Below are positions 1 through 64,000 of a stretch of DNA of 64,000 bases, piece after piece. Position numbers and translations under genes: made by a program. How positions within the stretch are numbered: position 1 is the first letter of the stretch; each line of letters opens with the position of its first letter. The stretch comes from Antedon mediterranea (taxonomy: Eukaryota; Echinodermata; Crinoidea; Comatulida; Antedonidae): positions 2,356,001 to 2,420,000 of the forward strand of contig NC_092679.1 in assembly GCF_964355755.1 (NCBI RefSeq), given 5' to 3'. The notes beneath the pieces were generated by a model that saw only the letters and a list, made by a program, of their open reading frames with translations, made no database searches and was not told the origin of the DNA.

Positions 1-282
1 TAATCTCATCTTAAAATAATCAAAATTAATTAATTAGAGAGTTCTCTTTTTAGATACAAAATATAAAAATTAATAGAATTTAACTAAAAAACATCTCTCA
101 CGACGCTTGATTGTTTCATTTCTATATTCAGTATATAAATAAAAATAGGAATTTTCCAAAGCGATCAGAATTGTTGTTTATATTAATTTGGGCATTAAAT
201 AAAAGTTGCTTGGCATTTCCTTCTCCATTTACTCCTTTATGTTTCATCAAATTTTCTTAAATCACAAATATTTTTCTTAAAG

Positions 283-1463
283 GTAATCGATGAAGTCTAT
301 TATGTGTTACGATATTTACAATCAACCGAGTCGCCCCCTAGAGCCCATGAGCTTCTTCAAGAACTCCGGGATATCTCGTCAATGGCGATGGAACATTTTG
401 ATGAAAAAATTGTTCCCGGTCTGAAGAAGTCACTCCTGCCACGCGAATCACCGGTGCAAACTTTTAGTAGCTCAGGTAAGTTATATAGTGTAGCTTAAAG
501 AACGGCATACTGTAGTAGGGTTTTTGCAGGAGAACTTTAACGCTATTTCCCAACATGCAACACGCAAGCTCTGCCCACTTTGTAAACAAATACATCTGCG
601 CGTGCTGCACAAGCATTACAAACAACTTTAGGTGCTTTAGCTATGTTTGTCGAAAACCTTATTTCTAAAAAATAGCATCAATGAAAAACGTTAACCGAAG
701 GGTAACGAAACATGGAAAAATCATTACAAAACAAAAATGTTTTTAATTAAGTCAAACAATAAGAATTGTTCATCGAAATTTTCTATTTATCAGCCAATAT
801 GCATGATTAAACAAGCCTAGCTAGCCCCAGTATCTAGGCCCGATGTATTCCATGATTTGTTATAATATGAACGTCGGAATTATTGTTCATTCCTGATGAT
901 GATCAAATAAAGATCGAAACGTCATGGCTTGCCTCTCATATAACACTATTCAATGTTATTTAAACATAATCAGTGCATCTATTGGTTTTGATGTTTAACA
1001 TTATACATTATATCCTTGTTTAGGAGTGCGAATGACAGGAGATAGCAATTCATCTGACATAGGTGTCGACCGTTACCAACAATCTATACATAAAATTCAG
1101 TCGAAACAAAGGTACACCATGACAAGCGTTGTTATGCTAAAGAAAGAACTACAAAACTGTAAAACTCAACTTGCGGAGGAACGACGCAAGGTCGAAGAAC
1201 AGGGTCGTACGGTAGCCCAACAGGGTCTCCTTATAGCGGAGTTATCAACGGCAAATGGCGTCTTAGAACGCAAACTTTTAGAGCAACAGAGTAAACAGGT
1301 GCAATACGATCAAATGTTTGAGGATTTGTCAGCAAAAGTGGCCATGTTGGATGAAAGGACTGGCGACAATAAAGATACGTGCAGTAGAAAACGAACTCAT
1401 AGAGAAGTTCAGAGTACTAGCTCAAAGTCAGACATGTTTGCAAAGAAGATCAGAAAAAAATGA
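283..1463 (+). CDS. FBXO28: FBXO28, C-terminal two exons (partial gene)
   Basis: FBXO28 is an F-box protein that acts as a substrate-recognition subunit of an SCF ubiquitin ligase, mainly nuclear. Two exons are visible: 283-475 (acceptor AAAG before it, donor G|GTAAGT) and 1024-1463 (acceptor TTTAG, stop TGA at 1461-1463). The one-base overhang of the first joins the second in frame. The first exon reads VIDEVYYVLRYL, then RAHELLQELRDISSMAMEHF and DEKIVPGLKK, which is the hallmark block of FBXO28. The second exon is a coiled coil (MLKKELQNCKTQLAEERRKV onward) ending in a lysine/arginine-rich tail (KRTHREV, KKIRKK) that looks like a nuclear localisation signal. The F-box itself lies off the left edge. 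An AATAAA at 1681-1686 is a possible poly(A) signal. The next gene, ETAA1, is convergent. Identification is firm from the block plus coiled coil; the exact acceptor of the second exon is chosen by phase. Confidence 0.9.
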
Positions 1464-2142
1464 TCGTAGGAAAACAGAACGGAAATATTCTTTCATTTTG
1501 AATGGTATAATTTATAATATATTATAAAATATCAGCCTTTGTAACAACATTAAAGATGTATTGTTCCCCAAAAACATGAAAAATTAAGATTCTACAAAAT
1601 TGGACAAACATTTTTTTTTTTCAGGGGGATAATATATCTTTAATAATAACCCCACTTATTTTTTATCGGCGGTAAAGCAGAATAAATAAGTAAGTAATAC
1701 TTTAATAAAAGTAAACATTTTAATTAAATAATGATATTAAATTATTTATGTCTATCAACAACGTCCCACTTAGAAAGCAGAGCCCTTAAATATTAAGTAT
1801 TCAACTTAACATAACAAATATTTTTATTTGTATTTCCCTTCAATTGTATTCAAATTTTCCTAATAGCTTAAGTGTGAATGGTGAATACGGCCACGTCATG
1901 TTTATTCTTTGACTTTATTATTTATTATTACAATGTATTGTATTTAAAACAATTATTTGTTTTTAAGAAAACAATTTGAACTATGATGAGTCTAGAAATT
2001 TAAACAAAATGTAAATATCATGTATAGAATATTGGTCACATAGCAATCATTGAGTTGCTTTTTATAGTACTGTATGTTATATTTTTTTTAGGAAAAGTTC
2101 CTTGATGGAAATCAGGATCAGAAAGAAGTGTTGTGTCCTCTA

Positions 2143-2304
2143 AAGCTCTGTCTACACTATCAAAGTAGTTTGACAAAAAAAGTGTGATGTGCCCAAATAT
2201 AGTAGTGATATACACAAATATGGTAGTGATATGACATCATCATTCCCATATATGGGCACATCAAGTTGTTTTGTCACATAACGTTTGATAGTGTAGACAG
2301 AGAT
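2143..2304. mobile_element. foldback MITE, family 1 (AAGCTCTGTCTACACT)
   Basis: This full-length copy begins AAGCTCTGTCTACACTATCA and ends with the near-complement GATAGTGTAGACAGAG. The inside is built from the unit CCCAAATATGGTAGTGATAT and its complement CATATATGGGCACATCA, so the whole 160 bp can fold on itself. It has no coding capacity, and the usual flanks are TA. Other copies in this window that I could place: 2495-2606, 3879-3975, 6833-6977, 7111-7182, 10566-10836, 11924-12095, 12364-12480, 14034-14120 (core only), 23229-23343, 23412-23450, 26034-26182, 27541-27932 (expanded), 32379-32466, 33071-33173, 33490-33653, 38384-39068 (interrupted), 50993-51135, 62453-62610 and 63244-63390. Confidence 0.8.
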
Positions 2305-3676
2305 TAAGAATGTTGCATGTTCTCCTAAATTGAACTAATCACTTAAGTAGCTTATAATTTAGGTTGTATGATGTCATAATCAGATCAGATTCATAAACTA
2401 AACATTTAAAAAAATTGTATTTTTATTTGTTCATTGGTAAACCATATGATGGTTGTATCATATTAACTAAATATAAAATAGGCATGGGTTCAAACTTGTG
2501 ATGTGCCCATATATGGACATGATGATGTCATATCACTACCATATTTGGGCACATCACACATTTTTGTCAAACTAGCTTGATAAATGATAGTGTAGACAGA
2601 GCTTAAGGCTCGCCTTATTTATAGATCTGGTGGTAGAAAAAATCTTCTTGGATAAGAACTTAAAACTGGAGGTCCAGCAAACACACCTAGCTTAATGTGC
2701 ACTTTAAAGAACCCAGGTATGGCACTCCTTCCGTAAATTATCCTGCCTTCAAAGATACCCATAGTCTACACGATTTCCAAAATCATCTTCATTTTCAGTT
2801 ATGCTGTAGTATTTTTGGGATGTGATGTGATGAAAACTAAGATACCTTATATCTAGATCTGATGATGGGTGTCTAAAAACTAAGATCAGAAGACTGGATC
2901 ATGGCTTGCCTCTCGTTATATGAAGTTACTTTTATGCTATGTTATTTAAAAATAATCAGTGCATCTATTGGTTTCTAGAAGTCTAAGACAACTTAGTTTT
3001 CTAGAAAAGAAAGACAGGTTTTAGTATTTTTGTTGTTTAGATTGTTGTTTTTGTTGGTGCTGTAAAGATGATGATTTAACTGTATATACAACTGTACTTA
3101 TATTTTTCAAATCAAATATTTTACCTCATCATATGATCTTTGTTTTTGTATTTATATTTAGCATTTGAAACTTGTTTCAAATGCTAATCTCTTGTGTATC
3201 ATATCTATTTTTAGATTTTTTTTCTGTAACTTTCATAGTTGAAAGTTTAAAATGAAAGCTGTACTTGGATACTTGTATATGACCGTGTATAATCCCATCC
3301 ACTTCTTAAGGTTAAATTTAGACACAAGATTTTGCTAAATACATTGTTAATAACAACCTACTGTAGTGTAAATCAACACAACCTAATTTTGTACCCAGGT
3401 CACAGCCAGGGACTGACATTCGATCAGAATATACAGTTTGTATGTACAGCACTTGGAGGTATCAAAACATTAGGTGCTAAATTCAGGATATTATTATTAT
3501 TTATATAGCTATTTGGGAGAATGATATACTGTGGTTCTTGGTATAATGTGAAATTGGTAGGAACGTAAAACATTATAGTCCTAAAAAAAGTTATGGCAAG
3601 AGCGTATCCAATTGATCTCTGTTGTGCATGCGTACAACTCGTGTTGTTCCACTGTACTATGCCGGGGGTGTTATGG

Positions 3677-3835
3677 AGTCGCTATCCAAATTTGAAACAC
3701 ACCATGAAAAGCTAATAAGGTCTAATGGTAGGATTCCTGCATTACAAGCAGAAGATTCCAGGCTCGAATCTTGGCTGTGTATCTTCTCATTCTCACAATT
3801 ATCCTCATTTTCACTGTTTATAAATTAAGTAATAC
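3677..3835 (+). repeat. tRNA-derived SINE copy
   Basis: Begins GAGTCGCTATCCAAAT and contains an A-box-like GGTCTAATGG, an anticodon-arm-like CTGCATTACAAGCAG hairpin and a B-box-like GGCTCGAATCTT. It continues into a tail TCTCATTCTCACAATTATCC. A second copy with the same head and tail lies at 59062-59225, which shows it is a dispersed family rather than a tRNA gene. Confidence 0.6.
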
Positions 3836-4599
3836 CCAGTATGGAGTTTCTCTATGCCTGTAAATTTATGTATAAAAACATGTGATGTGCCCATTTATGG
3901 ACATGATGTCATATCACTACCATATTTGGGCACATCACACATTGTCAAACTAGTTTGATAGTGTGGACAGAGCTCAAGTATTATTACAGGGTGATGTACA
4001 GTATCTTCTTCACAATGTGTGACTGACAACTGCTGTGTGACTGACAACTGCTGTGTGCAAAGAATGTCTCTTGAAATGACAATGAAAACATTTTCAAATA
4101 AAAGAAAGAAGAATAAGAAAAAAAATTATGAAGCTTTGATTTTATTTTTTTAATTTAAGTAATAATATTTAATAGTTGAAGCACCAATAGGTAATATACA
4201 ATTCAATAGAAGTATTTTATTTGAATAACAATTATATGTGTATTTTGTGAAGCATTGTGTTGTTATAGCAAAACATTTGAATGTGGCAACATTACAGTGT
4301 ATTTTAAACTGAAGTTACTATTACTGTAGCAAATGTGTTTCTTATAGAAAATATAGTAGAGTATGCACTTAACTTACAATATACAATTTTCAAAGCAGTA
4401 AGCTAAAACCTAGAATTCGTATTAGAAAGAAAAAAACAATTTAAGTTACAAGCCCTACAGTATAACAAGCGGAAAAAATAAATCAAAACTTTTCTACAAA
4501 ATATATCACCGTCCAAAAAAGCTGGCATAAATGAGTTTTAAAATGTTATCACGGGAGTACAGTAATTATAATTCTATAAGAATGCATCTTATATTTTTA

Positions 4600-7500
4600 T
4601 TAATATCTTTGATTGATTTGGCTCTTACTGGGTTGTTTTTTGTTTTTGCGTCTCTGTAAAGCTAAAAGCCTCTTTTGTTCGATTTGTTCTTGGCTGCATT
4701 GTGGATTGTTGTTGTTGTTGTTGGTAGCTGCTAAATCTGCAATGAATGAATACAATGGCTATTAGGAAGAACAGGGTAAAGAACAGGAAGTTACAATAAA
4801 CAATATCTAATGCTGGTTCACTCAAGATCCAAGTTATATTATCTTTTGAGTTATATTGTTAATTAATAGCCCAATGACCTTTAACCTTTAACCCTCCCAC
4901 CACCTAGTGCAATGTTTTCCTGTGTCTGAAAAACTAAAATTGATACTGTTAAAGGTTCAGATAGTTACAATAAACAATATTTAATGCTGGTTCACTCAAG
5001 ATCCAAGTTATATTATCTTTTGAGTTATATTGTTAATTAATAGCCCAATGACCTTTAACCTTTAACCCTCCCACCACCTAGTGCAATGTATTCCTGTGTC
5101 TGAAAAACTAAAATTGATACTGTTAAAGGTTCAGATAGTTACATTACTCAATGTTTAATGCTGGTTCACTCAAGATCCAAGTTATATTATCTTTTGGGTT
5201 GTATTGTTGATTAATAGCCAGCCCAATGACCTCTAACCTTTAACCCCTCCCACCACCTAGTGAAATGTTTCTTGTGTCTGAAAAACTGAACAATTCATTG
5301 ATTTCAAATTTATACTGTTTTTGGTTCAGAACGGCCGAAATGTTATTTTAACTTACCAAAGTTTTCAGGTTTTTGAACAGTAATTCTATTCCGGGTCATT
5401 GACCTGGTTACAGGTGAACATAGCTTCTGGAATGCTAATTGCTTGCTACCACCTGGATTAAAACCACTTGGACATTTGACATCATTTGTTGTCTTGAAAT
5501 GCTTCTCATCTGCTCGACTACTAGGTTTTATCTCAACCTGCTCACTAGACTTGAACCTAAAACATTTACGAGTTGGTACAACGCGGTTTGACCTCTGACC
5601 TGCAGGTTTATCTACCTTGGTATCTTTACAAGCAACACTATCAAATACAGAATCCAACTCGTTGTCATCCAAATCATCCCACAATTCATTGTTCTCATCA
5701 ACAACAGGAGACAAATTATTTGGGCTGACATCAATTTCTTCCGATTTTACCCGAACCGTTTTCTGAAATGTTCCATGGAGTTGTCGGGGCTTGAGTGGAA
5801 TTGTTGGAACATTGCAAACCGGTTTATTTTCAGTTTTCTCAGAAACTAAATTATTTGTCCTCTTAGGTTTAAACTTATTACTGGATACGTTTCCCCCACC
5901 TTTCATTTTCCGCGTGACAGGAGTTTTATCGCTTGGAAGATTAAGAATTATAGGTTGTATTTTCTGCGTTTTTTCATTGTTAATCTGTGAGCAGATGACT
6001 TGCTCAATTTGTGTGGCCTGTTGAAGAATTGATTCGTCTTCAAACCACTCGTCTTGACCCCAAAGTTCACTACTACCAGTACTACCATTCAAACTTCTTT
6101 TCCGGTTGATAAAATTAATGGTTTTTTCCTCATTTGGCGTTGATGTTCTACAAAATATGGATTCTGGAATTTCATGGGGTACATTGGATCTGTTAGAAGA
6201 AAATATAGATATAGAGCAATTACATTAATTTTGTCTTTAGCTACTGGAACAATCTTTCCATCATTTTAAGCCAGCTTAAAGAGCTCAGACCAATTACTAA
6301 ATTACCTTAATATTATTTTGTCTCTAGCTACTGGATCAACCTGTTTGTTTTCCATCCTTTAAGCCAACTTACAGGGCTCAGACCAATTACTAAATTACCT
6401 TAATTTCATTTTGTCTCTAGCTACTGGACTATCCTGTCTGTTCTCCATCATTTTAGCCAGCTTACAAAGCTCAGACGAAAACACATCAGACTTTAGATGA
6501 CCAATTTTACTCCTCGGTTTTCGTACTCTGCAAAATTAAACAAGATTAAGGGTGATCAGAGATATAACCTAATCATTCTTTCACAAAAACATTTATAAAT
6601 TCAACTTGGTGTAGAATGGTTTGCGGAAGTGCACTGAACTTTATTTTCGTTGTGCTGGTATTACTTACTTCACTTTACGGTGAGTACTAGATGATTTGAA
6701 ATTATCTGTAACGTCATGACCTCTTTCCATCCATAATCCAAGTAGTGGTGGTAATTTTTGCTCAACATTAACAGCATTCTAAATTTAAACGACATTGTAT
6801 TAATAATCATTTATTTTAGACTTTTGAGAACTTAAGCGCTGTCTTCACTATCCAACTAATTTGACAAAAAAATGATAGCGATATACCCAAATAATTATGG
6901 TAGTGATATTACATTGTCCATATATGGGCACATTAAATTTTTTTGTCACATAAAGTTTGATGTGTAGACAGAGCTTTATACATGACCTAAAATTTAAATG
7001 ATACACACCTCGGCTGGAACTAACTTGATGAACTGAGCGATGTCAGAAACCTCTTGTCTGCCTTGGGTTCCTTTATAAATAATAAGTAAAACAAGACATG
7101 GGATACAGTACAAATGTGATGTGCCCATATATGGACACAATGATGTCATCACTACCATATTTGTGGGCACATAACACTTTATTGAAGGACTTTCAAGAAT
7201 TGATTGATGGGTTGAACTTGGGAAATAAATTAGGGTTATCTGCCCACCGTATCAAAATTATTATTTTCATACTTAGTCGCATCGGTAGATGTTGAGTTGG
7301 AGAACAGTTGTCCCAAATAATATCTTTATCAGCATCAATACTTGAGTTGTTTGGACTTGGTGTGCCTATGAATGATGTAGCCATCGGGCTAATTGCATCT
7401 GTAAGAAAGATACATCATTCATAAATAAAAATAGTAAATAAAAAACAAAAAATCATCATCATGCATGTGGACGGCACTCCTAAGTCCTACGTACTATTCT

Positions 7501-7890
7501 AGAGGCCCTAGCTAGCTATGCTATATTATTACTACTATAGTTACTATACTACTACTACTAGTACTAGCTAGTAAGTAGGGCAGTTTACAATGTACCTATT
7601 ATATAGAGCCTGGTAGTAGCCTATAATTTCTATGAGTAGGCCTACGTACGACAGTCGGAGTCAGGCCTACCTTTCACTAGGCCTATTCTATTCTATATAC
7701 TACACAAGGTCTTCTAAAGTAACAAAAAAAACAAGGCAGGGTAGGGCCTCCTCTAGTCTATAGTAGTAGGCCTAGCTTTTTGTTTTAAAATAGTGCAGAA
7801 ACCCCAGTTCCGTCGAGTTCTTCTAATTGGTGTTTTATCAGCAGTACGTTTTCTTTTTTTCTTCATAGGATACATAGATGTAAGACTCAT
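4600..7890 (-). CDS. ETAA1: ETAA1-like ATR activator / RPA-binding protein (494 aa, 7 exons)
   Basis: ETAA1 binds RPA-coated single-stranded DNA at stalled forks and activates ATR-ATRIP. Minus-strand exons are 7890-7803, 7398-7273, 7070-7009, 6778-6669, 6527-6399, 6189-5357 and 4736-4600. All six introns are GT-AG, and the exon lengths sum to 1485, exactly 495 codons. Visible landmarks are DIIWDNCSPT (residues 55-64), the tryptophan block expected in the ATR-activating region; VSDIAQFIKLVP followed by LPPLLGLWMERG; two acidic W-rich segments (WGQDEWFEDE near 215, LWDDLDDNELDSVF near 341); and CSQEQIEQKRLLALQRRK near residues 463-480, a textbook RPA32 C-terminal-domain binding helix of the kind in ETAA1, SMARCAL1, TIPIN and UNG2. 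The first donor (GGG|GTTTCT) is weak but keeps phase. The protein is much shorter than the human one (about 926 aa). It is head to head with HHAT-A. The family call rests on motifs, not on full-length similarity. Confidence 0.8.
4789..5331. repeat. 174-bp tandem triplication in the last ETAA1 intron
   Basis: Three consecutive copies start at 4789, 4963 and 5137, each opening AGTTACA and containing AATGCTGGTTCACTCAAGAT and CCCTCCCACCACCTAGTG. The first two copies are both 174 bp and nearly identical; the third has diverged. The array fills most of the intron between ETAA1 exons 6 and 7. Confidence 0.85.
6229..6477 (-). repeat. partial tandem triplication of an ETAA1 exon end and its donor site
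   Basis: A unit of about 90 bp, with GCTACTGGA and ATCATTTTAGCCAGCTTAC on the plus strand, occurs at 6410-6477, 6317-6409 and 6229-6316. The rightmost copy is the real 3' part of exon 5, donor AAG|GTAATT. The two others lie in the following intron, keep a recognisable donor, but read an in-frame TAA where the exon encodes leucine-alanine-lysine, so they are relics. Confidence 0.75.
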
Positions 7891-8693
7891 CTGGACGGTT
7901 TTACATGACTAATTTGTTATAAATCACAAAATTCACATTTTTCAATCATCCCGCCATGTTTTTATGAACTTACAAAAAACTATTTCCAAATAAGTTATTT
8001 ATGTTGCATCACTAAAATAAATAAACTTATTTTCTTGCTTCTAAAATTGTATTTAACAATAAAAAATATACATAGTTGATATCGTTATTTTTTTTTATAA
8101 AACTATATTTTATTAATAATCTTAAAACAAAGTGAGTATAACAATTTAATTGCCGACTAAAAATAATGTTGTTTTTTGTGATCGCTGTGTGTGTACTGTG
8201 TAGGGCTAGCGTTTTGTTTAATTTTAAAACGTATATATTGGTGATATTTATTGTTTTACCTAATTTATTCATTTAATAATCTCTCCCTGTTATTCTATTC
8301 AGTTGTTGTAGCATTCCATGATATCTCTTTTTCTAGGCCTATATTATTATTAGAGTAGGGTTAGCCTAGGCCTAGTTAAGTTAGGGACAGCCAGCCAGGC
8401 CGGTCCCTGGTGTTTTGGGCAGGGACGTTTCACCCTAGGACGTTTCGGCCCGAAATAAATACATTTTTGTGATAATAATTATTATGACATTTTGAAAGAT
8501 GGTTAGGCTTAATAATAAATTGGATTGCATTTTTAAAATAAAAATTGAGAATTTCCTAATACAATAGTAATACAACCAAACAATAAGTATTAATACTAGT
8601 AATAGGCCTACTCTAACTAATAATGAGTAGTAAAAATGAGTTGATTATTTGGTTCTCTCGTATGTCCATATTTTCAGATTTATTGAATGAGTC
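7891..8693. promoter_or_regulatory. divergent ETAA1 / HHAT-A intergenic region
   Basis: About 800 bp separates the ETAA1 start codon (minus, 7890) from the HHAT-A start codon (plus, 8694), so the two promoters must lie here or overlap. A pyrimidine-rich CATATTTTCAG just before 8678 looks like a splice acceptor in the HHAT-A 5' UTR; HHAT-B has the same arrangement. I could not identify a TATA box or Inr with confidence. Confidence 0.45.
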
Positions 8694-11600
8694 ATGGAAT
8701 CCAAACGACGCAAACAAACAACGCAACCTCAAAACAAGAAAACCAATGAACTAACAAGAAATTCAAAGACTGTCCCATCCTCACACGAAGTTGGTAAAAG
8801 AAAAGATGAAATTGCAGTGCTTCCTAGGCTGGAAGTAGGCTTCTATTGTCTGTTCATAGCAGTAATGATGTACATTGTTATGAATGAACTACACCAACAA
8901 TCAAAAGGTATATACAGTGAAAATGTTAACTTTATCTATCGGTGCATTGCCTGTGCATCTGTATTTAAAATACATAAAATAATCTATATTTAAAGAATTG
9001 AATGAATTTCTTTAAAACAAAATTTAACATAACATTTATTTTTGTTTAGCCTACTTCTTTAACTTGAAGAGATACAATTTTGAAGATGGTTGGTCAATTC
9101 TTGGCATATTAAAAAAAGTAGGTATAAATTTGTACTGTAATATAGGAACATGACCTATCATTCATTTTTACATGAGTGATGAGTACTATGACTAAATTTC
9201 CAGAAACATGTAATTTGTAATAACTCTTTAAATGGACCCACACACAAAAACATTAAAGATATAGTGTCCACTCTAAAAAAAAAAGATTTTTTACCTCCAC
9301 CAAGGAGGTATATGTAATCGATCGCGTGTGTTTGTTTGTCTGTTTGTTTGTTTGTTAGCAGGATTACTCAAAAAGTAAAATACAAGAAGAAGATTCAAAT
9401 TCACTTGTTTGATTTTCGCGTTGCTGTTCTATTGTTAGTCAACTGAAGCTATTTGTTAATTGAAAGGCTTGTTACATACCATTACTCCAAACTCGCATAC
9501 ACATGCTTGTAGTGAAATTAGCCAAAATCACAAACAGCATTAAGACACACACAAATATATATTTTTTCCCAGAGAAATTTTATGTAGGAGAATTTTACAG
9601 TAGGTAGAGGTATGCACTCTCAGCATTCTAGTTTTAAATGTTTTTGTTGAATATGCCATATTTTAATGTCACGAAACACTGGACTCTGGAACTGTGCCAT
9701 AACAGGTGTGAAAGAATCTCCGTGTGAAAGACCCTTTAACCAGGCTGACTTTCATGGTTGCTTGCAGTTATAATGCTAGGTGAAAGTGCTGTTTATTGGC
9801 ATTTTATATTCCTTTTAATCTGAAGGATATTTTAAAATCTGACACCGTATTGTTCTTCTTGCAGGATAGTTCTGATAAAGAGTGGAAGCATTTCATAAGT
9901 CTGTTTAATCCAGTCAACATGCTCGGTATTGCTGGTTATGTTGTACTATCTCACATCATGCAGCAGAATCTTCCTCAGGTAATACACATTCACATAGTCA
10001 CGATTCTTCAAAAAATAAATTGTTTAAAAAATAATGCATATTACTTTAGAAACATTAAAACAGGTCATTCCGTGTTATAAATGTACATTTATGGTTAATT
10101 ATGATAAAAAGAGAGAATTAATGCACTACCTAAGTAACCTAATATCAGTCTGCGCGCAATGTATTCAGGTATTTATAGCGGGCGGCTGAAATGATTAGAA
10201 TCGACTTATTTTTCACACGTTTAACGGTTTAGAGACAACAAAAAATATCGTATTTCTATATAAAAAGTAGTGTTTGAGCTTAAATTAGGTGGAATAAATG
10301 TAGGTCTAGTGTCTATAAATTGTTTTCACTTTTTCAGCATAAACAATGGAGTCTATTTGTATACAGTATAGTATGCTATCTTGTTGCCCTTAGCCTACCA
10401 ACTCTGCTTCTTATATGTGCACATGTCATCGCCATGTTCATCTTGGCAAAAACGCAGAGCGTGTATGTCATATGGGCTGGCGTCATCTTCCAGATTTCAA
10501 CATTGAATTATACATTTTTGATGTCTCCCATTGTAAGTATTGCGTCTGATTTGTCGTTTTTCTTTAAAGCTCTGTCTACTCTATAAACTAGTTTGACAAA
10601 AAAAGCTTGATGTGCCCAAATATGGTAGTGATATGCCCAAATATAATAGTGATATATGATGACATCATGTCCAAATTGGCTGAACTTGATTAGTTTTAAC
10701 TATTTTTTAGCCCTTCCTTTGATATAATTATTATTATTTGTATGTTACAATGTTTATAATTTATATTTATGGGTAAAAAAATGAAAATATAGGCACATTT
10801 TTGTCACATAAAGTTTGGTAGTGTAGGACAGAGCTTTTGGAGAATTATGTTGGTCTTTAAAAAAAAGTAATGGATGGGAAAAGCAGACCAATCGGAACCT
10901 TGTAAAATTTTCTATTTTTATTTTTTTCAGCTAAAGTACTTCAAAAGTGATGACTACTACATCATGGTTATTATTGTTGCCATGGCAAGTGTACGCAGTA
11001 TGAGTTTTGGACTTGAATATTGTAAGGAGTCTGCTCAAGCCAATCAGAAATACTCTTTCTTCAATTATCTTGTCTATTTGTTCTACTTACCAACATTTAT
11101 AACTGGTCCACTGATGTCGTATGAACAATTTTATCAGCAGGTACTAAATATAAATTTTGTTGTGTTTTTTGTAATATTACATCAACAACACCCAGGTCCA
11201 AGACCTGTCAAGTTGTTGGAGTTGTGGCTTAGTGTTTATGATGCTTGGCTACAAATCCCAGGGGCCTGGGTTCGAGTCCTGTCAGTGTAAGGATTTTTCT
11301 AATGACAAATTACAACTCCACTCCCAATAACTTTGTTTATGTAGAGCATCTTGTTTATATGTTTGTCTTGTGAATGGGATTGCCACCTTTAAGAAGGATA
11401 GTGAATGAATTCGCTTACGGTTATCCTTGGCAATTTGCCTTAATATATAAACAAAACAAACTACAATTGTCCTCTCCCTCGTTCCATTTACACGTCTTAT
11501 AATAGAAGTTGAATAGTGGCACTGTAGGATGGTCGTAAACATGTTTCCCTCCAATTTCACAGGCATAGGTTCAGTTAAATTTCATAGCAAAGAGCCCTAT

Positions 11601-14267
11601 TGAAACAAGCTCTTGAGTTTATAGGATTATCCTCATGCTCTCATCCTGTCATTTATATATATTTGTAATATTGTATGTGATGAATGAGCAACAAATAAAA
11701 AACAAACAAACAAGGCATATATTCAAGTCTCTATTCTTTTTCAGTACATTTCATCACCAGTGATCCACAGATACAGCAATATTTTAAAAGAGTTCTTCTA
11801 CTATATATTTTGGGCAGTATTTCTAGAACTGATTCTCCATTTTTTATACTTTTCTGCATTTCATAATGAACGATCTGTTTTAATGTCAATTTCACCGATG
11901 GCAGTTGGTAAGTATGAAACTCTTAGCTCTGTCTACACTATCAAACTAATTTGATAAAAAAAGTGTGATGTGCCTAAATATGGTAATGATATATGCCCAA
12001 ATATTGTAGTGATAATGCCATCATCATGTCCATCCTGTATATGGGCACATCACATTTGTTTGTCACATAAAGTTTGATAGTGTAGACAGAGCTTTACAAT
12101 TACACACATGTACTGTTTCTATTTACTGTAACACCATGTAAAAGAATTTATTTAGTTGCTAACTAATAAATAATAATAATATGTCATTCTTATATAGCGC
12201 TTCATGCAGATAACCTCTAAGCGCTTCACATTATTACCCCCGGTTATTTTTTGATCACACATGAATGGAAACGTACTCCCATAATGCAGTCTTAGTACAG
12301 TTGTGTTTTGACCTTACCAGGTACCCATTTGTGCACCTGGGTGGAGAGAGGCAAACGTAAGTTAAACTCTGTCTACACTATGAAACTTGTTTGACAAAAA
12401 AGTGTGTTGTTCCCAAATATGGTAGTGATATGCCCAAATATGATAGTGATATGACATCATGATGTCTATATACTGTATGTCTTGCCTAAGGATAGCTACT
12501 AACTCATATCTCCTTTTCATAAATAGGTGCATCAGCTTTGTGTCATCTGTACTTCTTTCAAATCAAGTATGTTGTAATTTACGGCCTTTCAAGAACTCTA
12601 GCTCTAGTTGACGGCGTTGAAGCACCCAAGCCGCCTAACTGTATAATGGCTATGTATCAATATAGCGATATGTGGAGGTAAATATTGTATTTATGCTTAG
12701 TTTTTTGGAGGAAGTGTAGAGGATTTATATAGGTAGGTAAAACAACTACAACAACAAATAGTCTAGGACCTGGGTAAGATATGTGCATTTAATTTAGGAG
12801 AGAATCCTGTTTGCAATCTGAAAATTAAAGGCTCAATTTCTGTGACGTAATCAGTCAGTTTATCATTTACCAAACCTCCAGTAGGATAACAATTTGTTTC
12901 TTTTAAAATATGTATTTTAGGTTTTAATAACTTATGCATAGTTGATTTTTTTTTCAGGTATTTTGATAGAGGACTTCATCATATACTTATGAAGTAAGAA
13001 AATATTTTAACACCTTTTTCACAAATCTGTTTTTTTTTCTTCAAGTTCTAACTTCCAATCTCATAACAAAGTTGCTACAATCTATTTCTTTTTTTAATTA
13101 GGTACATTTATTTTCCGTTTGGTGGTTCAAAACATGGTATCATACGTCAATTACTTGGTGCGTTTGTGTGTTTTCTATATGTGTGTTATTGGCATGGCTT
13201 CAACCGTAATTACTGCTATTGGGCGTTCTTTAATTGGATGGGCATAGTCTTTGAATCTGTTGTCATTATAGTTACGTCAACTGAGTCTTTTAATAACTTT
13301 ATGGTAAGAATAAATTAATTTAATATTCTTTTTTTCATAATATTACCATTTATGAATGAGCGAATATGTTCCCACCCCCTAATTTAGGCTAAAGAGTGAA
13401 AAGTATTTGATAATATATAAATTTACTGTTTATACAATCCTGATATAAAATAATTTTGTATCAGGCCCCCTCAGTCACATACAGTACCTGATTGTTTTGG
13501 GGTACTGCATATCTTTCCTGAAGAGATAAATAAAACATTGGAAAAACTAAACCTTTTTTGTTTTTGTAGGTATAATCCCATCTTCACCAAATTTTGAATC
13601 AGGCCCCTTGGTCACATATTGATATCTAATTTTGTTGATCTTTCTTTCAAATAGAAATAGAGAAAAATAAAACATTTGAAAATAAACTTTTCTTATTTTT
13701 GTAGAACTCTTTGTTTTCTCGTGCAATGCAGCGTCGCTTGAGTGCTTTTTGCTGGACGCCAATCTACGTTTGTCTAAGTTTATCAAACATTGTGTTTCTA
13801 GCAGGAACAAGGACTACTTATATCTATTTTGAGAGGCTTATATTAAGTGGTTAGTTTATTATTTATTTGTAATAAGTTACCCTTTTTTTTCTCTATCTTT
13901 GTAAAATATGGTTTGCACGGAAATCAAAATGTTGATATAAAGTTTGTGGTACACCACATGTGTATAGTTCTATAAAGACGTTTAGATCAATATATTTTGA
14001 TCATCATGTTTGTACCAAGCTGCAGCAGGGCTTAAGCTTATCACCATATTTGGGCATATTGTATTACTACCATATTTAGGCATATTGTATCACTACCATA
14101 TTTGGGCATATCACACTTTTTATATTATTTGTTTGCTTTTTTCAGATTTTCCTCGTAACTGCTGCTTTATGTGGCTTTTGTACTACATGACGATACAGCT
14201 CATTAAAGAATGCCACTTACAATTTGGCAAAAAGTATCTTTGTGAGAAAAACTACAGGATCGCATGA
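8694..14267 (+). CDS. HHAT: HHAT-A, protein-cysteine N-palmitoyltransferase (MBOAT family, 539 aa, 11 exons)
   Basis: HHAT is a multi-pass ER enzyme that attaches palmitate to the N-terminal cysteine of Hedgehog ligands. Coding exons are 8694-8907, 9050-9117, 9865-9978, 10338-10532, 10931-11140, 11745-11907, 12527-12677, 12958-12993, 13102-13303, 13705-13849 and 14146-14267 (stop TGA). All introns are GT-AG; the sum is 1620 nt, 540 codons. After a basic 40-residue leader, LPRLEVGFYCLF matches the start of HHAT. The MBOAT core reads DMWRYFDRGLHHIL, then KYIYFPFGGSKHG, then YVCYWHGF and AFFNWMGIVFES. Asp375 and His415 are 40 residues apart, as are the essential Asp339 and His379 of human HHAT, so the enzyme looks active. 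HHATL, the inactive relative, lacks that histidine. A second HHAT follows downstream. AATAAA at 14329-14334 is a likely poly(A) signal. The start is the first ATG after a stop-rich leader. Confidence 0.9.
9291..9610. repeat. dispersed repeat in HHAT-A intron 2
   Basis: Begins ACCTCCACCAAGGAGGTATA and continues with GTTTGTTTGTCTGTTTGTTT and GCAGGATTACTCAAAAAGT, a form I recognise as a widespread invertebrate interspersed repeat. No open frame. Class is not determinable from this copy. Confidence 0.5.
11211..11460 (+). repeat. tRNA-derived SINE in HHAT-A intron 5
   Basis: GTGGCTTAGTGTTTATGATG (A box) and CCTGGGTTCGAGTCCTG (B box) form a tRNA-like head. It is followed by a tail with ACAACTCCACTCCCAATAAC and GGTTATCCTTGGCAATTTGC. 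The same tail recurs at 23850-24010 in HHAT-B intron 5 and in part at 14440-14510, so this is a dispersed family. Confidence 0.65.
12182..12356. repeat. SINE-like repeat (AGCGCTTCA ... CACCTGGGTGGAGAGAGG)
   Basis: Contains TATAGCGCTTCATGCAGA, TAAGCGCTTCACATTATTAC and ends CACCTGGGTGGAGAGAGGCA, a repeat type common in marine invertebrate genomes. Related fragments with the (G)AGAGTAAAGTATCTTG element lie near 31430-31480 and 32280-32345. Confidence 0.5.
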
Positions 14268-15908
14268 CTTAAATTTCATTGATTCAGAATATAAGTTTTA
14301 TTAAGTAAGAAAGTAATATTTTACTACAAATAAAAGTAATACCTGATGTGGAATGTTGTGCTGGAATGAAGTTGTGCTTGTATTCCAATCTCAAGATTCG
14401 AGTTCAATCCTGACCTAGTGCCAGGGTTGAAACTCACGACTATTTCAACTCCACTCCCTAAGCATCAAGACTTACATTTATAAGCATGATAAATTTAGTT
14501 TATCCATCCTGTAATTGGTGAAAAAGAAGAATACTACTCGGATCCACTCCATGTGCTTTTTGTGAACCAGTAATTAAGTAACTAATTTGATACATTCCAA
14601 TATATTGTTTTTATACATAGTACAGTAATATTATAAATGTATGTACTTAAGTATGATGCTATAATAAATGTACTGTACTGTAATTTGAAAATTTTTAATA
14701 TAATTAGGAACAATTTAGTTTTGAAATAAAATATTTGTTCATCTATATTTTATAGAATATTAATTAATGAATATGTATTTTGTTTAAGTGATGTTCACAG
14801 TTTTATAATAAAAAATGTGTCCAATTATAAACGCAATATAACTAATAATGATACCATGGTATTTGATCACACTCATTGTAATTGAATCTATCAAGATTAT
14901 TTTGCAATATGAGCAGCTTTAGAGCAACTTTACAATTCTGGAAGCATCATGATTAAAAAGCGATAAAATAATAATATTAGGAGTTGTCATGGTTACAGCA
15001 GGCTTCCAATTTTCATACTATAATACCACAAGCTTGATTTCTTAATGTAAGTTTATCATGCGGAAACACGCAATGACGCAACACATGTGCATACGTAATA
15101 GGTAATTTGACCAATCACAAGGCATGGCGCAAACATTTAAAACATATTTTGTGCATTATGCTATTTTAAAGAAAATTCAGTGATGGGTTTATAGGCAATT
15201 GGACTCTATGCACAATGCATATTGTTTTAAATTTGCTGGAAATTAAGTACAGGAATATAATTATGATATATTGTCCCCCATTTTTGTTGCATTTGGTTTT
15301 TTTTTAAGTCAACCATCCCCCCATTTGTTTGGAAGTCAATGTGTTTTTTTATGTTAATTGTAACCTTTTTTATTATATAACCGAAATCATGTTTTACTTA
15401 TTAATATTATTTTTATAGCTTTATAAAAAAAATAAAAAATGGCCTATTCAAAGTTTGATTTCATTTTTGTTTTTCATGTTTTGAGGAACAATAATACATT
15501 TTATTTATAAAAGACAACGTAATATTTAAAGTAGAGTACCTACCACCAAACTTTAATAATAAAAGTACGAATTATACTTGGCGTTGAGGGCGCAAATAAC
15601 ATTTCCTTTGCATATCATCAACAAAAAGCAGCCGATGTTGTCTGATGAAAGAAAAGTCCATACATCATTCAAATAACATTTATTTACTTACTTTGCAGGA
15701 AGATGCGTTCGTGGTAATAATAAAATCATAAAAACGGTAATTTTTTATCATAATCATTCATATAAATTAACCGGGTGTGAGGAAACACAAATTGTCTGTC
15801 TCTAGGCCCAGCACATTCACAACCGAGTCTTGAGAACGGTGCCACCACCATCTTAAGATTGAGTTTCGTTAGCAGTAAATCATTTTAAAGCATGGGTCAC
15901 GGTGTGGG
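14268..15908. other. HHAT-A 3' flank
   Basis: Contains the HHAT-A 3' UTR with AATAAA at 14329, a degenerate SINE tail near 14345-14520, and a copy of the repeat with GTCCCCCATTTTTGTTGCAT and TGGCCTATTCAAAGTTTGAT at about 15265-15495. No gene seen in the rest. Confidence 0.5.
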
Positions 15909-16560
15909 TGTTATGCGCGATTTGAACGATTTGCGCAATTTGAAATTGCGCAAAAAAATCCTTGCGCAATTTGAAATTGCGCAAAGAATTCTTGCGCAAT
16001 TTAAAATTGCGCAAGGATTCTTTTGCGCAATTTCAAATTGCGCAATCAACTTGCGCAATTTCAAATTGCGCAAGAAAATCTTTGCGCAATTTTAAATTGC
16101 GCTGCACAATTTGTAAATTGCGCAAGATAGTTCTTGCGCAATATGACACCTTTGCGCAATTTGAAAACGAACTGTAAATAGTTCAAGATAGTTCTAGGCC
16201 TAGGCAGAGGAGTTTAAAATTTAGTATTTTATTATAAATAAATAAGACCATTTCAATGAAGATAATGTTTAATATTCACTTTTTAAGTTTTTACTCGGGG
16301 TACCCGAGTCTAGTACTTACTCATTTTCTCCTTCTCTTCCTCCATCTGGACACTATTGAGTAAAAAGTGCGATTTTTAAAGTACTACTCCTCCCTTATTC
16401 GTTATAGTATTGAGCTGGGATTTGGCATGAACATACTACAGGGACATGTCCTCAAAGCTATAGAGCCGGATTTTTAATTTTTTGTTAATTAATTTGTTTA
16501 ATTAAGAAGCCACAATGTGTGACACACACCACAGCGTTATGTAGTTATATGGTTATATGC

Positions 16561-16632
16561 GGATTCTTGGCGTAGTGGTTATCACGTTTGCTTAACACGC
16601 AGAAGGTACCTGGTTCGAGCCCGGACGAAACC
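16561..16632 (+). tRNA. tRNA-Val(AAC)-like, probably degenerate
   Basis: TAGTGGTTATCACG (A-box region), anticodon loop TTAACAC giving AAC, and GGTTCGAGC (B box) match metazoan tRNA-Val. The acceptor stem GGATTCT against CGAAACC has two mismatches, and the D stem one. A run of T directly follows and would stop RNA polymerase III. Its position inside an inverted-repeat element and the mismatches suggest a pseudogene. Confidence 0.6.
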
Positions 16633-16846
16633 TTTTTTTTTTTAAATTTATGGTGAAAAGTACTGTATACGCAATATGATAATTATACAGAGTATATCTT
16701 ATTTTTATTATTTTTTAAAATACTTATTTTGTGTAATCGGTAATTATCACTTTTACACACGTTTATTTTGCTTTGTGCTTATTACCATTTATTTGTAATT
16801 TAAATGGATTAAAAAACTTTCTGTAACCCACATTTTTAATGTAAGA

Positions 16847-16917
16847 GGTTTCGTAGTGTAGTGGTTGTCAAGTCTGCTTAACACGCAGAAGGTCCCGGTT
16901 CGAGCCCTGGCGAAACC
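16847..16917 (+). tRNA. tRNA-Val(AAC)
   Basis: Acceptor stem GGTTTCG pairs perfectly with CGAAACC. The anticodon stem TCTGC/GCAGA is perfect with loop TTAACAC (anticodon AAC), and the T loop is TTCGAGC. The T stem has one C-T mismatch and the D stem one weak pair, so function is plausible but not certain. It lies 215 bp downstream of the similar, more damaged copy. Confidence 0.65.
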
Positions 16918-17410
16918 TATTTTCTTTACTTTCTAACTGTATACGTCTGTATACAGCTTCTTTCGCTGTACCCCGAGTATTGCACATTCGTGCTTGTTAA
17001 TATTAGTTTAAGCTAGGCCATGTAACCTAGTCAGTATCAGTAGTCCAGACCCTAGCTAGGCTAGAGTAGTATAGCCGGCCGCCCGCGCCGCGCCCGCCTG
17101 GTGGAACACCACCGCTTCGTTTTCCTTCGTCGGTTCTTCGACGGTATGCTAACTTATAACAATATTTGCACTACTAAAATAAGGAAATGCGATATTTATC
17201 TTTAATTTTGAATCATTCTTAGAAATTACTATAAAAATATGGGTGTGCATGATTTCACAATCTGTCGAAAAACCTTGCGCAATTTGCAGATTACTTGCGC
17301 AATTTAATACGTTGCTTGCGCAATTTGAAACACATGTTTCAATTCAAATTGCGCAAGGATTTTTTTTGCGCAATTTCAAATTGCGCAAATCGTTCAAATC
17401 GCGCATAACA

Positions 17411-17602
17411 TAGGCATCAGAAGTTATTCAAATAAATGAATTTTTACAAATTAACAATCGTTTAAATAATCAGGTAGGAATTTTGCATAAACAAATGACT
17501 CAAAACATATTTTTAGCTCAATGTGAATACAAAATATATGAGATAGAATTTAGAACTTCAAACTGGGGAAGGAGGTGGAGTTGATGACTGAATTAGTGTT
17601 AC
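17411..17602. other. spacer between the two inverted-repeat elements
   Basis: About 190 bp of unrelated AT-rich sequence separates the right end of element 1 from the left end of element 2. It includes a CAAACTGGGGAAGGAGGTGG stretch. No gene or repeat recognised. Confidence 0.5.
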
Positions 17603-19289
17603 TGTTATGCGCGATTTGAACGATTTGCGCAATTTAAAATTGTGCAAAGAATTCCTTGCGCAATTTGAATTGAAACATCTGTTTCAAATTGCGCAAGCAA
17701 CGTATTAAATTGCGCAAGTAATCTGCAAATTGCGCAAGGTTTTTTTCGACAGATTGTGAAATCATGCACACCCATATTTTTATAGTAATTTCTAAGAATG
17801 ATTCAAAATTAAAGATAATATCGCATTTCCTTATTTTTTGTAGTAGTGAAAATATTGTTATTGTTAGCATACCGTCGAAGACCCGACAAAGGACCACAAA
17901 GGTGGTGTTCCCGGCGGGCACGTGCACGGCGGGCGGCTAATACTACTCTAGCCTACTACTACCAAAGAATATATATCACAAGAATGAGTATTCCGCGATT
18001 TTTGCATGAGAAATTTGTAACAGAGAGCTCCAGTGAGTGATGCCCGCCCTCATAAGGGCGGATGTATACATACTAAATAAGACTTGATTTAATAGATATT
18101 ATACATGTCACATTAAATAGAATTATGATAATAGTTTTTGCAATTGTAAACTATTTTATAATACATATTTATTAACAAACTAGTGTACATTCACTTTTAC
18201 AGACAATTATTTACTAACATGCTAAGTTAGTTCACAAAAAAGGCCTAACACAGCAACACCAAAATCAACGAATCGTTACTCAGCACGGCCTATTCTTTAC
18301 CATTGCCGTGTACTACTCTACGCCCGGTAAATTAAGTATTGTTTTTATGATATAAATTAGTATAAAATACATGTTATTAATAGGACAAAATGTTAAATGT
18401 CATTAACATTTATTTGTTTTACCAGAAACAAGTTAAATATAGGAATATTATTAAACTATCCTTCGTGAAAACGCGTAAACAGCAACACGCCCGGTCATGC
18501 TATCGTAGCGCCCGGTTGATAAAGCAAACTGTTTATACGGCAGTTTTTACTAAATAAATTGCATAAAACGAACAATTAAATATCCAAATAGTATTTAACA
18601 TGATGTTGGCATGTAGTTGATAACATTTTTTATCATGAAAATACTACCGGTGGTCCAGCCTTTGATTAGTGAAACCGTTACAAAAAGTTGTATACATCCC
18701 AGATACATCCACACTTATGGCGGCGCCCTACCACATGGACAATATTACTGTTACAGGGAAAATCGCGGATTACTCATTCTTGTGATATATATTCTTTGCT
18801 ACTAATGGCTATGTTTTGATAGCAAGTCTAAACGTTGTTGGCGGTAGACTATGTTATGTATTACTACATTAATTTATTTTATTTTTACATTTATTTTGAT
18901 TTATTTTAAGTTACAATGAGTGATAATATTATTTAATTGTGTATGCCATTTATGTTGTGTATTATACACATGTTATCTTCGCATTTATTATGTTTCATTT
19001 TGAGTTATTAGTTTCGAATAAATTATTATTATTGTTAACCGATCGTCGACGTTAGCACGCATTCTGGTAGAAATCTGCTGCGCAATTTGACAATTTTACA
19101 AATTGTGCAGCGCAATTTGAAATTGCCCAAGGATTTTCTTGCGCAATTTGATATTGCGCAATTTAATATTGCGCAAAGAATTCTTGCGCAATTTGAAATT
19201 GCGCAAGAATTCTTTGCGCAATTTCAAATTGCGCAAGAAATTTTTTGCGCAATTTCAAATTGCGCAAATCGTTCAAATCGCGCATAACA
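17603..19289. mobile_element. large inverted-repeat element 2 with GCGCAATTT palindrome arrays
   Basis: Starts TGTTATGCGCGATTTGAACG and ends CGTTCAAATCGCGCATAACA, with a direct TTAC on each side (17599-17602 and 19290-19293) as a candidate 4-bp target-site duplication. The right array (19080-19275) is the inverted match of the left array of element 1, including the GCTGCACAATTTGTAAA variant. The left 340 bp is the inverted match of the right part of element 1. The middle, 17950-19075, holds a CCGCCCTCATAAGGGCGG hairpin at 18043-18062 and no convincing frame. Confidence 0.75.
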
Positions 19290-19474
19290 TTACTACCGTT
19301 TCAAGAAACTGCCCTATTAAAATGAAACGCTGGTATAAACAATAGTTAAGCTATGCCTTTTCAGATCAGACGACTGTTTCGTCTGTCGCATGCATCCTGG
19401 CCGTGCCCCTGGATTTAAAATTATTTTTATTTTTGTGTAACTAACTTGTCATATTCCTTCACAGATTTTTTGCA

Positions 19475-22400
19475 ATGCCATCCAGAAGGTACAAAAAGAT
19501 CTCAGAGAGTGAAGCTGACATCCAAGATGCATCTGGTGTTGTCTCCAGAAAGGAAGACCCTAGTATAGCCAGGCTTCCTAGACTTGAGATATTAGTCTAT
19601 ACCGTTGTAGCTGTTATATGTTTTATATGTTATCCAATGTACAATGTTTATAAAGAAAGTCAAGGTAGGTATTTCGATATTTAGTGGTAGAATGACAAGG
19701 GTGGTTTTGGTGACAAGGAAGTTGGGGTTCAATGAATTAATTGCTTAAGATATTTCTTTAAAGATTAACCTTCTAACAGTAGATCAATGGCAAACATAAT
19801 ATTAAAATGCTCCAAGAAATAGTCCATTCTAAACTGCTCACATATTTGAAATATAAATGTAGTTATAATTCTTATTAATCTGATTTTAAACCATCTAAAT
19901 ACTCAAATCCCTGACGCAAAACTACAATTACAATCCTGTTGGTGCAGTACCCGCTGCTCACTTGGGCTCGAATCTAACCACTAGCCATCAGCGCAAGCTT
20001 GGTGGTCTCGAGGTATGAACGCCAGGCTAGTGATCTGGAGGTCATGGGTTCGAGTTCCACCCAGAACTACCTGCAAATTTTTTCGCAAGTATTCTCAAAT
20101 GTACTTACAAAAGAGTAGGGCAAAATATCTAATTAATTAATCTGATTTTTAATCATCTTTTTAGCATCTGCATTTAGATTTTATGGTGTTCTGGCTGATG
20201 GATATAACCTATTTGGTGGTTTGAAGGTACTGTATATAAAGTATTTGTCACCAAAAAAGGCTTTTAAAATAAAAATAACATTTTTACAGTTTCGTAGCCA
20301 CGAGAATTAAAGTGGTGCAGTTGTCGCAATAAATGTCTTTGCGTGCCTACAGGATTGTCAAAGGCGTATGTCAAAAAGTGGTTGAACCTTACTGTACCAA
20401 CCGTACTGTACCAACCGTACTGTACCAACCGTACTGTACCAACCGTACTGTACCAACCGTACTGTACCAACCGTACTGTACCAACCGTACTGTACCAACC
20501 GTACTGTACCAACCGTACTGTACCAACCGTACTGTACCAACCGTACTGTACCAACCGTACTGTACCAACCGTACTGTACCAACCGTACTGTACCAACCGT
20601 ACTGTACCAACCGTACTGTACCAACCGTACTGTACCAACCGTACTGTACCAACCGTACTGTACCAACCGTACTGTACCAACCGTACTGTACCAACCGTAC
20701 TGTACCAACCGTACTGTACCAACCGTACTGTACCAACCGTACTGTACCAACCGTACTGTACCAACCGTACTGTACCAACCTTACTGTACCAACCGTACTG
20801 TACCAACCGTACTGGTGGCTACGTCCCTCTTTTAGTCTAATTGTTCTTCATTTCACTTGTTTACTACAGAACATTTGTTTTTACAGGATGAGGGAGACTT
20901 CGAGTGGAACTTCTGGAGGGAACTTGTAACTGTACAAGCTGGTGTTATAGTATTTGTTTACATAGCAGTTGGACGGCTGGCAGAGACATTTTGTCCGGAG
21001 GTAATCAATTATTAAATTATTAATGCAAATATTAAAAGTGTTTTTTTATTTTTTATTTTATTCAATTTTCAGGCACAAAAATACATAACAAGAAAGCGGT
21101 GCAGCACCCTGAGGATTGCCATGAGTGCAAAGCACTATCGAGATGGCTCTCCATATACTGAACTTGAACATATAAACAATAAAAATACAATCATATAAAA
21201 ATTTAAAAATTGCGAAGCATCAAATTGAACAATCATTAAAATTGAATCTAAAAATATATATATATAAATATTATGTACAGATAAAAATGATTGTTTAAAG
21301 AGAAAAAAATAATAAAAAAGTTGCCTGACATAAGACCGGAGAGCTAGTGTCACAAATGTGTTAAAACTAAATAAAGAATGTTCTCTAATATAATTAGGAA
21401 TCTCCATACACGGGGAAAATTAGAATTGGTTCTGGCATATTTGTGTTTAAAAATAACTGATTCAGAATATCTTGGATTAAAATCAACAAAATCATGAATA
21501 TTAGGATCAATTTGACCATATAAACATTTCATAATAAAAGTATACCGTTGTCCCAAAGCTGGTTTTGGCTTAGATCATAAAGTAATTTTTTGAAATAATT
21601 TTCAAAAATATATTGATTTTAAATTCAGTTTCTCTGAGCAAAAACAAGACTTGATTAAACAATTTATAGAAAATGATTTCCCTTATTTGTTTTAGTGGCG
21701 GAATACTTTGCTGCTTGTGCTGTCATTGTCATCGGTCACGTTGCTGGCAACCTGGCGCTGTATGCTGGTGCTACTCTTAAATGCCGCTTTTATGTACTTT
21801 GCCTCCTTCAGCAAGAGGGCGCTAGTTGTCTGGGTTGCCGCACTTCTTCAACTATACTCCATTACAAATTCTTTTTTAATATTTTACTTGGTAAGTTTGA
21901 ACTTTCTGTATTATTTATAATTACTGCAGAAAACCAGGATAGTTATTGCAGTATCTAATAACAATTGAAGTTATTTCACCAAATGGCATTTAAAGATGTA
22001 CTGCAAAAACATGAAAAATGAAGATTAATTAAATCAGACTTTTAATAAAAAAATTATTTCACTTAAAAAAGGCAAAAGAAACAGTTAATTTTAACCAAAA
22101 ACCATTATCTGACAGACAATTTAAATATTTTTGATTTAAATTACATTTTTTTTAGGTAAAAAAATTATTTTTTTGGATCCAGTTTTTGGTAAAAGTGAAT
22201 AACTATTATGTGACAATAAAATGGCATATTCAACAAAAAAACCCTTAATATCTGAAGCAATGCATAATATAACAACAAATTTTGCTGCATTATAGTAATA
22301 TTACTGCAACAAACACCAACAAATTACTGCAGCAAACACCAGACATAATTTCTTAATCAGCAAAGAGCCTTGTAGAAGGATAAGCCGTTTTGTTTTTATA

Positions 22401-25400
22401 ATATTACTTTAACATGATTTCATGTAAATGAAAGTTGCTTCCTGGTGTATATTGAGTCCAATTTAACATTATTATCGCATAAGTGCTTTTATAAGTAATT
22501 ATTACCGCGCTATAATTACCCTTAACCTAAATAGATGACATCGTCCGCTTTTATGATATTAACGAAGATGAAGATTTTCCAGCTTATATATAATAAGCTG
22601 TACTGTAGTACCAAGGGGAAATTATGTATTGTAATGGTGTACTTTTACAATCCATAATCAACTATGTTTTTTCATGAAATGACGTTATAATACCAAGAAA
22701 AAAACATGACATCTATTAATGATTTATAATAATGTATGTAACTTAGACTTCCTGTCTATTGTAAATTTGATTCTCATTAAATTAATTTATATGCTAATGA
22801 ATTCATAGTTGAGCTGGTAAAATTGCTACATCATTTATGAAAGAAATTATCATTATCAAACCATAAAATATAGGATATTAATAATTCCAGTGCTTAGTTT
22901 TTTGTGTGTGTTTTTTTGTGCTTATTTTCACTGGATATAAATTACATTTACAATAATTTTGTTTCTTTCAGAACAATTTCATTGAGAATTCATTTGATTA
23001 TCATCTGACAATATTCTGCGTAGCTTTATGCAATCTCCGGTTCCTCAGTTTTTGTCTTGATTACTGCAGTAGTAAAAGTGAAGATACAACTAAATTCAGT
23101 CATAAAGATTTTCTACTTTATGTGTTTTATTTTCCTTTGTTTTTCTTTGGTCCTTTGATGATGTACAAAGATTTTCATCACCAGGTTTGTTTTTTGTTTA
23201 AACTTTCAATAAATGTTGTGGCTCTTAAAAGCTCTGTCTACACTATCAAACTAGTTTGACAAAAAATGTGATGTGCCTAATAACATCATCATGGCCAAAT
23301 CGCATTTATTTGGCACATAAAGTTTGATAGTGTAGACATAGTTTGAAGTATTCAAATGGTTTAAGAAAGATGGGCTATTTGGCAGTGGTTTGTACTTTAA
23401 ACTTTGTGACTTAAGCTCTGTCTACACTATCAAAGTTTATGTGAAAACAAAATGTTTGGGTGTTGGCATGGATGTCCGCTTCAATCTTTTCCATCTTTGG
23501 AAAAAAAAAAGAAGAAAAAAATGATTGCTTATGTAAATCTATGATGCGTTGTTGATCTGAATAATCTAGTGTGTCTGTAAAACAATTTTGATGATCATAA
23601 AAAAAATACTTTTACCTTGAATTAAAAAGTTGATGAGATCTGATTATGTCGCTATGCTACTTGAGTTCATTATCACGATTCTATCGTCGTTAGTACAAAA
23701 AAAAAAGCCATTTGATTATAATATTTCATTTTAATCAGCTCCAGAGTCAGAATGTTTTTTTTTTTTTAATCTTACAAAGTATTGTATATATAGTAATTTA
23801 GGGAAATATTTTAATGCAATCATCCCATTGTTACATCTATTCTGTCATATGTCAGGATTTTTCTAATGATAATTAATACAACTCCACTCCCAAAGACTTG
23901 TAATAAGTCTTTTTTTACGTAGAGCATCTATGTTTGTCACACGATTTCCACCTTTGAATTAATTTGCTTATGGTTATCCTTGGCAATTTTCCTAAATATA
24001 TATAAGAAAAATAAAAAACTTTTAAATAAATATTATTTATGATATAATGCATAAACAAACTGTTTTGCTGTTAGCAAGAAAATGCTGGAACCAAGCTCTG
24101 CTGTATTTTTATGATATAGTTTAGTTTCCAATAATATTATGCTAAACAAATGTCATATTGGCTTATGAATATTAATGAGTAAGTCTACATTATTATCTAT
24201 GACGTAATTCATAATAAATAACCTTCAAATGGATTGACATCACATTTTTGTTGTCATTATTCAGAAATTATTACAGACAAACTTCGTAGCGAAGGTTGCT
24301 TGATTAATTTATATTTTTGCTGGAGGCTATAAAACAATTTTATGATAATTTAATAACCTTTTTTTTATTATGATTATATATGTTTATGAATTGGCTAATA
24401 TTAGATAATCTTGATTAAAGTAATTGCTATCCTCAATTTATATTTGATATTATTGATTTCATAAGTGTAGAAGAGTATGAAGGCACAAAGGACAGAGTCC
24501 CCTTCATTCAATTTTTATTTCGGAATCTCTGGTCCATAGAAAGTAAAATAACAAAAAGTTAATCAAATTTATAAAAAATTTAATTTTTTTAATTTTAATC
24601 ATAATTAATCATCATGACCATTTATGGCACAAAAAATTCGAAATTTTTTTTTTACAGATTGAAAAGAAGTCCGAAAAATTATCTTCTTCCCAGATAGGAC
24701 AAGTTGTAAAAGATTTGGCTCGCTACATGTTATATATAATTTTTATAGAAATTGTGCTTCACTTCCTCTTCTTTGCTGCTTATCATCAAAGGGCCAACAT
24801 TCTGACCGGTCTTCCACTATGGGCGTTAGGCAAGTACATTTAATTTTTATTTTATTTATTTCAACAATGTTTTATGAGGGTGGTCCATCCAGCATCAGCT
24901 GATCATTAGGGACCCTCAAACAATACAAAGAGAAAATACAAAATAAACTATAAAAACACAAAATTAACAAAGATAAAAAAAATAAATATATATATATATA
25001 TATAAATAATCATCATCTATAAGATTAGAGGGTTTGTTACAAAGTGGGCGGAGCTTGCGTGTTGCATGTTAGGAAATATCATTATTAACGTTTATGTGCT
25101 CCTGCTAAAACTCCCTAATGACTGAAAGGGAATACCTATTTGGTCAGTTATGGAGAGATATGGCCGTGGTGGAACCAGGTATAGGGAAAAGAGGAACTTA
25201 ATTGCCATTAATTCATCAGCCATATCTCTGCTATCCAATATGATAGCTAATTGTAGCACAGTGTAACAACAACAAACAAATTATTTACTTGAAAAAAATT
25301 GTAATTTAAAGCAAAAAATTGGCTGTCAGCCAATGGGTTATTTGGTGAATTTAACCGTTTATTTTGTCACTAAAAACATTATTGTTTTTTTTCTACGGAA

Positions 25401-28400
25401 GTGATTTTAAACTTTGTTAAAACTACAAAATAGCCTATTTAAAGTCTGATTTTATTCTTCATTTTTCATATTTTTGGGGACAATACATCTTTAAGTCCCT
25501 GGAAATTTTATTTTGTTTCTTCTCTTACAGCTGGCAATGCACTGTGCCATCTGATTTTCTTCCAGTTAAAGTATCAAGTCATGTTTGGTATTCCAAATGC
25601 GGTAGCCATGTTGGACCGAGTGGACACCTTCAAGCCACCGGTTTGCATCTTCTCCATATATACGTTTGCAGACATGTGGAGGTATAGTACTGGAAACTTT
25701 TGCTTTCTTTCTTATGCTCACTAAAGCTTTATCTACACATTTTTTTGTCGAACTAGTTTTATAGTGTAGACGAGCTTAAAGCTTGGTTCCCACTAGAACG
25801 TAACGCAAGGACGTAAACGCAACGCAAGCGTTTTAACCAATGACAAGCGAAGTTATAGACAGTTAGCAATCACAAGCGAATAAGCCATCGCTTGTGATTG
25901 TTCAATTCACTTGCGTTGCGTTACGTCCTTGCGTCGCGTCGCTAGTGGGAACCACGCTTAAGAGTGGAGGTGTTTCCCCCTGTAATCTGTAAGGCTGTAA
26001 AACCGTGTTTTATAGCCTCTAAATATATATGTCTTAAAGTCTACACTATCAAACCAGTTTGACAAAAAAAGTGTGATGTGCCCAAATATTGTAGTGATAT
26101 GCTTAAATATGGTAGTGATATGACATCATCATATTGGCACATCACATTTTTATGTCGCATAAAGTTTGTTAGTGTAGAGCTTAAAGCTATAATTACTAAA
26201 TGTTCACATTTTTGTATGATATGATTCTTTTTGTATAAGCAACAGTCAACATGTACCAGACTGGATAATGCATAGTGCTACTTATTGAGATGTTTTCTAT
26301 AAGATCATTGTTGTATATAATTATAAAGTGATCATTCGTTAAATTTAAATTGATATTTTGTATTTCCTTAATTGTAATGTAAGAATATTCTCAATAGTAA
26401 GACTTAGAGCTTGGTAATTCATCACTGCTTCATTGAATATTTTTGTAGAAGCTTTTAAAAAATGCAAAAACTGTCGTAACTAAGCAACCAAACACAAATG
26501 GTAACTATTAGTAACCATATACATAATGAAAACATCTTATCTTATGTTGTTATTACATTATTATGCTGACTTAATATTGTAAAATAATGCTTAAAATTTA
26601 AATTCAAGCCAACTTATAATTATATGTGTTTTTAAAGCTTGGTTCCCACTAGAACGTAACGCAAGGACGTAAACGCAACGCAAGCGTTTTAACCAATGAC
26701 AAGCGAAGTTATAGACAGTCAGCAATCACAAGCGAATAAACCATCGCTTGAGATTGGTCAATTCACTTGCGCTGCGTTACGTCCTTGCGTTGCGTCGCTA
26801 GTGGGAACCACGCTTTAGTATGGTGTAATGCCTACACCAAATCTTCGCATCATTTTATACTAGAGCCTGTATTTAATAAATAAAGAATGGGCTTATGGAT
26901 TGTTAAGAGATGGGCTTATATTTGAATCTGTATGTATGCAACTCCTATTCAAGTAATGAGCATGGGCTTACATTTGAATCTGTATGTATGCAACTCCTGC
27001 TCAAGTATTTGAGCATTGGGCTTACATTTGAATCTGTATGTATACTCATGTTCAAGTGAGCATTAGGCTTACATTTGAATCTGTATGTATGCAACTCCTG
27101 TTCAAGTAACGAGCATAGGCTTACATTTGAATCTGTATGTATGCAACTCCTGCTCAAGTAATGAGCATTGGGCTTACATTTGAATCTGTATGTACTGTAT
27201 GTAACTCCTGTTCAAGTATTGAGCATTGGGCTTACATTTAAGTCTGTATGTATATACAGTATTGGATTATTTAGTGTATATATAACAATAATTGATTATT
27301 ATCACTTTCTCTACAGGTATTTTGATCGAGGTCTGCACTCAATTCTTCTTAAGTAAGTAAACCATTATCACTAATTAATTACTGTTTGTCTAAAGACAAC
27401 CTCTAATTAACTAACACTTTCCTCTACTGCAACAGATTAAACAATACAATTAATTACATTGGTTGTAATTAAACTAAAAAGCTACTCCATTATTATATCG
27501 ATATTCCTATATTATTTATAGATCATATTTTTTCTTAATATAAGCTCTGACAACAAAAATTTGATGTGCCCAAATATGGTAGTGATATTCCGAAATATGG
27601 TAGTGATATTCCGAAATATGGTAGTTATATTCCCAATATGGTAGTTATATTCCCAAATATGGTAGTGATATTCCCAATATGGTAGTGATATTCCCAATAT
27701 GGTAGTTATATTCCCAAATATGGTAGTTATATTCCCAAATATGGTAGTGATATTCCGAAATATGGTAGTTATATTCCAAAATACAGTAGTGATATTCCCA
27801 AATATGGTAGTTATATTCCCAAATATGGTAGTTATATTCCAAAATACAGTAGTGATATTCCCAAATATGGTAGTTATATTCCCAAATATGGTAGTTATAT
27901 TCCCAAATATGGTAGTGATATGACATCATCATTATTAGATTATTGTATCATGTCATTGTGTTTTTCATTATTTTACCATACTCATCTAAACAACGTCATA
28001 ATTTATGTTGAAACAAAATAAATAAATTTAAAAAATAGATTTTTAAAGAGATATTTTAGTATAAATCAACAAATTTTGTCATTTTGACAACTATCATGAA
28101 CAATATTATTACAATAATTTTCTATACGAAAAATCAGAACATGATATCGTACAATATATATGCTGTGATCATGTGACCAATTCTTGAAGTTAAAAAAAAT
28201 ACGTACAAGGTTGACAGATTTTAAAAATAATATTGTTTTAGCATCAAATAAACTACTAAAAAAACTCACCTGAAATACAATTTTTTTTTGCTGTAGACCA
28301 TTTAATGAATTTAAAAATAAAAAATCTTTAAAACAACATTGTAATATTGTTCTTTACACTTACGCAATCGTTGAATTGAAAGCTATATATTATTGTTTCA

Positions 28401-31400
28401 ATGACACTTGTGTTCATTAGGTTTGATAATGCGTACCTAAATAGTTGTTTGTTTATTCGAATATTATCTAGAATCGTTACGAGGTGTTTAGAAAAAATGT
28501 TATCCTAGATGCATTATTATGAAATTCTAATTATTAGAAAAGCATTCAACTCCATTCAGTTTTCGTTGTCTGAAAAAGAAATTAGGGACTTTAGCGTAAA
28601 ATCTATACAGTCGACATAGCAGTTTTATTAGCTGTTACTCACCCTTGTTCGAAAATGACAACGACGCAGTACCTCTCTCCCTCCTCTGTCTTGCGGCGCT
28701 GGGCCCTTCTGGGTCGCTTGGCTCTTGTGATAGTGTAGGCCTTCCTAGCTAGGGGCCTCGCATTTAAACGCCGCCCCAAATGTATTGCTTAAATAATTAA
28801 ATTAGAAGGTTGAAATATTATTTAGAGTTTTGAAAATTCCATGTTTAAATGTAATTTGTACTGTATATTTAAGGTCATATGTACATTATTTCTAGTTGTT
28901 CTCTAATTTCTAGAGAATAATCAAAAAGAAAAAACCATATTTGGTTTGCAGGAATTAAGAATCCTATTTTTCTGAGTATTTTTAGTTTTTTCTGTTTTTT
29001 TAAGGACTTTGAAACTGAAATTTAATCATTAACAAAATTTGCGTGGGTGATCATATTTTTTAATTTTCTCTTCCATTGTCAGTCTTCTCGTGAATTCAAA
29101 TAATGAGTTATTGGATAAAGCCTAGCTTGTTTCTATTGTATGTTGTGTTGAAGAAGATAATGATGTTACAACAAGGTCAAAATATTTTACAATAAGTCGT
29201 AAATTGATATATAAATATTCCAACAGCACTAATTGGAATATCAATCGACATCAATATCCCACCCAAATCATAGTATTTTAGGTTGCTCAACAGTTCTACA
29301 GGTCTACTCATTTGAAATTCAACCCTACTCAAATTGACCCTACTAAATTTTACTCTACTCGACCCTTCTCAACTCGACCCTACTCAGCTCGACCCTACTC
29401 AGCTCGACCCTATTCCAACCCAACTTAAATCATAGTATTCTAGGTTGCTCAACAGTTCTACAGGGTTACTCATTTGAAATTCAACCCCTACTCAACTCGT
29501 TCCTACTCAATTTTACTCTACTCAACTCGACCCTACTCCACTTGATCCTACTGAACTCAACCCCTACTCAACTCGACCGTACTTAGCTCGACCCTATCCA
29601 ACTTGACCACTACTCAACTTGACCCCTATTCAACTCTACCCATACTCAACTCTACCCATACTCAACTCCACCCCTACTCAACCCGACTCCTACTCAACTC
29701 AACCCCTACTCAACTCAACCCCACTACAGTATATAAACCATAGTATAGCTAGGTTCTTAAAATAATACAGATAGTAAGTGTTCCCATCTCCATGGCAATG
29801 ACACGGTGACACTATACACAAAAGTTACCCTAATCAATATTTGTTATTTATAAAAGTTATTTTTTTTAATTATATTTTTTTTATATTATATTTTTTATTA
29901 TCTCTCATAAACAATGTAGTAAATAATAATTGCCTGACATTCAAGTGAGTACATAGTAGCCTTCAAGAGAATGGTATTCACAAGAAATTATTAGCATTTG
30001 CAAAAATATGAGGCAAAAATTAGTAATGTTTTGAAATTGAATCAATTGAGAAAATCAAACGCTTTTTTTTCGTGCCCTTGAAGTAAATTGTGGAAAGTAA
30101 CATGATACAGTACTATAAAAATATCAGATTGTTATTAGATGTTAGCATTTTAAGTTTTAATGTATCCACCTACACATCCACTATTAACCTTCTCCTCCCC
30201 CTTTTTTCTCCCACTTCCTCCCCCCCCCCCCTTTCCTCCACCCCCTTTTTCTTTCTGACAATAGTAGCCTATAAACAAGTAGCCTATATAAACATATATA
30301 TAGTATAAACACTATATACCTGTCTGCACTTTTAATTATATAACAAATTAAAATGGGTATTGATTTTTCATAGCATATAAAGTGCATTGTTCCTCACCAT
30401 TTGTGTTTTACACATCTTCATAAAACTTACCACTTTCTGTCGTAACTAACGCACAATAGATACAAACACATGAGATGATTTTTAATATTTATATCATACA
30501 TCATCCTCCTGGTAATTGCAATATAGCCTGTACATTGTACTACTTTTAACAAGTCAAACTTTATGAATACTAATAATACTACAGTACTTTTATATTTATC
30601 TAGGCTCATACTGTTTACATACCATTATGTTTACATTTCTGCAATTACTGCAGTACCCTACTACTTACATTCTTTATAAAGACCTAGGCCTATTTAAAAC
30701 AAGGATAAAATATTTTATAAGACCTGTTTCACATTATTATGGTCCTGTTTAAACTATGCTTAATGTTGCAACAAAATAAGGATGAACTGACCATGAAATA
30801 ATTTTTGGAAAGGATCAAATGACTAGCTTGATTAGCAAGTTTAAATGAAATAAATGTGAGTGTAGTTGAACGGTAATGGTCACTTATAACATGCTAATGA
30901 TTCCTGCACAGAAATACTCATAGATTACAATGAACAACCCTTTTGTGGAAACGTGAAGTTTTAAAAAGTCATTAATTAATTCGTAACTGCACCTACAAAC
31001 GTTTCATCGACAAAAACATGCTTATGATTGATTTTTCATTAACTGTTTGCAGTCGCCATCGGCGTTTGACCCAGTTAAAAAGAGCGTAACGATACTGGGT
31101 CATTGATCAAAAAGTGTTAAGATGCTGAGGAGGTTAAGTTGTATTAGAGAATAACACTTAACTAATGGAAAATTACTTTTTGATATAATGATTAAATTTA
31201 GATTAATTTGTAATAATTTGAGATTTAGTAGTTTTGTCAGAAGTTAATTAACCAATTCCCTGGGTGGAGGTACTCAAATATGAAGCATAACATTATCACT
31301 AGTTTTTTCTTTATACTGATTACCTCTTCTTAAAACTGTTCTCCCATACGGCCCAGTACAGGACCATAATCAGCAGAATTTTTCGACTTTATTATGCACA

Positions 31401-34400
31401 TGTGCATTGTATGTTCAGGTGACCAATGGCTTTACATCCCCGCCCAAAGGACGAGGCAGGCAGTGAGAGTAAAGCATCTTGCCTAAAGCCTGTTTTCCTG
31501 TCGACGTTGAAATACGTTGAGTTGCGTTGAGTTTAAAATCGTTAAAGTTGAAAATAAAATAACGATGACGATGATCGAGTCGGACCGCTAATATTTACAC
31601 ATTTTTACGCGATCGTTTATAGCTAGTTTCTTGGTTCTCTCGAGCGTTGCTGGGACACGCGGACGTGAAGTGTTGCAAAACTAAGGCCGGCCACGCGCAG
31701 CCGGGACCGCGTGAAAATTGAAAAAGTTACGGGTTTTGATGCTTAAACCCAGCCTAGGACATGCTTTCGTTGATATCTTAATATAGGCTTACACTAAAGA
31801 CAAACATTAAATTTAATTGGTTTAATATTATAATTTAATTTAACTTACACTTGTTTTTTTTAAATATCAGACCTTAAAAGTGTACAAAAAAGGTGAAAAA
31901 CATCGTCGCGTTGTAAACATTCAAGAATTGTCAGCGCGTACCTATTTTTTCACAAACTGCAATGACGTAATTTGTGGACCATTTGATTGGTCAGTTTTAA
32001 CGATCGTAACGATCGTAATCGTTAAAGTTGAACCGAGTTCAACTTTAACGATTTAAGATTTTAACGATTTTCAACGTTAATTTTTACCCCCTTTTCCTGT
32101 TAAATCGTTGAATATGTCAACTCAACGCAACTCAACGTAACTTAACGTCGACAGGAAAACAGGCTTAAAGATACAAGCCATATGGCACAGACAGGTCTTG
32201 AACCCTTACTTCTCACATGCTGGTTTAGTATTTTGATTGCTAATTATAAGCAAAAGTGAATTTTTGTTTCACAAACATGGTATTAATTCTTTACATCCTA
32301 TCTGAAGGATGAGGCAATGAGAGTAAAGTATCTTGTCTAAGAATACCTGTGCCTCTAGTTTCCTTGTCTGATATTCCTTAAGCTCTGTGATGTGCCCAAA
32401 TATGGTAATAATGTGACACATCACATTTTTTTTGTCACATAAAGTTTGATAGTGCAGACAGAGCTTTACAATTACCTAATGCTAGTACTTTTAATATAAT
32501 TTGTTTATATTTTTTTTTGCAGTTACATATATATTCCTATTGGGGGTTCAAGATGCGGCACATTTCGACAGTTGATTGGCTCTCTACTCTGTTTCATATT
32601 TGTCTTTTATTGGCACGGTCTGGAAGAACATATTTTCTACTGGGCTTTGTTTAATTGGGTCGGCGTTGTCATAGAAACAATAGTCAACCAAGTTTCAAAA
32701 ACTGAAAAGGCCAAATCTTTTGTAAGTATAGGTACTTTTATGTATTTAATAATAAAATGATTTATAACCCCTACTGTTGTCCGAAACCAATCTCCAGTGC
32801 TTTCATTGTACTTGTGGCTTTTTCAATACAATGTCTTAATAATGGTGATGAGGTCGGCATTTATGTTTTATTTGTGCATGGTGTAATAATTCCACTTTCT
32901 TTCAGATGAGTGGTAAAACAATACATGAATTGTGAATTTCACGAACTTATATCTTTTGTTTGTCATCATTCATGATTGCAATTATGTTTTATAATGTTAG
33001 ACGTCATCTAATATACATCATGAACCAGGTCTTTTTTTGCATTGTTAGCATTGTACACGTTCAAACTACTGTATGTGATGCGCTCATATATAGACATAAT
33101 GATGTCTATCACTACCATATTTGGGCATATTACTACCATATTTGGGTACATCACACTTTTTTTGTCAAACTGGCTATAATATTCTGCAGTTTTTTTTTCA
33201 AATTTGATCTAATATTGTATGAAAGGTAGTTATCAGGTTATTAATCAGAATGTTTTAAATAAGACCATTATTTTGGAAACTAGAAAGAATATATCTAGAA
33301 TTTGGACAAAGACTATTTATTTATGATGTTTATGGATAGTTTACACCATCAATCCTACTGGGCTTCGTACAGTATATAATAATCAGTAATATTTAAGTAG
33401 TAACAAGAATAACATACTTATTGTCTTTAATTAACAAAATTAATTTGAAACCCTTCAGGGAAATCAAATTTGATATGACAACATAATCTTAAGCTCTGTC
33501 TACACTATAAAAGTTGTTTGACAAAAAATATGTGATGTGCCCAAATATGGTAGTGATATGCCCAAATATTGTAGTGATATGACATCATCATGTCCATATA
33601 TGGGCACATCATGTTTTGTTGTCCCATAAAGTAGATAGTGTAGACAGAGCGTTAGGCTCAAATGCTTTTTTGAATATTGAAATTCAACTTGTTTTTAAGT
33701 TTTCCTACTGTTAATCCATTGCATGCTACAGGATTTAACCAACTGACTATATTAATTAATGACTTAATTAATTAATAATTAATTAGTCATCATTAATACA
33801 AAAATGATGTAGAGGTTTTTCAACAATTCACATTGAATATGCATCCATTTCATGTTTTTTTTATCGAAGTTGATTGATGCTTTTAATTGCTTTTTAAGGA
33901 TAAATAATTCATTGAATAATTTAATATGTATCTTTTTTTTTTTTAGAAGACAAGTATGTGTTCAGTCAATTCTCATTCTTTATTGAGGAATATGTTCCAC
34001 AGCGAACGCCTTGGAATTTATGAATAATAATAATTAAATTCTATATTCCATTTGTAAAGATGACATTTTAGAATAGAAAAAGCCTGTGGAAATCATGATA
34101 CTATTGACAAAAAAAAAATTGAAATTGGTTTAAATTCTACATACTAATAATTTTAATTAAATTAATTACAATTTCCTAAAAGCGCTTTAAGATAATGTAC
34201 AGCATAATGAAGAATCTCAAGTACCCACTTCTACTCCTGGGTGAAAAGAGATTGTTGATAAATTACGTTACTCAAGGACAGGAGAAGATGGCTTCTCGCA
34301 CACTTTGTCATCTTCTTCCTCAATTATACCTAACATTTTTATTGCATCTTTACATTTAAGGAAATTATTATCTTAAAAAAGCTCTTAAATTTTTCCAATT

Positions 34401-37310
34401 TCTAAAACGTTAATATGTCCAAGATTTATTTAAAATAAATTTAGGGTTTTTTTTGTTACATGATCGCTTTAGTTTAAATTAAATAAAGGATTATATTGAT
34501 TAATGTTGGACAGGAGGATCAATATTACAGTTTCTAGGTTTATTTTCTAATTTTGAAATCTATTTGGAATTATGTACAGACATGATTTATAATGTGAGAA
34601 ACTATTTTCTGTGAAATTGTTTCAATTTTGAATTTAACTAGATTTGATTTATAAATTTCACACTTTATGCATATGAAGCTATTACAATTTGTTTTTAGAT
34701 TAGATTTTTTTATTTTAGAATAAACTTTTGTAGGTTCATTACACACATAATGTACATAAAGTATATTCAATATTATTAAATTAAAAATACAGATTGACTT
34801 AATATTTTACAGTGAAATAATAATTTATGTCTTCTGTTTACAGAAATTTAATTTAATGTTTGTTTGTAATGCATTTTCAGCCCCTTGATGTTGTTTGCAA
34901 TTTTTGGCCCCAGGATGTTGTTTTTAATTTTTGGCCCCTGGAGGTTGTTTTTAATTTTCAGCCCCTGGATGTTGTTTGTAATTTTCAGCCCCTGGATGTT
35001 GTTTGTAATTTTCAGCCCCTGGATGTTGTTTGTAATTTTCAGCCCCTGGATGTTGTTTTTAATTTTTGGCCCCTGGAGGTTGTTTTTAATTTTCAGCCCC
35101 TGGATGTTGTTTGTAATTTTCAGCCCCTGGATATTGTTTATAATTTTCAGCCCCTGGATGTTGTTTATAATTTTCAGCCCCTGGATGTTGTTTGTAATTT
35201 TCAGCCCCTGGATGTTGTTTGTAATTTTCAGCCCCTGGATGTTTATGATTTATTTTTAGCCCCTGGATGTAGTTTGCAATGTATTTTAGACCCTGGATGT
35301 TTACAAAGCAAATAAATACATTATATGTTATTTGCAGTGCAATTCCAGCTTCTGGATATTTGAACAAACAGAGGAGATTAATTCTAATAACCTATTTGAT
35401 TTTCTTCTTGTACATTGCAGAAATTAAATCTAAGTGGTGCTAGTTTGCGGCGTGTGACTGCTGTATTTTCAGTTCCTGGATATATTGCCCTTAGTCTTGC
35501 CAATCTTCTATTCCTATCTGGTATTAGTATGGGCTATATATACTTTGAACGGCTGATTATTACCAGTGAGTATTTCTTTATCATAGATCATTTTATTTCC
35601 CATCCTAGTAAACATTGTGCCTGGGGATTTTAATAAAGTGCCTGGGGATTGTAATAAAAGTGCCTGGATATTGTATGCTTTTGCGATATTAGTTTTATTT
35701 TATTAGGTGTTTTTTTTAATAATGTTTGAGTGGGAATAGAGAAGTAAATGATGTTTAGGTTGTAAAGTATTTCATATTCACTTATAAAATGACAAAATAA
35801 AGACAATTTGAAAAAAAAATTTGGTCAAAGTGGGTAACTATTATGTAACCTTAAAATGGCATATTCAAAAATTTTTTTTTAAAGAAATATTTTTTTTAGG
35901 GAATTTTCAAGTTCTGAGTTAAAATTCAGTGATAGTGAATTAATTCTTTTCAAATTTCTTGTTTAATAGAAAGAAAAATGTTCAAAATGTATCAATTTTC
36001 AATCTAGATAATAGGTTTGCCCGTAAGATGCCAAGTGAAATGTTTATATAAATTATATCAACAAATTATTAAATTATGGTAATAGGTTTTCCCTACGGCA
36101 CAAAAATAAAAGTTTTTATATTTCAGCTTTAAATTATTAAATATAATAATAATTAATTTAGTTTGTAAATCCGGAAATGTCTTGATGTGGTTTCCCGATT
36201 AATCGTACGATCAAAACGGTACTGGGTATGATCAACTAGCGTTCGTGTTCCCACCTATGTCTATTCAGGGTGTGATTATATAATAAATAAATAGTAACTT
36301 ATTAACTTTAATTAGCCAGGGTCTATTAACCTGTCATAGAAGGAAAAATCAATTTACCATTAATTTTATAATTTTCTTTTTAATAATGCATTAAATTCTG
36401 TCTTTGGAAATTGTACCAATTTGTTTTTTGAATACTCTGCTATGTACAATTGATTATCTGTCAAGACCCTGTCTTAGTTAGCGAGTTTTACGACACGCTA
36501 TATAATCTTCTTTCCGTTATTGCTTACCAATAATCTCTCAGTAGCGATACTTCTAGCTATATTTGGTTTTGTAAAAAACAAATAAGCAAGCACATTAGTT
36601 AGATGAAAAGAGGAAATCCTTTCGAACTCTGATTAAGATTTTTTTATGTGTTTATCTGAAAAAAAATGAGGAAAGCATAGTGTACTACACATATAAATAA
36701 ACATCAGTTTTTAATTATATAATAGTATGATCTGTTTTAAAATGAGATTTTAGAACTATTTGCCTTTATTTTGAGTAATGAATTTCCTTTTGGACAAAAT
36801 AAAATGAACTATGAACTATAGGTATGAAGTTTCTAATTATGGTAATGGTATCTACTGCCATATATAGACATAATTGTCCATACATGGTAATAATGTGTCA
36901 TCAGTCCATGTAGAATGTCCAAATAAGGAAATAAATGATATTGTTATCACATAAATATGATAAGCTGATAATGGTAAAGCTTGGTTCCCACTTGAATGCA
37001 ACACAAGGATGTAAACCCACTGTAAACCATTTAACCAATCACAACGCAATGTATCGTCCGAATTGTCACTTCTGATTGGTCAATTCACTTGCACTGTGCC
37101 TATGTTGTACTGTTGCGCCCAATTAGAAACCAATCTTTAGAATAAGATGGTTAAAGGTCAAATGACCTTATGAATATTCATTTTTTCCTTTCAGGTTTTC
37201 CTATTGGTCCATTGGTGCTGCTGCTTCTTTATTACTGTATGATACAACTCATTTTGGAATGCCATAGGATTTGCGGTAAAAAATATTTTTGTGAAAAGAA
37301 ATATTATTAA
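19475..37310 (+). CDS. HHAT: HHAT-B, second protein-cysteine N-palmitoyltransferase (MBOAT family, 530 aa, 11 exons)
   Basis: Tandem paralogue of HHAT-A with the same exon plan: 19475-19664, 20165-20226, 20887-21000, 21696-21890, 22972-23184, 24658-24829, 25531-25681, 27317-27352, 32523-32721, 35421-35565 and 37195-37310 (stop TAA). The sum is 1593 nt, 531 codons, and every junction is in frame. Exons 3, 4, 7, 8 and 10 have exactly the HHAT-A lengths. LPRLEILVYTVV opens the membrane region. DMWRYFDRGLHSIL supplies Asp369 and VFYWHGLEEHIFYW supplies His409, again 40 residues apart as in active HHAT. KYQVMFGIPNAVAMLDRV looks closer to vertebrate HHAT than the HHAT-A equivalent. Intron 6 begins GC (G|GCAAGT) instead of GT. 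Introns are swollen by repeats, the largest (27353-32522) being 5.2 kb. Both copies look functional; which one is the main Hedgehog enzyme cannot be told from sequence. Confidence 0.9.
19930..20080 (+). repeat. tRNA-derived SINE head in HHAT-B intron 1
   Basis: GGTGGTCTCGAGGTATGAAC, then GCTAGTGATCTGGAGG and GGGTTCGAGTTCCACCC are A-box, anticodon-arm and B-box-like blocks in tRNA order, followed by AGAACTACC. The mutated stems indicate a SINE relic rather than a tRNA gene. Confidence 0.5.
20391..20814. repeat. 14-bp minisatellite (ACTGTACCAACCGT)
   Basis: About 30 head-to-tail copies of ACTGTACCAACCGT, almost without variation (one CCTTACTG near 20778), within HHAT-B intron 2, ending about 70 bp before exon 3. 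Because 14 is not a multiple of three and the unit contains no stop in several frames, it makes long artificial open frames on both strands. Confidence 0.95.
23850..24010 (+). repeat. SINE tail copy in HHAT-B intron 5
   Basis: Reads ACAACTCCACTCCCAAAGAC and GGTTATCCTTGGCAATTTTC, matching the tail of the SINE at 11211-11460. The tRNA-like head is missing or unrecognisable, so this is a 5'-truncated copy. Confidence 0.55.
25290..25500. repeat. dispersed foldback repeat, family 3 (ATGGCATATTCAAAG ... GGGACAATACATCTTTAA)
   Basis: Ends with CATATTTTTGGGGACAATAC and contains AACTACAAAATAGCCTATTT. Related copies or halves lie at 1546-1625, 15265-15495, 21985-22260, 35810-35890 and 44090-44760. The last holds two copies in a row with a GTTGAATATGCCATTTTA block complementary to the other end. 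Confidence 0.55.
25779..25961. mobile_element. foldback MITE, family 2 (AAGCTTGGTTCCCACT)
   Basis: Begins AAGCTTGGTTCCCACTAGAA, continues CGTAACGCAAGGACGTAAAC and ends with the near complement GCTAGTGGGAACCACGCTTA. The centre carries ATCACAAGCGA and its complement TCGCTTGTGAT. Near-identical copies lie at 26635-26817, 42327-42488 and 48212-48394. Older copies are at 36978-37139, 41410-41524, 42030-42186, 42501-42642, 46675-46790, 48394-48490 (partial), 52331-52465 and 54330-54420 (partial). No coding capacity; flanks are usually TA. Confidence 0.8.
26885..27258. repeat. about 53-bp tandem repeat in HHAT-B intron 7
   Basis: About seven copies of a unit containing GGGCTTACATTTGAATCTGT and ATGTATGCAACTCCTGTTCA with AGTAATGAGCATT, some shortened. 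The array ends about 60 bp before the 36-nt exon 8 of HHAT-B. Confidence 0.85.
27541..27932. repeat. expanded core of a family 1 foldback element
   Basis: Starts with the family 1 remnant TAAGCTCTGACAACA and GATGTGCCCAAATATGG, then about 18 copies of the 18-20 bp unit TTCCCAAATATGGTAGTGAT or its TTAT variant. It ends with the element core ATATGACATCATC. Two longer blocks with AAAATACAGTAGTGATAT are repeated, showing higher-order amplification. It lies in HHAT-B intron 8. Confidence 0.8.
29295..29730. repeat. degenerate CTCAACTCGACCCTA tandem repeat
   Basis: Some 430 bp of imperfect 10-15 bp units such as CTACTCAACTCGACC, with a longer duplicated block (ATCATAGTATTCTAGGTTGC and its relative near 29270) bracketing the first half. 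Intronic in HHAT-B; no coding signal. Confidence 0.75.
30184..30253. repeat. polypyrimidine tract
   Basis: About 70 bases are almost entirely C and T on the plus strand, including a run of 13 C. This is low-complexity sequence with triplex-forming potential, within HHAT-B intron 8. Confidence 0.8.
31487..32165. mobile_element. 679-bp terminal-inverted-repeat element
   Basis: Starts AGCCTGTTTTCCTGTCGACG and ends CGTCGACAGGAAAACAGGCT, with direct TAA on both sides (31484-31486 and 32166-32168). The inner parts also pair (GTTGAGTTGCGTTGAG with CTCAACGCAACTCAACG). GC content is locally higher than in the surrounding intron. No open frame of note, so it is a non-autonomous DNA transposon. A TAA duplication would fit a PIF/Harbinger-type element, but that is inference. 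Confidence 0.7.
34870..35310. repeat. 27-bp tandem repeat with built-in TTTTCAG, HHAT-B intron 9
   Basis: About 15 copies of TTTTCAGCCCCTGGATGTTG followed by TTTGTAA, with a TTTTTGGCCCCTGGAGG variant. Each common unit carries a TTTTCAG that resembles a 3' splice site. The array stops about 110 bp before the true acceptor of HHAT-B exon 10 (TACATTGCAG at 35411-35420). A weaker relative, GTGCCTGGGGATTGTAATAA, recurs at 35615-35670 just after exon 10. Confidence 0.9.
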
Positions 37311-37552
37311 CTAATATTTGAATTGCACTTTTTCTGCACTCATTTGTTAACTGATATTTAATTTGCTAGAATCACTCTATTTTTAATTCTACGTGTTGGT
37401 GCAGTTTTTTTACTCGCGATCGTAACAAGCTGATTTAGCTTACAATGATAGCGAAAGTTAGCAACTCATCTTGTGTATTTGGAGGGAAACAACATTATTT
37501 GTGGATTCTCCTGTTTGTCAGTTTTTATGAATGGTACACATTTTTTTAGAAG

Positions 37553-37846
37553 ATGCATCTTCCACAACCAACATTTCTTCGCAGTAAATGTTATGAAATA
37601 TGCAATATGCAGTATATATGTGAAAAGGAGCCAAAAAATCCAAGTTTGACTTCTGAAAATAACCTATCTTCTAAAAGCTACCCCATTTTTGCAAAACCAA
37701 CCAACTTTCCAGTTCAGCATGAGAATAACTCGCAAATGTATCCAACGCCAATTTTATTTTATTCTCTGGTATTGTCCCTGAACTACCTGCAAAACCATGA
37801 TGATGCCTATATAGGTTTTTTGCAGTATCAAACAAAACTACTATAA
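37553..37846 (+). other. unassigned open reading frame, 97 codons
   Basis: Reads MHLPQPTFLRSKCYEICNMQ and continues to a TAA. It is cysteine-poor after the first third and has no motif I recognise. A second open stretch in another plus-strand frame (37890-38069) follows immediately, which could mean a frameshifted remnant of a longer gene or element. It starts about 240 bp after HHAT-B, so it could also be 3' UTR. Weak evidence for coding. Confidence 0.2.
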
Positions 37847-38455
37847 CTTAGCTGCTACTGTCAATGAGTACCCTCTTGTCAGAGGAGGATTGCAACGCCA
37901 ATGTATCCATTTAACTCTTGTCACACTGTCTATAAGCATGTTCTTGCCAGGATTGAAAAGGTCACAGCTTTTGATTGAACTGCAGATATGCTGTCTCTGT
38001 CTTGGAAAGGAAGAAAAATGCTTACTGCAACCGTACAATTTACTTTTGAAACTGCCATGTTTATTCACGTGATTTTTTGCGATATGAGCGAATTATACGT
38101 GAGAACGTACTTCTACGTTCTATGCTTGATGTTACTTCAAATTCTTTTTTAAGCATGACTATAATTTATTAGAAAGACGTTATTTTTTTATTCGATCAAC
38201 AAAAATAAATTATATACAAGAACGTTGAGTTTTGTTTAATATGATGTCAACTTTATCAGTATGTTTATGTTGTTAACAAGGTTTGGAAATGAAAGAACCC
38301 GTTGCCAAATATGGCAATGAAGTTGATAATCAGAATTGAAACCTGCATCAAGTTGTCGTGATGTTACTATTAATGATGAATCTAAAGCTCTGTCCACACT
38401 ATCAAACTAGTTTGACAAAAAAACTGTGATGTACCCAAATATGCTAGTGATATGA

Positions 38456-38985
38456 ACAAGAAATAATATATATATCCCCAACCACAACACCAATTATTTT
38501 CAACATAGCATTAGATATTCTGGACCTCTATTGTTTAACAATTTATCCCCCTTAATTTCCTGTGCTGCTAACAGCTATTCATTCTATAGTAAAATTAAAA
38601 ATTACCTTTTGTCTCATTACTGATCTGTTTGATATGGTCGTTGTTTTCATGTTCCGTGACTTGCTACCTTTATTATTCATTTTGTCATCATATTCGCTAT
38701 ATGCCATGCAGCTGTACTTTTTTCTGTTCTTCATTTTTTACTTTTTATTCCAACTTTTATCTACTGGTTTTATATATATATTTTTTTATTTCTTTATTGT
38801 TTAATTAATTTATTTTCTTTATTTATATTTTTTTTCTTCTCTTAATTTAAATTTGTAAAGACAATCCTGTCACAAGATTCTAATCTTTTAGGGATTTGCC
38901 TTCGTCCATTTTCTTGTATTATCACTTGCCATTTTGTTTTTGTTACTTTTGTTTTCTGGACGTGAATAAATGTGAATTGAATTGA
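38456..38985 (+). mobile_element. 530-bp insertion inside a family 1 element
   Basis: The foldback element is split at GTGATATGA. The six bases ATATGA occur on both sides (38450-38455 and 38986-38991), a target-site duplication. The insert is T-rich and ends GTGAATTGAATTGA, a short tandem tail like those ending many non-LTR elements. It carries an 80-codon hydrophobic frame of doubtful meaning. Most likely it is a 5'-truncated retroposon. Confidence 0.65.
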
Positions 38986-41900
38986 ATATGACATCATTGT
39001 GTCCATATATGGGCACATTACATTTTGTTGTCACCTAAAGCTAAGTTTGATAGTTTAGACCAGGCTTAACGAATATACGGTATTCTGAGACTCTGTTAAT
39101 GGATTGCCACCCATGTGGGAATGGTGCCTGTTCACACTTGGCAATCATTGGCTGTGCCAAGAAATTTAAAAAAAAACACACACACACAATCACACTCATC
39201 CTCGCGACATAATAAAAAATCTCCATCTTCCTCTCCCTTCCTTTTTTCCCAAACACATATTCAACCCTTGGTGAATTATCTCTTCTTTTGTTTATTAATC
39301 ATACTGTACGAACCAGATCATAATACTGAATTATTACCACGTTTTATTCTTCCCCATCGTCATGTCATTTTTATCTCTCTAAACATTGAAAAAAACCCCG
39401 GCAGATTAAGAGAATCATTACTATTGCATTAGGAATCAGTTGCAATTATACTAACCACATTAGTTGATGAAAATTTAATTGAATATTTCCAAAAATTATG
39501 AAGCGGAACGAATGAGTTTATATTTTAATAATTATGCCATTTCTGTATAGTTTATTGGAAATTGAAGATTTGTTGCATATTGTAAATGATCATTTGTTGA
39601 ATCAACGATTCATCTGATTGATACTTAAGGTATGATGTGGAACCATTTGGGGTAATGCATGCTCCCTTTTGGGTGATTTAATTTGAGTTTAACACGGTCC
39701 GATTCATATGATACTTAATGGCACCGCTTATTTCAAGTCAGTGTCTTGTTCACAGGTTGCTCGGACTGAAGAAAATTTAACAAACTAATGAAATGGAATC
39801 GACGACAGAAAGGCATTTAACGATCAGTATAATACGTTATTTATTCATTAATGTTAGTTAATAGGAAGATATTGCATCCCATGGGTGTCGTGGCCTGTAA
39901 ACAGTCAGTAAACCAACACATCATTAAATTAAATCAACTTAAGAATTCAACACGCACTGAAAAAAAATAGAAAAACAAATAAGATGGCGTATCGATCACC
40001 TTCGATTCTTACAGTGAAAGTGAAAACATGTCTAATTCTAGAAAATACATGCGATATTCAATTTTGAAAATCTAAACGAAATATTAAAATGGTTTTTGGA
40101 AAGTTCATATTTTCAATTCTATGATTTTTGTTTGTATTTCTCCATACGAATTCGACGGATTCTTGTATTGTGGTATTAAATATGGTGTCCACATAAAAGT
40201 GGCATTCCTTTAAATGCCAACTTTACGTCAATGGCTACCACAGGTGTCTCTATGTAGACAGTTAGGCCTACTTGAACCAACGGTACCAGTTTTAGAAGTT
40301 ATGGTAAATTTTATGATGTTTCTGTAGACTTGTGGTTGGTCAAAACGTCCTTGCGTTGCGTCCAAGAATTGTTTTTGTCAGATCGTGTGTATATTAGGAG
40401 GCCTGTTTACGGTTACCTTAAAGACATTTTTTTCTTATATAATAAAATCCGAAGTTTCGTTTAATATTATACTGATAATTAATTGTATTAAGTAAAATAT
40501 TGAATTAATGAAGGAGAGAAACAATGGATATGTATTGCTGAATAATTTATAGTTTCCATCAATTTGTTATTTGAATCATCCTCCTCTGCTGAAACCAATC
40601 CCAATGTTCCCAAAGTCTCATTTAAATTTTCTTTTAATTAGCGTACAATGACTTTGTTGGTTGTAGCCTCATATAACCCGAAGATCAAGGTCACGTGAGC
40701 CTTCTTTACGTCATCAATCCCAAGCCAATTTGTCTAATGAAGAAGCAAGCGATATAACCAGTAGTGGAATTACAAAATAGATTGATTATCAAGCTCCGGC
40801 GAGTAAATGTTTGTTGGTACGATATTGGTTTCTTGCGTTGTGTGTTGAATTTCACCCTATTTGTAGACACTGTAATATCTCATTTCTATATTTATATTAT
40901 TTGTCTGGCTATATCTTTCTCTATAGGCCTATTTATTTTATCGATATATCGATTTTATCGATATATCGATTTTAACAATTTTTTCCATCCATTTATCCAT
41001 TCGTCCATTCTTTCAACCACTTTCCTTTCGTTTCGTGTATTAATGTTTTTAGATACCATAGGCCTACACCTACAGAAATATATATAACCGTGTTCATTTT
41101 CTTCACACTCTGGTTAAATTTAATAATATTTAAAATAATGAAGGTAGCCTATAACATGTCCAGCTGATTACAGCAGTGCTGGCTACCCCTGTTGTTGCCT
41201 TTTTTTTAATCGTGGAAATATTTCGAGCCATTTCTTGCTTTTTTCCTAGGGTACTGTTATGTTTTTTCTTATATGATGATAATTAATTTTGTAAATCCTT
41301 ATTTGTATTTCCCACATTAGTCTGTAAAGTAAACGATACATAAATATGTAAGGTGTAAATATCTACCAAAAAATATCCATTAGTGTTCGAATCTTACCTA
41401 TCGGTGATAATGCTTGGTTCCTACTAGAACGCAGCGCAATGACGTAATCCGCAATGCAAGCGAATCGACCAAACCAAAGTGATGGATTATTCAAACTATC
41501 GCTTTTGATTGGTCAATTCGCAAATTTCACCAACAAGCGTTAACCTTCAAAACCGATGACATGATTTTCTATTTCTATTTAAAATGGTTGAACACGAATT
41601 ATTCAGTTGTGGACGGCTCCCTTGGCAACCCATATCGATTTATATGTATATTTCAATAGATAAATTGAATGCAGTAACAGTATACATTTACCACAACTTG
41701 ATGGATTTTTAACGTGTAATTACCCAAGCTCTTATAATAAGAATCATTCAATAAACTCATAATTAATACCTTATAAGTAAGTACACGTTATTCATTATGT
41801 TCATGGTACTTCCAACATTAAAAATAAGTTTGCCATTATTTATGAGAAGATTCTCGTACAGTGTCTAGAGACAATACACTCCTGAGCGGTTTCATGTCAA

Positions 41901-42239
41901 GCGACCAAGTCCAAACCCTAATTAATATTCTGAGCCTAACCCGCTATTATGTATACAAAAACAATCGACGGGACTCGAACCATTTACCTTCGACTGGGAT
42001 GCCAAAACAGTAACCATTAAGCCATGGAAAAGCTTGGTTCTTAGGACGCAACGCAGGGATATAAACCACAAGGCAACGAATCGACCAATCAGAAGCGATA
42101 TATTATTGGAACTATCACTTGTGGTTGGTCAATTCGCTGGCGTTGTTGCTTACACCACGTTGCATCCTAGTGGGAGCCAATCCTAAATTAATAAAAAACT
42201 GAACCTCTTTAATCCATCTATAATGTGTACAAAAACCAA

Positions 42240-42300
42240 CGGGGTTCGAACCCTTTACTTCGGACTGGGGTGCAATAGCAATATACATTCAACCATGCAA
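42240..42300 (-). repeat. tRNA-like SINE fragment
   Basis: On the minus strand AAAGGGTTCGAACCCCGTTGG is a perfect tRNA T-arm, preceded by a weak anticodon arm. A similar minus-strand block lies at 41960-42020 (GGTTCGAGTCCCGTCG). Flanking sequence and damaged stems point to SINE copies. Confidence 0.45.
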
Positions 42301-42610
42301 CTAGCTTTCCTCCTCTAACCCTCTATAAAGCTTGTTTCCCACTAGAACGTAACGCAAGCGTTTTAACCAATGACAAGCGAAGTTATAGACAGCAATCACA
42401 AGCGAAAAAGCCATCGCTTGTGATTGGTCAATTCACTTGCGTTGCGTTACGTCCTTGTGTTGCGTCGCTAGTGGGAACCACGCTTTAGTGTCCGTTACGT
42501 TAAAGCGTAGTTCTTATGAAGCAACGCAGGAATTTAAACCACAACGCAATGAATCGAACAATCAGAATCGATGGATTATTCGAACTGTCGCTTGACTGGT
42601 CAATTCGCTG

Positions 42611-42876
42611 GCGTTGCGTTCTAGTGGGAACCAATCTTTAGACGTATTTGCGTTGTGTCCTAGTGGAAACCAATCTTTAGACGTATTTGCGTTGTGTCCT
42701 AGTGGAAACCAATATTTAGACGTATTTGCGTTGTGTCCTAGTGGAAACCAATCTTTAGACGTATTTGCGTTGTGTCCTAGTGGAAACCAATATTTAGACG
42801 TATTTGCGTTGTGTCCTAGTGGAAACCAATCTGTAGACGTCTTTGCGTTGTGTCCTATAGTGGGAACCAAGCCTTA
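42611..42876. repeat. 39-bp minisatellite derived from a family 2 terminus
   Basis: Six copies of a unit with AGACGTATTTGCGTTGTGTC and CTAGTGGAAACCAATCTTT. The first unit is continuous with the right end of the family 2 element at 42501-42642 (GCGTTCTAGTGGGAACCAAT), so the array grew out of that transposon end. 39 is a multiple of three, which makes periodic open frames on both strands. Confidence 0.85.
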
Positions 42877-43719
42877 GTTTGAATTAATCGATAATTATTG
42901 CCGGTGTTTTCCCCAACCTCGTCCCACCATCTGGTATATTTTAACTTAAATAAAAGGGATTGAAAGCCTACAATGTACTTATGAGAACTATGATCCAATT
43001 TCCATTAGCATATAAGAAATTATAATTTTTGGCGTCAGAATATAATATCCGTCTTATTATCGATCCGAAGGAGCGTGATGGTTATAAAAGATAATTGTAA
43101 AATGTTTTTCTTTCAGACTCAAGTATCTAGGGCGTCTAGGGCGTATAGTTAAGTGCTATTCGCCTTTTAAATGTGCATCATCGGTTATGTTATATTAGTG
43201 CGTATCTAGGGTAAACAAATTGTACAAGCTGAGAAGAGTGAAATTATCTTCCCTGGTACAAGTAACTGTTCACAATAAAGAATGCGACATACAGTAAAAC
43301 CCTTACGGGATCCCTCCAGCAAATGTCCCCCGTAATAGAAGTGCTCCTGATTAGGGCTTGGCAGTGTTAACAACCATTATACGGCCCCTCCATGTTTCAC
43401 GCGAAATTGTCCCTTTAATAGAAGTGTCCATTGAATGGGGTTGGCAGCGCAGTCGTCGTGAGACGTAGTGGTACAACTCCTCGTTCGTTTCATTCTAAAA
43501 ATTCCAGCAGCGTTTGTATTTCATTAATGTAACCCGGTTCTCTGAAAGAAATATTAATCTGTAGAAAAAAGAAGAAAAAATGTCCACAGTAACCATGACT
43601 GAACGTTCATGACGCTGTTCAATTTCAAACCGTCTTTTAAAGTAAACAAGGCCAACAGTCATAAGTCGCATGCTCTCAGAAAAAAATGAACTTTCAAAAC
43701 GTAATGTACTTTAAAACTT

Positions 43720-44045
43720 TTCTGTACATCAAAACAGTTCAAAAAGTACAGAAAAACGCAAAGTGATACCCGACCGACAGACCGACCGACATAGTTAAAA
43801 CTTGTCTGTACATCAAAACAGTTCAAAAAGTACAGAAAAGCGATAAAACGCATAGTGATACCGGACAGACCGACAGACCGACCGACATAGTGAATTATAG
43901 AGTCGCGTCCACCCACGCGACTAATTGTCTCTACATCAAAACAGTTCAAAAAGTACAGAAAAGCGATAAAACGCAAAGTGATACCGGACCGACAGACAGA
44001 CCGACCGACATAGTGAACTATAGAGTCGCGTCCACGCGACTAAAA
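43720..44045 (-). repeat. 120-bp repeat with GTCGGTCTGTC tract, three copies
   Basis: Three partial copies with CATCAAAACAGTTCAAAAAG, ACGCAAAGTGATACC, GACCGACAGACCGACCGACA and a palindromic GTCGCGTCCACGCGAC end. The same family, in the opposite orientation, is at 53460-53580 and 54125-54240 inside a KCNH intron. Confidence 0.75.
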
Positions 44046-47000
44046 ATGCCGGCCGTCTGTCCCCATCATAAACTTTGGTTTTGTTACAATAAAGATATAT
44101 TGTCCCCCTAAAAATGTTTTTCTCTATTTTTTTTATTGAATATGCCATTTTAATGTCACGTAATATTTATTAACTTTGACCAAAAACTAGGTTTAAAAAA
44201 TGATTTAGGCCTACATAAAAAAAATGTAATTTAAAGCAAAAAATAATAAAATTTTCTGTCAGAAAATGATTTTTAAATTAACTGTTTCGTTTGTCTTTTT
44301 ATAAGGTAAATCATTATATATATTTTTTTACAGAAGTGAATAACTTTATTAAAACTGTAAAATGGCATATTTAAAGTCTGATGAACTATTGTTCATGTTT
44401 TTGAGGGACAATACATCTTTAATATAACATTGGACTCCATTCGTAACTTCAAAGATGTTTTGTTCCCCTGAAAAATAATTTTTTAATTTTTTGTTGTTGA
44501 ATATGCCATTTTATATAAATATTTATATTTATAACATATAGTTATTCACTTCGACCAAAAATTGGATGGGAAAAAAAAATTTATTTACCTGAAACAAAAA
44601 ATTATTTACCGGAAAAAACTGGAATTGAAAGCAAAAAAATGGTCAAATTTATAATTGAAAATATTATTTTTTCTGGGTTTTTTTTCTTCGGCAGTGATTA
44701 ACTTTATTAAAACTACAAAATAACCTACTCAAAGTCTGATTTAATTAATCTTAATTTTTCATGTTTCATCTTTAATCACTTTCACCGTAACATTTAGAAG
44801 ACAATTTAAAATAACATTGTACCACCAATGTTTTTAAAGAGGGATTATTAATTTATTGCTTTCTCGAACTTTTTTTTCTATCTTTAAAGATAATGAATGT
44901 TTCTCCTTGACTGTTATTATTTTAGCATTATTCAAACATTCTATGTCCAATCGTTGTTAACCGGCGTTGCTAGGACAACAAAATAATGTAAACATATTTA
45001 ACCAATGATAACGATTAGTTACGCGTTGGATTGTATTGATTAGTTCTTAGAATGACGTATGTAGTAGGAGAACATGTACAACATCACGATTCTATTGTTA
45101 CATCATAATGAAGCCAATATCGTGTTATTTTAATGTTATTTGATGCTCGTTCTGTACTTTTAGGGCGATTATGAAATTTATCAAAATGTTTTTAGAAACA
45201 TTAACGGTAGTAATTATTGTGTTTTCCTCATGTCTTTGTTTATTTTACCTGTTTAACTTACGAATTTGAAGGTAGTTCGTAACACTGTCGCGCAATCGTT
45301 TTGTGTTAGTCGGCGTTCCATATCTTTCTGACCCTAAGATTAATGGTTCTTAATTGAAAGCTGTCGCGCAATAGTTTTGCGTTAGTCGGCGTTCCATACC
45401 TTAATTGGAAAGAAATATTTAGTATTTAATTTAATAATTGATGGACTGTAATTAGATAATTTAGGGAAAAAAGATATGTTGTGGTAATCATACATATTCA
45501 TGCAAGATTTTTAAAAAATGAGCATGGGTTTTAAACAACAATAGCGGAAACAACAGAAGAAACACAATATATTAATGTACGCATGTTTGTTAACATTAGT
45601 AATGTTAGTTTGTATGTCAAATACCATACAGTGTCGAATAAGCGCATTAAAAAGGCCTATCCCGAGAACAAACATTAATTTGTACGCGCGCGTAATGTCA
45701 CAAGCTGATTTACAGTTCATCTTGATGGTGATAATTGAGCATAAGTACCAGATTTCAATATAGTATTTTGCACAATTTAAACACATTGTTAATAATAATT
45801 AATGATAAAATAAGTAATAATAATAAAACGATCATACATGCTACAAGACGGAAATTAGTATAAGTTTTCTTGTTTAATACGGTAATAAGAATAAGAATTA
45901 CAATTGCACAAGTTTGTGAACCAACGAACGGTTTTAAATAAACAGTATGCGTTGAATCACCTCAATATTTCCGCCGGCCGTGTTCGTTAAATCTTGTAGT
46001 ATGCCTTTAAGTGATGTTATATATCCACCACAACCCATTAATAGCAAATCGAACAAATCGTGTTTATACTCTACCCCAGATTCGTATATTCTTTTCCATC
46101 TACTATTGGCATTGTGTTTCGTTATAAGTGAACCAAATATTTGTTATTTTTTGCAATTTGTTTTAATTTGAAAAAAGCCCACAAACTGTTAAAACGAAAC
46201 ATTTAGAAGAAAGACAACCATGAAACATACCTTCTTTTTTTTAGAAAAAAAAAAGTTTTACAGACAATGATGGCGCATTTTAAAACTTTGATGAAGTATT
46301 GCGTAATATTTGGTCAAATTAATGAGTACTACAAATTAAAATTCTTGACTTTGTAGTTAACATTTAACATCTTTATCTTAGCATGTACGATTTGCAAACT
46401 TTTTAAAACAAAAAAATCAATATTTATTATTGTGCTACAAATGTTCTTGCTCAACCAATTAAACAAGAATCACGTGATATAAACCGATTGTAAATACAGA
46501 ATACACATTAGTTTAATTTGTATAATCACACATGTTTTCTTTCAACCTCTTTTTACACTGAAAAGTCAGGGGTCAAGTAACCATACCGAAATTTTAATAT
46601 ATAAAATAATTATCATTGCATGTGTTCCTGCATAGATAATGTACACATGTGAAAGAGTGTTAATTACAATGTTGAAGCTTGGTTCCCACTTAGACGCAAG
46701 TGATTTGACCAATCACAAGCGATGGATTATTCGAATTGGCGTTTGCCATTGGTCAACTTACTTGCTTTGCATCCTAGTGGGAACCAATCCATTGAACAGC
46801 CTCTCGATATAGTGTTGCGCAAATGTAGATATTTAAGTTTGTAACAAGAATAAGTGTAATAGGCTAGACCATGTTGTGAGTGCAAAGTTAAAAGGACGCA
46901 TTTTCGACAGTGACCAAGACACGGTTTTACGCGCGCGTTCGGATGATATGCGTACAAAAGGTATATTTTTGTAATCGTTTAAGTTTGCCGCGTGTAAAAC

Positions 47001-49554
47001 TTGCTATCTTTTCGTTTGTCACTGACGTCATGAAATTATAAAATTAAACCTTAATACTATTAAAATATGTGTGCAATCTCACAAAAATGATCTCAATTGT
47101 TATATAGTAGTTATCGATAATAATATCAATAAATATAATTATATTGATGGCTTATAATAAATTATTTACAAAGCAATTTGAATACCGAGAAATTCGGACA
47201 CATACCGTAACTTGCACAGTTTAGACATATCTTTGACCGTTGGAATGGTTATCATACAAAAATAATTTAAGATAAATAGATTAAAAATTGATAAATTATT
47301 AAATATTCTATAGTACAGTGGCGTATACGTAAATATGTACACACTATTTCGTATATTTATGCGCGTTTAAGAAATATTTACACGTGCCATTTACAATATC
47401 TTGGAACTGCCCATTTATATTTATATAATTTACACATTACATTACATCAGAATTTTGCTATTTTGATATAAACACAGCCATATAGATATATTTGTTAAAT
47501 TATATAAATTGCTAGATTATCGAACAAAGTAGCTTTGGATACAGAATTAGGTTTATTATGATAACTATCCTCTCCATTTTCCACCAAATATTACGAATTA
47601 TATTAATAATAGATATAACTAACCATTATAACATCGATGTGAAATATAGTAAGCTTAATATATTGTTTGATTAATAAAGAAATACCACCTGAGTAATTAT
47701 AACACTCCTCTTTGAATAATTAAAATCTTACGGATCGATAATTTTCCAAACTTTAATGTTTTAGCTTAATAATAAATAAATAATAGAGTCCAGCTCGTGA
47801 TCATTTCTTATTATGTTATCGAACCGTCTCCATGTTACGTCACAAGAGCGCGCATTCATCGCCAAGAAACGCGGAAATAACAAACACATTCTATTGTCAG
47901 TAGCATTTGTCTTTTCAGACGACAGCGGCCACTGGCTTATACGTACGGTGTGCTCAACTGAAATATGATATAGCTTTAATAGATGTCACTGACGTTGAGT
48001 TTGTTCGTACAGAAAGGAAACGAAGTGTCTGGCAATTAAAACAAGACTACATACGTAAATCTTAATATCCCTCTTTTGTTCCTATTCTGGTTATTATTTT
48101 GGTCGATTGTGATTAAAAGCGCCCATTATTTATCATTAAACGAAATAATAGCATGAGATATCCATCAAAGAAACTGTAACTGTAAGCACCGCGTACCGGT
48201 AAGCTTTATTAAAGCTTGGTTCCCACTAGAACGTAACGCAAGGACGTAAACGCAACGTAAGCGTGTTGACCAATGACAAGCAAAGTTATAGACAGTTAGC
48301 AATCACAAGCGAATAAGCCATCGCTTGTGATTGGTCAATTCACTTGCATTGCGTTACGTCCTTGCGTTGCGTCGCTAGTGGGAACCACGCTTAAGCTTGA
48401 TTCCCATTGGACGCAAGTGGGTACGGGCAACGCAAGTGAGTTAACCAATAACAAGCGACAGTTCGACCTATCGCGTCGTGATGGTCAAATTACTCGACTG
48501 AGAAACAAGTTTGTTTTCAATTGTTCTTACTGTGAAAGAAAGAAAAAAAGGTGTAAAAAAAAACAATTGAGTATGGCAACTCAACTTTACATGATTAGGC
48601 CTATAACATTCTCGTTTACGTAAAGTTTACGTGTTTAAATGTAAAATTATATGATATTAATCGAATATAATAAAGTGAGTAAAAACAGAATGGAAATAAA
48701 AATTAATATGAATTCAATAATTTGAATCGAATTTATAGATACTAATCGTGATGAAAAGAAAACAGAATTTTTTCAATATTGGCTGTTTTGGATATTATTA
48801 TTAATTTGATATCTTAATAACTATCTTATTACATTGTAAAGTTGCCTTAAGTGTTGTTTTGTAGTCTAATGGATCAATAGTGTATTATGAAATATGTAAT
48901 ATTAATTATGCTCCCCCAGTTTATTATAAGTAATTGACGAAATGCGTGTAAGCCAAGCCAGGATAATTTGTATTCTTGATAATTGTCTGTCTGGAACAAA
49001 ATACTATTATAAATTGATGGAGGATGATTTGTATGTTCCATCACACATGCTTCAAAACCATTGGTTTGAAGAAAATGCGTTCATACTTCACTGAAAACGT
49101 TTCCTGTTGACGCTTTCTTGAGACGTAACGCGTTTCTTATTGCTCAGGCATGCAAAGCATAGTGAGCCGACGCGTCGGCGCGCAGCAGTTCCAAAAAAGC
49201 AATAAGTTTTTTATAATTATAAGCCTTTAAATAAAAACATATTATAAGCAACTTGATTCTGCAGCTGTCACTAGATTGGTTCTAACTGAATATCGCAAGT
49301 CATCTAGATACGAGTCTAGCTGTATTAAAAAAATACCTACATTTGGCATGAAAATATCTGTCAGTTTTATATTTGCAGACTATGTATAACAACGTTTAGT
49401 GACAGCTGTCAAATCGGGTGTACAAGTTCAATTTTGGTGGCAAAATTAAGTTTATTAAGTCATTAAGTAACAACCTTTTACAATGTATTTTAAGTTTAAA
49501 CCAAATGAATACATTTTATATAAAAGATAGGCCTATATATTGGAAAATGTGTAT

Positions 49555-52500
49555 TTAAAATTGAGGCGTTTCGTCGGCGGTTGGTGGTGATTCAATATCA
49601 TCAAGATCAGCTGTGTCCTCTTCACCATACATACTGTTATTAAATGCAGGGCTTTCAACAGGTGTAGGTCCACCCGTTTGTACTGGTTTTGGCGATGAAC
49701 TCTTTGGCGCTTTTGGTTGTTTCTTTGCCATAGCTAACACTTTTGCGCTTCCTCCGCTTGGACTCCTGCCACCTTTGTACTTCACTTCGGCTTCCTTCTC
49801 ATTCGTGCATTTTGTAACAATATTATCGTGTTCATTACGTTTCTCTTGGACGTGAAGTAGAGTTGGTAATTTTGCAGTTACATAATCCTGTTCACACACT
49901 TCATTCAAAGAACCTACGCGAGAACTACTTGAGCTCGGCGAATTCGAATTATACGGTGAGCTATCAGGCGAAAAGTATCTAATGATGTCAGCAATTTGAT
50001 CATCCAAGCGTGACATCTTGACGCTTAAGGCTTCAATTTCTTCTTTCAGTTCAACTTTAATTTCTAATAAACTTGTAAGTACTTGGTGGTCAGTCGTTGA
50101 GGTGCTCAACGGACTGTCTTTACTTTCAGTTCTACCAATTTCATCTAATTTTTGTTCACTCCTTAATATTCCACTATCTCCGGATTCAGTCTTTCGTAAA
50201 TTTGATTTACGTGTAAATATACCTAGTTTAGCGGGATCGTCTGCCGAATCGTCCCGCCTAGGTTTCTTTGCGTCAGGCATGCGCACAAACTTAGTTTTCC
50301 CGTTCGCATCCACCCATTTTGACCCTTTTTGATAAAGCTTTCCAAGCATCTCTCCACCGGCACCGTCTGTTTTTGGTGTTGCTTCTCCCCTTTCTGCAGT
50401 GGACTGGTTTTGTGGTGGTACTACTGCTGCAGGCGGCGGTGGCGTTTCTGCTGGTTTTTCTGGTTTTCGAAATTTGGTAAAAGCTTTTCGTGCTAGAATT
50501 TTATCAATTGGTGGATCATTTTTCCTTTTTAGCGCTGATTCTTGTTCTGCTTTAACCTCCGCAATTCGTCTAAATATTCGCTGTAAAAAAAATAAATGTA
50601 TAGTACTTTTACAAAATAGTATTTGTTACTCATCATGTTTAGGCAAAATTAGTTTAGGTAGAGGTAGATAGTAGTGATAAATGCTATTTTATTTATGGTT
50701 ATTAATGTTCTGTATTTTAAGGAACATTTTTATTATGTATAGTTCACGTGGCAATCTTAAAAGGTTTCTTAGCATTCAGTTCAAATCACCAACATTTATC
50801 AAGGATTTCAATATTGATTTCCTCTGAATCAATTGCATTGAACATGAATAATGTTCTACATTAACACTTGCTAAAAATAAATTCACAAATCTGTAATTTA
50901 TAAGGATAAGACGATTTAACAGAATGAATGTATTGATATTTTATTGCCGTTTATATCACATTCAAGCAACATCGACGTCACAGACGCCACTAAAGCTCTG
51001 TCTACACTATCAAACTAGTTTGACCAAAAAAGTGTCATGTGCCCAAATATGCTAGTGATATGACGTCATCGTGTCCATATATAGGAACATCATATTTGTT
51101 TGCAACATAATGTTTGATAGTGTAGACAGAGCTTTAGAGATACACATTTAGCGTGCGCATGCGTTCCGAATGTGGGTTTCCTCTCACAAGAGAGCCTTGG
51201 ATTTGTGCAACGACCTATGTCTATGTCGCATATGGCTTTAAAAAAAAAACAAAAAACGCCAAAACGGTGTCGACGAATTTAGTGAGAAAGCACGTACGTC
51301 CCAATGCGCACAATTAAATGACGTAACTATTGCCTGTCTCCCAAATTGAAAGCTCCCCACTGACGATTACATGTTGAGCTTACCCTATTCCGTAGATTGT
51401 ATGTAAGAACCATATTTCTGTCGAATGTTTTTGCAAAGCCAGAGTAGAAGTCTAGAACGTCTAACAGATCTTCCCGCTTGATGCTATGAAGATTGCAGTA
51501 CGTCAGTGCTTTGACGTTGGCTGCCGATTGTCCTAACAGGTCTTCCCGCCAAAAGTAGTCACCAAAAACATCGCCGCTTGCTGTAATGATAAATAACTAT
51601 TATTCTAAATTCACATTTAAAATCATACCTTCAAAGTTGATAACACTAAACAAACAAAGGCTAGCTGAGTAAAACCAACTGAAAGAGCAATTTATATAGT
51701 TTGCAGACTATACCCGGTAACATTATTCCCGCCGTTTACTCACAGCAGTACACTGGCAACATTTAAATTAATTCTAATGCGTTTTTACATTACATTAAGG
51801 CTTAATTATTTTTGTTTTCAAGTACAGAATAGTAAACATCAATATAGGGCGGAAAACAACATTTGTTATTTGTTATTGTTTACTGGGAAACCAGTCTTTG
51901 ACTGAAGAGGTTACCCAGTGTAAAATAGATGACAAATAACATTTTAAACCGTACCGAGAAAATGATTCATTTAAATTCAATTCAATTCAAATAAACATTT
52001 ATTTCTTTCATTCATATTTGAGTAAAAAACATTTTTTTTAGAGATATAATACAGTAAATCATAATGTATAAAAAAAAAGATGATTCAGTTATATACAAAA
52101 TGAAAGAGGCAAAAAAACCCAAGAAAGTATCGATCAATTGGAAACAAAAATCCAATTGAAACTTGTATATTGGGAAGCCATGTAAGAAGATTATATACTT
52201 ATATATATAAATGTAAACATATAACTACACATACACACACAGATCAACAGACACACACACACAGATCAACAGACACACACACACACACACACACCAACCA
52301 ATAAATCATAATAGTATAAACATCATAATTAGCTTGGTTCCCATTTGGACATCATAACCCAATGACGTAAGCGCGCCGCAAGTAATTTGACCAATCGCGA
52401 CGTGGTGGACCATCTGAATTGTTGGTTGTGAATGTGATTGGCTTACCCAAGTGGGAACCAAGCTTAATACGAGACGTAACATTGACAACTTACCTAAAAT

Positions 52501-55500
52501 TGCAACAATATCTTCATCTTGGATAACTTCCAGCGTGCCAGAAACAACAAAGTACAATATATCAATACTTTCACCAGTGTGTATCAGCAGATCACCGGGG
52601 GCACTGTGGTTCATGGTAAAGTTGATGGCTAACGCGCGCAGACAACCTTCACTGGCCAATCGGAAGGCAGGATGGCCACTGAAAACTGTCCGATTCAAAT
52701 GCACGCATAGATCGGCTTTCATGTCTTTCGGGCAAAACTCGAGAATCTACGAAAACAATTATAGTAGAATTAAGGTGTTGATTGATTGATTGATTTATTT
52801 GTTTAACATATTTATACAAGATTACACAATTAGGTAAAAGAAAATCTGATTTGCATTGTGGTCCTGTCTTAAATATAAAAAATCAGGATTTTGTGAAATG
52901 ATATATTATTGTAATCAATTGTATTGAAAAGACTGGATCATTTTCTGGTCATTAATGTCATGATGACGAAGCCAACTTACCCTTTTCGAATCGGTTCCCT
53001 TCGTGATCGACCAAGTGGACACCGTATAGTCAATAACCCGCTCACTCAGAGCCTTGTCAACCTGATGTAATTTCATGAACTCTCGCACGTTTTTCAAATT
53101 CTCATGATACCGAACAGTTGCTGATGTAAATTGTTGAAAAATCGTGGTAACTGTTCCGAAGATAGTGGCATATAATAGCGCTAAAAAAACACAGAAATAT
53201 ATTTAACATTTTTATTTATTTATTTTTTTATTTCATCAAAACCAACAGCAACGAAAGTTGCCACTTAAAGGTATGAAACAGATACAATAAATACTCTATT
53301 TATAAAGTAAACTTAAATAAATATGTAAATATGTATGAGTTGGTATACTATATTACGTTTACTGTTAGACAGAATACTTTCTAGGAAAAAGTAATGTAGG
53401 CCTAATTAAGTAAATGTAGAACTGTATATTATGTAGCCTAGGTGGTTTTTTTTGTGTTTTTAGTCGCGTGGAAGCGACTCTATAGTTCACTATGTCGGTC
53501 GGTCGGTCTGTCTGTCTGTCTGTCTGTCGGTCTGTCTGTCTGTCTGTCGGTCCGGTATCACTATGCGTTTTATCGCTTTATGACCTTATCTTGATATCAG
53601 TTTAATCTAGCTAAGTCAATTTTTCAAAGAATATTTCTTATGGCCAGGAATCGATGTGGTTATGTTTTCACGGTGCGCAATAAAAAATTACGCGGTCTAC
53701 GCACGATTTAACGAAATCACGTTTGTAATCATATCTTAACAACCATGAATCACAATTAAATAAAATTTGGTACTCATAAATTTCAGGGCATAAATCATCA
53801 TATGGCAATACAATTACGTGCGTAGCGCATGTAACGCATGCGTACGCGCGCTTAAAATTTTCAAAATTTATTTGCGATGAAATAAGAGTACGTTTCAGGA
53901 AATTTTAAGCGTTTACAAAATTGCCATGAGTGCGCAGATTTTTGCGCGCGCACTGCGCGTTAAATGTTATTGCGCACTCTTTTTGCCCGATTTCTGTTTT
54001 CTTGACTTACTTTTCAACTCGAAATTACGTTATACGAGCACGTCAAAAGTGACAGGCTACGCACGTGTAAATTAAAAAAATATTGTTTTTAAACATTTCA
54101 ACATTTTTAAACATGTTCAGTAATTTCGGTCAGTATAGTTCACTATGTCGGTCGGTCCGTCTGTCTGTCGGTCTGTCTGTCTGTCTGTCGGTCTGTTTGT
54201 CTGTCGGTCCGGTATCACTATGCATTGTAGCACGCGACTTAATGGCTGTTGGCCTTGTTTTTTTGCAGTTCAGAATACTTGGGGGTATTTCGCGTCATAT
54301 CATTGAATATCTTAGTATTTTTACATAGTTGCAACGCAATGACGTAGGCGCGTAACGCAAGAGAGTTGACCAATCACAAGCGACAGTTCGGATGATTGGT
54401 CAAGTGGTGGAAAGCAAGCTTTTCTATGCGTCTGTAGTTTAGTTTATCTATGTCTCTTTACAGAAGAATAGCTAGTTTCAACGCAGATGTAAACGTAGGG
54501 AATTACATATGATGTTAAGCTATTCCAAAAACACAATAGAGAGAACAAAAAGCTCTCAGAATTTTAATTGGCATGTAAAAATGTGTTATAAGAAATTTAA
54601 CTAGAAAACGCATAAAAGAAAATGAGACATATATTGTCAGACGATGATGAGATATTAAAAAGGCAGTTGGTGTATTCAATAAGTCCAACAAATTAGACAC
54701 GAACGGCTACAGCTGCGCGTAGGCGTATATTGATTCACGAACAACACAATCCCACTAACTTTCTAACAAAAGCCCGTGAGAAAGATTTGCGAATTTGCGA
54801 GGTGTTTGTAGGTGCACTCCGTCTTAATATCGTTCTAATGGCCTCGAGAACTATACGCGGATAAAGGTTAGACTTTTATTTACCTTTCTTCCAACGGTCA
54901 CGTGACTATTGTTGCCACTCGTGCAATATTCTTTCTTTCCGGTGTGGCAAGCTTGTAAATTTGGGAAAAGATCTGATTAAAGCCCGCATGTGACTGTTGT
55001 TGGAAAGCGCGTGCAACAGTCAAGTTGTACCAAACTGTCTCGGTTATGTTCGGCTCGGTTTCGGCATGATAAGACGCAGTGCGTCCGAATTTCCTCATAT
55101 AGTTCGTTTGCCCAACGCGGTCGTACCGTCGTCATCTTTTTGTACAAATCTGCGTCGGTTGCTCTGAACGTAACGTACGGATCTACTTCGAAACAAAAGC
55201 TTCCGGCCAGTATTTGTGACAATTCAACAACTAATATATTGTTTAAAATATTACTATTTTTCATGTATACACAATTAGACGCCTCTCTTAAATTTAATTT
55301 TTTTCAAATTGTTTTGATTGGATTAATAATACTGTACTTCTCTTGAATTCATTGACTTATATTTCGTCTGTTTTTTACATAATGGTTTAGAATTTACAAA
55401 TTTGTAGTACTGTTAGACACTATAGGAGACACCTACACTATGGCCTATACCTATTCTTGGAACACTACGTTCGGTCCCGAAGGTGTTCTCTTAATATATG

Positions 55501-58500
55501 AATGCTACTGCATATGCCAGTATCTTTATCGATTGTTTAGCTTATTTCACAATTCATTGTTCAATTTGCAGGCTTCAGATGTAGGTCGGCCGAAATACAT
55601 AAATGCTCATTTTTAGAATGAAAACATCTTTTATTGGTCAGTTTCATAAGTAAATGGAAAATTCAATTTCCACTTGAAAGAACATCAGAAAATTGAAAAT
55701 GGTGTTTTTATAGCTGGTTGTAATATATCGAGTATGTAGGTGAAAACCTTAATTCTTTCTAGATTTATAAATACGAAGCTTTTAATAACACATGATAGAG
55801 TCACGTAAAGATAATTCCACAAGTTGGCTCAACAAAGCAGCTTTAAGTTCTCTGTGGTGTTAAGAATATTATTACGAGATTTGCTTTTAGACATTCTAAA
55901 TAGCATGCGTTTTCATTGTTGTCGAAATCATAATATATAATAACAATAATCATATGTATATAATAGCGATTTATATAGAAATGACATTAATAAACAAAGA
56001 AAGAAATATAAACATATATTTAAACAATACGGTAGATTTTCAACAACACGACATAGATACAATGGTTCCGCGTAACTTAGCTCACAGTGGATTGGCTCAC
56101 AGCGGATATATTCCCATAAATTAATCGTATGATAAAATTAAATGCCTTCTCCTAGATTCGGACCTGCGACCTCTCTCTGACAATATTAATAGTATCACTC
56201 GAAGGTTCAGTAATAGACTCTAAGTCTGATTACTATCCAATAATGTTTGATATTTTATTGATTTTACCATTTTCTATTTAAACAATCATAATATCCCGGA
56301 TTTAAATCGGTATCCCGGGTTACCAACGCAGAGAAGCGCGTGTACTTTCAAATTACTGAGATTAGTATGCATATTCAAGGTTTTGTATACTTTGAAATAT
56401 GTAAATTGATTGATGGAAATCGCGATTGAAGTCAATAGCAGCTTTTTAACGGATTGAAAGCAAATCTACTTCGTTACTGTGTTAATGCAGACTTTCAGTT
56501 CGTCTGGGTAAAATAAAAAAAAAACGCCTTTCACATGCGCAGTACAGATTTTTGTATTGTGTTTGTTATTTACAGTGAAACCCTATTCAATTCAATTCAA
56601 TTTATTCAGCAATATATATTAAGTGGGTAGTTTAAGAATCCTACACTAGAGCATTACATTAGAGGTAGCACGCGCCCTGAATACTATACGGATTGGCTCA
56701 ATTATAACTATTATTTCCCCTTCGTTCGTGTCACAGGAGATTGCCCCTTAATATCGGTGTCCCATTAATATTGGTGTCCCTTAATATCGGTGTCCCCTAA
56801 TATCGGTGTTCCCTTAATATCGGTGTCCCCTTAATATCGGTTTTCCCTTAATATCGGTGTCCCCTAAATATCGGTGTTCCCTTAATATCAGGGCCCCCTT
56901 TATATCGGTGTTCCCTTAATATCGATGTCCCCTTAATATCAATGTCCCCTTAATATCGGTGTCCATCGATGTTCCCTTAATATCGGTGTCCCCTGAATCG
57001 GGTGTCCCAGAAGAGAGGTTCTTTTTTATTCAATCTTTAACTGAAAGGAAAATTAATTAGCAGATAGTTTTGTAAAATGTTAGAAACAAATAAAAAAGGA
57101 AAACAAATCAGAGATGAAGAATATTGGTAATTTAATATTAGAAAGAAACAATACTTACATCCAACGATCATCATTATAATTGTAAATAATTTTTCCGCAG
57201 CAGTTGTAGCAAAAATATTTCCAAATCCTACCGAAGTGAGACTGCTAAGCGTATAATATAAAGATGAGACATAAGCCATCCCTATCGTAGGTGCTACTAG
57301 GTTCTGGTTCTGGTCTTCAGTCAGCTCAATGTTCAGGTCAGTCGTGAGCTTGTGAAGCCAGGCTGCGGTATTGTTCCTTTCTTTGAACCCGATGGTGAAC
57401 CAAAGGCAGGCAAACCAGTGCCCGATAAGTGTAAATGATAACATAAGGAGTATAAGTAAGGCTGTGCCGTATTCTATGTAGTGGTCCAGTTTGCGTATGA
57501 CTCGACCGAGTCTCAAAAGTCTCACCACTTTTAGGGCACTAAAAATGTTACTGATATTCTGAAAAAGAATAAAGATTGACGTTATTATGGCATGTAGTTT
57601 TTATACGCAGTTTTACGTTAATCATTTTCATTAATTCCTCGTATAAAATTCATTTATAATTTGTTAATAAAGTTGAAAGTGCTAATCTGGTAGCCGTGGG
57701 TCCGTGGAGGGCCTAATCTAATTTTCCTCAGCTTCCAGTTAAGCTTGAGGATCAAGAAAAATACATTTAACATTTTAACACAACTTCGACGCGCGCGATT
57801 GATTCCGTGTTACGCGCGAGTCTACTTTGTGATGCAACACCCAAAGAAGATTTTATTTTGCATAAATTGTAAACAAAAGCAAATTTATAATTGAATTAAT
57901 AAAAATCAATTTATAATTGAATTAATAAAAATCAATTTATAATTGTATTAATAAAATCAAATTTATAATTGAATTAATTATAGCATATGTATATTTTATT
58001 ATTTTGGATTAGAACAGCGCCATCAGCATTCGTAGTGCAGCCTGACGCGCCGCAGACAATATTCATTAAAACATCCGCGTGTTGATTAATTATCTATCAA
58101 TGAATAATTTATTTAATATGATGTATGAATAGTTACTTTAAGAATAATCGATGTTATTAATTTAAGACAAGTTGCTGTTGATATTTGATATTTAAACTTT
58201 GAAAAGAATGATTATCGTCGCCAAAAGCATTCAACTTTGACCTTTATGAAGTAAAGTGTTAGTGAATCTCAGCATCGACTGAAGACAATTTTTTAATTCA
58301 ATGCAGTATTCAATTATTTTGATCATCGTCATTATCCTTTCGTCATTGATATCATACCAATTACTATCGTCATGATTGGCGAAGTTTTGGTAAATTTAAC
58401 CTTTGACCTTATGTTAACCTCCTATAACCCTCGATTTTAATTGATATTAATTATCACCTAAATGCGTATTAGTAATATTGTCAACATTTTGTTAAATTTG

Positions 58501-61500
58501 ACCTTTGACCTTATGTTACCTTCAACCTCCAATAATCCTCGATTAATATTTATTATCACGTGTAAACGTGTATTATTAACATTGTCAACATTTTGTTAAA
58601 TGTGACCTTATGTTAATGATAACCTCCAAGATCAAATTGTAATTAAGACCGTCTGTGAATTGTATTGAGTCAAGAAAGCAAGTAAAAGCATTATTAAGAT
58701 TATCCGCAAGGTGATATCGACCGGTTGCTAAGGAAACACAGCTTTGGTCAGCATTAACAAATGTGTTATTTGGAATTTCAAATGTAGTTCAGTTGTTACA
58801 GTATAGTATAATTACATGAATTTACAGGATCGTGTGTTCTTTAGTATAGTCAGTGCTAGACGAAAGTTTACACACTAACACGTTTGTGTCGCCCGATTCT
58901 CAGTTCTGTAGGCCTATCTCCACACAATTTGTATCAGTTTATCATAGGAGCAAATTCAATAATGCAGCATCTGTGATGCCTGTATCATAGGGTTAGATTA
59001 AGGGTTAGACTTTGCATATGTGTTTTACATGTGATGCTGTATAACGGAATCTGTCTATAATAGTCGCTATCCAATCGAGTTTGAACAATACCATGAAATG
59101 AAGTGGTCTAATGGTTAGGGCAACTGCATATCAAGCAGACGGTCCGAGTTCGAGTCTCGGTTGGAGCGACTTTTTCTCATTCTCACAGATTTCCTCATCT
59201 TTATCGTTTAAAATTAATTAATTAAATTTCAGTATATCACCGGGCGGTTTAGAATTAATGTTCTTTGCCTGATTTGTTTATATAAATAAATATAGATACA
59301 GTACCAAAAATCTCATTTTGTAGACAAATTATCCCGCATGAAGTTATCAGAGATACTAATACTAAAAGACGACGCATTTCATTGGTTTCCGTTTGATACT
59401 AATTTCTACTAACCAACCCACCCGTTTGACATTCAATCTAAAGGGCGAGCGCAACCAGTGGGAGTAATATATCAAAATCAATTGTAGTTTTTGTTTAATA
59501 AACGATATTTTTCTGACAGGAGTCCCAGCAGTTTATTAGTTAGGGTCAATCATAACAATATTCACGCAATATTTTATGACTGTGTGACAATCTCCCACGT
59601 TTAAGCCTTGGGTCTTATATTATACAGTGGCTGCTAAATTGTCACTCTTCATTTGAAACCAAAATATTACCCATAACCACAATTACTACCCATAACCACG
59701 TAACCTTTTCAAAGCCCGCTGGGATACAATCATTACTGTTTACATAATGGCAATTAAGTAGATGAATGTGTACTTTGTTTTTAACAAGAATTGCAAAAGT
59801 GAGTTGTCATAACTGCGGGGTATACATTTCGAATGTTTTTGTCTCTTCGGACGACTGATGGCAGCCGATTAAGGAAAGAGCACCTCGAGACATTACAAAA
59901 AGCGCGGGAACAAAATTATCGCCTCACTTCGTTTACGCCAATTTACAATTTTATCAAATTCGACAACTATAGATGGGATAATATGTCAGATTTTCGGTAC
60001 TGTTTTTCTTCCGTAAAAATGACAATGATTCATGACTTGCTGAACCTTAACATTTTAATCGTGGTGGTTATAGGGAGAAAGGCTATACCTAAACGTAAAT
60101 ATACGTAAGATAATAATGCTATGGTATTGTATAGCCGATTATCTACTGTAGCGATTTTTAAAAACCCCTGTACTATATAATTTGTATAGTATCATAGGAA
60201 AATTCATTTGACGACTGTACCATAGGCCTAGCCTTGCCCCAAGTCTGTATTTATTGACTTTTTTTATGTTAGTCCACCAGTCGACGTTTCGAGTTTTGTC
60301 TGAAAATACAAGCTCAAATAGTATACGTATGAAACGCAATATGCGCCAAAGTATTATATTTTTACTAATATTAAGTCAAAACTCCATCTGGAACCCAGAC
60401 TACGAAACGCCTAACTAAATTGTACTTAACATACAGGCGTTGAGTAAAACCCATCTTCACGCCATCAATACATAACTGACGTGCGTACACTACCGATATA
60501 TTGCCAGCAATACGGTATCAGATTTGTATTCCTTTTATTTATTTTTTTTTTCTCTCTCTCTCTCTCTTGTGGTTTACCACCACTTAATTAATTCTTAGAT
60601 ATTTTCTTACATGATAATAAAATCCCGTAAATTCTCTACTTTTTTCGTAATTTTTTGTTTTCTCATTGTCTTACTTTTTTAGACTTTAGTTGGTGCGATA
60701 ATGTGATATTATGTTACTAATGACGTCATTTGCTATGTGTTCTTAATGTGTAAGGCTACATCGGATATTGCCAATCAATATATTCATCAAGTAATATCTA
60801 GCTTTAGTTTAGTTCTATACCCATCCCTTTAATTGATCCGTGCAACTTCAATAGATCATATACTTTGTGATAATTAGTAATCAATCAATTTATAATCAAC
60901 TTACTGAATCTTCAAACGCGTTGATGACGTCATACGGTAGACATGACAACAGGTCAATGATAAACCACGATTTCAAATAGTTCATACGAATAATCTTTGG
61001 ATCGGAAACAACCTCACCACCAGGGCCGACAAAAGTTGTATGAAAGTTTAATATAACATCTATGAAAAACACTATATCGACAATACCATCTATGACTAAC
61101 ACGACGTATTCCCCCGTGGACTTGGACTGAAAGGCGACATTTAAAGGCACTGCAACGGCGGTGTAAAACGTTAGAACTAGTATTATCCAGTCCCATATAG
61201 TTTTGAATGTACAGTAGTGTAAAATGATGTGTGGCGGTGTTTTAGGCGCTTCCAGTCTGTATTGTGGTAAAATATCGGCGTCCATATTCATCATCTTGAA
61301 TATAGGAAAGAAAATGAAATTATATGAATTAATATAAATAATAAATTGAAATAAAAATGATTATCATCCTCATCAGAATCATAAAAATCGTCATCACATT
61401 CACCACGAATTATTATCAAAATCAAACTCATCAACATAATTATTAACATAAATATTAACAACATCATACTCATACATCATCATTATCATCATCTTTATCA

Positions 61501-64000
61501 TTTTCATCATCGGCGTCGTCATCATCATCATCAACATCATCATCATCATCATTATCACCATCATTATCATTATCACCATCATTATTATCAACATCGTATC
61601 ATCATCAATATCATCATCATCATCATCATCATCATCATATTGATCATCATTTTCATTATCCTCATCATCCTCATCAATCGTCGTCGTCATCATCATTATC
61701 ATCAACAACAACATCATCGCCATTATCGTTATCATCATTCATCATCATTAATTGATGCAATTTTATTTTTTAATGTACATAACCTAAATTACGACAATAA
61801 ATGTTTTTGTCAATTCCAAAACTCGTTTAAAATTCAAATTGTTACTATATATAATTGATGTAATTAAACATATTTTACATTAACCTATCTACAGAACGCC
61901 CTCTGGCCACTAGTATTCATTTATGCAAACGGGACTTCGATTTGTTTGATTATTGCCTCAATATTTTAGCGTATACGATCCTCGTATCAACTTACATTTT
62001 GAATTGAAGAACGGAAATAATATAACTACAATTTCTCATTTTTATTTTTCATAAAATTGAAAACAAATACGAAAGATTTTGTGAATTCAAAAGTATCACT
62101 TTTTTAACGCCACAGATTTAATTTCAATATATCAATTGAAATTAAATCGTATAATAAGTATTCATACACCGGCACCTACGTCATAGTCACGTCATCACTA
62201 TTACCAACAAAACAACCACTACCATTACAACAAACTGTTACCGGGTTTACTACAGCATGCGATTGTACCACAATGGAACACTTTGCACCAAACCGAACCT
62301 ATCACCGATTAACAGCCACTGACACTGCGTGTCATCTTCGACAACCACTGGCCACAAGCAATTGACAACCAATATACCACAACGCAACCATTTTATACCA
62401 CAACCACTGGGTATCATTCACACTATCACCATGCAAATACTACCATAATATACTACACTATCAAACTTTATGTGACAAAAACATGTGATGTATCCATATA
62501 TATAAACATGATGATGTCATATCACTACCATATTTGTGCACATCACCACCTTTTTTGTGCACATCACACCTTTTTTTGTCAAACTAGTTTGATAGTGTGG
62601 ACAGAGCTTAACGTATTGTAACATGTGCTATACGTACGTGTGATATCTGAGTGATTTGAGCCTTGTTTACCACATCAACCTTTGGCAAATGTTGTGATAC
62701 TTGATTGAGAACAGATCGGCTTCGAGTTACACTTCTAGCTAACCGGGCAAACCGCCCCATTCCCGCTAAAAAAAAAGAAAAAAAAAATGTTTACGTCATA
62801 GATTTATATAATACCTGTTTTTTTTCTTATGTGCTGCAATAGGCGAAAATTCGAAATAAAAGCAAATTGAATTGAATATAGGCCTAGGCTCTCAAAAGAC
62901 AATTATACATGATTTGTTCGTAGTTAAAATAAGTCTCGTAAATAAAGTTTATAATAAATATAAAAGAAAAAGATTATCCAAAAAATACTGAAATAAAAGT
63001 AAGCTATACCATACTTTGGAAGATATGCAAATTTGTGAAACTTTATTATGAATATTCAATAGGTAGTTTTTTTTTAAGATTTGCGCCCTCTATCAAAGCT
63101 AAAACTTTTTTGACAGTTCTCAGGCGACCAAAAATTCAATACGTTAAAGCGTCAATATTTGAGGTTTTTACTTATTAATGGTTAGCATTATATTAATATA
63201 TCTAGCATTATGGAATCTTTCTTTCCTTTATGATGTTTCTTCGAAAGCTCTATCTACACTATCAACTATGTGACAAAACAAATGTGATGTGCCCATATAT
63301 GGACACAATGACGTTATATCACTATACCATATTTGAGTACATCACACGTTTTTTTTTGTCAAACTAGTTTGATAGTGTGGACAGAGCTTAAGGCCGTTTG
63401 ATGTCCTCACCAAGGCTTAGGGTTATTGTGAGTAATACAAACAATACATTCTTTATTGATGTTTTATAATGTAGTTTTTTAATACAGTAATAATATAATA
63501 TAGATTTTTTAAACAATATATAGTGAGTTATCAATGTCATACAGCTCCATGCTATTGCAACACATATCTCATAGAAAAAAAAAGAATATATTATGGTGAA
63601 CTATAAATACATCGTGTACCCTGTTACCTTTAAAAAGTAATTGCTTTGAATGTCAGACAGTTTTGAAATACATGATATCATCAGCAATATATGCATCATT
63701 ATAAACTAATTACCATAGCAACGAATTTAATGATTTTGATATTTTCGATTAATTTTGTTTGTTCATTGCGATAAAAAACGATCGCTCTGAATATAGTCTG
63801 CGATTAAACATCTTTATTTGCGCAGTAACAACAAAAATGTAAAAACGATAACGTAATATCTTTAATACAATATCTAAAAGATAAAATATCGATTTACTTA
63901 TAACAATTTAATAGCAATTGCTTTTTAATATACACGCGCAGAACAACGCTACTACCGGTATTTGACAATTTGGTGCATATATTACCTGCGCAATTAAGGT
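49555..64000 (-). CDS. KCNH1: EAG-type voltage-gated potassium channel (KCNH1/KCNH5 group), partial at 5' end
   Basis: EAG channels are plasma-membrane tetramers that open on depolarisation. Minus-strand exons: a probable exon end at 64000-63986, then 62765-62638, 61294-60905, 57558-57159, 53180-52981, 52746-52494, 51580-51384 and 50580-49555. All are GT-AG and in phase, giving about 863 codons. In order: [19 protein letters not shown] linker; [20 protein letters not shown] and S1-S3 ([54 protein letters not shown]); S4 [21 protein letters not shown]5; filter SVGFGN; S6 [18 protein letters not shown]-linker; the cyclic-nucleotide-binding-homology domain ([29 protein letters not shown]) with the intrinsic-ligand-type LTYNL; then a proline-rich tail and a tetramerising coiled coil ([20 protein letters not shown]) preceded by KTESGDSGI as in KCNH1. 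The PAS domain exons are off the window. KCNH1 and KCNH5 are vertebrate co-orthologues, so the symbol is approximate. Confidence 0.93.
52200..52302. repeat. CA-rich microsatellite
   Basis: ACACACAC runs alternating with two AGATCAACAG blocks, in the KCNH intron between the two exons of the nucleotide-binding-homology domain, just before a family 2 element at 52331-52465. Confidence 0.8.
53460..54240 (+). repeat. repeat pair with (GTCG/GTCT)n tracts in a KCNH intron
   Basis: Two blocks, 53460-53580 and 54125-54240, each with CACTATGTCGGTCGGTC, TCTGTCTGTCTG and GGTCCGGTATCACTATGC. The first starts with the palindrome TAGTCGCGTGGAAGCGACT. The sequence between them (53580-54120) has many GCGC steps (GCGCGCACTGCGCG) and may be the body of the same element. 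Confidence 0.65.
56573..57023. mobile_element. pogo/Tigger-like terminal-repeat element turned into a 16-17 bp minisatellite
   Basis: Begins CAGTGAAACCC and ends CAGAAGAGAGGTTC, whose complement GAACCTCTCTTCTG resembles pogo/Tigger-type ends. Between 56738 and 57005 lie about 16 copies of CCCCTTAATATCGGTGT, with CCCTTAATATCGGTGTTC variants. No transposase frame. Confidence 0.55.
57885..57985. repeat. 28-bp AT-rich tandem repeat
   Basis: Four copies of AATTTATAATTGAATTAATA plus AAAATC, in the KCNH intron between the S4-S6 exon and the S1-S3 exon. Confidence 0.8.
58385..58632. repeat. about 120-bp tandem repeat, 2.5 copies
   Basis: TTTGACCTTATGTTA, AATCCTCGATT, TTATCAC and ATTGTCAACATTTTGTTAAA recur in the same order twice, with a partial third. 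Located in the same KCNH intron. Confidence 0.7.
59062..59225 (+). repeat. tRNA-derived SINE copy
   Basis: AGTCGCT at 59062 can pair with AGCGACT at 59165-59171. Between them are GTGGTCTAATGGTTAGGG (A box), CTGCATATCAAGCAG (anticodon-like arm) and GAGTTCGAGTCTCGG (B box). The tail TCTCATTCTCACAGATTTCC matches the copy at 3677-3835. About 30 extra bases sit between the 5' stem and the A box in both copies, so this is a family feature. Confidence 0.65.
61430..61745. repeat. ATC trinucleotide repeat region
   Basis: About 300 bp of interrupted ATC/ATT repeats (for example ATCATCATCATCATCATC near 61611) just upstream, on the minus strand, of the KCNH exon 61294-60905. It creates artificial open frames rich in Met/Asp or His. 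It is intronic. Confidence 0.85.
62766..63985. other. KCNH intron at the right edge
   Basis: Holds a poly-pyrimidine acceptor (minus strand TTTTTTTTTAG) for exon 62765-62638 and a family 1 element at 63244-63390. Beyond that it shows no exon-like sequence until GCGCAG|GTAATA at 63986 on the minus strand, whose phase fits the next exon. Confidence 0.5.

Follow-up and report, generated by a model that had tools for sequence, protein, structure and literature searches.

Hedgehog acyltransferase (HHAT) palmitoylates Hedgehog, whereas channels of the EAG type combine an N-terminal PAS domain, a six-helix pore domain and a C-terminal cyclic-nucleotide-binding-like domain. In human, HHAT and KCNH1 are tail-to-tail neighbours at 1q32, and MEIS1 and ETAA1 lie together at 2p14. 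Two vertebrate arrangements are the closest described systems for the locus analyzed here. On the one hand, the order SERTAD4-HHAT-KCNH1-RCOR3-TRAF5 has been reported for shark, mouse and human, and kcnh1a-hhat for zebrafish (PMC13398235); in the accessible part of that paper, invertebrate channels were used in the KCNH tree and no invertebrate gene order was found. On the other hand, human MEIS1 is located in a desert of ∼1.5 Mb between SPRED2 and ETAA1, which is kept as far as the teleosts (PMC3308983). Among open-licence papers, our literature search found no metazoan microsynteny work with HHAT and no HHAT in work that brought several of MEIS, ETAA1, KCNH and FBXO28 together with synteny, and KCNH1 was absent among the matches listed for ancient microsynteny or cis-regulatory constraint.

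Here, we analyzed a stretch of 64,000 nucleotides of the crinoid Antedon mediterranea (the window; contig NC_092679.1, positions 2,356,001 to 2,420,000), together with its surroundings; all coordinates are counted from the first letter of the window. Two HHAT genes on the plus strand come first, and the next gene, on the minus strand, encodes an EAG (KCNH1/5-type) channel, so that HHAT and the channel are tail-to-tail with their 3′ coding ends 12.2 kb apart. This order had been proposed in a preliminary description of the DNA and was confirmed by spliced models, PDB and Pfam searches and a tree of 480 columns (see below). The region given there begins at 8694, which is the exact ATG of the first HHAT copy, and ends at 64000, which is only the window edge.

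Both HHAT copies could be modelled from ATG to stop in 11 exons. Copy 1 (8694-14267, 539 aa) has its exons at 8694-8907, 9050-9117, 9865-9978, 10338-10532, 10931-11140, 11745-11907, 12527-12677, 12958-12993, 13102-13303, 13705-13849 and 14146-14267, and copy 2 (19475-37310, stop included, 530 aa) at 19475-19664, 20165-20226, 20887-21000, 21696-21890, 22972-23184, 24658-24829, 25531-25681, 27317-27352, 32523-32721, 35421-35565 and 37195-37310. The introns are GT-AG in 19 out of 20 cases and GC-AG in the remaining one (copy 2, intron 6). The best PDB match of each copy was human HHAT (E = 6.3e-61 for copy 1 and 2e-62 for copy 2), and all matches at E <= 0.001 were HHAT chains (3/3 distinct sequences for each copy); it is by these PDB matches that HHAT was distinguished from other MBOAT enzymes. 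The Pfam MBOAT family was found with 83.3 and 87.8 bits, respectively (cut-off 27). In copy 1, Asp375 (codon 12965-12967) and His415 (13193-13195) correspond to Asp339 and His379 of human HHAT in the alignment to 7mhy_A, as do Asp369 (27324-27326) and His409 (32614-32616) of copy 2 in the PDB alignment, and the equivalent of human Cys324 was also present in both copies (alignment to human HHAT). Asp339 and His379 are catalytic residues of the human enzyme, and Cys324 is a further functional residue. By domain, closest PDB match and key residues, both copies are, as judged from sequence, intact HHAT genes. A genome search with copy 2 gave 14 rows at E <= 0.001, all 14 inside the window, and a search for the entire MBOAT family yielded seven rows, two in the window and five elsewhere. 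Thus, HHAT is a single locus in this genome as far as these searches reach.

Seven of the 10 exons of the EAG channel gene are located in the window on the minus strand (49555-62765, spliced model): 62765-62638, 61294-60905, 57558-57159, 53180-52981, 52746-52494, 51580-51384 and 50580-49555, the last with the stop. Past the window edge, the gene continues with 65664-65536, 66181-65951 and exon 1 at 92453-92375 and thus extends to 92.5 kb; its introns are large, intron 1 being ∼26 kb. Residues 1-683 of the channel align end to end with residues 26-717 of KCNH5, and the PDB scores (KCNH5 982, KCNH1 961 and KCNH2 519 bits) place it nearer to KCNH1/5 than to ERG. When the genome was searched with the channel, five of the 28 rows represented the EAG gene itself, and the other 23 were found elsewhere at <= 54% identity. 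Three other KCNH-like loci could be identified, on chromosomes C1, C8 and C2; the one on C1 is ERG-like (214.7 bits to KCNH2 versus 135.0 to KCNH1). A tree based on the pore only (∼130 columns) failed to join the channel to KCNH1/5, with an inner-branch support of 55. The tree of 480 columns came later and included further exons from the C1, C8 and C2 loci; in this unrooted tree of six sequences, whose alignment was anchored on the window channel and which contained no named ERG, ELK or HCN, the channel, KCNH1 and KCNH5 were separated from the three other loci with support of 100/100 (LG, JTT). On the basis of the PDB scores and this longer tree, the channel does not fall outside the KCNH1/5 clade, a placement that would have spoken against the preliminary description. 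An Ion_trans_N profile search gave two rows (C11 and C1), neither of which is the EAG gene, so that this profile, which marks an HCN-type family, is of no use for counting EAG genes. There is one EAG-type gene in the genome as far as the searches reach.

The gene directly left of the HHAT pair is probably ETAA1 (minus strand, 4603-7908; tentative), as far as sequence alone can tell. It was delimited by open frames at 7908-7756, 7414-7196, 6535-6398, 6224-5346 and 4758-4603, with exon limits that are partial; its identity is proposed from ETAA1 motifs, and a Pfam search of the gene found no family. Further left, the 3′ part of a probably FBXO28-like gene, by its resemblance to human FBXO28, is located at 199-1460 on the plus strand (open frames 199-495 and 999-1460), with more pieces before the first letter of the window, at about −1.1 and −0.6 kb, and an F-box match under the Pfam cut-off. 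GALNT2-like pieces were found 28-61 kb left of the window.

On the other side, no gene could be recognized in the ∼50 kb from the EAG 5′ end to the 3′ pieces of MEIS. Coding-like ORFs lie at 139276-139563 and 140711-140791 (minus strand) between EAG and the MEIS homeodomain, the first of them with no match in Pfam or PDB. MEIS (minus strand) is the next recognized gene, and its 3′ end faces the HHAT-EAG pair and the ETAA1-like gene. Its N-terminal domain (Meis_PKNOX_N; 79.6 and 35.9 bits against a cut-off of 27) was located near 214 and 205 kb, and pieces of the homeodomain (Homeobox_KN; 45.4 bits against a cut-off of 24) near 168 and 160 kb. One homeodomain piece scored 50.8 bits to Meis1/Meis2 versus 36.1 to PKNOX1, and the second was nearly equal for Meis2 (33.4 bits) and PKNOX1 (33.3 bits); sequence likeness suggests that MEIS has further pieces, one at 222 kb and others at 144-146 kb. 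Beyond MEIS, within ∼30 kb, there are a piece resembling LURAP, with a score under the cut-off, and a phosphagen kinase, of which the piece at 231323-231493 had as its best PDB match the arginine kinase 3ju5_A of a sea cucumber (90.9 bits), followed by creatine kinase M (79.6 bits). Profile searches of the genome gave two rows for innexin and 150 rows for the sialyltransferase family GT29. A COX1 search had no match, so that there was no mitochondrial contig to read, and for mir-2 none of the 60 candidates scored, out of 131,623, was a match; GFP had no match either, but the controls were equally silent, so that its absence does not follow. Considering how the innexin, GT29 and phosphagen kinase families are spread among phyla, these counts and the arginine-kinase-like phosphagen kinase fit an invertebrate deuterostome, as had been supposed, and most likely an echinoderm.

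Since the pair is flanked by a probable ETAA1 and by MEIS, which are neighbours in human, it seems to be a remnant of a very old gene order. Comparison of the Antedon genome with vertebrates suggests that the HHAT-EAG adjacency very probably goes back to an ancestor shared by both, although with one non-vertebrate genome in the comparison it could have another history. The explanation that we favour as a whole, with somewhat more belief than doubt, combines inherited deuterostome gene order, a larger block and retention in the territory of MEIS. HHAT and a single EAG gene, before its duplication, would have been tail-to-tail in the common ancestor of Antedon and vertebrates, and HHAT would later have been duplicated in tandem in the Antedon lineage. 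The pair would have been part of a block MEIS-KCNH-HHAT-ETAA1, and FBXO28, GALNT2/14/16, RCOR and PPP2R5 would have been located on the same ancestral chromosome. Once the genome had been duplicated in vertebrates, one copy may have retained MEIS1 and ETAA1 (2p14) and another HHAT and KCNH1 (1q32) through complementary losses, so that the vertebrate MEIS1-ETAA1 desert and the HHAT-KCNH1 pair would be complementary halves; for this four-gene block, our confidence is close to evenly divided. As the likeliest reason for its retention, the pair may have sat in a long-range regulatory territory of MEIS, reaching downstream of MEIS as far as ETAA1, and breaks in the stretch would then have been selected against. 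HHAT and KCNH would be passengers in that territory, and they would have been lost from what is now a part of the MEIS1 desert of vertebrates. This role of MEIS regulation is suggested more tentatively than the block itself.

The chromosome that carries the pair (C10; 25.04 of 354.43 Mb, 7.1% of the assembly) provides evidence on a different explanation, namely that gene order decayed slowly and the ancestral pair was kept without selection in slowly rearranging lineages. All 15 rows of a genome search with B56 (PPP2R5) were on C10, ∼13 Mb from the pair. The profile of ELM2, a domain also present in CoREST, matched in a single row, on C3; the REST_helical profile (CoREST/RCOR), used afterwards, gave one row, on C10 and 16.6 Mb from the pair. 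Genes of the same vertebrate paralogy regions are thus on C10 but far away, as if the content of the chromosome were stable, its local order were being lost and a few pairs had persisted by chance. However, survival of a tight tail-to-tail pair in two lineages that are >500 million years apart seems unlikely for a random pair, and we regard this explanation as rather unlikely. It should be noted that the location of B56 and CoREST on C10 also speaks for the inherited block on one ancestral chromosome. The ELM2 row on C3 counts against it, as does the position of CoREST, which is not adjacent to EAG in the way vertebrate RCOR3 is to KCNH1.

The preliminary description had proposed that HHAT and KCNH share long-range regulation, with elements in the 12-kb interval or in the KCNH introns selecting for adjacency. 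Such elements would agree with an adjacency that is kept both in vertebrates and in Antedon, and the large introns of the channel gene (∼26 kb for the first) likewise speak for them. However, the interval itself (37311-49554, 12.2 kb) revealed tandem repeats only, the longest at 42611-42877 and 43802-44035. Its one coding-like ORF is located within a 39-bp tandem repeat, and the longest ORF of the interval, with 126 aa, does not exceed the lengths obtained from 50 single-base shuffles (mean 103.5, maximum 133), in agreement with the earlier remark that no recognized gene separates HHAT from the channel. An Rfam search of the window found no RNA family over threshold in the interval, and the two tRNA matches of the window were both outside it. 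Thus, shared regulation received no support from the interval, and the pair may instead have been retained because of its location, with MEIS on one side and the ETAA1-like gene on the other; we consider shared elements improbable. Independent or chance adjacency in the Antedon lineage and in vertebrates, to which a comparison spanning two lineages leaves some room, is very improbable, considering a probability of ∼2e-5 for a single-locus pair to become immediate tail-to-tail neighbours (assuming ∼25,000 genes) or of ∼3e-4 on the same chromosome (assuming ∼1,770 genes), and neighbours such as MEIS and the ETAA1-like gene that strengthen the match.

Returning to the inherited block with retention in MEIS territory, the vertebrate HHAT-KCNH1 adjacency persists without MEIS, which MEIS-driven retention leaves unexplained. 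Regulatory constraint is a candidate explanation wherever two genes have stayed together over such a time. Should the four-gene block prove real, genome duplication would have turned a crowded regulatory block into a desert and an orphan pair on separate chromosomes, and HHAT-KCNH1 adjacency alone should be taken with caution as a sign of shared control.

The vertebrate order of the pair has already been published, and the Antedon locus extends HHAT-KCNH adjacency to Ambulacraria, if the echinoderm placement holds. The likeness to vertebrates noticed earlier agrees with SERTAD4-HHAT-KCNH1-RCOR3-TRAF5 (PMC13398235). The left neighbour of HHAT is SERTAD4 in vertebrates and the ETAA1-like gene in Antedon, and the next recognized gene 5′ of the channel is RCOR3 in vertebrates and MEIS in Antedon. 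In addition, HHAT is a tandem pair in Antedon. In both systems HHAT adjoins a KCNH1/5-type gene tail-to-tail. Compared with the vertebrate MEIS1 desert, the 3′ side of MEIS is likewise directed toward the ETAA1 or ETAA1-like gene, and the ∼50 kb between EAG and MEIS is similarly devoid of recognized genes; in contrast, HHAT1, HHAT2 and EAG sit between MEIS and the ETAA1-like gene in Antedon, and, whereas the vertebrate desert has SPRED2, an ORF and motif scan recognized no SPRED in the ∼30 kb beyond MEIS. Finally, ancient metazoan microsynteny blocks, in which neighbours are kept very long and often beside developmental regulators, were reportedly described by Irimia et al. 2012, and the Antedon pair would resemble them as a pair of neighbours kept over very long times beside a developmental regulator.

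Both HHAT copies were read exon by exon, with splice sites, as complete plus-strand genes in the window (G000:C10:2356001-2420000 of the 354-Mb, 18-contig genome searched): HHAT1 (8694-14267; 539 aa) and HHAT2 (19475-37310; 530 aa). For each of them, the PDB matches at E <= 0.001 were HHAT chains only, and both were well above the cut-off of the Pfam MBOAT family. Over the 465 columns common with human HHAT, for which a partial human stretch lacking the C-terminal end was used, 173 residues were identical between the two copies, and 129 (HHAT1) and 136 (HHAT2) were identical to the human protein. All 10 intron phases were equal and in equal order, and the alignment revealed that equivalents of human Asp339, His379 and Cys324 were retained in both copies; we take the first two to be catalytic, and the role of Cys324 is likewise assumed. 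On the basis of this divergence, the matching intron phases and the kept residues, the tandem duplication is old and probably postdates the divergence from vertebrates, and neither copy resembles a pseudogene.

Several other features were observed at this locus. In HHAT2 intron 2 (660 bases), a 14-bp unit (AACCGTACTGTACC) repeated ∼31 times with 99% match takes up 430 bases (20385-20814). HHAT2 intron 6 (24830) starts with GC instead of GT; every other intron read in the HHAT copies and EAG lacks this donor. Between the copies lie arrays of a palindrome-like unit (TTGCGCAATTT...; 15931-16123 and 19110-19269), with further copies near 17.2-17.7 kb suggested by ORF translations, and two predicted tRNA-Val genes (16561-16633 and 16846-16919), one of which was also above the Rfam threshold. 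Together with a marginal tRNA match in an EAG intron (59102-59162), these are possibly SINE-related.

The EAG gene extends on the minus strand from 92.5 to 49.6 kb (3′ end 49555), with 7 exons in the window, two more 1.5-2.2 kb past its edge, and exon 1 (92453-92375), located via a motif and matching in phase. Among the best 60 of 138 matching PDB sequences, the scores of an 870-residue query were 982 bits (KCNH5), 961 (KCNH1) and 519 (KCNH2). Identity over 480 columns was 306/473 to KCNH5 and 306/471 to KCNH1, and 211/468, 178/428 and 159/347 to other loci on contigs C1, C8 and C2, respectively. The C1 locus appeared to be ERG-like (214.7 bits to KCNH2 vs 135.0 to KCNH1). In a small, unrooted tree of the 480 columns, whose alignment used the window channel as its anchor, EAG grouped with KCNH1 and KCNH5 at 100/100, the latter two pairing together; a tree of the pore region only gave no resolution and did not recover this placement. 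Thus, the identity counts and the 480-column tree make EAG a pro-orthologue of KCNH1 and KCNH5, and a position outside the KCNH1/5 clade, which would have undermined the preliminary description, was not observed in that tree or in the PDB scores.

Genome searches with HHAT2 returned 14 rows, all within the window, and those with a 480-residue EAG query returned 28 exon-level rows, five of which were the window gene; the other 23 (C1, C2, C5, C7, C8 and C11) showed at most 54% identity. Considering these searches and the tree, HHAT has a single locus and the EAG type a single gene, as far as the searches reach. A channel-like match on C5 (G000:C5:5510212-5511351, minus strand; 29% identity to EAG) has an uninterrupted 637-aa frame and may be an intronless channel gene. 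In searches for other families, innexin gave two rows genome-wide and sialyltransferase family GT29 gave 150 exon-level matches, with dense clusters on, for example, C1, C5, C7 and C9, a large expansion. Mitochondrial COX1 was not found, no mir-2 match was seen among the 60 candidates scored out of 131,623, and GFP had no match in a search run without a working control. At 167 kb beyond the right edge of the window, part of a phosphagen kinase was closest in PDB to arginine kinase 3ju5_A, a sea cucumber enzyme. Given how the innexin, GT29 and phosphagen kinase families are distributed among animals, this profile indicates an invertebrate deuterostome, and among these probably an echinoderm.

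HHAT2 and EAG face each other with their 3′ ends at a spacing of 12.2 kb. An ORF scan of this interval found no coding-like ORF except one inside a tandem repeat, its longest ORF falling within the range of shuffled sequence, and the Rfam search found no RNA family. Thus, two plus-strand HHAT copies followed by a minus-strand KCNH1-type channel with no recognised gene between, as first described, held up against PDB and Pfam identities and splice-checked models.

Within the 332 kb read (window included), the recognised order was GALNT2-like (+), FBXO28-like (+), ETAA1-like (−), HHAT1 (+), HHAT2 (+), EAG (−) and MEIS (−). The stretch from about −61 to −28 kb holds the GALNT2-like pieces, identified by PDB and Pfam: one scored 91.5 bits to GALNT2, with GALNT1 next at 40.5, and another matched Glycos_transf_2 above cut-off. 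The FBXO28-like (−1.1 to 1.5 kb; F-box below the Pfam cut-off) and ETAA1-like (4.6 to 7.9 kb; not confirmed by the Pfam family search) genes were named by their resemblance to the human sequences. MEIS identity is secure from its domains: two N-terminal pieces above the Meis_PKNOX_N cut-off of 27 (79.6 bits near 214 kb, 35.9 near 205 kb) and a homeodomain piece near 160 kb (Homeobox_KN, 45.4 bits, cut-off 24) with 50.8 bits to Meis1 and Meis2 vs 36.1 to PKNOX1. Another homeodomain piece, at about 168 kb, scored 33.4 bits to Meis2 and 33.3 to PKNOX1. Sequences resembling MEIS ends lie near 222 kb and near 144-146 kb; those of them that were tested had no Pfam match. Between EAG and MEIS, a short coding-like ORF (139276-139563, minus strand) had no Pfam or PDB match. 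Beyond MEIS, two coding-like pieces (228327-229317, minus strand; one with a LURAP match below cut-off) resemble FAM89. At the other end, a long open frame (about −67.8 to −63.7 kb; C10 about 2288.2-2292.3 kb) resembles a retroelement polyprotein.

The vertebrate adjacency claimed earlier is in print: PMC13398235 gives SERTAD4-HHAT-KCNH1-RCOR3-TRAF5 in shark, mouse and human, and kcnh1a-hhat in zebrafish. Two given single-locus genes would meet tail to tail with a chance of ∼2e-5 (25,000 genes assumed), or ∼3e-4 if already on one chromosome (∼1,770 genes assumed). Based on one non-vertebrate genome and the published vertebrate orders, the HHAT-EAG adjacency is best read as inherited. The ancestral block would have been MEIS-KCNH-HHAT-ETAA1, from which complementary losses after the vertebrate duplications would have left MEIS1 plus ETAA1 and HHAT plus KCNH1 on separate vertebrate chromosomes. 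As to retention, we tentatively favour that HHAT and KCNH were kept as passengers in MEIS regulatory territory. A weak point of this idea, left unexplained, is that HHAT and KCNH1 are still together in vertebrates though MEIS does not adjoin them. Simple gradual erosion of gene order is a strong competing explanation, only somewhat less probable. Direct HHAT-KCNH co-regulation, as suggested in the preliminary description, found no evidence here.

On a broader scale, all 15 B56 (PPP2R5) rows and the sole REST_helical (CoREST) row of the genome were on C10, which makes up 7.1% of the genome. In human, the B56 and CoREST families map to 1q32, 14q23, 14q32 and 11q13, and GALNT2 relatives to 1q42, 2p23 and 14q24. 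These positions fit C10 being the unduplicated counterpart of a vertebrate paralogous region set, but the only ELM2 row, on C3, is counter-evidence. The B56 matches lie within ∼113 kb on one strand (G000:C10:15493880-15606359), as if two genes were in tandem.

In human, MEIS1 lies in a desert of ∼1.5 Mb between SPRED2 and ETAA1 that has been retained since the teleost-human ancestor, according to PMC3308983, and PMC3436827 places C1D, ETAA1, MEIS1, PNO1, PPP3R1, SPRED2 and WDR92 in a single ultraconserved-element cluster. In contrast with this vertebrate desert, the stretch from MEIS to the ETAA1-like gene in Antedon is occupied by HHAT and EAG, and the MEIS 3′ end faces it.
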